A stretch of DNA of 55,560 nucleotides from Saccoglossus kowalevskii. Lineage: Eukaryota; Hemichordata; Enteropneusta; Harrimaniidae. A program made the translations under genes and the position numbers. The DNA lies in NCBI RefSeq assembly GCF_000003605.2, contig NW_003135242.1:1-55560 (forward strand). Reading direction: 5' to 3'. The notes beneath the pieces are model-generated. The model ran no database searches. It saw only the letters and a list, made by a program, of their open reading frames with translations, and was not told the DNA's origin. Numbering within the stretch: the first letter of the stretch is position 1; every line of letters begins with the position of its first letter. Below are positions 1-55,560 of this stretch, piece after piece.

Positions 1-405
1 TTCATCAATTTGAAAATAAATAAATTTCCATGTCTTTCTAATATTAATAAATGACATCACAGTAAAAAAGATGCAAGAACGTTGACTCATATCTTTGACA
101 TGTGTGTGATGAACAAAAAAATTTCTCCAGCTAGGTCACTCAAGAAGTCTCCCATGCAACTACTAACCACGCCCGATTGAGCTTAACTTTAGATTTTGTT
201 CGATTACTTACCCACACTACTGCTAAAGTAATTTGAAATTGACCTGAATTGGCGGCAATTTTATGTTTGAAAGTGTTTTAAAATTGATAGCGTTTGCACA
301 AGTAACTTCTTGAATTGACCTATGACCTGTACATACTCCCAGTAACACGACGCTTCTTTAACGGCATTTTAAGAAATATTTATTCACGTTTTCGAAGTGT
401 TAATT
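1..405 (+). repeat. Partial monomer P0 (left end)
   Basis: It holds the last ~405 bp of a monomer. The 5S-like core is on the minus strand at 147-195 with a T7 run at 115-121. Diverged: GTTGACTCAT instead of GTTGCCTCAT, TGCTAAAGTA, GGCGGCAATT, ACATACTCCC, CGCTTCTTTAA and GAAGTGTTAATTATG. CGCTTCTTTAA recurs only at the right edge (M58). DR1 is intact at 316-328. Confidence 0.95.
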
Positions 406-1362
406 ATGAGACCCGTCAATATAATATCCTATGTACCGTTTCCAAACGAATCTACAAACTTTGCAATCGCTTTAAACAACTTTGTAAGCAGTTTGCCTTC
501 GATTTTGCGGCTCGCAGTTGCGATAATCTGCTTATATATGGGGCATTTTCTAGACATTTACTCAATGTTTTCTGAATTTAACTGCGGGGTTGTCATTCCA
601 ATGATTTAGGTTAAATATAGAAGCAACTCCGCCAACGTTTCGAACGTTTTTTCCTACTTTTCGCGCTGTTTTCTATCAATTTTACAGTCAGTCAGCTCAT
701 GTGATACTCTGCTAATATAGACTGCGTTTATCTTTATCTGGCTTTTATTCATTTTTTGACTTTACAACTGCCGTTTTTTTATGTGCAAACAACTTAGGTC
801 AAACATACAAATAAATCTACAAACTTTGCAATCACTTTACACAACTTTGAATTCACTTTGCGCAACTTTTCACGCTACGTTAACAGCTAAAAACGCACTA
901 TGTGCCGTCAGCATCAACAAGTTGTAGGAAGTAATAGGAAAATTGAAAAAACTTTTCATGAACTTGAAAAAATAAATAAATTTTCATGTCTTTCTACTAT
1001 TAATAAATGACATCACAGTAAAAAAAGATGCAAGAACGTTGCCTCATATCTTTGACATGTGTGTGATGAAAAAAAAAAATTCTCCAGCTAGGTCACTCAA
1101 GAAGTCTCCCATGCAACTACTAACCACGCTCGATTGAGCTTAACTTTAGATTTTGTTCGATTACTTACCCACACTACTGCTTAAGTAATTTGAAATTGAC
1201 CTGAATTGGCGGCTATTTTATGTTTGAAAGTGTTTTAAAATTGATAGCGTTTGCACAAGTAACTTCTTGAATTGACCTATAACCTGTACATGCTCCCAGT
1301 AACACGACGCTACTTTAACGGCATTTTAAGAAATATTTATTCACGTTTTCGAAGTTTTAACT
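406..1362 (+). repeat. Monomer M1
   Basis: 957 bp, edge type. It starts ATGAGACCC and has ATCCTATGTACC (shared only with P59), CACGCTACG, CGCACTATGTG and GTTGTAGGAAGTAATAGG in place of the usual GTTGTTCTTTGAAAATAATAGG. 5S-like core (-) 1104-1152, with C to T in CACGCTCGATTG. T-run of about 11. The second DR1 half-site is changed (TAACCT). Confidence 0.95.
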
Positions 1363-2312
1363 ATGCGACCCGTCAATATAATATCCTGTGTACCGTTTCC
1401 AAACGAATCTACAAACTTTGCAATCGCTTTTAACAACTTTGTAAGCAGTTTGCCTTCGATTTTCCGGCTCGCAGTTGCGATAATCTGCTTATATATGGGG
1501 CATTTTCTAGACATTTACTCAATGTTTTCTGAATTTAACTGCGGGGTAGTCATTCCAATGACTTAGGTTAAATATAGAAGCAACTCCGCCAACGTTTCGA
1601 ACGTTTTTACCAACTTTTCACGCTGTTTTCTATCAATTTTAAAGTCAGTCAGCTCATGTGATACTCTGCTAACATAGACTGCTTTTATCTGGATTTTATT
1701 CATTTTTTGATTTTACAACTGCCGTTTTTTATGTGCAAACAACTTAAGTCAAACATACAAATAAATCTACAAACTTTGCAATCACTTTACACAACTTTGA
1801 ATTCACTTTACCCAACTTTTCACGCTACGTTAACAGCTAAAAACGCACTATGTGCCGTCATCATCAACAAGTTGTAAGAAGTAATAGGAAAATTGAAAAC
1901 ACTTTTCATGAATTTGAAAAAATAAATAAATTTCCATGTCTTTCTACTATTAATAAATGACACCACAGTAAAAAAAGATGCAAGAACGTTGCCTCATATC
2001 TTTGACATGTGTGTGATGAACAAAAAAAAATCTCCAGCTAGGTCACTCAAGAAGTCTCCCATGCAACTACTAACCACGCCCGATAGAGATTAACTTTAGA
2101 TTTTGTTCGATTACTTACCCAAACTACTGCTTAGGTAATTTGAAATTAATCTGAATTGGCGGCTATTTTATGTTTGAAAGTGTTTTAAAATTGATAGCGT
2201 TTGCACAAGTAACTTCTTGAATTGACCTGTAACCTGTACATGCTCCCAGTAACACGACGCTACTTTAATGGCATTTTAAGAAATATTTATTCACGTTTTC
2301 GAAGTTTTAACT
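1363..2312 (+). repeat. Monomer M2
   Basis: 950 bp, edge type. It has GCGGGGTAGTC, CTTAAGTCAAAC, TTACCCAACTT, CACGCTACG, CGCACTATGTG and GTTGTAAGAAGTAATAGG. 5S-like core (-) 2054-2102 carries GATAGAGATTAAC, altering the A-box equivalent; T9 run. The linker is GAAATTAATCTG. DR1 is damaged (CTGTAACCTG). Confidence 0.95.
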
Positions 2313-3267
2313 ATGCGACCCGTCAATATAATATCCTGTGTACCGTTTCCAAACGAATCTACAAACTTTGCAATCGCTTTTAACAACTTTGTAAGCAGTT
2401 TGCCTTCGATTTTTCGGCTCGCAGTTGCGATAATCTGCTTATATATGGGGCATTTTCTAGACATTTACTCAATGTTTTCTGAATTTAACTGCGGGGTTGT
2501 CATTCCAATGACTTAGGTTAAATATAGAGCAACTCCGCCAACGTTTCGATCGTTTTACCAACTTTTCACGCTGTTTTTCTAACAATTTTAAAGTCAGTCA
2601 GCTCATGTGATACTCTGCTAATATAGACTGCGTTTTACCTGGCTTTTATTCATTTTTTGATTTTACAACTGCCGTTTTTTATGTGCAAACAACTTAGGTC
2701 AAACATACAAACAAATCTACAAACTTTGCAATCACTTTACACAACTTTGAATTCACTTTGCGCAACTTTTCATGCCACGTTAACAGCTAAAAACGCACTG
2801 TGTGCCGTCAGCATCAACAAGTTGTTCTTTGAAAATAATAGGAAAATTGAAAAAACTTTTCATGAATTTGAAAAAATAAATAAATTTCCATGTCTTTCTA
2901 CTATTAATAAATGACATCACAGTAAAAAAAGATGCAAGAACGTTGCCTCATATCTTTGACATGTGTGTGATGAACAAAAAAAACTTTCTCCAGCTAGGTC
3001 ACTCAAGAAGTCTCCCATGCAACTACTAACCACGCCCGATTGAGCTTAACTTTAGATTTTGTTCGATTACTTACCCACACTACTGCTTAAGTAATTTGAA
3101 ATTGAAATGAATTGGCGGCTATTTTATGTTTGAAAGTGTTTTAAAATTGATAGCGTTTGCACAAGTAACTTCTTGAATTGACCTATGACCTGTACATGCT
3201 CCCAGTAACACGACGCTACTTTAACGGCATTTAAGAAATAGTTATTCACGTTTTCGAAGTTTTAACT
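2313..3267 (+). repeat. Monomer M3
   Basis: 955 bp. First interior-type copy, with GTTGTTCTTTG restored and TGTGTGCC. 5S-like core (-) 3010-3058; T8 run preceded by GAAAG. The linker is ATTGAAATG. One A is lost in GGCATTTAAG, and AATAGTTATT precedes the next anchor. Confidence 0.95.
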
Positions 3268-4223
3268 ATGCGACCCGTCAATATAATATCCTGTGTACCG
3301 TTTCCAAACAAATCTACAAACTTTGCAATCGCTTTTAACAACTTTGTAAGCAGTTTGCCTTCGATTTTTCGGCTCGCAGTTGCGATAATCTGCTTATATA
3401 TGGGGCATTTTCTAGACATTTACTCAATGTTTTCTGAATTTAACTGCGGGGTTGTCATTCCAATGACTTAGGTTAAATATAGAAGCAACTCCGCCAACGT
3501 TTCGAACGTTTTTACCAACTTTTCACGCTGTTTTCTAACAATTTTAAAGTCAGTCAGCTCATGTGATACTCTGCTAATATAGACTGCTTTTATCTGGCTT
3601 TTATTCATTTTTTGATTTTACAACTGCCGTTTTTTATGTGCAAACAACTTAGGTCAAACATACAAATAAATCTACAAACTTTGCAATCACTTTACACAAC
3701 TTTGAATTCACTTTGCGCAACTTTTCATGCCACGTTAACAGCTAAAAACGCACTGTGTGCCGTCAGCATCAACAAGTTGTTCTTTGAAAATAATAGGAAA
3801 ATTGAAAAAACTTTTCATGAATTTGAAAAAATAAATAAATTTCCATGTCTTTCTACTATTAATAAATGACATCACAGTAAAAAAAGATGCAAGAAAGTTG
3901 CCTCATATCTTTGACATGTGTGTGATGAACAAAAAAAAATGTCTCCAGCTAGGTCACTCAAGAAGTCTCCCATGCAACTACTAACCACGCCCGATTGAGC
4001 TTAACTTTAGATTTTGTTCGATTACTTACCCACACTACTGCTTAAGTAATTTGAAATTGACCTGAATTGGCGGCTATTTTATGTTTGAAAGTGTTTTAAA
4101 ATTGATGGCGTTTGCACAAGTAATTTCTTGAATTGACCTATGACCTGTACATGCTCCCAATAACACGACGCTACTTTAATGGCACTTTAAGAAATATTTA
4201 TTCACGTTTTTGAAGTTTTAACT
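3268..4223 (+). repeat. Monomer M4
   Basis: 956 bp. It has AAACAAATC (E to K in the 67-codon frame), CAAGAAAGTTGCC, ATGTCTCC, ATTGATGGCG, AATTTCTTG, AATGGCACTTTAAG and TTTTTGAAG. Most of this set recurs in M19. 5S-like core (-) 3965-4013. Confidence 0.95.
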
Positions 4224-5147
4224 ATAATATAATATAATATAATATCCTGTGTACCGTTTCCAAACGAATCTACAAACTTTGCAATCGCTTTTAACAACTT
4301 TGTAAGCAGTTTGCCTTCGATTTTTCGGCTCGCAGTTGCGATAATCTGCTTATATATGGGGCATTTTCTAGACATTTACTCAATGTTTTCTGAATTTAAC
4401 TGCGGGGTTGTCATTCCAATGACTTAGGTTAAATATAGAAGCAACTCCGCCAACGTTTCGAACGTTTTTACCAACTTTTCACGCTGTTTTCTAACAATTT
4501 TAAAGTCAGTCATCTCATGTGATACTCTGCTAATATAGACTGCTTTTATCTGGCTTTTATTCATTTTTTGATTTTACAACTGCCGTTTTTTATGTGCAAA
4601 CAAACTTTGCAATCACTTTACACAACTTTGAATTCACTTTGCGCAACTTTTCATGCCACGTTAACAGCTAAAAACGCACTGTGTGCCGTCAGCATCAACA
4701 AGTTGTTCTTTGAAAATAATAGGAAAATTGAAAAAACTTTTCATGAATTTGAAAAAATAAATAAATTTCCATGTCTTTCTACTATTAATAAATGACATCA
4801 CAGTAAAAAAAGATGCAAGAACGTTGCCTCATATCTTTGACATGTGTGTGATGAAAAAAAAAAATTCTCCAGCTAGGTCACTCAAGAAGTCTCCCATGCA
4901 ACTACTAACCACGCCCGATTGAGCTTAACTTTAGATTTTGTTCGATTACTTACCCACACTACTGCTTAAGTAATTTGAAATTGACGTGAATTGGCGGTTA
5001 TTTTATATTTGAAAGTGTTTTAAAATTGATAGCGTTTGCACAAGTAACATCTTGAATTGACCTATGACCTGTACATGCTCCCAGTAACACGACGCTACTT
5101 TAACGGCATTTTAAGAAATATTTATTCACGTTTTCGAAGTTTTAACT
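4224..5147 (+). repeat. Monomer M5, microsatellite replacement plus 30-bp deletion
   Basis: 924 bp. The anchor GCGACCCGTCAA is replaced, without length change, by repeats of ATAAT (4224-4244), as in M20. A 30-bp in-frame deletion at ~4603 removes the start of A2 including CTTAGGTCAAAC, between short AAAC-containing sequences. 5S-like core (-) 4889-4937; T11 run. The linker GACGTG with GGTTATTTTA and ACATCTTG is shared with M12 and M26. Confidence 0.95.
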
Positions 5148-6105
5148 ATGCGACCCGTCAATATAATATCCTGTGTACCGTTTCCAAACGAATCTACAAA
5201 CTTTGCAATCGCTTTTAACAACTTTGTAAGCAGTTTGCCTTCGATTTTTCGGCTCGCAGTTGCCATAATCTGCTTATATATGGGGCATTTTCTAGACATT
5301 TACTCAATGTTTTCTGAATTTAACTGCGGGGTTGTCATTCCAATGACTTAGGTTAAATATAGAAGCAACTCCGCCAACGTTTCGAACGTTTTTACCAACT
5401 TTTCACGCTGTTTTCTAACAATTTTAAAGTCAGTCAGCTCATGTGATACTCTGCTAATATAGACTGCTTTTATCTGGCTTTTATTCATTTTTTGATTTTA
5501 CAACTGCCGTTTTTTTATGTGCAAACAACTTAGGTCAAACATACAAATAAATCTACAAACTTTGCAATCACTTTACACAACTTTGAATTCACTTTGCGCA
5601 ACTTTTCACGCCACGTTAACAGCTAAAAACGCACTGTGTGCCGTCAGCATCAACAAGTTGTTCTTTGAAAATAATAGGAAAATTGAAAAAACTTTTCATG
5701 AATTTGAAAAAATAAATAAATTTCCATGTCTTTCTACTATTAATAAATGACATCACAGTAAAAAAAAGATGCAAGAACGTTGCCTCAGATCTTTGACATG
5801 TGTGTGATGAACAAAAAAATATTTCTCCAGCTAGGTCACTCAAGAAGTCTCCCATGCAACTACTAACCACGCCCGATTGAGCTTAACTTTAGATTTTGTT
5901 CGATTACTTACCCACACTACTGCTTAAGTAATTTGAAATTGAAATGAATTGGCGGCTATTTTATGTTTGAAAGTGTTTTAAAATTGATAGCGTTTGCACA
6001 AGTAACTTCTTGAATTGACCTATGACCTGTACATGCTCCCAGTAACACGACGCTACTTTAACGGCATTTTAAGAAATATTTATTCACGTTTTCGAAGTTT
6101 TAACT
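5148..6105 (+). repeat. Monomer M6
   Basis: 958 bp. It carries TTGCCATAATC, CCTCAGATCT and the TATTTTTTT-type terminator tract. 5S-like core (-) 5847-5895; linker ATTGAAATG. Confidence 0.95.
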
Positions 6106-7062
6106 ATGCGACCCGTCAATATAATATCCTGTGTACCGTTTCCAAACGAATCTACAAACTTTGCAATCGCTTTTAACAACTTTGTAAGCAGTTTGCCTTC
6201 GATTTTTCGGCTCGCAGTTGCGATAATCTGCTTATATATGGGGCATTTTCTAGACATTTACTCAATGTTTTCTGAATTTAACTGCGGGGTTGTCATTCCA
6301 ATGACTTAGGTTAAATATAGAAGCAACTCCGCCAACGTTTCGAACGTTTTTACCAACTTTTCACGCTGTTTTCTAACAATTTTAAAGTCAGTCAGCTCAT
6401 GTGATACTCTGCTAATATAGACTGCTTTTATCTGGCTTTTATTCATTTTTTTATTTTACAACTGCCGTTTTTTATGTGCAAACAACTTAGGTCAAACATA
6501 CAAATAAATCTACAAACTTTGCAATCACTTTACACAACTTTGAATTCACTTTGCGCAACTTTTCACGCCACGTTAACAGCTAAAAACGCACTGTGTGCCG
6601 TCAGCATCAACAAATTGTTCTTTGAAAATAATAGGAAAATTGGAAAAACATTTCATGAATTTGAAAAAATAAATAAATTTCCATGTCTTTCTACTATTAA
6701 TAAATGACATCACAGTAAAAAAAAGATGCAAGAACGTTGCCTCATATCTTTGACATGTGTGTGATGAACAAAAAAATATTTCTCCAGCTAGGTCACTCAA
6801 GAAGTCTCCCATGCAACTACTAACCACGCCCGATTGAGCTTAACTTTAGATTTTGTTCGATTACTTACCCACACTACTGCTTAAGTAATTTGAAATTGAA
6901 ATGAATTGGCGGCTATTTTATGTTTGAAAGTGTTTTAAAATTGATAGCGTTTGCACAAGTAACTTCTTGAATTGACCTATGACCTGTACATGCTCCCAGT
7001 AACACGACGCTACTTTAACGGCATTTTAAGAAATATTTATTCTCGTTTTCGAAGTTTTAACT
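6106..7062 (+). repeat. Monomer M7
   Basis: 957 bp. It has CAAATTGTTC, GGAAAAACATTTC, the TATTTTTTT terminator type and linker ATTGAAATG, and ends with the TTATTCTCG variant. 5S-like core (-) 6804-6852. Confidence 0.95.
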
Positions 7063-8017
7063 ATGCGACCCGTCAATATAATATCCTGTGTACCATTTCC
7101 AAACAAATCTACAAACTTTGCAATCGCTTTTAACAACTTTGTAAGCAGTTTGCCTTCGATTTTTCGGCTCGCAGTTGCGATAATCTGCTTATATATGGGG
7201 CATTTTCTAGACATTTACTCAATGTTTTCTGAATTTAACTGCGGGGTTGTCATTCCAATGACTTAGGTTAAATATAGAAGCAACTCCGCCAACGTTTCGA
7301 ACGTTTTTACCAACTTTTCACGCTGTTTTCTAACAATTTTAAAGTCAGTCAGCTCATGTGATACTCTGCTAATATAGACTGCTTTTATCTGGCTTTTATT
7401 CATTTTTTGATTTTACAACTGCCGTTTTTTATGTGCAAACAACTTAGGTCAAACATACAAATAAATCTACAAACTTTGCAATCACTTTACACAACTTTGA
7501 ATTCACTTTGCGCAACTTTTCACGCCACGTTAACAGCTAAAAACGCACTGTGTGCCGTCAGCATCAACAAGTTGTTCTTTGAAAATAATAGGAAAATTGA
7601 AAAAACTTTTCATGAATTTGAAAAAATAAATAAATTTCCATGTCTTTCTACTATTAATAAATGACATCACAGTAAAAAAAGATGCAAGAACGTTGCCTCA
7701 TATCTTTGACATGTGTGTGATGAACAAAAACAATTTCTCCAGCTAGGTCACTCAAGAAGTCTCCCATGCAACTACTAACCACGCCCGATTGAGCTTAACT
7801 TTAGATTTTGTTCGATTACTTACCCACACTACTGCTTAAGTAATTTGAAATTGTCCTGAATTAGCGGCTATTTTATGTTTGAAAGGGTTTTAAAATTGAT
7901 AGCGTTTGCACAAGTAACTTCTTGAATTGACCTATGATCTGTACATGCTCCCAGTAACACGACGCTACTTTAACGGCATTTTAAGGAATATTTATTCACG
8001 TTTTCGAAGTTTTAACT
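7063..8017 (+). repeat. Monomer M8
   Basis: 955 bp. It has ACCATTTCC and AAACAAATC, with the TTGTTTTT terminator type. 5S-like core (-) 7759-7807. GAATTAGCGG and AAAGGGTTTT occur, and DR1 is damaged by GATCTG. Confidence 0.95.
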
Positions 8018-8974
8018 ATGCGACCCGTCAATATAATATCCTGTGTACCGTTTCCAAACGAATCTACAAACTTTGCAATCGCTTTTAACAACTTTGTAAG
8101 CAGTTTGCCTTCGATTTTTCGGCTCGCAGTTGCGATAATCTGCTTATATATGGGGCATTTTCTAGACATTTACTCAATGTTTTCTGAATTTAACTGCGGG
8201 GTTGTCATTCCAATGACTTAGGTTAAATATAGAAGCAACTCCGCCAACGTTTCGAACGTTTTTACCAACTTTTCACGCTGTTTTCTAACAATTTTAAAGT
8301 CAGTCAGCTCATGTGATACTCTGCTAATATAGACTGCTTTTATCTGGCTTTTATTCATTTTTTGATTTTACAACTGCCGTTTTTTATGTGCAAACAACTT
8401 AGGTCAAACATACAAATAAATCTACAAACTTTGCAATCACTTTACACAACTTTGAATTCACTTTGCGCAACTTTTCATGCCACGTTAACAGCTAAAAACG
8501 CACTGTGTGCCGTCAGCATCAACAAGTTGTTCTTTGAAAATAATAGGAAAATTGAAAAAACTTTTCATGAATTTGAAAAAATAAATAAATTTTCATGTCT
8601 TTCTACTATTAATAAATGACATCACAGTAAAAAAAAGATGCAAGAACGTTGCCTCATATCTTTGACATGTGTGTGATGAACAAAAAAAACTTTCTCCAGC
8701 TAGGTCACTCAAGAAGTCTCCCATGCAACTACTAACCACGCCCGATTGAGCTTAACTTTAGATTTTGTTCGATTACTTACCCATACTACTGCTTAAGTAA
8801 TTTGAAATTGAAATGAATTGGCGGCTATTTTATGTTTGAAAGTGTTTTAAAATTGATAGCGTTTGCACAAGTAACTTCTTGAATTGACCTATGACCTGTA
8901 CATGCTCCCAGTAACACGACGCTACTTTAACGGCATTTTAAGAAATATTTATTCACGTTTTCGAAGTTTTAACT
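8018..8974 (+). repeat. Monomer M9
   Basis: 957 bp, near the interior consensus. It has CCCATACTAC, AATTTTCATG and linker ATTGAAATG. 5S-like core (-) 8716-8764. Confidence 0.95.
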
Positions 8975-9178
8975 ATGCGACCCGTCAATATAATATCCTG
9001 TGTACCGTTTCCAAACGAATCTACAAACTTTGCAATCGCTTTTAACAACTTTGTAAGCAGTTTGCCTTCGATTTTTCGGCTCGCAGTTGCGATAATCTGC
9101 TTATATATGGGGCATTTTCTAGACATTTACTCAATGTTTTCTGAATTTAACTGCGGGGTTGTCATTCCAATGACTTAG
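8975..9178 (+). other. Recurrent 67-codon open frame (not called as a gene)
   Basis: This frame starts at the monomer anchor and encodes 67 residues with a hydrophobic stretch around residues 36-45 (LAVAIICLYM). It overlaps A3. The frame downstream of the start survives in 54 of 59 copies, is lost in M5, M20, M26, M31 and M51, and has a shifted N-terminus in M49. Overlapping open frames on the other strand are equally recurrent. No family is recognised. Homogenisation alone would keep it open. Confidence 0.25.
9018..9067 (+). repeat. Subrepeat block A3 (reference copy, M10)
   Basis: It begins AATCTACAAACTTTGCAATC, an identical 20-mer to the start of block A2 358 bp downstream. It then holds two 21-bp degenerate units at 9026-9046 and 9047-9067, both starting AACTTTG. 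The A3/A2 identity is where the 599-bp deletion monomers M26 and M51 recombined. Confidence 0.85.
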
Positions 9179-9202
9179 GTTAAATATAGAAGCAACTCCG
9201 CC

Positions 9203-9244
9203 AACGTTTCGAACGTTTTTACCAACTTTTCACGCTGTTTTCTA
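9203..9244 (+). repeat. Subrepeat block A1 with AACGTT inverted repeat (reference copy, M10)
   Basis: Two 21-bp degenerate units (9203-9223 and 9224-9244) of the same family as A2 and A3. The first starts with AACGTT-TCG-AACGTT (9203-9217), a 6-bp self-complementary word repeated with a 3-nt spacer that can fold as a small hairpin. Confidence 0.75.
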
Positions 9245-9342
9245 ACAATTTTAAAGTCAGTCAGCTCATGTGATACTCTGCTAATATAGACTGCTTTTAT
9301 CTGGCTTTTATTCATTTTTTGATTTTACAACTGCCGTTTTTT

Positions 9343-9576
9343 ATGTGCAAACAACTTAGGTCAAACATACAAACAAATCTACAAACTTTGCAATCACTTT
9401 ACACAACTTTGAATTCACTTTGCGCAACTTTTCATGCCACGTTAACAGCTAAAAACGCACTGTGTGCCGTCAGCATCAACAAGTTGTTCTTTGAAAATAA
9501 TAGGAAAATTGAAAAAACTTTTCATGAATTTGAAAAAATAAATAAATTTCCATGTCTTTCTACTATTAATAAATGA
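9343..9576 (+). other. Recurrent 77-codon open frame across A2 (not called as a gene)
   Basis: It starts at ATGTGCAAACAA, runs through block A2 and stops at TGA just before the CATCACAGT segment. The heptad-like leucines come from the 21-bp subrepeat. The frame is shortened or broken by indels in M13, M28, M29, M32, M34, M35, M48, M50 and others. I see no evidence that it is translated. Confidence 0.2.
9376..9446 (+). repeat. Subrepeat block A2 (reference copy, M10)
   Basis: After AATCTACA come three contiguous 21-bp units at 9384-9404, 9405-9425 and 9426-9446, each starting AACTTT. Because 21 bp is seven codons, the frame through this block encodes a seven-residue periodicity (TLQSLYT, TLNSLCA, TFHATLT) that resembles a coiled-coil heptad but follows from the DNA repeat. 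Confidence 0.85.
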
Positions 9577-9637
9577 CATCACAGTAAAAAAAGATGCAAG
9601 AACGTTGCCTCATATCTTTGACATGTGTGTGATGAAC

Positions 9638-9645
9638 AAAAAAAA
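9638..9645 (-). terminator. Oligo-T run, candidate Pol III terminator (M10)
   Basis: Eight T on the minus strand, 26 nt downstream of the end of the 5S-like core because this copy has one extra G before the run. The tract varies between monomers: pure T7-T11, TTGTTTTT, TATTTTTTT and TTTTATTT types. All 59 copies retain at least four consecutive T, the usual minimum for Pol III termination. Confidence 0.5.
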
Positions 9646-9720
9646 CTTTCTCCAGCTAGGTCACTCAAGAAGTCTCCCATGCAACTACTAACCACGCCCG
9701 ATTGAGCTTAACTTTAGATT
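9638..9720 (-). ncRNA. 5S rRNA-derived element with Pol III-type internal promoter (reference copy, M10)
   Basis: Read on the minus strand, 9720 to 9672 resembles positions ~43-91 of eukaryotic 5S rRNA. From 9699 to 9672 it matches 25 of 28 bases of the 5S intermediate element and C-box region, including GTGGTTAGTA and CATGGGAGAC. The A-box equivalent (9713-9699, starting AGTTAAGC and ending TCG) matches about 10 of 15. After a further 25 nt comes a run of eight T (9645-9638), close to where a 5S gene terminates (about 27 nt after the C-box GAC). The 5' half of 5S is not recognisable. In 5S genes this region binds TFIIIA and directs Pol III; here transcription is only inferred. It may be a 5S-related SINE fragment or a decayed 5S copy captured by the satellite. 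The same element occurs in every monomer; coordinates are in the monomer entries. The 5S comparison is from memory, not a search. Confidence 0.8.
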
Positions 9721-9840
9721 TTGTTCGATTACTTACCCACACTACTGCTTAAGTAATTTGAAATTGAAATGAATTGGCGGCTATTTTATGTTTGAAAGTG
9801 TTTTAAAATTGATAGCGTTTGCACAAGTAACTTCTTGAAT

Positions 9841-9853
9841 TGACCTATGACCT
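9841..9853 (-). promoter_or_regulatory. DR1-type AGGTCA direct repeat (reference copy, M10)
   Basis: The minus strand reads AGGTCATAGGTCA: two perfect AGGTCA half-sites one base apart, the DR1 consensus recognised by RXR, HNF4 and COUP-TF-class nuclear receptors in animals. It is intact in 55 of the 59 copies and damaged in M1, M2, M8 and M26. Most monomers also carry single plus-strand AGGTCA motifs in CTAGGTCACT and CTTAGGTCAAAC. Binding is inference; chance followed by amplification is equally possible. Confidence 0.4.
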
Positions 9854-9930
9854 GTACATGCTCCCAGTAACACGACGCTACTTTAACGGCATTTTAAGAA
9901 ATAGTTATTCACGTTTTCGAAGTTTTAACT

Positions 9931-10877
9931 ATGCGACCCGTCAATATAATATCCTGTGTACCGTTTCCAAACGAATCTACAAACTTTGCAATCGCTTTTA
10001 ACAACTTTGTAAGCAGTTTGCCTTCGATTTTTCGGCTCGCAGTTGCGATAATCTGCTTATATATGGGGCATTTTCTAGACATTTACTCAATGTTTTCTGA
10101 ATTTAACTGCGGGGTTGTCATTCCAGTGACTTAGGTTAAATATAGAAGCAACTCCGCCAACGTTTCGACGTTTTACACTTTTCACGCTGTTTTCTAACAA
10201 TTTTAAAGTCAGTCAGCTCATGTGATACTCTGCTAATATAGACTGCTTTATCTGGCTTTATCATTTTTGATTTTACAACTGACGTTTTTTATGTGCAAAC
10301 AACTTAGGTCAAACATACAAATAAATCTACAAACTTTGCAATCACTTTACACAACTTTGAATTCACTTTGCGCAACTTTTCACGCCACGTTAACAGCTAA
10401 AAACGCACTGTGTGCCGTCAGCATCAACAAATTGTTCTTTGAAAATAATAGGAAAATTGGAAAAACTTTTCATGAATTTGAAAAAATAAATAAATTTCCA
10501 TGTCTTTCTACTATTAATAAATGACATCACAGTAAAAAAAGATGCAAGAACGTTGCCTCATATCTTTGACATGTGTGTGATGAACAAATAAAATTTCTCC
10601 AGCTAGGTCACTCAAGAAGTCTCCCATGCAACTACTAACCACGCCCGATTGAGCTTAACTTTAGATTTTGTTCGATTACTTACCCACGCTACTGCTTAAA
10701 TAATTTGAAATTGTCCAGAATTGGCGGCTATTTTATGTTTGAAAGTGTTTTAAAATTGATAGCGTTTGCACAAGTAACTTCTTGAATTGACCTATGACCT
10801 GTACATGCTCCCAGTAACACGACGCTACTTTAACGGCATTTTAAGAAATATTTATTCTCGTTTTCGAAGTTTTAACT
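9931..10877 (+). repeat. Monomer M11 with indel cluster
   Basis: 947 bp. It has TTCCAGTGAC. One-base deletions cluster at 10161-10275 and break the AACGTT hairpin. Terminator type TTTTATTT. 5S-like core (-) 10619-10667, followed by CACGCTACTGCTTAAATAAT and GTCCAG, shared with M44. It ends TTATTCTCG. Confidence 0.95.
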
Positions 10878-11832
10878 ATGCGACCCGTCAATATAATATC
10901 CTGTGTACCATTTCCAAACGAATCTACAAACTTTGCAATCGCTTTTAACAACTTTGTAAGCAGTTTGCCTTCGATTTTTCGGCTCGCAGTTGCGATAATC
11001 TGCTTATATATGGGGCATTTTCTAGACATTTACTCAATGTTTTCTGAATTTAACTGCGGGGTTGTCATTCCAATGACTTAGGTTAAATATAGAAGCAACT
11101 CCGCCAACGTTTCGAACGTTTTTACCAACTTTTCACGCTGTTTTCTAACAATTTTAAAGTCAGTCAGCTCATGTGATACTCTGCTAATATAGACTGCTTT
11201 TATCTGGCTTTTATTCATTTTTTGATTTTACAACTGCCGTTTTTTATGTGCAAACAACTTAGGTCAAACATACAAATAAATCTACAAACTTTGCAATCAC
11301 TTTACACAACTTTGAATTCACTTTGCGCAACTTTTCACGCCACGTTAACAGCTAAAAACGCACTGTGTGCCGTCAGCATCAACAAGTTGTTCTTTGAAAA
11401 TAATAGGAAAATTGAAAAAACTTTTCATGAACTTGAAAAAATAAATAAATTTCCATGTCTTTCTACTATTAATAAATGACATCACAGTAAAAAAAGATGC
11501 AAGAACGTTGCCTCATATCTTTGACATGTGTGTGATGAACAAAAAAACTTTCTCCAGCTAGGTCACTCAAGAAGTCTCCCATGCAACTACTAACCACGCC
11601 CGATTGAGCTTAACTTTAGATTTTGTTCGATTACTTACCCACACTACTGCTTAAGTAATTTGAAATTGACGTGAATTGGCGGTTATTTTATGTTTGAAAG
11701 TGTTTTAAAATTGATAGCGTTTGCACAAGTAACATCTTGAATTGACCTATGACCTGTACATGCTCCCAGTAACACGACGCTACTTTAACGGCATTTTAAG
11801 AAATATTTATTCACGTTTTCGAAGTTTTAACT
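10878..11832 (+). repeat. Monomer M12
   Basis: 955 bp. It has ACCATTTCC and GAACTTGAAA. Terminator T7 after GAAAG. 5S-like core (-) 11574-11622. Linker GACGTG, GGTTATTTTA and ACATCTTG match M5 and M26. Confidence 0.95.
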
Positions 11833-12788
11833 ATGCGACCCGTCAATATAATATACTGTGTACCGTTTCCAAACGAATCTACAAACTTTGCAATCGCTTT
11901 TAACAACTTTGTAAGCAGTTTGCCTTCAATTTTTCGGCTCGCAGTTGCGATAATCTGCTTATATATGGGGCATTTTTTAGACATTTACTCAATGTTTTCT
12001 GAATTTAACTGCGGGGTTGTCATTCCAATGACTTAGGTTAAATATAGAAGCAACTCCGCCAACGTTTCGAACGTTTTTACCAACTTTTCACGCTGTTTTC
12101 TATCAATTTTAAAGTCAGTCAGCTCATGTGATACTCTGCTAATATAGAGTGCTTTTATCTGGCTTTTATTCATTTTTTGATTTTACAACTGCCTTTTTTT
12201 ATGTGCAAACAACTTAGGTCAAACATACAAATAAATCTACAAACTTTGCAATCACTTTACACAACTTTGAATTCACTTTGCGCAACTTTTCACGCCACGT
12301 TAACAGCTAAAAACGCACTGTGTGCCGTCAGCATCAACAAGTTGTTCTTTGAAAATAATAGGAAAATTGAAAAAAACTTTTCATGAATTTGAAAAAATAA
12401 ATAAATTTCCATGTCTTTCTAATATTAATAAATGACATCACAGTAAAAAAAGATGCAAGAACGTTGCCTCATATCTTTGACATGTGTGTGATGAACAAAA
12501 ACAATTTCTCCAGCTAGGTCACTCAAGAAGTCTCCCATGCAACTACTAACCACGCCCGATTGAGCTTAACTTTAGATTTTGTTCGATTACTTACCCACAC
12601 TACTGCTTAAGTAATTTGAAACTGGCCTGAATTGGCGGCTATTTTATGTTTGAAAGTGTTTTAAAATTGATAGCGTTTGCACAAGTAACTTCTTGAATTG
12701 ACCTATGACCTGTACATGCTCCCAGTAACACGACGCTACTTTAACGGCATTTTAAGAAATATTTATTCACGTTTTCGAAGTTTTAACT
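11833..12788 (+). repeat. Monomer M13
   Basis: 956 bp. It has ATATACTGTG, CTTCAATTTTTC, CATTTTTTAGAC, ATAGAGTGC, CTGCCTTTTTTT and GAAAAAAAC (frameshift in the 77-codon frame). 5S-like core (-) 12530-12578; TTGTTTTT terminator; linker AAACTGGCC. Confidence 0.95.
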
Positions 12789-13743
12789 ATGCGACCCGTC
12801 AATATAATATCCTGTGTACCGTTTCCAAACGAATCTACAAACTTTGCAATCGCTTTTAACAACTTTGTAAGCAGTTTGCCTTCAATTTTACGGCTCGCAG
12901 TTGCGATAATCTGCTTATATATGGGGCATTTTTTAGACATTTACTCAATGTTTTCTGAATTTAACTGCGGGGTTGTCATTCCAATGACTTAGGTTAAATA
13001 TAGAAGCAACTCCGCCAACGTTTCGAACGTTTTTACCAACTTTTCACGCTGTTTTCTAACAATTTTAAAGTCAGTCAGCTCATGTGATACTCTGCTAATA
13101 TAGAGTGCTTTTATCTGGCTTTTATTCATTTTTTGATTTTACAACTGCCGTTTTTTTTGTGCAAACAACTTAGGTCAAACATACAAATAAATCTACAAAC
13201 TTTGCAATCACTTTACACAACTTTGAATTCACTTTGCGCAACTTTTCACGCCACGTAACAGCTAAAAACGCACCGTGTGCCGTCAGCATCAACAAGTTGT
13301 TCTTTGAAAATAATAGGAAAATTGAAAAAACTTTTCATGAATTTGAAAAAATAAATACATTTCCATTTCTTTCTACTATTAATAAATGACATCACAGTAA
13401 AAAAAGATGAAAGAACGTTGCCTCATATCTTTGACATGTGTGTGATGAACAAAAAAAAATTTCTCCAGCTAGGTCACTCAAGAAGTCTCCCATGCAACTA
13501 CTAACCACGCCCGATTGGGATTAACTTTAGATTTTGTTCGATTACTTACCCACACTACTGCTTAAGTAATTTGAAATTGTCCTGAATTGGCGGCTATTTT
13601 ATGTTTGAAAGTGTTTTAAAATTGATAGCGTTTGCACAAGTAACTTCTTGAATTGACCTATGACCTGTACATGCTCCCAGTAACACGACGCTACTTTAAC
13701 GGCATTTTAAGAAATATTTATTCTCGTTTTCGAAGTTTAAACT
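12789..13743 (+). repeat. Monomer M14
   Basis: 955 bp. It has CTTCAATTTTACGG, TTTTTAGAC, ATAGAGTGC, TTTTTTTTGTGC (loss of the ATG of the 77-codon frame), CCATTTCTTTC and GATGAAAGAA. 5S-like core (-) 13485-13533 carries GATTGGGATT, as in M18. It ends TTATTCTCG and GTTTAAAC. Confidence 0.95.
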
Positions 13744-14697
13744 ATGCGACCCGTCAATATAATATCCTGTGTACCATTTCCAAACGAATCTACAAACTTT
13801 GCAATCGCTTTTAACAACTTTGTAAGCAGTTTGCCTTCGATTTTTCGGCTCGCAGTTGCGATAATCTGCTTATATATGGGGCATTTTCTAGACATTTACT
13901 CAATGTTTTCTGAATTTAACTGCGGGGTTGTCATTCCAATGACTTGGGTTAAATATAGAAGCAACTCCGCCAACGTTTCGAACGTTTTTACCAACTTTTC
14001 ACGCTGTTTTCTAACAATTTTAAAGTCAGTCAGCTCATGTGATACTCTGCTAATATAGACTGCTTTTATCTGGCTTTTATTCATTTTTTGATTTTACAAC
14101 TGCCGTTTTTTATGTGCAAACAACTTAGGTCAAACATACAAATAAATCTACAAACTTTGCAATCACTTTACACAACTTTGAATTCACTTTGCGCAACTTT
14201 TCACGCCACGTTAACAGCTAAAAACGCACTGTGTGCCGTCAGCATCAACAAGTTTGTTTTTGAAAATAATAGGAAAATTGAAAAAACTTTTCATGAATTT
14301 GAAAAAATAAATAAATTTCCATGTCTTTCTACTATTAATAAATGACATCACAGTAAAAAAAGATGCAAGAACGTTGCCTCATATCTTTGACATGTGTGTG
14401 ATGAACAAAACAATTTCTCCAGCTAGGTCACTCAAGAAGTCTCCCATGCAACTACTAACCACGCCCGATTGAGCTTAACTTTAGATTTTGTTCGATTACT
14501 TACCCACACTACTGCTTAAGTAATTTGAAATTGGCCTGAATTGGCGGCTATTTTATGTTTGAAAGTGTTTTAAAATTGATAGCGTTTGCACAAGTAACTT
14601 CTTGAATTGACCTATGACCTGTACATGCTCCCAGTAACACGACGCTACTTTAACGGCATTTTAAGAAATATTTATTCTCGTTTTCGAAGTTTAAACT
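13744..14697 (+). repeat. Monomer M15
   Basis: 954 bp. TAG becomes TGG in GACTTGGGTT, extending the 67-codon frame to 104 codons in this copy only. It has ACCATTTCC and AGTTTGTTTTTG. Shortest C-interrupted terminator (TTGTTTT). 5S-like core (-) 14439-14487; linker ATTGGCCTG. Confidence 0.95.
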
Positions 14698-15653
14698 ATG
14701 CGACCCGTCAATATAATATCCTGTGTACCATTTCCAAACGAATCTACAAACTTTGCAATCGCTTTTAACAACTTTGTAAGCAGTTTGCCTTCGATTTTTC
14801 GGCTCGCAGTTGCGATAATCTGCTTATATATGGGGCATTTTCTAGACATTTACTCAATGTTTTCTGAATTTAACTGCGGGATTGTCATTCCAACGACTTA
14901 GGTTAAATATAGAAGCAACTCCGCCAACGTTTCGAACGTTTTTACCAACTTTTCACGCTGTTTTCTAACAATTTTAAAGTCAGTCAGCTCATGTGATACT
15001 CTGCTAATATAGACTGCTTTTATCTGGCTTTTATTCATTTTTTGATTTTACAACTGCCGTTTTTTATGTGCAAACAACTTAGGTCAAACATACAAATAAA
15101 TCTACAAACTTTGCAATCACTTTACACAACTTTGAATTCACTTTGCGCAACTTTTCACGCCACGTTAACAGCTAAAAACGCACTGTGTGCCGTCAGCATC
15201 AACAAGTTGTTCTTTGAAAATAACAGGAAAATTGAAAAAACTTTTCATGAATTTGAAAAAATAAATAAATTTCCATGTCTTTCTACTATTAATAAATGAC
15301 ATCACAGTAAAAAAAGATGCAAGAACGTTGCCTCATATCTTTGACATGTGTGTGATGAACAAAAAAAACTTTCTCCAGCTAGGTCACTCAAGAAGTCTCC
15401 CATGCAACTACTAACCACGCCCGATTGAGCTTAACTTTAGATTTTGTTCGATTACTTACCCACACTACTGCTTAAGTAATTTGAAATTGGCCTGAATTGG
15501 CGGCTATTTTATGTTTGAAAGTGTTTTAAAATTGATAGCGTTTGCACAAGTAACTTCTTGAATTGACCTATGACCTGTACATGCTCCCAGTAACACGACG
15601 CTACTTTAACGGCATTTTAAGAAATATTTATTCACGTTTTCGAAGTTTTAACT
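14698..15653 (+). repeat. Monomer M16
   Basis: 956 bp. It has ACCATTTCC, GCGGGATTGTC, CCAACGAC and AATAACAGG. 5S-like core (-) 15395-15443; T8 after GAAAG; linker ATTGGCCTG. Confidence 0.95.
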
Positions 15654-16608
15654 ATGCGACCCGTCAATATAATATCCTGTGTACCGTTTCCAAACGAATC
15701 TACAAACTTTGCAATCGCTTTTAACAACTTTGTAAGCAGTTTGCCTTCGATTTTTCGGCTCGCAGTTGCGATAATCTGCTTATATATGGGGCATTTTCTA
15801 GACATTTACTCAATGTTTTCTGAATTTAACTGCGGGGTTGTCATTCCAATGACTTAGGTTAAATATAGAAGCAACTCCGCCAACGTTTCGAACGTTTTTA
15901 CCAACTTTTCACGCTGTTTTCTAACAATTTTAAAGTCAGTCAGCTCATGTGATACTCTGCTAATATAGACTGCTTTTATTTGGCTTTTATTCATTTTTTG
16001 ATTTTACAACTGCCGTCTTTTATGTGCAAACAACTTAGGTCAAACATACAAATAAATCTACAAACTTTGCAATCACTTTACACAACTTTGAATTCACTTT
16101 GCGCAACTTTTCACGCCACGTTAACAGCTAAAAACGCACTGTGTGCCGTCAGCATCAACAAATTGTTCTTTGAAAATAATAGGAAAATTGAAAAAACTTT
16201 TCATGAATTTGAAAAAATAAATAAATTTCCATGTCTTTCTACTATTAATAAATGACATCACAGTAAAAAAAGATGCAAGAACGTTGCCTCATATCTTTGA
16301 CATGTGTGTGATGAACAAAAAAAATTTCTCCAGCTAGGTCACTCAAGAAGTCTCCCATGCAACTACTAACCACGCCCGATTGAGCTTAACTTTAGATTTT
16401 GTTCGATTACTTACCCACACTACTGCTTAAGTAATTTCAAATTGACCTGAATTGGCGGCTATTTTATGTTTGAAAGTGTTTTAAAATTGATAGCGTTTGC
16501 ACAAGTAACTTCTTGAATTGACCTATGACCTGTACATGCTCCCAGTAACACGACGCTACTTTAACGGCATTTTAAGAAATATTTATTCACGTTTTCGAAG
16601 TTTTAACT
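15654..16608 (+). repeat. Monomer M17
   Basis: 955 bp. The TTTTATTTGG, CCGTCTTTT and CAAATTGTT combination is shared with M38, and partly with M52. 5S-like core (-) 16350-16398; pure T-run; TTTCAAATTGACCTG. Confidence 0.95.
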
Positions 16609-17561
16609 ATGCGACCCGTCAATATAATATCCTGTGTACCATTTCCAAACGAATCTACAAACTTTGCAATCGCTTTTAACAACTTTGTAAGCAGTTTGCC
16701 TTCGATTTTTTGGCTCGCAGTTGCGATAATCTGCTTATATATGGAGCATTTTCTAGACATTTACTCAATGTTTTCTGAATTTAACTGCGGGGTTGTCATT
16801 CCAATGACTTAGGTTAAATATAGAAGCAACTCCGCCAACGTTTCGAACGTTTTTACCAACTTTTCACGCTGTTTTCTAACAATTTTAAAGTCAGTCAGCT
16901 CATGTGATACTCTGCTAATATAGACTGCTTTATCTGAGCTTTTATCATTTTTGATTTTACAACTGCCGTTTTTTATGTGCAAACAACTTAGGTCAAACAT
17001 ACAAATAAATCTACAAACTTTGCAATCACTTTACACAACTTGAATTCACTTTGCGCAACTTTTCACGCCACGTTAACAGCTAAAAACGCACTGTGTGCCG
17101 TCAGCATCAACAAGTTGTTCTTTGAAAATAATAGGAAAATTGAAAAAACTTTTCATGAATTTGAAAAAATAAATAAATTTCCATGTCTTTCTACTATTAA
17201 TAAATGACATCACAGTAAAAAAAGATGCAAGAACGTTGCCTCATATCTTTGACATGTGTGTGATGAACAAAAAAAAATTTCTCCAGCTAGGTCGCTCAAG
17301 AAGTCTCCCATGCAACTACTAACCACGCCCGATTGGGATTAACTTTAGATTTTGTTCGATTACTTACCCACACTACTGCTTAAGTAATTTGAAATTGTCC
17401 TGAATTGGCGGCTATTTTATGTTTGAAAGTGTTTTAAAATTGATAGCGTTTGCACAAGTAACTTCTTGAATTGACCTATGACCTGTACATGCTCCCAGTA
17501 ACACGACGCTACTTTAACGGCATTTTAAGAAATATTTATTCTCGTTTTCGAAGTTTTAACT
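16609..17561 (+). repeat. Monomer M18
   Basis: 953 bp. It has ACCATTTCC after TTATTCACG (a recombinant pairing), TTTTTTGGCTC, ATGGAGC, and small indels at 16927-16955 and ~17040. AGGTCGCTC breaks one AGGTCA. 5S-like core (-) 17303-17351 with GATTGGGATT. Confidence 0.95.
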
Positions 17562-18517
17562 ATGCGACCCGTCAATATAATATCCTGTGTATCATTTCCA
17601 AACGAATCTACAAACTTTGCAATCGCTTTTAACAACTTTGTAAGCAGTTTGCCTTCGATTTTTCGGCTCGCAGTTGCGATAATCTGCTTATATATGGGGC
17701 ATTTTCTAGACATTTACTCAATGTTTTCTGAATTTAACTGCGGGGTTGTCATTCCAATGACTTAGGTTAAATATAGAAGCAACTCCGCCAACGTTTCGAA
17801 CGTTTTTACCAACTTTTCACGCTGTTTTCTAACAATTTTAAAGTCAGTCAGCTCATGTGATACTCTGCTAATATAGACTGCTTTTATCTGGCTTTTATTC
17901 ATTTTTTGATTTTACAACTGCCGTTTTTTATGTGCAAACAACTTAGGTCAAACATACAAATAAATCTACAAACTTTGCAATCACTTTACACAACTTTGAA
18001 TTCACTTTACCCAAATTTTCACGCTAAGTTAACAGCTAAAAACGCACTAAGTGCCGTCAGCATCAACAAGTTGTTCTTTGAAAATAATAGGAAAATTGAA
18101 AAAACTTTTCATGAATTTGAAAAAATAAATAAATTTCCATGTCTTTCTACTATTAATAAATGACATCACAGTAAAAAAAGATGCAAGAAAGTTGCCTCAT
18201 ATCTTTGACATGTGTGTGATGAACAAAAAAAAATGTCTCCAGCTAGGTCACTCAAGAAGTCTCCCATGCAACTACTAACCACGCCCGATTGAGCTTAACT
18301 TTAGATTTTGTTCGATTACTTACCCACACTACTGCTTAAGTAATTTGAAATTGACCTGAATTGGCGGCTATTTTATGTTTGAAAGTGTTTTAAAATTGAT
18401 GGCGTTTGCACAAGTATTTTCTTGAATTGACCTATGACCTGTACATGCTCCCAGTAACACGACGCTACTTTAATGGCACTTTAAGAAATATTTATTCACG
18501 TTTTTGAAGTTTTAACT
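17562..18517 (+). repeat. Monomer M19
   Basis: 956 bp. It has GTATCATTTCC, TTACCCAAATTTTC, CACGCTAAG and CACTAAGTG. It repeats M4's CAAGAAAGTTGCC, ATGTCTCC, ATTGATGGCG, AATGGCACTT and TTTTTGAAG. 5S-like core (-) 18259-18307. Confidence 0.95.
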
Positions 18518-19475
18518 ATAATATAATATAATATAATATCCTGTGTACCGTTTCCAAACGAATCTACAAACTTTGCAATCGCTTTTAACAACTTTGTAAG
18601 CAGTTTGCCTTCGATTTTTCGGCTCGCAGTTGCGATAATCTGCTTATATATGGGGCATTTCCTAGATATTTACTCAATGTTTTCTGAATTTAACTGCGGG
18701 GTTGTCATTCCAATGACTTAGGTTAAATATAGAAGCAACTCCGCCAACGTTTCGAACGTTTTTACCAACTTTTCACGCTGTTTTCTATCAATTTTAAAGT
18801 CAGTCAGCTCATGTGATACTCTACTAATATAGACTGCTTTTATCTGGCTTTTATTCATTTTTTGATTTTACAACTGCCGTTTTTTATGTGCAAACAACTT
18901 AGGTCAAACATACAAATAAATCTACAAACTTTTGCAATCACTTTTACACAACTTTGAATTCACTTTACCCAAATTTTCACGCTAAGTTAACAGCTAAAAA
19001 CGCACTAAGTGCCGTCAGCATCAACAAAGTGTCTTTGAAAATAATAGGAAAATTGAAAAAACTTTTCATGAATTTGAAAAAATAAATAAATTTTCCATGT
19101 CTTTCTACTATTAATAAATGACATCACAGTAAAAAAAGATGCAAGAACGTTGCCTCATATCTTTGACATGTGTGTGATGAACAAAAAAAAATTTCTCCAG
19201 CTAGGTCACTCAAGAAGTCTCCCATGCAACTACTAACCACGCCCGATTGAGCTTAACTTTAGATTTTGTTCGATTACTTACCCACACTACTGCTTAAGTA
19301 ATTTGAAATTGGCCTGAATTGGCGGCTATTTTATGTTTGAAAGTGTTTTAAAATTGATAGCGTTTGCACAAGTAACTTCTTGAATTGACCTATGACCTGT
19401 ACATGCTCCCAGTAACACGACGCTACTTTAACGGCAATTTAAGAAATATTTATTCACGTTTTCGAAGTTTTAACT
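18518..19475 (+). repeat. Monomer M20, microsatellite replacement
   Basis: 958 bp. The anchor is replaced by the same ATAAT repeat as M5. It has CCTAGATATT, CTACTAATAT, extra T in ACTTTTGC and CTTTTACAC, and CAAAGTGTC (clustered indels 18925-19095). 5S-like core (-) 19217-19265; linker ATTGGCCTG. Confidence 0.95.
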
Positions 19476-20430
19476 ATGCGACCCGTCAATATAATATCCT
19501 GTGTACCGTTTCCAAACGAATCTACAAACTTTGCAATCGCTTTTAACAACTTTGTAAGCAGTTTGCCTTCGATTTTTCGGCTCGCAGTTGCGATAATCTG
19601 CTTATATATGGGGCATTTTCTAGACATTTACTCAATGTTTTCTGAATTTAACTGCGGGGTTGTCATTCCAATGACTTAGGTTAAATATAGAAGCAACTCC
19701 GCCAACGTTTCGAACGTTTTTACCAACTTTTCACGCTGTTTTCTAACAATTTTAAAGTCAGTCAGCTCATGTGATACTCTGCTAATATAGACTGCTTTTA
19801 TCTGGCTTTTATTCATTTTTTGATTTTACAACTGCCGTTTTTTATGTGCAAACAACTTAGGTCAAACATACAAATAAATCTACAAACTTTGCAATCACTT
19901 TACACAACTTTGAATTCACTTTGCGCAACTTTTCACGCCACGTTAACAGCTAAAAACGCACTGTGTGCCGTCAGCATCAACAAGTTGTTCTTTGAAAATA
20001 ATAGGAAAATTGAAAAAACTTTTCATGAATTTGAAAAAATAAATAAATTTCCATGTCTTTCTACTATTAATAAATGACATCACAGTAAAAAAAGATGCAA
20101 GAACGTTGCCTCATATCTTTGACATGTGTGTGATGAACAAAAACAATTTCTCCAGCTAGGTCACTCAAGAAGTCTCCCATGCAACTACTAACCACGCCCG
20201 ATTGAGCTTAACTTTAGATTTTGTTCGATTACTTACCCACACTACTGCTTAAGTAATTTGAAACTGGCCTGAATTGGCGGCTATTTTATGTTTGAAAGTG
20301 TTTTAAAATTGATAGCGTTTGCACAAGTAACTTCTTGAATTGACCTATGACCTGTACATGCTCCCAGTAACACGACGCTACTTTAACGGCATTTTAAGAA
20401 ATATTTATTCACGTTTTCGAAGTTTTAACT
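19476..20430 (+). repeat. Monomer M21
   Basis: 955 bp, close to consensus. TTGTTTTT terminator; 5S-like core (-) 20172-20220; linker AAACTGGCC. Confidence 0.95.
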
Positions 20431-21387
20431 ATGCGACCCGTCAATATAATATCCTGTGTACCGTTTCCAAACGAATCTACAAACTTTGCAATCGCTTTTA
20501 ACAACTTTGTAAGCAGTTTGCCTTCGATTTTTCGGCTCGCAGTTGCCATAATCTGCTTATATATGGGGCATTTTCTAGACATTTACTCAATGTTTTCTGA
20601 ATTTAACTGCGGGGTTGTCATTCCAATGACTTAGGTTAAATATAGAAGCAACTCCGCCAACGTTTCGAACGTTTTTACCAACTTTTCACGCTGTTTTCTA
20701 ACAATTTTAAAGTCAGTCAGCTCATGTGATACTCTGCTAATATAGACTGCTTTTATCTGGCTTTTATTCATTTTTTGATTTTACAACTGCCGTTTTTTAT
20801 GTGCAAACAACTTAGGTCAAACATACAAATAAATCTACAAACTTTGCAATCACTTTACACAACTTTGAATTCACTTTGCGCAACTTTTCACGCCACGTTA
20901 ACAGCTAAAAACGAACTGTGTGCCGTCAGCATCAACAAGTTGTTCTTTGAAAATAATAGGAAAATTGAAAAAACTTTTCATGAATTTGAAAAAATAAATA
21001 AATTTCCATGTCTTTCTACTATTAATAAATGACATCACAGTAAAAAAAAGATGCAAGAACGTTGCCTCAGATCTTTGACATGTGTGTGATGAACAAAAAA
21101 ATATTTCTCCAGCTAGGTCACTCAAGAAGTTTCCCATGCAACTACTAACCACGCCCGATTGAGCTTAACTTTAGATTTTGTTCGATTACTTACCCACACT
21201 ACTGCTTAAGTAATTTGAAATTGAAATGAATTGGCGGCTATTTTATGTTTGAAAGTGTTTTAAAATTGATAGCGTTTGCACAAGTAACTTCTTGAATTGA
21301 CCTATGACCTGTACATGCTCCCAGTAACACGACGCTACTTTAACGGCATTTTAAGAAATATTTATTCACGTTTTCGAAGTTTTAACT
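20431..21387 (+). repeat. Monomer M22
   Basis: 957 bp. It has TTGCCATAATC, AAACGAACTG (shared with M53), CCTCAGATCT and the TATTTTTTT terminator. 5S-like core (-) 21129-21177 with AGTTTCCC; linker ATTGAAATG. Confidence 0.95.
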
Positions 21388-22343
21388 ATGCGACCCGTCA
21401 ATATAATATCCTGTGTACCGTTTCCAAACGAATCTACAAACTTTGCAATCGCTTTTAACAACTTTGTAAGCAGTTTGCCTTCGATTTTTCGGCTCGCAGT
21501 TGCGATAATCTGCTTATATATGGGGCATTTTCTAGACATTTACTCAATGTTTTCTGAATTTAACTGCGGGGTTGTCATTCCAATGACTTAGGTTAAATAT
21601 AGAAGCAACTCCGCCAACGTTTCGAACGTTTTTACCAACTTTTCACGCTGTTTTCTAACAATTTTAAAGTCAGTCAGCTCACGTGATACTCTGCTAATAT
21701 AGACTGCTTTTATCTGGCTTTTATTCATTTTTTATTTTACAACTGCCGTTTTTTATGTGCAAACAACTTAGGTCAAACATACAAATAAATCTACAAACTT
21801 TGCAATCACTTTACACAACTTTGAATTCACTTTGCGCAACTTTTCACGCCACGTTAACAGCTAAAAACGCACTGTGTGCCGTCAGCATCAACAAGTTGTT
21901 CTTTGAAAATAATAGGAAAATTGAAAAAACTTTTCATGAATTTGAAAAAATAAATAAATTTCCATGTCTTTCTACTATTAATAAATGACATCACAGTAAA
22001 AAAAAGATGCAAGAACGTTACCTCAGATCTTTGACATGTGTGTGATGAACAAAAAAATATTTCTCCAGCTAGGTCACTCAAGAAGTCTCCCATGCAACTA
22101 CTAACCACGCCCGATTGAGCTTAACTTTAGATTTTGTTCGATTACTTACCCACACTACTGCTTAAGTAATTTGAAATTGAAATGAATTGGCGGCTATTTT
22201 ATGTTTGAAAGTGTTTTAAAATTGATAGCGTTTGCACAAGTAACTTCTTGAATTGACCTATGACCTGTACATGCTCCCAGTAACACGACGCTACTTTAAC
22301 GGCATTTTAAGAAATATTTATTCACGTTTTCGAAGTTTTAACT
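21388..22343 (+). repeat. Monomer M23
   Basis: 956 bp. It has CTCACGTGAT, TTTTTTATTTTAC, CGTTACCTCAGATCT and the TATTTTTTT terminator. 5S-like core (-) 22085-22133; linker ATTGAAATG. Confidence 0.95.
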
Positions 22344-23302
22344 ATGCGACCCGTCAATATAATATCCTGTGTACCGTTTCCAAACGAATCTACAAACTTT
22401 GCAATCGCTTTTAACAACTTTGTAAGCAGTTTGCCTTCGATTTTTCGGCTCGCAGTTGCCATAATCTGCTTATATATGGGGCATTTTCTAGACATTTACT
22501 CAATGTTTTCTGAATTTAACTGCGGGGTTGTCATTCCAATGACTTAGGTTAAATATAGAAGCAACTCCGCCAACGTTTCGAACGTTTTTACCAACTTTTC
22601 ACGCTGTTTTCTAACAATTTTAAAGACAGTCAGCTCATGTGATACTCTGCTAATATAGACTGCTTTTATCTGGCTTTTATTCATTTTTTGATTTTACAAC
22701 TGCCGTTTTTTATGTGCAAACAACTTAGGTCAAACATACAAATAAATCTACAAACTTTGCAATCACTTTACACAACTTTGAATTCACTTTGCGCAACTTT
22801 TCACGCCACGTTAACAGCTAAAAACGCACTGTGTGCCGTCAGCATCAACAAGTTGTTCTTTAAAAATAATAGGAAAATTGAAAAAACTTTTCATGAATTT
22901 GAAAAAATAAATAAATTTCCATGTCTTTCTACTATTAATAAATGACATCACAGTAAAAAAAGATGCAAGAACGTTGCCTCATATCTTTGACATGTGTGTG
23001 ATGAAACAAAAACAATTTCTCCAGCTAAGTCACTCAAGAAAGTCTACCATGCAACTACTAACCACGCCCGAATTGAGCTTAACTTTTAATTTTTGTTCGA
23101 TTACTTACCCACACTACTGCTTAAGTAATTTGAAATTGTCCTGAATTGGCGGCTATTTTATGTTTGAAAGTGTTTTAAAATTGATAGCGTTTGCACAAGT
23201 AACTTCTTGAATTGACCTATGACCTGTACATGCTCCCAGTAACACGATGCTACTTTAACGGCATTTTAAGAAATATTTATTCACGTTTTCGAAGTTTTAA
23301 CT
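22344..23302 (+). repeat. Monomer M24 with indels in the 5S-like core
   Basis: 959 bp. It has TTGCCATAATC, AAAGACAGTC and CTTTAAAAAT. Clustered insertions and substitutions at 23005-23095 (GAAACAAAAAC, AAGAAAGTCTACC, CCCGAATTGAG, ACTTTTAATTTTTG) alter the 5S-like core (-) 23042-23092. Linker GTCCTG; ACGATGC. Confidence 0.95.
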
Positions 23303-24261
23303 ATGCGACCCGTCAATATAATATCCTGTGTACCGTTTTCAAACGAATCTACAAACTTTGCAATCGCTTTTAACAACTTTGTAAGCAGTTTGCCTTCGAT
23401 TTTTCGGCTCGCAGTTGCCATAATCTGCTTATATATGGGGCATTTTCTAGACATTTACTCAATGTTTTCTGAATTTAACTGCGGGGTTGTCATTCCAATG
23501 ACTTAGGTTAAATATAGAAGCAACTCCGCCAACGTTTCGAACGTTTTTACCAACTTTTCACGCTGTTTTCTAACAATTTTAAAGTCAGTCAGCTCATGTG
23601 ATACTCTGCTAATATAGACTGCTTTTATCTGGCTTTTATTCATTTTTTGATTTTACAACTGCCGTTTTTTATGTGCAAACAACTTAGGTCAAACATACAA
23701 ATAAATCTACAAACTTTGCAATCACTTTACACAACTTTGAATTCACTTTGCGCAACTTTTCACGCCACGTTAACAGCTAAAAACGCACTGTGTGCCGTCA
23801 GCATCAACAAGTTGTTCTTTGAAAATAATAGGAAAATTGAAAAAACTTTTCATGAATTTGAAAAAATAAATAAATTTCCATGTCTTTCTACTATTAATAA
23901 ATGACATCACAGTAATAAAAAAGATGCAAGAACGTTGCCTCAGATCTTTGACATGTGTGTGATGAACAAAAAAATATTTCACCAGCTAGGTCACTCAAGA
24001 AGTCTCCCATGCAACTACTAACCACGCCCGATTGAGCTTAACTTTAGATTTTGTTCGATTACTTACCCACACTACTGCTTAAATAATTTGAAATTGTCCT
24101 GAATTGGCGACTATTTTATGTTTGAAAGTGTTTTAAAATTGATAGCGTTTGCACAAGTAACTTCTTGAATTGACCTATGACCTGTACATGCTCCCAGTAA
24201 CACGACGCTACTTTAACGTTCATTTTAAGAAATAGTTATTCACGTTTTCGAAGTTTTAACT
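23303..24261 (+). repeat. Monomer M25
   Basis: 959 bp. It has GTTTTCAAACG, TTGCCATAATC, GTAATAAAAAAG, CCTCAGATCT and CACCAGC. 5S-like core (-) 24002-24050. TTAAATAATTTG and GGCGACTATT follow, and it ends AACGTTCATTTTAAG and AATAGTTATT, the haplotype that precedes each recombinant A3 copy. Confidence 0.95.
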
Positions 24262-24860
24262 ATGCGACCCGTCAATATAATATCCTGTGTACCGCTTCCA
24301 AACGAATCTATAAACTTTGCAATCACTTTACACAACTTTGAATTCACTTTGCGCAACTTTTCACGCCACGTTAACAGCTAAAAACGCACTGTGTGCCGTC
24401 AGCATCAACAAGTTGTTCTTTGAAAATAATAGGAAAATTGAAAAAAAACTTTTCATGAATTTGAAAAAATAAATAAATTTCCATGTCTTTCTAATATTAA
24501 TAAATGACATCACAGTAAAAAAAGATGCAAGAACGTTGCCTCATATCTTTGACATGTGTGTGATGAACAAAAAAACTTTCTCCAGCTAGGTCACTCAAGA
24601 AGTCTCCCATGCAACTACTAACCACGCCCGATTGAGCTTAACTTTAGATTTTGTTCGATTACTTACCCACACTACTGCTTAAGTAATTTGAAATTGACGT
24701 GAATTGGCGGTTATTTTATGTTTGAAAGTGTTTTAAAATTGATAGCGTTTGCACAAGTAACATCTTGAATTGACCTATGACCAGTACATGCTCCCAGTAA
24801 CACGACGCTACTTTAACGGCATTTTAAGAAATATTTATTCACGTTTTCGAAGTTTTAACT
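24262..24860 (+). repeat. Monomer M26, 599-bp deletion copy
   Basis: The sequence passes from the A3 start (ACCGCTTCCAAACGAATC, then TATAAACTTTGCAATC) directly into A2 (ACTTTACACAAC). This removes ~357 bp including A1. 5S-like core (-) 24602-24650. Linker GACGTG, GGTTATTTTA and ACATCTTG are as in M12. DR1 is damaged (GACCAGTAC). Confidence 0.95.
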
Positions 24861-25816
24861 ATGCGACCCGTCAATATAATATCCTGTGTACCGTTTCCAA
24901 ACGAATCTACAAACTTTGCAATCGCTTTTAACAACTTTGTAAGCAGTTTGCCTTCAATTTTTCGGCTCGCAGTTGCGATAATCTGCTTATATATGGGGCA
25001 TTTTTTAGACATTTACTCAATGTTTTCTGAATTTAACTGCGGGGTTGTCATTCCAATGACTTAGGTTAAATATAGAAGCAACTCCGCCAACGTTTCGAAC
25101 GTTTTTACCAACTTTTCACGCTGTTTTCTAACAATTTTAAAGTCAGTCAGCTCATGTGATACTCTGCTAATATAGAGTGCTTTTATCTGGCTTTTATTCA
25201 TTTTTTGATTTTACAACTGCCGTTTTTTGTGTGCAAACAACTTAGGTCAAACATACAAATAAATCTACAAACTTTGCAATCACTTTACACAACTTTGAAT
25301 TCACTTTGCGCAACTTTTCACGCCACGTTAACAGCTAAAAACGCACTGTGTGCCGTCAGCATCAACAAGTTGTTCTTTGAAAATAATAGGAAAATTGAAA
25401 AAACTTTTCATGAATTTGAAAAAATAAATAAATTTCCATTTCTTTCTACTATTAATAAATGACATCACAGTAAAAAAAGATGAAAGAACGTTGCCTCATA
25501 TCTTTGACATGTGTGTGATGAACAAAAAAAAATTTCTCCAGCTAGGTCACTCAAGAAGTCTCCCATGCAACTACTAACCACGCCCGATTGAGCTTAACTT
25601 TAGATTTTGTTCGATTACTTACCCACACTACTGCTTAAGTAATTTGAAATTGACCTGAATTGGCGGCTATTTTATGTTTGAAAGTGTTTTAAAATTGATA
25701 GCGTTTGCACAAGTAACTTCTTGAATTGACCTATGACCTGTACATGCTCCCAGTAACACGACGCTACTTTAACGGCATTTTAAGAAATAGTTATTCACGT
25801 TTTCGAAGTTTTAACT
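24861..25816 (+). repeat. Monomer M27
   Basis: 956 bp. CTTCAATTTTTC, TTTTTAGAC, ATAGAGTGC, TTTTTTGTGTGC, CCATTTCTTTC and GATGAAAGAA largely repeat the M13-M14 set. 5S-like core (-) 25558-25606; linker GACCTG; AATAGTTATT. Confidence 0.95.
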
Positions 25817-26775
25817 ATGCGACCCGTCAATATAATATCCTGTGTACCGTTTCCAAACGAATCTACAAACTTTGCAATCGCTTTTAACAACTTTGTAAGC
25901 AGTTTGCCTTCGATTTTTCGGCTCGCAGTTGCGATAATCTGCTTATATATGGGGCATTTTCTAGACATTTACTCAATGTTTTCTGAATTTAACTGCGGGG
26001 TTGTCATTCCAATGACTTAGGTTAAATATAGAAGCAACTCCGCCAACGTTTCGAACGTTTTTTACCAACTTTTCACGCTGTTTTCTATCAATTTTAAAGT
26101 CAGTCAGCTCATGTGATACTCTGCTAATATAGAGTGCTTTTATCTGGCTTTTATTCATTTTTTGATTTTACAACTGCCGTTTTTTATGTGCAAACAACTT
26201 AGGTCAAACATACAAATAAATCTACAAACTTTGCAATCACTTTACACAACTTTGAATTCACTTTGCGCAACTTTTCACGCCACGTTAACAGCTAAAAACG
26301 CACTGTGTGCCGTCAGCATCAACAAGTTGTTCTTTGAAAATAATAGGAAAATTGAAAAAAACTTTTCATGAATTTGAAAAAATAAATACATTTCCATGTC
26401 TTTCTAATACTAATAAATGACATCACAGTAAAAAAAGATGCAAGAACGTTGCCTCATATCTTTGACATGTGTGTGATGAACAAAAAAAAATTTCTCCAGC
26501 TAGGTCACTCAAGAAGTCTCCCATGCAACTACTAACCACGCCCGATTGAGCTTAACTTTAGATTTTGTTCGGTTACTTACCCACACTACTGCTTAAGTAA
26601 TTTGAAATTGACCTGAATTGGCGGCTATTTTATGTTTGAAAGTGTTTTAAAATTGATAGCGTTTGCACAAGTAACTTCTTGAATTGACCTATGACCTGTA
26701 CATGCTCCCAGTAACACCACGCTACTTTAACGTTCATTTTAAGAAATAGTTATTCACGTTTTCGAAGTTTTAACT
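25817..26775 (+). repeat. Monomer M28
   Basis: 959 bp. It has CTATCAATTTT, ATAGAGTGC, GAAAAAAAC, AATACATTTCC and TAATACTAAT. 5S-like core (-) 26516-26564, followed by TTCGGTTAC; AACACCACGC; ends AACGTTCATTTT and AATAGTTATT. Confidence 0.95.
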
Positions 26776-27733
26776 ATGCGACCCGTCAATATAATATCCT
26801 GTGTACCGTTTCCAAACGAATCTACAAACTTTGCAATCGCTTTTAACAACTTTGTAAGCAGTTTGCCTTCGATTTGTCGGCTCGCAGTTGCGATAATCTG
26901 CTTATATATGGGGCATTTTCTAGACATTTACTCAATGTTTTCTGAATTTAACTGCGGGGTTGTCATTTCAATGACTTAGGTTAAATATAGAAGCAACTCT
27001 GCCAACGTTTCGAACGTTTTTTACCAACTTTTCACGCTGTTTTCTATCAATTTTAAAGTCAGTCAGCTCATGTGATACTCTGCTAATATAGAGTGCTTTT
27101 ATCTGGCTTTTATTCATTTTTTGATTTTACAACTGCCGTTTTTTATGTGCAAACAACTTAGGTCAAACATACAAATAAATCTACAAACTTTGCAATCACT
27201 TTACACAACTTTGAATTCACTTTGCGCAACTTTTCACGCCACGTTAACAGCTAAAAACGCACTGTGTGCCGTCAGCATCAACAAGTTGTTCTTTGAAAAT
27301 AATAGGAAAATTGAAAAAAACTTTTCATGAATTTGAAAAAAATAAATAAATTTCCATGTCTTTCTAATATTAATAAATGACATCACAGTAAAAAAAGATG
27401 CAAGAACGTTGCCTCATATCTTTGACATGTGTGTGATGAACAAAAAAACTTTCTCCAGCTAGGTCACTCAAGAAGTCTCCCATGCAACTACTAACCACGC
27501 CCGATTGAGCTTAACTTTAGATTTTGTTCGATTACTTACCCACACTACTGCTTAAGTAATTTGAAATTGACCTGAATTGGCGGTTATTTTATGTTTGAAA
27601 GTGTTTTAAAATTGATAGCGTTTGCACAAGTAACTTCTTGAATTGACCTATGACCTGTACATGCTCCCAGTAACACGACGCTACTTTAACGGCATTTTAA
27701 GAAATATTTATTCACGTTTTCGAAGTTTTAACT
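26776..27733 (+). repeat. Monomer M29
   Basis: 958 bp. It has GATTTGTCGG, GTCATTTCAATG, AACTCTGCC, CTATCAATTTT, ATAGAGTGC and an added A in GAAAAAAATAAAT. 5S-like core (-) 27475-27523; linker GACCTG with GGTTATTTTA. Confidence 0.95.
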
Positions 27734-28689
27734 ATGCGACCCGTCAATATAATATCCTGTGTACCGTTTCCAAACGAATCTACAAACTTTGCAATCGCTT
27801 TTAACAACTTTGTAAGCAGTTTGCCTTCGATTTTTCGGCTCGCAGTTGCGATAATTTGCTTATATATGGGGCATTTTCTAGACATTTACTCAATGTTTTC
27901 TGAATTTAACTGCGGGGTTGTCATTCCAATGACTTAGGTTAAATATGGAAGCAACTCCGCCAAAGTTTTGAACGTTTTTTACCAACTTTTCACGCTGTTT
28001 TCTATCAATTTTAAAGTCAGTCAGCTCATGTGATACTCTGCTAATATAGACTGCTTTTATCTGGCTTTTATTCATTTTTTGATTTTACAACTGCCGTTTT
28101 TTATGTGCAAACAACTTAGGTCAAACATACAAATAAATCTACAAACTTTGCAATCACTTTACACAACTTTGAATTCACTTTGCGCAACTTTTCACGCCAC
28201 GTTAACAGCTAAAAACGCACTGTGTGCCGTCAGCATCAACAAGTTGTTCTTTGAAAATAATAGGAAAATTGAAAAAACTTTTCATGAATTTGAAAAAATA
28301 AATAAATTTCCATTTCTTTCTACTATTAATAAATGACATCACAGTAAAAAAAGATGCAAGAACGTTGCCTCATATCTTTGACATGTGTGTGATGAACAAA
28401 AAAAAATTTCTCCAGCTAGGTCACTCAAGAAGTCTCCCATGCAACTACTAAGCACGCCCGATTGAGCTTAACTTTAGATTTTGTTCGATTACTTACCCAC
28501 ACTACTGCTTAAGTAATTTGAAATTGACCTGAATTGGCGGCTATTTTATGTTTGAAAGTGTTTTAAAATTGATAGCGTTTGCACAAGTAACTTCTTGAAT
28601 TGACCTATGACCTGTACATGCTCCCAGTAACACGACGCTACTTTAACGGCATTTTAGAAATATTTATTCACGTTTTCGAAGTTTTAACT
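27734..28689 (+). repeat. Monomer M30
   Basis: 956 bp. It has ATAATTTGC, ATATGGAAGC, CAAAGTTTTGAACG (hairpin broken) and CCATTTCTTTC. 5S-like core (-) 28432-28480 with TAAGCACGCC. One A is lost in CATTTTAGAAAT. Confidence 0.95.
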
Positions 28690-29647
28690 ATGCGACCCGT
28701 CATATAATATCCTGTGTACCGTTTCCAAACGAATCTACAAACTTTGCAATCGCTTTTAACAACTTTGTAAGCAGTTTGCCTTCGATTTTTCGGCTCGCAG
28801 TTGCGATAATCTGCTTATATATGGGGCATTTTCTAGACATTTACTCAATGTTTTCTGAATTTAACTGCGGGGTTGTCATTCCAATGACTTAGGTTAAATA
28901 TAGAAGCAACTCCGCCAACGTTTCGAACGTTTTTACCAACTTTTCACGCTGTTTTCTAACAATTTTAAAGTCAGTCAGCTCATGTGATACTCTGCTAATA
29001 TAGACTGCTTTTATCTGGCTTTTATTCATTTTTTGATTTTACAACTGCCGTTTTTTATGTGCAAACAACTTAGGTCAAACATACAAATAAATCTACAAAC
29101 TTTGCAATCACTTTACACAACTTTGAATTCACTTTGCGCAACTTTTCACGCCACGTTAACAGCTAAAAACGCACTGTGTGCCGTCAGCATCAACAAGTTG
29201 TTCTTTGAAAATAATAGGAAAATTGAAAAAACTTTTCATGAATTTGAAAAAATAAATAAATTTCCATGTCTTTCTACTATTAATAAATGACATCACAGTA
29301 AAAAAAAGATGCAAGAACGTTGCCTCAGATCTTTGACATGTGTGTGATGAACAAAAAAAAAAATTTCTCCAGCTAGGTCACTCAAGAAGTCTCCCATGCA
29401 ACTACTAACCACGCCCGATTGAGCTTAACTTTAGATTTTGTTCGATTACTTACCCACACTACTGCTTAAGTAATTTGAAATTGTCCTGAATTGGCGGCTA
29501 TTTTATGTTTGAAAGTGTTTTAAAATTGATAGCGTTTGCACAAGTAACTTCTTGAATTGACCTATGACCTGTACATGCTCCCAGTAACACGACGCTACTT
29601 TAACGGCATTTTAAGAAATATTTATTCACGTTTTCGAAGTTTTAACT
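28690..29647 (+). repeat. Monomer M31
   Basis: 958 bp. The one-base deletion GTCATATAATATCC breaks the 67-codon frame. It has CCTCAGATCT and a long pure T-run (about 11). 5S-like core (-) 29389-29437; linker GTCCTG. Confidence 0.95.
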
Positions 29648-30595
29648 ATGCGACCCGTCAATATAATATCCTGTGTACCGTTTCCAAACGAATCTACAAA
29701 CTTTGCAATCGCTTTTAACAACTTTGTAAGCAGTTTGCCTTCGATTTTTCGGCTCGCAGTTGCCATAATCTGCTTATATATGGGGCATTTTCTAGACATT
29801 TACTCAATGTTTTCTGAATTTAACTGCGGGGTTGTCATTCCAATGACTTAGGTTAAATATAGAAGCAACTCCGCCAACGTTTCGAACGTTTTTACCAACT
29901 TTTCACGCTGTTTTTCTAACAATTTTAAAGTCAGTCAGCTCATGTGATACTCTGCTAATATAGACTGCTTTTATCTGGCTTTTATTCATTTTTTGATTTA
30001 CAACTTGCCGTTTTTTATGTGCAAACAACTTAGTCAACATACAAATAAATCTAACAACTTTGCAATCACTTTACACAACTTTGATTCACTTTGCGCAACT
30101 TTTCACGCCACGTTAACAGCTAAAACGCACTGGGGTGCCGTCAGCATCAACAAGTGTTCTTTGAAAATAATAGGAAATGAAAAACTTTTCATGAATTGAA
30201 AAAATAAATAAATTTCCATGTCTTTCTACTATAATAAATGACATCACAGTATAAAAAAGATGCAAGAACGTTGCCTCAGATCTTTGACATGTGTGTGATG
30301 AACAAAAAAATATTCTCCAGCTAGGTCACTCAAGAAGTCTCCCATGCAACTACTAACCACGCCCGATTGAGCTTAACTTTAGATTTTGTTCGATTACTTA
30401 CCCACACTACTGCTTAAGTAATTTGAAATTGTCCTGAATTGGCGACTATTTTATGTTTGAAAGTGTTTTAAAATTGATAGCGTTTGCACAAGTAACTTCT
30501 TGAATTGACCTATGACCTGTACATGCTCCCAGTAACACGACGCTACTTTAACGGCATTTTAAGAAATATTTATTCTCGTTTTCGAAGTTTTAACT
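29648..30595 (+). repeat. Monomer M32 with dense indels
   Basis: 948 bp. It has TTGCCATAATC. More than ten one-base indels lie between ~29990 and 30240 (GATTTACAACTTGCC, CTTAGTCAACAT, TCTAACAACTT, TAAAACGCACTGGGG, CAAGTGTTC), disrupting A2. 5S-like core (-) 30337-30385 is intact; GGCGACTATT; ends TTATTCTCG. Confidence 0.95.
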
Positions 30596-31550
30596 ATGCG
30601 ACCCGTCAATATAATATCCTGTGTACCATTTCCAAACGAATCTACAAACTTTGCAATCGCTTTTAACAACTTTGTAAGCAGTTTGCCTTCGATTTTTCGG
30701 CTCGCAGTTGCGATAATCTGCTTATATATGGGGCATTTTCTAGACATTTACTCAATGTTTTCTGAATTTAACTGCGGGGTTGTCATTCCAATGACTTAGG
30801 TTAAATATAGAAGCAACTCCGCCAACGTTTCGAACGTTTTTACCAACTTTTCACGCTGTTTTCTAACAATTTTAAAGTCAGTCAGCTCATGTGATACTCT
30901 GCTAATATAGACTGCTTTTATCTGGCTTTTATTCATTTTTTGATTTTACAACTGCCGTTTTTTATGTGCAAACAACTTAGGTCAAACATACAAATAAATC
31001 TACAAACTTTGCAATCACTTTACACAACTTTGAATTCACTTTGCGCAACTTTTCACGCCACGTTAACAGCTAAAAACGCACTGTGTGCCGTCAGCATCAA
31101 CAAGTTGTTCTTTGAAAATAATAGGAAAATTGAAAAAACTTTTCATGAATTTGAAAAAATAAATAAATTTCCATGTCTTTCTACTATTAATAAATGACAT
31201 CACAGTAAAAAAAGATGCAAGAACGTTGCCTCATATCTTTGACATGTGTGTGATGAACAAAAACAATTTCTCCAGCTAGGTCACTCAAGAAGTCTCCCAT
31301 GCAACTACTAACCACGCCCGATTGAGCTTAACTTTAGATTTTGTTCGATTACTTACCCACACTACTGCTTAAGTAATTTGAAACTGGCCTGAATTGGCGG
31401 CTATTTTATGTTTGAAAGTGTTTTAAAATTTATAGCGTTTGCACAAGTAACTTCTTGAATTGACCTATGACCTGTACATGCTCCCAGTAACACGATGCTA
31501 CTTTAACGGCATTTTAAGAAATATTTATTCACGTTTTCGAAGTTTTAACT
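30596..31550 (+). repeat. Monomer M33
   Basis: 955 bp. It has ACCATTTCC and the TTGTTTTT terminator. 5S-like core (-) 31292-31340; linker AAACTGGCC; AATTTATAGCG; ACGATGC. Confidence 0.95.
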
Positions 31551-32501
31551 ATGCGACCCGTCAATATAATATCCTGTGTACCGTTTCCAAACGAATCTAC
31601 AAACTTTGCAATCGCTTTTAACAACTTTGTAAGCAGTTTGCCTTCGATTTTTCGGCTCGCAGTTGCGATAATCTGCTTATATATGGGGCATTTTCTAGAC
31701 ATTTACTCAACGTTTTCTGAATTTAACTGCGGGGTTGTCATTCCAATGACTTAGGTTAAATATAGAAGCAACTCCGCCAACGTTTCGAACGTTTTTACCA
31801 ACTTTTCACGCTGTTTTCTAACAATTTTAAAGTCAGTCAGCTCATGTGATACTCTGCTAATATAGACTGCTTTTATCTGGCTTTTATTCATTTTTTGATT
31901 TTACAACTGCCGTTTTTTATGTGCAAACAACTTAGGTCAAACATACAAATAAATCTACAAACTTTGCAATCACTTTACACAACTTTGAATTCACTTTGCG
32001 CAACTTTTCACGCCACGTTAACAGCTAAAAACGCACTGTGTGCCGTCAGCATCAACAAGTTGTTCTTTGAAATAATAGGAAATTGAAAAACTTTTCATGA
32101 TTTGAAAAAATAAATAAATTTCCATGTCTTTCTACTATTAATAAATGACATCACAGTAAAAAAAGATGCAAGAACGTTGCCTCATATCTTTGACATGTGT
32201 GTGATGAACAAAAAAAAATTCTCCAGCTAGGTCACTCAAGAAGTCTCCCATGCAACTACTAACCACGCCCGATTGAGCTTAACTTTAGATTTTGTTCGAT
32301 TACTTACCCACACTACTGCTTAAGTAATTTGAAATTGCCCTGAATTGGCGGCTATTTTATGTTTGAAAGTGTTTTAAAATTGATAGCGTTTGCACAAGTA
32401 ACTTCTTGAATTGACCTATGACCTGTACATGCTCCCAGTAACACGACGCTACTTTAACGGCATTTTAAGAAATATTTATTCACGTTTTCGAAGTTTTAAC
32501 T
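31551..32501 (+). repeat. Monomer M34
   Basis: 951 bp. It has CTCAACGTTTTC and clustered one-base deletions at 32068-32102. 5S-like core (-) 32243-32291; linker GCCCTG. Confidence 0.95.
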
Positions 32502-33459
32502 ATGCGACCCGTCAATATAATATCCTGTGTACCGTTTCCAAACGAATCTACAAACTTTGCAATCGCTTTTAACAACTTTGTAAGCAGTTTGCCTTCGATT
32601 TTTCGGCTCGCAGTTGCGATAATCTGCTTATATATGGGGCATTTTCTAGACATTTACTCAATGTTTTCTGAATTTAACTGCGGGGTTGTCATTCCAATGA
32701 CTTAGGTTAAATATAGAAGCAACTCCGCCAACGTTTCGAACGTTTTTTACCAAATTTTCACGCTGTTTTCTATCAATTGTAAAGTCAGTCAGCTCATGTG
32801 ATACTCTGCTAATATAGACTGCTTTTATCTGGCTTTTATTCATTTTTTGATTTTACAACTGCCGTTTTTTATGTGCAAACAACTTAGGTCAAACATACAA
32901 ATAAATCTACAAACTTTGCAATCACTTTACACAACTTTGAATTCACTTTGCGCAACTTTTCACGCCACGTTAACAGCTAAAAACGCACTGTGTGCCGTCA
33001 GCATCAACAAGTTGTTCTTTGAAAATAATAGGAAAATTTAAAAAAACTTTTCATGAATTTGAAAAAATAAATAAATTTCCATGTCTTTCTAATACTAATA
33101 AATGACATCACAGTAAAAAAAGATGCAAGAACGTTGCCTCATATCTTTGACATGTGTGTGATGAACAAAAAAAATTTCTCCAGCTAGGACACTCAAGAAG
33201 TCTCCCATGCAACTACTAACCACGCCCGATTGAGCTTAACTTTAGATTTTGTTCGGTTACTTACCCACACTACTGCTTAAGTAATTTGAAATTGACCTGA
33301 ATTGGCGGCTATTTTATGTTTGAAAGTGTTTTAAAATTGATAGCGTTTGCACAAGTAACTTCTTGAATTGACCTATGACCTGTACATGCTCCCAGTAACA
33401 CGACGCTACTTTAACGTTCATTTTAAGAAATAGTTATTCACGTTTTCGAAGTTTTAACT
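32502..33459 (+). repeat. Monomer M35
   Basis: 958 bp. It has CCAAATTTTC, CTATCAATTGTAAAG, AATTTAAAAAAAC, TAATACTAAT and AGGACACTC (AGGTCA lost). 5S-like core (-) 33200-33248, then TTCGGTTAC; ends AACGTTCATTTT and AATAGTTATT. Its second half is matched by M50. Confidence 0.95.
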
Positions 33460-34417
33460 ATGCGACCCGTCAATATAATATCCTGTGTACCGTTTCCAAA
33501 CGAATCTACAAACTTTGCAATCACTTTACACAACTTTGTAAGCAGTTTGCCTTCGATTTTTCGGCTCGCAGTTGCGATAATCTGCTTATATATGGGGCAT
33601 TTTCTAGACATTTACTCAATGTTTTCTGAATTTAACTGCGGGGTTGTCATTCCAATGACTTAGGTTAAATATAGGAAGCAACTCCGCCAACGTTTCGAAA
33701 GTTTTTTACCAACTTTTCACGCTGTTTTCTATCAATTTTAAAGTCAGTCAGCTCATGTGATACTCTGCTAATATAGACTGCTTTTATCTGGCTTTTATTC
33801 ATTTTTTGATTTTACAACTGCCGTTTTTTATGTGCAAACAACTTAGGTCAAACATACAAATAAATCTACAAACTTTGCAATCACTTTACACAACTTTGAA
33901 TTCACTTTACCCAACTTTTCACGCTACGTTAACAGCTAAAAACGCACTAAGTGCCGTCAGCATCAACAAGTTGTTCTTTGAAAATTATAGGAAAATTGAA
34001 AAAACTTTTCATGAATTTGAAAAAATAAATAAATTTCCATGTCTTTCTACTATTAATAAATGACATCACAGTAAAAAAAGATGCAAGAACGTTGCCTCAT
34101 ATCTTTGACATGTGTGTGATGAACAACAAAAACTTTCTCCAGCTAGGTCACTCAAGAAGTCTCCCATGCAACTACTAACCACGCCCGATTGAGCTTAACT
34201 TTAGATTTTGTTCGATTACTTACCCACACTACTGCTTTAGTAATTTGAAATTGACCTGAATTGGCGGCTATTTTATGTTTGAAAGTGTTTTAAAATTGAT
34301 AGCGTTTGCACAAGTAACTTCTTGAATTGACCTATGACCTGTACATGCTCCCAGTAACACGACGCTACTTTAATGGCATTTTAAGAAATATTTATTCACG
34401 TTTTCGAAGTTTTAACT
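33460..34417 (+). repeat. Monomer M36, A3/A2 hybrid
   Basis: 958 bp. At the A3 position it reads GCAATCACTTTACACAAC (A2 type) before returning to TTTGTAAGCAG (A3 type). It also has ATAGGAAGC, CGAAAGTTTTTT, TTACCCAACTT, CACGCTACG and CACTAAGTG. 5S-like core (-) 34159-34207; terminator GTTTTTGTTG. Confidence 0.95.
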
Positions 34418-35370
34418 ATGCGACCCGTCAATATAATATCCTGTGTACCGTTTCCAAACGAATCTACAAACTTTGCAATCGCTTTTAACAACTTTGTAAG
34501 CAGTTTGCCTTCGATTTTTCGGCTCGCAGTTGCGATAATCTGCTTATATATGGGGCATTTTCTAGACATTTACTCAATGTTTTCTGAATTTAACTGCGGG
34601 GTTGTCATTCCAATGACTTAGGTTAAATATAGAAGCAACTCCGCCAACGTTTCGAACGTTTTTACCAACTTTTCACGCTGTTTTCTATCAATTTTAAAGT
34701 CAGTCAGCTCATGTGATACTCTGCTAATATAGACTGCTTTTATCTGGCTTTATTCATTTTTTGATTTTACAACTGCCGTTTTTTATGTGCAAACAACTTA
34801 GGTCAAACATACAAATAAATCTACAAACTTTGCAATCACTTTACACAACTTTGATTCACTTTGCGCAACTTTTCACGCCACGTTAACAGCTAAAAACGCA
34901 CTGTGTGCCGTCAGCATCAACAAGTTGTTCTTTGAAAATAATAGGAAAATTGAAAAAACTTTTCATGAATTTGAAAAAATAAATAAATTCCCATGTCTTT
35001 CTACTATTAATAAATGACATCACAGTAAAAAAAGATGCAAGAACGTTGCCTCATATCTTTGACATGTGTGTGATGAACAAAAAAAATTTCTCCAGCTAGG
35101 TCACTCAAGAAGTCTCCCATGCAACTACTAACCACGCCCGATTGAGCTTAACTTTAGATTTTGTTCGATTACTTACCCACACTACTGCTTAAGTAATTTG
35201 AAATTGGCCTGAATTGGCGGCTATTTTATGTTTGAAAGTGTTTTAAAATTGATAGCGTTTGCACAAGTAACTTCTTGAATTGACCTATGACCTGTACATG
35301 CTCCCAGTAACACGACGCTACTTTAACGGCATTTTAAGAAATATTTATTCACGTTTTCGAAGTTTTAACT
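34418..35370 (+). repeat. Monomer M37
   Basis: 953 bp. It has CTATCAATTTT, TGGCTTTATTC, TTTGATTCAC and AAATTCCCATG. 5S-like core (-) 35112-35160; pure T-run; linker ATTGGCCTG. Confidence 0.95.
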
Positions 35371-36326
35371 ATGCGACCCGTCAATATAATATCCTGTGTA
35401 CCGTTTCCAAACGAATCTACAAACTTTGCAATCGCTTTTAACAACTTTGTAAGCAGTTTGCCTTCGATTTTTCGGCTCGCAGTTGCGATAATCTGCTTAT
35501 ATATGGGGCATTTTCTAGACATTTACTCAATGTTTTCTGAATTTAACTGCGGGGTTGTCATTCCAATGACTTAGGTTAAATATAGAAGCAACTCCGCCAA
35601 CGTTTCGAACGTTTTTACCAACTTTTCACGCTGTTTTCTAACAATTTTAAAGTCAGTCAGCTCATGTGATACTCTGCTAATATAGACTGCTTTTATTTGG
35701 CTTTTATTCATTTTTTGATTTTACAACTGCCGTCTTTTATGTGCAAACAACTTAGGTCAAACATACAAATAAATCTACAAACTTTGCAATCACTTTACAC
35801 AACTTTGAATTCACTTTGCGCAACTTTTCACGCCACGTTAACAGCTAAAAACGCACTGTGTGCCGTCAGCATCAACAAATTGTTCTTTGAAAATAATAGG
35901 AAAATTGAAAAAACTTTTCATGAATTTGAAAAAATAAATAAATTTCCATGTCTTTCTACTATTAATAAATGACATCACAGTAAAAAAAGATGCAAGAACG
36001 TTGCCTCATATCTTTGACATGTGTGTGATGAACAAAAAAAAATTTCTCCAGCAAGGTCACTCAAGAAGTCTCCCATGCAACTACTAACCACGCCCGATTG
36101 AGCTTAACTTTAGATTTTGTTCGATTACTTACCCACACTACTGCTTAAGTAATTTGAAATTGCCCTGAATTGGCGGCTATTTTATGTTTGAAAGTGTTTT
36201 AAAATTGATAGCGTTTGCACAAGTAACTTCTTGAATTGACCTATGACCTGTACATGCTCCCAGTAACACGACGCTACTTTAACGGCATTTTAAGAAATAT
36301 TTATTCACGTTTTCGAAGTTTTAACT
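35371..36326 (+). repeat. Monomer M38
   Basis: 956 bp. TTTTATTTGG, CCGTCTTTT and CAAATTGTT are as in M17. It has AGCAAGGTC. 5S-like core (-) 36068-36116; T9; linker GCCCTG. Confidence 0.95.
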
Positions 36327-37282
36327 ATGCGACCCGTCAATATAATATCCTGTGTACCGTTTCCAAACGAATCTACAAACTTTGCAATCGCTTTTAACAA
36401 CTTTGTAAGCAGTTTGCCTTCGATTTTTCGGCTCGCAGTTGCGATAATCTGCTTATATATGGGGCATTTTCTAGACATTTACTCAATGTTTTCTGAATTT
36501 AACTGCGGGGTTGTCATTCCAATGACTTAGGTTAAATATAGAAGCAACTCCGCCAACGTTTCGAACGTTTTTTACCAACTTTTCACGCTGTTTTCTATCA
36601 ATTGTAAAGTCAGTCAGCTCATGTGATACTCTGCTAATATAGACTGCTTTTATCTGGCTTTTATTCATTTTTTGATTTTACAACTGCCGTTTTTTATGTG
36701 CAAACAACTTAGGTCAAACATACAAATAAATCTACAAACTTTGCAATCACTTTACACAACTTTGAATTCACTTTGCGCAACTTTTCACGCCACGTTAACA
36801 GCTAAAAACGCACTGTGTGCCGTCAGCATCACCAAGTTGTTCTTTGAAAATAATAGGAAAATTGAAAAAACTTTTCATGAATTTGAAAAAATAAATAAAT
36901 TTCCATGTCTTTCTACTATTAATAAATGACATCACAGTAAAAAAAGATGCAAGAACGTTGCCTCATATCTTTGACATGTGTGTGATGAACAAAAACAATT
37001 TCTCCAGCTAGGTCACTCAAGAAGGCTCCCATGCAACTACTAACCACGCCCGATTGAGCTTAACTTTAGATTTTGTTCGATTACTTACCCACACTACTGC
37101 TTAAGTAATTTGAAACTGGCCTGAATTGGTGGCTATTTTATGTTTGAAAGTGTTTTAAAATTGATAGCGTTTGCACAAGTAACTTCTTGAATTGACCTAT
37201 GACCTGTACATGCTCCCAGTAACACGACGCTACTTTAACGGCATTTTAAGAAATATTTATTCACGTTTTCGAAGTTTTAACT
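36327..37282 (+). repeat. Monomer M39
   Basis: 956 bp. It has CTATCAATTGTAAAG (as M35) and ATCACCAAG. 5S-like core (-) 37024-37072 with AAGGCTCCC; linker AAACTGGCC; GGTGGCTATT. Confidence 0.95.
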
Positions 37283-38238
37283 ATGCGACCCGTCAATATA
37301 ATATCCTGTGTACCGTTTCCAAACGAATCTACAAACTTTGCAATCGCTTTTAACAACTTTGTAAGCAGTTTGCCTTCGATTTTTCGGCTCGCAGTTGCCA
37401 TAATCTGCTTATATATGGGGCATTTTCTAGACATTTACTCAATGTTTTCTGAATTTAACTGCGGGGTTGTCATTCCAATGACTTAGGTTAAATATAGAAG
37501 CAACTCCGCCAACGTTTCGAACGTTTTTACCAACTTTTCACGCTGTTTTCTAACAATTTTAAAGTCAGTCAGCTCATGTGATACTCTGCTAATATAGACT
37601 GCTTTTATCTGGCTTTTATTCATTTTTTGATTTTACAACTGCCGTTTTTTATGTGCAAACAACTTAGGTCAAACATACAAATAAATCTACAAACTTTGCA
37701 ATCACTTTACACAACTTTGAATTCACTTTGCGCAACTTTTCACGCCACGTTAACAGCTAAAAACGCACTGTGTGCCGTCAGCATCAACAAATTGTTCTTT
37801 GAAAATAATAGGAAAATTGGAAAAACTTTTCATGAATTTGAAAAAATAAATAAATTTCCATGTCTTTCTACTATTAATAAATGACATCACAGTAAAAAAA
37901 GATGCAAGAACGTTGCCTCATATCTTTGACATGTGTGTGATGAACAAAAAAATATTTCTCCAGCTAGGTCACTCAAGAAGTCTCCCATGCAACTACTAAC
38001 CACGCCCGATTGAGCTTAACTTTAGATTTTGTTCGATTACTTACCCACACTACTGCTTAAGTAATTTGAAATTGTCCTGAATTGGCGGCTATTTTATGTT
38101 TGAAAGTGTTTTAAAATTGATACCGTTTGCACAAGTAACTTCTTGAATTGACCTATGACCTGTACATGCTCCCAGTAACACGACGCTACTTTAACGGCAT
38201 TTTAAGAAATATTTATTCACGTTTTCGAAGTTTTAACT
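37283..38238 (+). repeat. Monomer M40
   Basis: 956 bp. It has TTGCCATAATC, CAAATTGTT, ATTGGAAAAAC and the TATTTTTTT terminator. 5S-like core (-) 37980-38028; linker GTCCTG; GATACCG. Confidence 0.95.
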
Positions 38239-39195
38239 ATGCGACCCGTCAATATAATATCCTGTGTACCGTTTCCAAACGAATCTACAAACTTTGCAAT
38301 CGCTTTTAACAACTTTGTAAGCAGTTTGCCTTCGATTTTTCGGCTCGCAGTTGCCATAATCTGCTTATATATGGGGCATTTTCTAGACATTTACTCAATG
38401 TTTTCTGAATTTAACTGCGGGGTTGTCATTCCAATGACTTAGGTTAAATATAGAAGCAACTCCGCCAACGTTTCGAACGTTTTTACCAACTTTTCACGCT
38501 GTTTTCTAACAATTTTAAAGTCAGTCAGCTCATGTGATACTCTGCTAATATAGACTGCTTTTATCTGGCTTTTATTCATTTTTTGATTTTACAACTGCCG
38601 TTTTTTATGTGCAAACAACTTAGGTCAAACATACAAATAAATCTACAAACTTTGCAATCACTTTACACAACTTTGAATTCACTTTGCACAACTTTTCACG
38701 CCACGTTAACAGCTAAAAACGCACTGTGTGCCGTCAGCATCAACAAGTTGTTCTTTGAAAATAACAGGAAAATTAAAAAAACCTTTCATGAATTTGAAAA
38801 AATAAATAAATTTCCATGTCTTTCTACTATTAATAAATGACATCACAGTAAAAAAAAGATGCAAGAACGTTGCCTCATATCTTTGACATGTGTGTGGTGA
38901 ACAAAAAAAAATTTCTCCAGCTAAGTCACTCAAGAAGTCTCCCATGCAACTACTAACCACGCCCGATTGAGCTTAACTTTAGATTTTGTTCGATTACTTA
39001 CCCACACTACTGCTTAAGTAATTTGAAATTGAAATGAATTGGCGGCTATTTTATGTTTGAAAGTGTTTTAAAATTGATAGCGTTTGCACAAGTAACTTCT
39101 TGAATTGACCTATGACCTGTACATGCTCCCAGTAACACGACGCTACTTTAACGGCATTTTAAGAAATATTTATTCTCGTTTTCGAAGTTTTAACT
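38239..39195 (+). repeat. Monomer M41
   Basis: 957 bp. It has TTGCCATAATC, TTGCACAAC, AACAGG, AATTAAAAAAACC, TGTGGTGAAC and CTAAGTCAC (AGGTCA lost). 5S-like core (-) 38937-38985; linker ATTGAAATG; ends TTATTCTCG. Confidence 0.95.
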
Positions 39196-40151
39196 ATGCG
39201 ACCCGTCAATATAATATCCTGTGTACCATTTCCAAACGAATCTACAAACTTTGCAATCGCTTTTAACAACTTTGTAAGCAGTTTGCCTTCGATTTTTCGG
39301 CTCGCAGTTGCCATAATCTGCTTATATATGGGGCATTTTCTAGACATTTACTCAATGTTTTCTGAATTTAACTGCGGGGTTGTCATTCCAATGACTTAGG
39401 TTAAATATAGAAGCAACTCCGCCAACGTTTCGAACGTTTTTTACCAACTTTTCACGCTGTTTTCTATCAATTTTAAAGTCAGTCAGCTCATGCGATACTC
39501 TGCTAATATAGACTGCTTTTATCTGGCTTTTATTCATTTTTTGATTTTACAACTGCCGTTTTTTATGTGCAAACAACTTAGGTCAAACATACAAATAAAT
39601 CTACAAACTTTGCAATCACTTTACACAACTTTGAATTCACTTTGCGCAACTTTTCACGCCACGTTAACAGCTAAAAACGCACTGTGTGCCGTCAGCATCA
39701 ACAAGTTGTTCTTTGAAAATAATAGGAAAATTGAAAAAACTTTTCATGAACTTGAAAAAATAAATAAATTTCCATGTCTTTCTACTATTAATAAATGACA
39801 TCACAGTAAAAAAAGATGCAAGAACGTTGCCTCAGATCTTTGACATGTGTGTGATGAACAAAAACAATTTCTCCAGCTAGGTCACTCAAGAAGTCTCCCA
39901 TGCAACTACTAACCACGCCCGATTGAGCTTAACTTTAGATTTTGTTCGATTACTTACCCACACTACTGCTTAAGTAATTTGAAATTGTCCTGAATTGGCG
40001 GCTATTTTATGTTTGAAAGTGTTTTAAAATTGATAGCGTTTGCACAAGTAACTTCTTGAATTGACCTATGACCTGTACATGCTCCCAGTAACACGACGCT
40101 ACTTTAACGGCATTTTAAGAAATATTTATTCTCGTTTTCGAAGTTTTAACT
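39196..40151 (+). repeat. Monomer M42
   Basis: 956 bp. It has ACCATTTCC, TTGCCATAATC, CTATCAATTTT, CATGCGATAC, GAACTTG, CCTCAGATCT and TTGTTTTT. 5S-like core (-) 39893-39941; linker GTCCTG; ends TTATTCTCG. Confidence 0.95.
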
Positions 40152-41108
40152 ATGCGACCCGTCAATATAATATCCTGTGTACCATTTCCAAACGAATCTA
40201 CAAACTTTGCAATCGCTTTTAACAACTTTGTAAGTAGTTTGCCTTCGATTTTTCGGCTCGCAGTTGCGATAATCTGCTTATATATGGGGCATTTTCTAGA
40301 CATTTACTCAATGTTTTCTGAATTTAACTGCGGGGTTGTCATTCCAATGACTTAGGTTAAATATAGAAGCAACTCCGCCAACGTTTCGAACGTTTTTACC
40401 AACTTTTCACGCTGTTTTCTAACAATTTTAAAGTCAGTCAGCTCATGTGATACTCTGCTAATATAGACTGCTTTTATCTGGCTTTTATTCATTTTTTGAT
40501 TTTACAACTGCCGTTTTTTATGTGCAAACAACTTAGGTCAAACATACAAATAAATCTACAAACTTTGCAATCACTTTACACAACTTTGAATTCACTTTGC
40601 GCAACTTTTCACGCCACGTTAACAGCTAAAAACGCACTGTGTGCCGTCAGCATCAACAAGTTGTTCTTTGAAAATAATAGGAAAATTGAAAAAACTTTTC
40701 ATGAATTTGAAAAAATAAATAAATTTCCATGTCTTTCTACTATTAATAAATGACATCACAGTAAAAAAAAGATGCAAGAACGTTGCCTCAGATCTTTGAC
40801 ATGTGTGTGATGAACAAAAAAATATTTCTCCAGCTAGGTCACTCAAGAAGTCTCCCATGCAACTACTAACCACGCCCGATTGAGCTTAACTTTAGATTTT
40901 GTTCGATTACTTACCCACACTACTGCTTAAGTAATTTGAAATTGTCCTGAATTGGCGGCTATTTTATGTTTGAAAGTGTTTTAAAATTGATAGCGTTTGC
41001 ACAAGTAACTTCTTGAATTGACCTATGACCTGTACATGCTCCCAGTAACACGACGCTACTTTAACGGCATTTTAAGAAATATTTATTCTCGTTTTCGAAG
41101 TTTTAACT
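40152..41108 (+). repeat. Monomer M43
   Basis: 957 bp. It has ACCATTTCC, GTAAGTAGTTTG (shared with M47), CCTCAGATCT and the TATTTTTTT terminator. 5S-like core (-) 40850-40898; linker GTCCTG; ends TTATTCTCG. Confidence 0.95.
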
Positions 41109-42064
41109 ATGCGACCCGTCAATATAATATCCTGTGTACCATTTCCAAACGAATCTACAAACTTTGCAATCGCTTTTAACAACTTTGTAAGCAGTTTGCC
41201 TTCGATTTTTCGGCTCGCAGTTGCCATAATCTGCTTATATATGGGGCATTTTCTAGACATTTACTCAATGTTTTCTGAATTTAACTGCGGGGTTGTCATT
41301 CCAATGACTTAGGTTAAATATAGAAGCAACTCCGCCAACGTTTCGAACGTTTTTTACCAACTTTTCACGCTGTTTTCTAACAATTTTAAAGTCAGTCAGC
41401 TCATGTGATACTCTGCTAATATAGACTGCTTTTATCTGGCTTTTATTCATTTTTTGATTTTCCAACTGCCGTTTTTTATGTGCAAACAACTTAGGTCAAA
41501 CATACAAATAAATCTACAAACTTTGCAATCACTTTACACAACTTTGAATTCACTTTGCGCAACTTTTCACGCCACGTTAACAGCTAAAAACGCACTGTGT
41601 GCCGTCAGCATCAACAAGTTGTTCTTTGAAAATAATAGGAAAATTGGAAAAACTTTTCATGAATTTGAAAAAATAAATAAATTTCCATGTCTTTCTACTA
41701 TTAATAAATGACATCACAGTAAAAAAAGATGCAAGAACGTTGCCTCATATCTTTGACATGTGTGTGATGAACAAATAAAATTTCTCCAGCTAGGTCACTC
41801 AAGAAGTCTCCCATGCAACTACTAACCACGCCCGATTGAGCTTAACTTTAGATTTTGTTCGATTACTTACCCACGCTACTGCTTAAATAATTTGAAATTG
41901 TCCAGAATTGGCGGCTATTTTATGTTTGAAAGTGTTTTAAAATTGATAGCGTTTGCACAAGTAACTTCTTGAATTGACCTATGACCTGTACATGCTCCCA
42001 GTAACACGACGCTACTTTAACGGCATTTTAAGAAATATTTATTCTCGTTTTCGAAGTTTTAACT
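41109..42064 (+). repeat. Monomer M44
   Basis: 956 bp. It has ACCATTTCC, TTGCCATAATC, GATTTTCCAAC, ATTGGAAAAAC and the TTTTATTT terminator. 5S-like core (-) 41806-41854, then CACGCTACTGCTTAAATAAT and GTCCAG, as in M11. Ends TTATTCTCG. Confidence 0.95.
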
Positions 42065-43019
42065 ATGCGACCCGTCAATATAATATCCTGTGTACCATTT
42101 CCAAACGAATCTACAAACTTTGCAATCGCTTTTAACAACTTTGTAAGCAGTTTGCCTTCGATTTTTCGGCTCGCAGTTGCGATAATCTGCTTATATATGG
42201 GGCATTTTCTAGACATTTACTCAATGTTTTCTGAATTTAACTGCGGGGTTGTCATTCCAATGACTTAGGTTAAATATAGAAGCAACTCCGCCAACGTTTC
42301 GAACGTTTTTACCAACTTTTCACGCTGTTTTCTAACAATTTTAAAGTCAGTCAGCTCATGTGATACTCTGCTAATATAGACTGCTTTTATCTGGCTTTTA
42401 TTCATTTTTTGATTTTCCAACTGCCGTTTTTTATGTGCAAACAACTTAGGTCAAACATACAAATAAATCTACAAACTTTGCAATCACTTTACACAACTTT
42501 GAATTCACTTTGCGCAACTTTTCACGCCACGTTAACAGCTAAAAACGCACTGTGTGCCGTCAGCATCAACAAGTTGTTCTTTGAAAATAATAGGAAAATT
42601 GAAAAAACTTTTCATGAATTTGAAAAAATAAATAAATTTCCATGTCTTTCTACTATTAATAAATGACATCACAGTAAAAAAAGATGCAAGAACGTTGCCT
42701 CATATCTTTGACATGTGTGTGATGAACAAAAACAATTTCTCCAGCTAGGTCACTCAAGAAGTCTCTCATGCAACTACTAACCACGCCCGATTGAGCTTAA
42801 CTTTAGATTTTGTTCGATTACTTACCCACACTACTGCTTAAGTAATTTGAAATTGTCCTGAATTGGCGGCTATTTTATGTTTGAAAGTGTTTTAAAATTG
42901 ATAGCGTTTGCACAAGTAACTTCTTGAATTGACCTATGACCTGTACATGCTCCCAGTAACACGACGCTACTTTAACGGCATTTTAAGAAATATTTATTCT
43001 CGTTTTCGAAGTTTTAACT
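42065..43019 (+). repeat. Monomer M45
   Basis: 955 bp. It has ACCATTTCC and GATTTTCCAAC. 5S-like core (-) 42761-42809 with GTCTCTCATG, shared with M49. TTGTTTTT terminator; linker GTCCTG; ends TTATTCTCG. Confidence 0.95.
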
Positions 43020-43977
43020 ATGCGACCCGTCAATATAATATCCTGTGTACCATTTCCAAACGAATCTACAAACTTTGCAATCGCTTTTAACAACTTTGTA
43101 AGCAGTTTGCCTTCGATTTTTCGGCTCGCAGTTGCGATAATCTGCTTATATATGGGGCATTTTCTAGACATTTACTCAATGTTTTCTGAATTTAACTGCG
43201 GGGTTGTCATTCCAATGACTTAGGTTAAATATAGAAGCAACTCCGCCAACGTTTCGAACGTTTTTACCAACTTTTCACGCTGTTTTCTAACAATTTTAAA
43301 GTCAGTCAGCTCATGTGATACTCTGCTAATATAGACTGCTTTTATCTGGCTTTTATTCATTTTTTGATTTTACAACTGCCGTTTTTTATGTGCAAACAAC
43401 TTAGGTCAAACATACAAATAAATCTACAAACTTTGCAATCACTTTACACAACTTTGAATTCACTTTGCGCAACTTTTCACGCCACGTTAACAGCTAAAAA
43501 CGCACTGTGTGCCGTCAGCATCAACAAGTTGTTCTTTGAAAATAATAGGAAAATTGAAAAAACTTTTCATGAATTTGAAAAAATAAATAAATTTCCATGT
43601 CTTTCTACTATTAATAAATGACATCACAGTAAAAAAAAAGATGCAAGAACGTTGCCTCAGATCTTTGACATGTGTGTGATGAACAAAAAAATATTTCTCC
43701 AGCTAGGTCACTCAAGAAGTCTCCCATGCAACTACTAACCACGCCCGATTGAGCTTAACTTTAGATTTTGTTCGATTACTTACCCACACTACTGCTTAAG
43801 TAATTTGAAATTGTCCTGAATTGGCGGCTATTTTATGTTTGAAAGTGTTTTAAAATTGATAGCGTTTGCACAAGTAACTTCTTGAATTGACCTATGACCT
43901 GTACATGCTCCCAGTAACACGACGGTACTTTAACGGCATTTTAAGAAATATTTATTCACGTTTTCGAAGTTTTAACT
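43020..43977 (+). repeat. Monomer M46
   Basis: 958 bp. It has ACCATTTCC, one extra A in GTAAAAAAAAAG, CCTCAGATCT and the TATTTTTTT terminator. 5S-like core (-) 43719-43767; linker GTCCTG; GACGGTACT; ends TTATTCACG. Confidence 0.95.
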
Positions 43978-44932
43978 ATGCGACCCGTCAATATAATATC
44001 CTGTGTACCATTTCCAAACGAATCTACAAACTTTGCAATCGCTTTTAACAACTTTGTAAGTAGTTTGCCTTCGATTTTTCGGCTCGCAGTTGCGATAATC
44101 TGCTTATATATGGGGCATTTTCTAGACATTTACTCAATGTTTTCTGAATTTAACTGCGGGGTTGTCATTCCAATGACTTAGGTTAAATATAGAAGCAACT
44201 CCGCCAACGTTTCGAACGTTTTTACCAACTTTTCACGCTGTTTTCTAACAATTTTAAAGTCAGTCAGCTCATGTGATACTCTGCTAATATAGACTGCTTT
44301 TATCTGGCTTTTATTCATTTTTTGATTTTACAACTGCCGTTTTTTATGTGCAAACAACTTAGGTCAAACATACAAATAAATCTACAAACTTTGCAATCAC
44401 TTTACACAACTTTGAATTCACTTTGCGCAACTTTTCACGCCACGTTAACAGCTAAAAACGCACTGTGTGCCGTCAGCATCAACAAGTTGTTCTTTGAAAA
44501 TAATAGGAAAATTGAAAAAACTTTTCATGAACTTGAAAAAATAAATACATTTCCATGTCTTTCTACTATTAATAAATGACATCACAGTAAAAAAAGATGC
44601 AAGAACGTTGCCTCATATCTTTGACATGTGTGTGATGAACAAAAAAAATTTCTCCAGCTAGGTCACTCAAGAAGTCTCCCATGCAACTACTAACCACGCC
44701 CGATTGAGCTTAACTTTAGATTTTGTTCGATTACTTACCCACACTACTGCTTAAGTAATTTGAAATTGAAATGAATTGGCGGCTATTTTATGTTTGAAAG
44801 TGTTTTAAAATTGATAGCGTTTGCACAAGTAACTTCTTGAATTGACCTATGACCTGTACATGCTCCCAGTAACACGACGCTACTTTAACGGCATTTTAAG
44901 AAATATTTATTCACGTTTTCGAAGTTTTAACT
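43978..44932 (+). repeat. Monomer M47
   Basis: 955 bp. ACCATTTCC without a preceding TTATTCTCG marks a recombinant. It has GTAAGTAGTTTG, GAACTTG and AATACATTTCC. 5S-like core (-) 44674-44722; pure T8; linker ATTGAAATG. Confidence 0.95.
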
Positions 44933-45886
44933 ATGCGACCCGTCAATATAATATCCTGTGTACCGTTTCCAAACGAATCTACAAACTTTGCAATCGCTTT
45001 TAACAACTTTGTAAGCAGTTTGCCTTCGATTTTTCGGCTCGCAGTTGCGATAATCTGCTTATATATGGGGCATTTTCTAGACATTTACTCAATGTTTTCT
45101 GAATTTAACTGCGGGGTTGTCATTCCAATGACTTAGATTAAATATAGAAGCAACTCCGCCAACGTTTCGAACGTTTTTACCAACTTTTCACGCTGTTTTC
45201 TAACAATTTTAAAGTCAGTCAGCTCATGTGATACTCTGCTAATATAGACTGCTTTTATCTGGCTTTTATTCATTTTTTGATTTTACAACTGCCGTTTTTT
45301 ATGTGCAAACAACTTAGGTCAAACATACAAATAAATCTACAAACTTTGCAATCACTTTACACAACTTTGAATTCACTTTGCGCAACTTTTCACGCCACGT
45401 TAACAGCTAAAACGCACTGTGTGTCGTCAGCATCAACAAGTTCTTCTTTGAAAATAATAGGAAAATTGAAAAAACTTTTCATGAATTTGAAAAAATAAAT
45501 AAATTTCCATGTCTTTCTACTATTAATAAATGACATCAAAGTAAAAAAAGATGCAAGAACGTTGCCTCATATCTTTGACATGTGTGTGATGAACAAAAAA
45601 TATTTCTCCAGCTAGGTCGCTCAAGAAGTCTCCCATGCAACTACTAACCACGCCCGATTGAGCTTAACTTTAGATTTTATTCCATTACTTAGCCACACTA
45701 GTGGTTAAGAAATTTGAAATTGACCTGAATTGGCGGCTATTTTATGTTTGAAAGTGTTTTAAAATTGATAGCGTTTGCACAAGTAACTTCTTGAATTGAC
45801 CTATGACCTGTACATGCTCCCAGTATCACGACGCTACTTTAACGGCATTTTTAGGAAATATTTATTCTCGTTTTCGATGTTTAATT
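44933..45886 (+). repeat. Monomer M48
   Basis: 954 bp. It has CTTAGATTAAAT, CTAAAACGC (one A lost), GTGTGTCGTC, TTCTTCTTTG and ATCAAAGTAA. 5S-like core (-) 45628-45676, then an unusually diverged stretch TTTTATTCCATTACTTAGCC and ACTAGTGGTTAAG at 45677-45712. AGTATCACG; ends TTATTCTCG. Confidence 0.95.
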
Positions 45887-46840
45887 ATGCGACCCGTCAT
45901 ATAATATCCTGTGTACCATTTCCAAACGAATCTACAAACTTTGCAATCGCTTTTAACAACTTTGTAAGCAGTTTGCCTTCGATTTTTCGGCTCGCAGTTG
46001 CGATAATCTGCTTATATATGGGGCATTTTCTAGACATTTACTCAATGTTTTCTGAATTTAACTGCGGGGTTGTCATTCCAATGACTTAGGTTAAATATAG
46101 AAGCAACTCCGCCAACGTTTCGAACGTTTTTACCAACTTTTCACGCTGTTTTCTAACAATTTTAAAGTCAGTCAGCTCATGTGATACTCTGCTAATATAG
46201 ACTGCTTTTATCTGGCTTTTATTCATTTTTTGATTTTCCAACTGCCGTTTTTTATGTGCAAACAACTTAGGTCAAACATACAAATAAATCTACAAACTTT
46301 GCAATCACTTTACACAACTTTGAATTCACTTTGCGCAACTTTTCACGCCACGTTAACAGCTAAAAACGCACTGTGTGCCGTCAGCATCAACAAGTTGTTC
46401 TTTGAAAATAATAGGAAAATTGAAAAAACTTTTCATGAATTTGAAAAAATAAATAAATTTCCATGTCTTTCTACTATTAATAAATGACATCACAGTAAAA
46501 AAAGATGCAAGAACGTTGCCTCATATCTTTGACATGTGTGTGATGAACAAAAACAATTTCTCCAGCTAGGTCACTCAAGAAGTCTCTCATGCAACTACTA
46601 ACCACGCCCGATTGAGCTTAACTTTAGATTTTGTTCGATTACTTACCCACACTACTGCTTAAGTAATTTGAAATTGTCCTGAATTGGCGGCTATTTTATG
46701 TTTGAAAGTGTTTTAAAATTGATAGCGTTTGCACAAGTAACTTCTTGAATTGACCTATGACCTGTACATGCTCCCAGTAACACGATGCTACTTTAACGGC
46801 ATTTTAAGAAATATTTATTCACGTTTTCGAAGTTTTAACT
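45887..46840 (+). repeat. Monomer M49
   Basis: 954 bp. GTCATATAATATCC (one base lost) shifts the N-terminus of the short frame. GATTTTCCAAC and GTCTCTCATG match M45. 5S-like core (-) 46582-46630; linker GTCCTG; ACGATGC. Confidence 0.95.
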
Positions 46841-47799
46841 ATGCGACCCGTCAATATAATATCCTGTGTACCGTTTCCAAACGAATCTACAAACTTTGCA
46901 ATCGCTTTTAACAACTTTGTAAGCAGTTTGCCTTCGATTTTTCGGCTCGCAGTTGCGATAATCTGCTTATATATGGGGCATTTTCTAGACATTTACTCAA
47001 TGTTTTCTGAATTTAACTGCGGGGTTGTCATTCCAATGACTTAGGTTAAATATAGAAGCAACTCCGCCAACGTTTCGAACGTTTTTTACCAACTTTTCAC
47101 GCTGTTTTCTATCAATTTTAAAGTCAGTCAGCTCATGTGATACTCTGCTAATATAGAGTGCTTTTATCTGGCTTTTATTCATTTTTTTGATTTTACAACT
47201 GCCGTTTTTTATGTGCAAACAACTTAGGTCAAACATACAAATAAATCTACAAACTTTGCAATCACTTTACACAACTTTGAATTCACTTTGCGCAACTTTT
47301 CACGCCACGTTAACAGCTAAAAACGCACTGTGTGCCGTCAGCATCAACAAGTTGTTCTTTGAAAATAATAGGAAAATTTAAAAAAACTTTTCATGAATTT
47401 GAAAAAATAAATAAATTTCCATGTCTTTCTAATACTAATAAATGACATCACAGTAAAAAAAGATGCAAGAACGTTGCCTCATATCTTTGACATGTGTGTG
47501 ATGAACAAAAAAAATTTCTCCAGCTAGGACACTCAAGAAGTCTCCCATGCAACTACTAACCACGCCCGATTGAGCTTAACTTTAGATTTTGTTCGGTTAC
47601 TTACCCACACTACTGCTTAAGTAATTTGAAATTGACCTGAATTGGCGGCTATTTTATGTTTGAAAGTGTTTTAAAATTGATAGCGTTTGCACAAGTAACT
47701 TCTTGAATTGACCTATGACCTGTACATGCTCCCAGTAACACGACGCTACTTTAACGTTCATTTTAAGAAATAGTTATTCACGTTTTCGAAGTTTTAACT
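46841..47799 (+). repeat. Monomer M50
   Basis: 959 bp. It has CTATCAATTTT, ATAGAGTGC, AATTTAAAAAAAC, TAATACTAAT and AGGACACTC. 5S-like core (-) 47540-47588, then TTCGGTTAC; ends AACGTTCATTTT and AATAGTTATT. From ~47370 on it parallels M35. Confidence 0.95.
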
Positions 47800-48398
47800 A
47801 TGCGACCCGTCAATATAATATCCTGTGTACCGTTTCCAAACGAATCTACAAACTTTGCAATCACTTTACACAACTTTGAATTCACTTTGCGCAACTTTTC
47901 ACGCCACGTTAACAGCTAAAAACGCACTGTGTGCCGTCAGCATCAACAAGTTGTTCTTTGAAAATAATAGGAAAATTGAAAAAACTTTTCATGAATTTGA
48001 AAAAATAAATAAATTTCCATGTCTTTCTACTATTAATAAATGACATCACAGTAAAAAAAAGATGCAAGAACGTTGCCTCAGATCTTTGACATGTGTGTGA
48101 TGAACAAAAAAATATTTCTCCAGCTAGGTCACTCAAGAAGTCTCCCATGCAACTACTAACCACGCCCGATTGAGCTTAATTTTAGATTTTGTTCGATTAC
48201 TTACCCACACTACTGCTTAAGTAATTTGAAATTGTCCTGAATTGGCGGCTATTTTATGTTTGAAAGTGTTTTAAAATTGATAGCGTTTGCACAAGTAACT
48301 TCTTGAATTGACCTATGACCTGTACATGCTCCCAGTATCACGACGCTACTTTAACGGCATTTTAAGAAATATTTATTCTCGTTTTCGAAGTTTTAACT
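47800..48398 (+). repeat. Monomer M51, 599-bp deletion copy
   Basis: Same junction as M26: A3's AATCTACAAACTTTGCAATC runs straight into A2's ACTTTACACAACTTTG, removing ~357 bp. It has CCTCAGATCT and the TATTTTTTT terminator. 5S-like core (-) 48140-48188; TTAATTTTAG; AGTATCACG (as M48); ends TTATTCTCG. Confidence 0.95.
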
Positions 48399-49350
48399 AT
48401 GCGACCCGTCAATATAATATCCTGTGTACCATTTCCAAACGAATCTACAAACTTTGCAATCGCTTTTAACAACTTTGTAAGCAGTTTGCCTTCGATTTTT
48501 CGGCTCGCAGTTGCGATAATCTGCTTATATATGGGGCATTTTCTAGACATTTACTCAATGTTTTCTGAATTTAACTGCGGGGTTGTCATTCCAATGACTT
48601 AGGTTAAATATAGAAGCAACTCCGCCAACGTTTCGAACGTTTTTACCAACTTTTCAGGCTGTTTTCTAACAATTTTAAAGTCAGTCAGCTCATGTGATAC
48701 TCTGCTAATATAGACTGCTTTTATTTGGCTTTTATTCATTTTTTGATTTTACAACTGCCGTCTTTTATGTGCAAACAACTTAGGTCAAACATACAAATAA
48801 ATCTACAAACTTTGCAATCACTTTACACAACTTTGAATTCACTTTGCGCAACTTTTCACGCCACGTTAACAGCTAAAAACGCACTGTGTGCGTCAGCATC
48901 ACAAGTGTTCTTTGAAAATATAGGAAAATTTAAAAAAACTTTTCATGAATTTGAAAAAATAAATAAATTTCCATGTCTTTCTACTATTAATAAATGACAT
49001 CACAGTAAAAAAAGATGCAAGAACGTTGCCTCATATCTTTGACATGTGTGTGATGAACAAAAACAATTTCTCCAGCTAGGTCACTCAAGAAGTCTCCCAT
49101 GCAACTACTACCCACGCCCGATTGAGCTTAACTTTAGATTTTGTTCGATTACTTACCCACACTACTGCTTAAGTAATTTGAAACTGGCCTGAATTGGCGG
49201 CTATTTTATGTTTGAAAGTGTTTTAAAATTGATAGCGTTTGCACAAGTAACTTCTTGAATTGACCTATGACCTGTACATGCTCCCAGTAACACGACGCTA
49301 CTTTAACGGCATTTTAAGAAATATTTATTCTCGTTTTCGAAGTTTTAACT
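48399..49350 (+). repeat. Monomer M52
   Basis: 952 bp. It has ACCATTTCC, TTCAGGCTG, TTTTATTTGG and CCGTCTTTT, with clustered one-base deletions at 48890-48935. 5S-like core (-) 49092-49140 with CTACTACCCACG; TTGTTTTT; linker AAACTGGCC; ends TTATTCTCG. Confidence 0.95.
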
Positions 49351-50307
49351 ATGCGACCCGTCAATATAATATCCTGTGTACCATTTCCAAACGAATCTAC
49401 AAACTTTGCAATCGCTTTTAACAACTTTGTAAGCAGTTTGCCTTCGATTTTTCGGCTCGCAGTTGCCATAATCTGCTTATATATGGGGCATTTTCTAGAC
49501 ATTTACTCAATGTTTTCTGAATTTAACTGCGGGGTTGTCATTCCAATGACTTAGGTTAAATATAGAAGCAACTCCGCCAACGTTTCGAACGTTTTTACCA
49601 ACTTTTCACGCTGTTTTCTAACAATTTTAAAGTCAGTCAGCTCATGTGATACTCTGCTAATATAGACTGCTTTTATCTGGCTTTTATTCATTTTTTGATT
49701 TTACAACTGCCGTTTTTTATGTGCAAACAACTTAGGTCAAACATACAAATAAATCTACAAACTTTGCAATCACTTTACACAACTTTGAATTCACTTTGCG
49801 CAACTTTTCACGCCACGTTAACAGCTAAAAACGAACTGTGTGCCGTCAGCATCAACAAGTTGTTCTTTGAAAATAATAGGAAAATTGAAAAAACTTTTCA
49901 TGAATTTGAAAAAATAAATAAATTTCCATGTCTTTCTACTATTAATAAATGACATCACAGTAAAAAAAAGATGCAAGAACGTTGCCTCAGATCTTTGACA
50001 TGTGTGTGATGAACAAAAAAATATTTCTCCAGCTAGGTCACTCAAGAAGTCTCCCATGCAACTACTAACCACGCCCGATTGAGCTTAACTTTAGATTTTG
50101 TTCGATTACTTACCCACACTACTGCTTAAGTAATTTGAAATTGTCCTGAATTGGCGGCTATTTTATGTTTGAAAGTGTTTTAAAATTGATAGCGTTTGCA
50201 CAAGTAACTTCTTGAATTGACCTATGACCTGTACATGCTCCCAGTAACACGACGCTACTTTAACGGCATTTTAAGAAATATTTATTCTCGTTTTCGAAGT
50301 TTTAACT
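49351..50307 (+). repeat. Monomer M53
   Basis: 957 bp. It has ACCATTTCC, TTGCCATAATC, AAACGAACTG (as M22), CCTCAGATCT and the TATTTTTTT terminator. 5S-like core (-) 50049-50097; linker GTCCTG; ends TTATTCTCG. Confidence 0.95.
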
Positions 50308-51263
50308 ATGCGACCCGTCAATATAATATCCTGTGTACCATTTCCAAACGAATCTACAAACTTTGCAATCGCTTTTAACAACTTTGTAAGCAGTTTGCCT
50401 TCGATTTTTCGGCTCGCAGTTGCCATAATCTGCTTATATATGGGGCATTTTCTAGACATTTACTCAATGTTTTCTGAATTTAACTGCGGGGTTGTCATTC
50501 CAATGACTTAGGTTAAATATAGAAGCAACTCCGCCAACGTTTCGAACGTTTTTACCAACTTTTCACGCTGTTTTCTAACAATTTTAAAGTCAGTCAGCTC
50601 ATGTGATACTCTGCTAATATAGACTGCTTTTATCTGGCTTTTATTCATTTTTTGATTTTACAACTGCCGTTTTTTTATGTGCAAACAACTTAGGTCAAAC
50701 ATACAAATAAATCTACAAACTTTGCAATCACTTTACACAACTTTGAATTCACTTTGCGCAACTTTTCACGCCACGTTAACAGCTAAAAACGCACTGTGTG
50801 CCGTCAGCATCAACAAATTGTTCTTTGAAAATAATAGGAAAATTGGAAAAACTTTTCATGAATTTGAAAAAATAAATAAATTTCCATGTCTTTCTACTAT
50901 TAATAAATGACATCACAGTAAAAAAAGATGCAAGAACGTTGCCTCATATCTTTGACATGTGTGTGATGAACAAATAAAATTTCTCCAGCTAGGTCACTCA
51001 AGAAGTCTCCCATGCAACTACTAACCACGCCCGATTGAGCTTAACTTTAGATTTTGTTCGATTTCTTACCCACACTACTGCTTAAGTAATTTGAAATTGA
51101 AATGAATTGGCGGCTATTTTATGTTTGAAAGTGTTTTAAAATTGATAGCGTTTGCACAAGTAACTTCTTGAATTGACCTATGACCTGTACATGCTCCCAG
51201 TAACACGACGCTACTTTAACGGCATTTTAAGAAATATTTATTCACGTTTTCGAAGTTTTAACT
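50308..51263 (+). repeat. Monomer M54
   Basis: 956 bp. It has ACCATTTCC, TTGCCATAATC, CAAATTGTT, ATTGGAAAAAC and the TTTTATTT terminator. 5S-like core (-) 51005-51053; GATTTCTTACC; linker ATTGAAATG. Confidence 0.95.
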
Positions 51264-52218
51264 ATGCGACCCGTCAATATAATATCCTGTGTACCGTTTC
51301 CAAATGAATCTACAAACTTTGCAATCGCTTTTAACAACTTTGTAAGCAGTTTGCCTTCGATTTTTCGGCTCGCAGTTGCGATAATCTGCTTATATATGGG
51401 GCATTTTCTAGACATTTACTCAATGTTTTCTGAATTTAACTGCGGGGTTGTCATTCCAATGACTTAGGTTAAATATAGAAGCAACTCCGCCAACGTTTCG
51501 AACGTTTTTACCAACTTTTCACGCTGTTTTCTAACAATTTTAAAGTCAGTCAGCTCATGTGATACTCTGCTAATATAGACTGCTTTTATCTGGCTTTTAT
51601 TCATTTTTTGATTTTACAACTGCCGTTTTTTATGTGCAAACAACTTAGGTCAAACATACAAATAAATCTACAAACTTTGCAATCACTTTACACAACTTTG
51701 AATTCACTTTGCGCAACTTTTCACGCCACGTTAACAGCTAAAAACGCACTGTGTGCCGTCAGCATCAACAAATTGTTCTTTGAAAATAATAGGAAAATTG
51801 GAAAAACTTTTCATGAATTTGAAAAAATAAATAAATTTCCATGTCTTTCTACTATTAATAAATGACATCACAGTAAAAAAAGATGCAAGAACGTTGCCTC
51901 ATATCTTTGACATGTGTGTGATGAACAAATAAAATTTCTCCAGCTAGGTCACTCAAGAAGTCTCCCATGCAACTACTAACCACGCCCGATTGAGCTTAAC
52001 TTTAGATTTTGTTCGATTACTTACCCACACTACTGCTTAAGTAATTTGAAATTGAAATGAATTGGCGGCTATTTTATGTTTGAAAGTGTTTTAAAATTGA
52101 TAGCGTTTGCACAAGTAACTTCTTGAATTGACCTATGACCTGTACATGCTCCCAGTAACACGACGCTACTTTAACGGCATTTTAAGAAATATTTATTCAC
52201 GTTTTCGAAGTTTTAACT
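51264..52218 (+). repeat. Monomer M55
   Basis: 955 bp. It has CAAATGAATC, CAAATTGTT, ATTGGAAAAAC and the TTTTATTT terminator. 5S-like core (-) 51960-52008; linker ATTGAAATG. Its second half is nearly the same as M54's, which suggests a recent adjacent duplication. Confidence 0.95.
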
Positions 52219-53173
52219 ATGCGACCCGTCAATATAATATCCTGTGTACCGTTTCCAAACGAATCTACAAACTTTGCAATCGCTTTTAACAACTTTGTAA
52301 GCAGTTTGCCTTCGATTTTTCGGCTCGCAGTTGCGATAATCTGCTTATATATGGGGCATTTTCTAGACATTTACTCAATGTTTTCTGAATTTAACTGCGG
52401 GGTTGTCATTCCAATGACTTAGGTTAAATATAGAAGCAACTCCGCCAACGTTTCGAACGTTTTTACCAACTTTTCACGCTGTTTTCTAACAACTTTAAAG
52501 TCAGTCAGCTCATGTGATACTCTGCTAATATAGACTGCTTTTATCTGGCTTTTATTCATTTTTTGATTTTACAACTGCCGTTTTTTTATGTGCAAACAAC
52601 TTAGGTCAAACATACAAATAAATCTACAAACTTTGCAATCACTTTACACACTTTGAATTCACTTTGCGCAACTTTTCACGCCACGTTAACAGCTAAAAAC
52701 GCACTGTGTGCCGTCAGCATCAACAAGTTGTTCTTTGAAAATAATAGGAAAATTGAAAAAACTTTTCATGAATTTGAAAAAATAAATAAATTTCCATGTC
52801 TTTCTACTATTAATAAATGACATCACAGTAAAAAAAGATGCAAGAACGTTGCCTCATATCTTTGACATGTGTGTGATGAACAAAAACAATTTCTCCAGCT
52901 AGGTCACTCAAGAAGTCTCCCATGCAACTACTAACCACGCCCGATTGAGCTTAACTTTAGATTTTGTTCGATTACTTACCCACACTACTGCTTAAGTAAT
53001 TTGAAACTGGCCTGAATTGGCGGCTATTTTTTGTTTGAAAGTGTTTTAAAATTGATAGCGTTTGCACAAGTAACTTCTTGAATTGACCTATGACCTGTAC
53101 ATGCTCCCAGTAACACGACGCTACTTTAACGGCATTTTAAGAAATATTTATTCACGTTTTCGAAGTTTTAACT
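52219..53173 (+). repeat. Monomer M56
   Basis: 955 bp. It has AACAACTTTAAAG and CTTTACACACTTTG (two bases lost in A2). TTGTTTTT; 5S-like core (-) 52915-52963; linker AAACTGGCC; TATTTTTTGTTTG. Confidence 0.95.
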
Positions 53174-54127
53174 ATGCGACCCGTCAATATAATATCCTGT
53201 GTACCGTTTCCAAACGAATCTACAAACTTTGCAATCGCTTTTAACAACTTTGTAAGCAGTTTGCCTTCGATTTTTCGGCTGGCAGTTGCCATAATCTGCT
53301 TATTTATGGGGCATTTTCTAGACATTTACTCAATGTTTTCTGAATTTAACTGCGGGGTTGTCATTCCAATGACTTAGGTTAAATATAGAAGCAACTCCGC
53401 CAACGTTTCGAACGTTTTTACCAACTTTTCACGCTGTTTTCTAACAATTTTAAAGTCAGTCAGCTCATGTGATACTCTGCTAATATAGACTGCTTTTATC
53501 TGGCTTTTATTCATTTTTTGATTTTACAACTGCCGTTTTTTATGTGCAAACAACTTAGGTCAAACATACAAATAAATCTACAAACTTTGCAATCACTTTA
53601 CACAACTTTGAATTCACTTTGCGCAACTTTTCACGCCACGTTAACAGCTAAAAACGCACTGTGTGCCGTCAGCATCAACAAGTTGTTCTTTGAAAATAAT
53701 AGGAAAATTGAAAAAACTTTTCATGAATTTGAAAAAATAAATAAATTTCCATGTCTTTCTACTATTAATAAATGACATCACAGTAAAAAAGATGCAAGAA
53801 CGTTGCCTCATATCTTTGACATGTGTGTGATGAACAAAAACAATTTCTCCAGCCAGGTCACTCAAGAAGTCTCCCATGCAACTACTAACCACGCTCGATT
53901 GAGCTTAACTTTAGATTTTGTTCGATTACTTACCCACACTACTGCTTAAGTAATTTGAAACTGGCCTGAATTGGCGGCTATTTTATGTTTGAAAGTGTTT
54001 TAAAATTGATAGCGTTTGCACAAGTAACTTCTTGAATTGACCTATGACCTGTACATGCTCCCAGTAACACGACGCTACTTTAACGGCATTTTAAGAAATA
54101 TTTATTCACGTTTTCGATGTTTTAACT
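53174..54127 (+). repeat. Monomer M57
   Basis: 954 bp. It has GGCTGGCAGTTGCCATAATC, TTATTTATGG and CAGCCAGGTC. 5S-like core (-) 53869-53917 with CACGCTCGATTG (as M1); linker AAACTGGCC; TTCGATGTTTT. Confidence 0.95.
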
Positions 54128-55082
54128 ATGCGACCCGTCAATATAATATCCTGTGTACCGTTTCCAAACGAATCTACAAACTTTGCAATCGCTTTTAACA
54201 ACTTTGTAAGCAGTTTGCCATCGATTTTTCGGCTCGCAGTTGCGATAATCTGCTTATATATGGGGCATTTTCTAGACATTTACTCAATGTTTTCTGAATT
54301 TAACTGCGGGGTTGTCATTCCAATGACTTAGGTTAAATATAGAAGCAACTCCGCCAACGTTTCGAACGTTTTTACCAACTTTTCACGCTGTTTTCTAACA
54401 ATTTTAAAGTCAGTCAGCTCATGTGATACTCAGCTCATATAGACTGCTTTTATCTGGCTTTTATTCATTTTTTGATTTTACAACTGCCGTTTTTTATGTG
54501 CAAACAACTTAGGTCAAACATACAAATAAATCTACAATATTGCCATCACTTTGCCCAATATTGAATTCACTTTGCGCAAATTTTCACGCTTCGTTGACAG
54601 CTAAAAACGCACTATGTGTCGTCAGCATCAACAAGTTGTTCTTTGAAAATAATAGGAAAATTGAAAAAAACTTTTCATGAATTTGAAAAAAATAAATAAA
54701 TTTCCATGTCTTTCTACTATAAATAATTGACATCACTGTAGAAAAAGATGCATACGTTGTCTCATATCTTTGACATGTGTGTGATGAACAAAATAAAATT
54801 TTCTCCAGCTAGTTTACTCAAGAAGTCTCCCATGCAACTACTAACCACACCCGATTGAGCTTAACTTTTGATTTTGTTCGATTACTTACCCACACTACTG
54901 CTTAAGTAATTTGAAATTGACCTGAATTGGCAGCTATTTTATGTTTGAAAGTGTTTTAAAATTGATAACGTTTGCACAAGTAACTTCTTGAATTGACCTA
55001 TGACCTCTAATGCTCCCAGTAACACAACGCTTCTTTAACGGCATTTTAAGAAATATTTATTCACGTTTTCGAAGTTTTAACT
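54128..55082 (+). repeat. Monomer M58 (right-edge type)
   Basis: 955 bp, clearly diverged from ~54430 on. It has ACTCAGCTCATATAG, ACAATATTGCCATCACTTTG, CCCAATATTG, CACGCTTCGTTGAC, CACTATGTGTCG, AATAATTGACATCACTGTAG and GATGCATACG. 5S-like core (-) 54825-54873 with CCACACCCG; terminator TTTTATTTT; TAGTTTACTC (AGGTCA lost); ACCTCTAATGCTCCC; CACAACGCTTCTTTAACGG. DR1 is intact. Confidence 0.95.
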
Positions 55083-55560
55083 ATGGGACCCGTCAATATA
55101 ATATCCTATGTACCATTTCCAAACGAATCTACAAACTTTGCAATCGTTTTTCACAACTTTGTAAGCAGTTTGTCTTCGAATTTTCGGTTCGCAGTTGCGA
55201 TAATCTGCTTATATATGGGGCATTTTCTAGACATTTACTCAATGTTTTCTGAATTTAACTGCGGGGTTGTCATTCCAATGACTTAGGTTAAATATAGAAG
55301 CAACTCCGCCAACGTTTCGAACGTTTTTACCAACTTTTCACGCTGTTTTCTAACAATTTTAAAGTCAGTCAGCTCATGTGATACTCAGCTCATATAGACT
55401 GCTTTTATCTGGCTTTTATTCATTTTTTGATTTTACAACTGCCGTTTTTTATGTGCAAACAACTTAGTCAAACATACAAATAAATCTACCATATTGCCAT
55501 CACTTTGCCCAATATTGAATTCACTTTGCGCAAATTTTCACGCTTCGTTGACAGCTAAAA
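55083..55560 (+). repeat. Partial monomer P59 (right end)
   Basis: First 478 bp of a monomer: ATGGGACCC, ATCCTATGTACC, CGTTTTTCACAAC, TTTGTCTTCGAATTTTCGG and GGTTCGCAG. Its A2 copy repeats M58's diverged CCATATTGCCATCACTTTG, CCCAATATTG and CACGCTTCGTTGAC. It ends before the 5S-like element. Confidence 0.95.

What the first reader, a model, noticed from the sequence alone, without database searches (positions are those of the whole stretch)
1..55560. 5S rRNA-derived Pol III promoter-like element in every monomer of a 955-bp satellite
On the minus strand each monomer carries the 3' half of a 5S-like sequence. The intermediate-element and C-box region matches eukaryotic 5S at 25 of 28 bases in the consensus copy. 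It is followed after 25-26 nt by a T-run, against about 27 nt in a true 5S gene. So the spacing from internal control region to terminator is kept, while the 5' half of 5S is not recognisable. With ~59 copies in 55 kb, the array could produce short Pol III RNAs, sequester TFIIIA/TFIIIC, or act through TFIIIC-bound chromatin. 5S-derived SINEs (SINE3 class) and 5S-derived satellites are known, but I do not recognise this 955-bp family.
Basis: partly seen in the sequence, partly recalled or inferred. Interest (0 to 1): 0.85.

Follow-up and report, generated by a model that had tools for sequence, protein, structure and literature searches.

The report
Satellite DNA carrying 5S promoter relic
Every unit of this long repeated DNA carries a 43-letter piece of a 5S ribosomal RNA gene, the stretch that switches such genes on, and parts of that piece have changed far less than the DNA right beside it, so the repeat may still attract the 5S gene's own activator protein.

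Summary
The window is one whole contig of an unnamed eukaryotic genome: 59 head-to-tail monomers of about 955 bp. The 5S resemblance is real, in 59 of 59. It is not a '3' half' but a sharply bounded 43-nt block, 5S positions 49-91, 39/43 identical to this genome's own 5S gene; 5S 1-48 and 92-118 are at background. A T-run follows 23-29 nt later in 59/59.

Searches of the whole genome explain the origin. It also holds a 216-bp satellite made of a full-length second-type 5S (34/34 helix pairs kept in its consensus, three by double changes) and a 98-bp spacer. The block shares A61 with it, and the sequence upstream is colinear with its spacer. A sister satellite of about 944 bp carries the same block: intermediate element 92-95% and C-box core 96-97% identical to host 5S, while its flanks match the 955-bp family only 59-66%.

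So: a 5S-gene relic in an old satellite superfamily, with the TFIIIA-reading elements preferentially kept. TFIIIA binding is plausible; transcription is untested; another monomer segment is conserved even better. 5S-derived satellites are known; this reduced form, kept in two families, is a new variant.

The parts
1..55560 (+). Satellite array, 59 head-to-tail monomers of ~955 bp; the whole contig
19071..20027 (+). Representative monomer (m21, 0.2% from consensus); features below are given for it
19217..19259 (-). 5S-derived block, 5S positions 49-91 (consensus 145-187); 39/43 to host 5S
19244..19258 (-). A-box equivalent (5S 50-64), 12/15 to host
   Evidence: box limits from PMC3342222
19236..19241 (-). 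Intermediate element (5S 67-72), 6/6 to host; intact in 56 of 59 copies
19217..19228 (-). C-box core (5S 80-91), 12/12 to host; intact in 54 of 59 copies; the rest of the C box (92-97) is not kept
19183..19191 (-). T-run 25 nt after the block, candidate Pol III terminator
19260..19338 (-). 79 nt colinear with spacer end and 5S 1-48 of the 216-bp satellite (47/79; the signal is in the spacer part)
19434..19957 (+). Three diverged ~180-bp subunits (consensus 362-540, 541-720, 721-885), pairwise 115/170, 108/150, 105/141 of aligned columns; window coordinates by offset from the consensus
19645..19702 (+). Segment best conserved between the 955-bp and ~944-bp families (consensus 573-630), better than the 5S block; coordinates by offset
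23855..24457 (+). Short monomer lacking ~358 bp, joined inside the 55-bp internal repeat
47396..47993 (+). Second short monomer with the same junction

Best explanation
Shown: the block is a piece of a 5S rRNA gene of this lineage, present in two satellite families (955 bp and ~944 bp) that are 77% identical, so it was in their common ancestor. Most likely it came from a 216-bp tandem repeat that holds a second type of 5S gene. Around it the rest of the 5S gene has decayed to background, while the intermediate element and C-box core stayed at or near the host sequence in both families. Inferred: this uneven decay reflects constraint on TFIIIA binding. TFIIIA reads the intermediate element and C box, so many monomers probably still offer a TFIIIA site. 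In the 955-bp family, with the A box 12/15 intact and a T-run at 5S-like spacing, TFIIIC, TFIIIB and Pol III may sometimes be recruited to make an unstructured ~115-125-nt RNA, starting about 48 nt before the block and ending in the T-run. The array itself homogenises by recombination between repeats, of which the two short monomers are a trace.
For: Host 5S arrays (47 of 47 scored hits over cut-off) and 39/43 match. Only the 43-bp block is shared between the monomer and four fetched stretches of 5S units with spacers. A61 shared with the 216-bp family, 40/43. Upstream colinear with it: local score 14.0 against a maximum of 12.0 in 565 windows; 79 nt, global score 6.0 against a maximum of 1.0 in 338 windows; block 40/43 against upstream 47/79, Fisher p 5e-5 (the 79-nt length was chosen from the alignment). 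Sister family, 10 of 12 fetched loci: 34 sites, IE 94.6% and C-box core 96.0% to host over the 31 sites without indels; placed by flanks alone, 27 sites, IE 92%, C-box core 97%. Flanks to the 955-bp family 65.6% (48 nt upstream) and 58.8% (25 nt downstream). Like for like, between-family identity is 0.90 over 5S 67-91, rank 17 of 955 windows, against 0.67-0.70 in neighbouring 30-nt bins. T4 or longer within 45 nt in 33 of 34 sister sites. No T4 inside the would-be transcript in 59 of 59. IE and C box as TFIIIA sites, A box as general Pol III element: PMC3342222, passages.
Against: No expression or binding data. Within the window the block is not less variable (296 of 912 windows as low or lower). 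Consensus 573-630 is better conserved between families, so conservation is not special to the block; the whole 43-mer ranks 81 of 955. C box 92-97 is not kept (2 of 6, strings). A box is the worst kept box in sisters. T-run spacing is met by 35 of 955 positions. 5S 1-48 alone is background against the 216-bp family (rank 797 of 1910), and an anchored extension test was met by 1 of 201 windows. Placement required an alignment across the block, which favours kept blocks; one search was run to check that.
Confidence: 0.58

Rival explanations
1. Neutral passenger: a 5S-gene fragment caught in a satellite and copied with it, with no binding or transcription; its good preservation is luck or local gene conversion from the 5S-type arrays.
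For: Block not less variable inside the window; another segment better conserved; in PcP190 the whole repeat, not only the 5S part, is transcribed, which the authors take against transcription as the reason for 5S-part conservation (PMC11675491, passages); A box the worst kept box in sisters.
Against: IE and C-box core at 92-97% to host while flanks are 59-66% between families; conversion from 5S would be expected to repair the A box and flanks, and 955-specific letters at 59, 60 and 78 persist.
Confidence: 0.32
2. SINE3 insertion: a 5S-headed retroposon landed in an older ~180-bp repeat and was amplified with it.
For: The block lies in the ~430-bp part without ~180-bp subunits; imperfect 16-bp direct repeat flanks that part (13/16; 18 of 500 shuffles as good); in lepidopteran SINE3 and Ajax the promoter part is best kept (PMC10886601 section 3.7).
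Against: Upstream homology runs into the spacer of a tandem 5S-type unit; of the 100 listed exact block-core hits, 96 lie on the two 955-bp array contigs (86 more are unlisted); a T-run right after the 5S part would stop a SINE transcript.
Confidence: 0.06
3. LTR-TRIM with a 5S promoter in its LTR (Cassandra/Ajax type) turned into a tandem array.
For: Cassandra forms tandem arrays (PMC7215508 abstract); Ajax keeps only A box, IE and C box (PMC10886601).
Against: No clear primer-binding site: best 11 of 14 over 12 recalled tRNA ends on both strands; monomer built largely of ~180-bp subunits.
Confidence: 0.02
4. Chance resemblance to 5S.
For: Below Rfam gathering score, with an unrelated family at a better E-value in two of three stretches.
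Against: 39/43 to the host's own 5S, including C82 seen in none of eight recalled 5S; 0 of 300 shuffles reach the score.
Confidence: 0.01

Closest known systems
PcP190 satellite of hyloid frogs (PMC11675491, passages read)
   Same: Tandem satellite with a region similar to the transcribed 5S; transcripts reported in RNA-seq
   Different: PcP190 is ~190 bp with a 120-bp 5S-like region; the 955-bp monomer keeps only 43 nt. The 216-bp family of this genome is the true parallel to PcP190.
5S-derived centromeric satellite of the fish Hoplias malabaricus (seen only as a cited title; the name 5S-HindIII is recalled)
   Same: Satellite derived from 5S rDNA
   Different: Paper not seen; sequence not available here
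Ajax TRIM of nemerteans (PMC10886601, abstract and three sections read)
   Same: 5S-derived stretch limited to A box, IE and C box; RNA fold reported not 5S-like
   Different: Ajax is an LTR element with a tRNA-Leu primer site; no clear primer site found here
Cassandra TRIM of plants (PMC10853983 passages and one section; PMC7215508 abstract)
   Same: 5S similarity centred on the internal control region, with terminator; can form tandem arrays
   Different: LTR element of plants; here a satellite joined to a 5S-type spacer
SINE3 / 5S-derived SINEs, e.g. HaSE3, PxSE4 (PMC3272025, PMC8010984, passages)
   Same: HaSE3 is most similar to 5S in A box, IE and C box; PxSE4/5 carry those boxes
   Different: Dispersed retroposons with a SINE body and, where shown, LINE-like tail; here tandem

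Membership tests
5S rRNA gene (RF00001) | Full-length 5S at or above gathering score 38 | tested here: not met
   0 at gathering in the window; 15.6-20.4 bits in three tested stretches; host genes 105-113 bits
5S-derived satellite | Tandem array | tested here: met
   59 monomers; both fetched ends of C4155 lie in the same array
5S-derived satellite | Monomer part homologous to the host 5S | tested here: met
   39/43; colinear with the 216-bp 5S-type unit
PcP190-type 5S satellite | ~120-bp conserved region similar to the whole transcribed 5S | tested here: not met
   Only 5S 49-91 in the 955-bp monomer; met by the 216-bp family
Type 1 Pol III promoter | Intermediate element (67-72) intact | tested here: met
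   6/6 in the consensus, intact in 56 of 59 copies
Type 1 Pol III promoter | C box (80-97) intact | tested here: inconclusive
   80-91 12/12, intact in 54 of 59 copies; 92-97 only 2 of 6 (strings)
Type 1 Pol III promoter | A box (50-64) intact | tested here: inconclusive
   12/15 in the 955-bp family; 61% (31 sites, ungapped) or 75% (27 sites, gapped) in the sister family
Type 1 Pol III promoter | Transcription by Pol III | not testable with these tools
   No RNA or ChIP data
SINE3 | Dispersed copies with TSD and LINE-like tail | tested here: inconclusive
   96 of 100 listed exact block-core hits on the two array contigs, 86 unlisted; 16-bp direct repeat 13/16, 18 of 500 shuffles as good; tail not tested
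TRIM with 5S promoter (Cassandra, Ajax) | Primer-binding site next to an LTR | tested here: inconclusive
   Best 11 of 14 over 12 recalled tRNA ends, about what chance gives by my own estimate; LTR ends not tested

The most novel reading that the evidence does not exclude
Two satellite families of one superfamily keep working TFIIIA sites under selection after losing the 5S gene around them: roughly a thousand TFIIIA-binding modules in satellite arrays that act as a TFIIIA store or sink, seed array chromatin, or fire short Pol III RNAs, so that satellite DNA is wired to the supply of the 5S activator.
Probability: 0.3. Interest if true: 0.8.

Novelty: new variant of a known kind. Interest (0 to 1): 0.57.

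Why it matters
One genome shows a whole series: main 5S arrays, a second 5S type turned into a 216-bp satellite, and two ~950-bp satellites in which little but the promoter elements of 5S is left, with the TFIIIA-reading ones best kept. That lets one ask directly whether satellites keep a transcription-factor site on purpose, by comparing decay of elements and flanks and by testing TFIIIA binding.

Tried and rejected
Rfam at gathering, ARAGORN and ORFs of at least 50 aa in one 2-kb stretch (seven ORFs of 53-85 aa) gave no gene. Exact-pattern scans of viral contigs and genome contigs and blastn of one monomer against phages and plasmids: no match. Box scans of the consensus: one B-box and two A-box matches on the minus strand, not in a tRNA-type order, and no CENP-B box. 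Higher-order periodicity of monomers: none clear, lag means 0.018-0.021 for lags 1-24. Structured-RNA idea: no support in the 955-bp family (fold z 0.31 and -0.12). Downstream homology to the 216-bp unit: none. SINE3 and TRIM origins: see rivals. Papers: '955 bp' with satellite and monomer gave 0 papers; further listings; I saw no description of this family in them, but only an open-access library was searched. How many of the 287 hits are 216-bp units was not checked beyond the 20 loci cut.
Full report
What the window is. It is the whole of contig C2708 of an unnamed 572-Mb genome in 4830 contigs. It holds 59 head-to-tail monomers: 56 of 926-960 bp, two short ones and one cut by the contig end. 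Monomers differ from their consensus by 1.1% on average (57 of 59; the two short ones left out). Both fetched ends of contig C4155 (136,615 bp) lie in the same array. The 21-nt core of the 5S block has 186 exact matches in the genome: 52 in the window, 44 listed on C4155, four listed on other contigs, 86 unlisted.

The observation. The minus strand of each monomer has a block matching 5S 49-91: 35/43 ungapped to recalled human 5S, 39/43 to the host's own 5S. Host 5S genes form arrays of ~1139-bp and ~1579-bp units; 47 of 47 scored hits were over the Rfam cut-off. Host and block share T52, T58, G68 and C82, which recalled human 5S lacks; C82 is in none of eight recalled 5S. Chance is out. Against the host the block differs at 59, 60, 61 and 78 only. 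The intermediate element (67-72) is 6/6 and the C-box core (80-91) 12/12; both are intact in 51 of 59 copies; the A box (50-64) is 12/15. Positions of 49-91 that are invariant in the eight recalled 5S are kept 18 of 18. Box limits are those of PMC3342222 (passages).

Limits of the block. BLAST of the monomer against four fetched stretches of host 5S units with spacers finds only this 43-bp block; 5S 1-48 ranks 523 of 1910 windows and 92-118 ranks 905 of 1910. C-box positions 92-97 match at 2 of 6. A T-run of 4 or more starts 23-29 nt after the block in 59 of 59 copies, with no T4 in the 48 nt before the block or in between. In the consensus 35 of 955 positions have a first T4 at that distance and 14 also a clean body: suggestive, not strong. 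Rfam and a CM from the recalled 5S give weak scores, and an unrelated Rfam family has the better E-value in two of three stretches; these models align end to end.

Build of the monomer. Consensus 362-540, 541-720 and 721-885 are three diverged ~180-bp subunits (115/170, 108/150, 105/141 of aligned columns). The 5S block lies in the remaining ~430 bp. Two short monomers lack ~358 bp with the junction inside a 55-bp internal repeat. A 16-bp direct repeat (13/16) flanks the ~430-bp part, reached by 18 of 500 shuffles.

A second 5S family in the same genome. A pattern that leaves out host 5S and the 955-bp block gave 287 exact hits, control 0. The 20 loci cut from them, on four contigs, are a 216-bp satellite: a full-length 5S-like region plus a 98-bp spacer. 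In the seven loci tested its units score 40-98 bits with RF00001 (the lowest cut by locus ends), against 106-113 for three host genes in the same call. Its consensus (109 distinct units) differs from the main 5S at 9 positions plus one insertion; 8 of the 9 are in helices, and all 34 mapped pairs stay standard, three through changes on both sides (7-112, 17-61, 30-47). So it descends from a 5S once selected as RNA. Among the 109 units today pairing is 0.929, the same as with shuffled partners (0.929), so present copies show no ongoing covariation. Its block is not its least variable part: 0.056 against 0.044 in 1-48, 0.081 in 92-118 and 0.091 in the spacer.

Where the 955-bp block came from. 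It shares A61 with the 216-bp family (40/43). The sequence upstream is colinear with the end of the 216-bp spacer and the 5S 5' half. Local score over 100 nt is 14.0 against a maximum of 12.0 in 565 windows. Over 79 nt 47 match, global score 6.0 against a maximum of 1.0 in 338 windows (length chosen from the alignment). A stricter anchored extension reaches 6.0, met by 1 of 201 windows. The signal is in the spacer part: 5S 1-48 alone is background (rank 797 of 1910), so the 5' half is inferred from order, not seen. Block 40/43 against upstream 47/79: Fisher p 5e-5. Downstream there is no signal.

A sister satellite. Querying with a subunit part of a 78% diverged relic (L064, C994) found arrays of ~944-bp units on many contigs. 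One 20-mer seen in several of their blocks has 804 exact hits. Identity to the 955-bp consensus is 77% (10 of the 12 loci cut). Of 34 blocks placed with a 313-nt segment spanning the block, the 31 without indels match the host at 94.6% in IE, 96.0% in C-box core, 86% in 73-79 and 60.6% in the A box. Because that placement favours kept blocks, I repeated it with the flanks alone: 27 blocks, IE 92%, C-box core 97%, 73-79 85%, A box 75% (gaps allowed). Flanks match the 955-bp family at 65.6% (48 nt upstream) and 58.8% (25 nt downstream); a T-run lies within 45 nt in 33 of 34. Like for like, between-family identity is 0.90 over 5S 67-91 (rank 17 of 955 windows) and 0.84 over the 43-mer (rank 81), against 0.67-0.70 in neighbouring bins; the best segment is elsewhere (consensus 573-630, up to 0.96). 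In L075, where TRF finds no array, three blocks keep 22, 23 and 28 of 30 in 62-91: too few to test.

Reading. Uneven decay with IE and C-box core spared and the rest of 5S lost is what TFIIIA-site constraint would leave, and not what plain decay of a 5S gene leaves. Full Pol III promoter use is less certain, and likeliest in the 955-bp family. The would-be RNA has no special fold, so if made it is no 5S substitute. Within the window the block shows no extra constraint (296 of 912 windows as low or lower); the copies are so alike that power is low.

Comparison with the known. PcP190 of frogs is a ~190-bp satellite with a 120-bp 5S region and RNA-seq evidence of transcription (PMC11675491, passages); the 216-bp family is its parallel, the 955-bp family is not. 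Ajax elements keep only A box, IE and C box in an LTR (PMC10886601); Cassandra holds the control region in its LTRs (PMC10853983) and forms tandem arrays (PMC7215508, abstract); HaSE3 is most like 5S in the same boxes (PMC3272025, passages). These show that a control-region-only 5S piece can be kept as a promoter module. The 955-bp satellite may work like them; membership in either is not supported.

Noticed in passing
L043-L062 (contigs C111, C242, C404, C554 of G000): 216-bp satellite whose unit is a full-length second-type 5S with three double compensatory changes against the main 5S (34/34 pairs kept in the consensus) plus a 98-bp spacer; possibly a once functional alternative 5S gene turned satellite.
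   Followed up: partly
L068-L077 (C113, C884, C4722, C4284, C3979, C1592 of G000): Sister satellite of ~944 bp and relics of it, 77% identical to the 955-bp family, also carrying the 5S block; one 20-mer of it has 804 exact hits in the genome.
   Followed up: yes
window 19645-19702 (consensus 573-630): The segment best conserved between the two satellite families (up to 0.96 over 21 nt), function unknown.
   Followed up: no
window 23855-24457 and 47396-47993: Two short monomers with the same ~358-bp deletion inside a 55-bp internal repeat; they share two variants that few other monomers have, so perhaps one event copied.
   Followed up: partly
C3485, C2212, C3801 of G000: Main 5S genes come in two array types, ~1139-bp and ~1579-bp units, nearly identical in the gene.
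   Followed up: no
window 443-497 and 808-861 (first monomer): 55-bp internal repeat, holding ~21-bp subrepeats in its second copy, within the ~180-bp subunits.
   Followed up: partly
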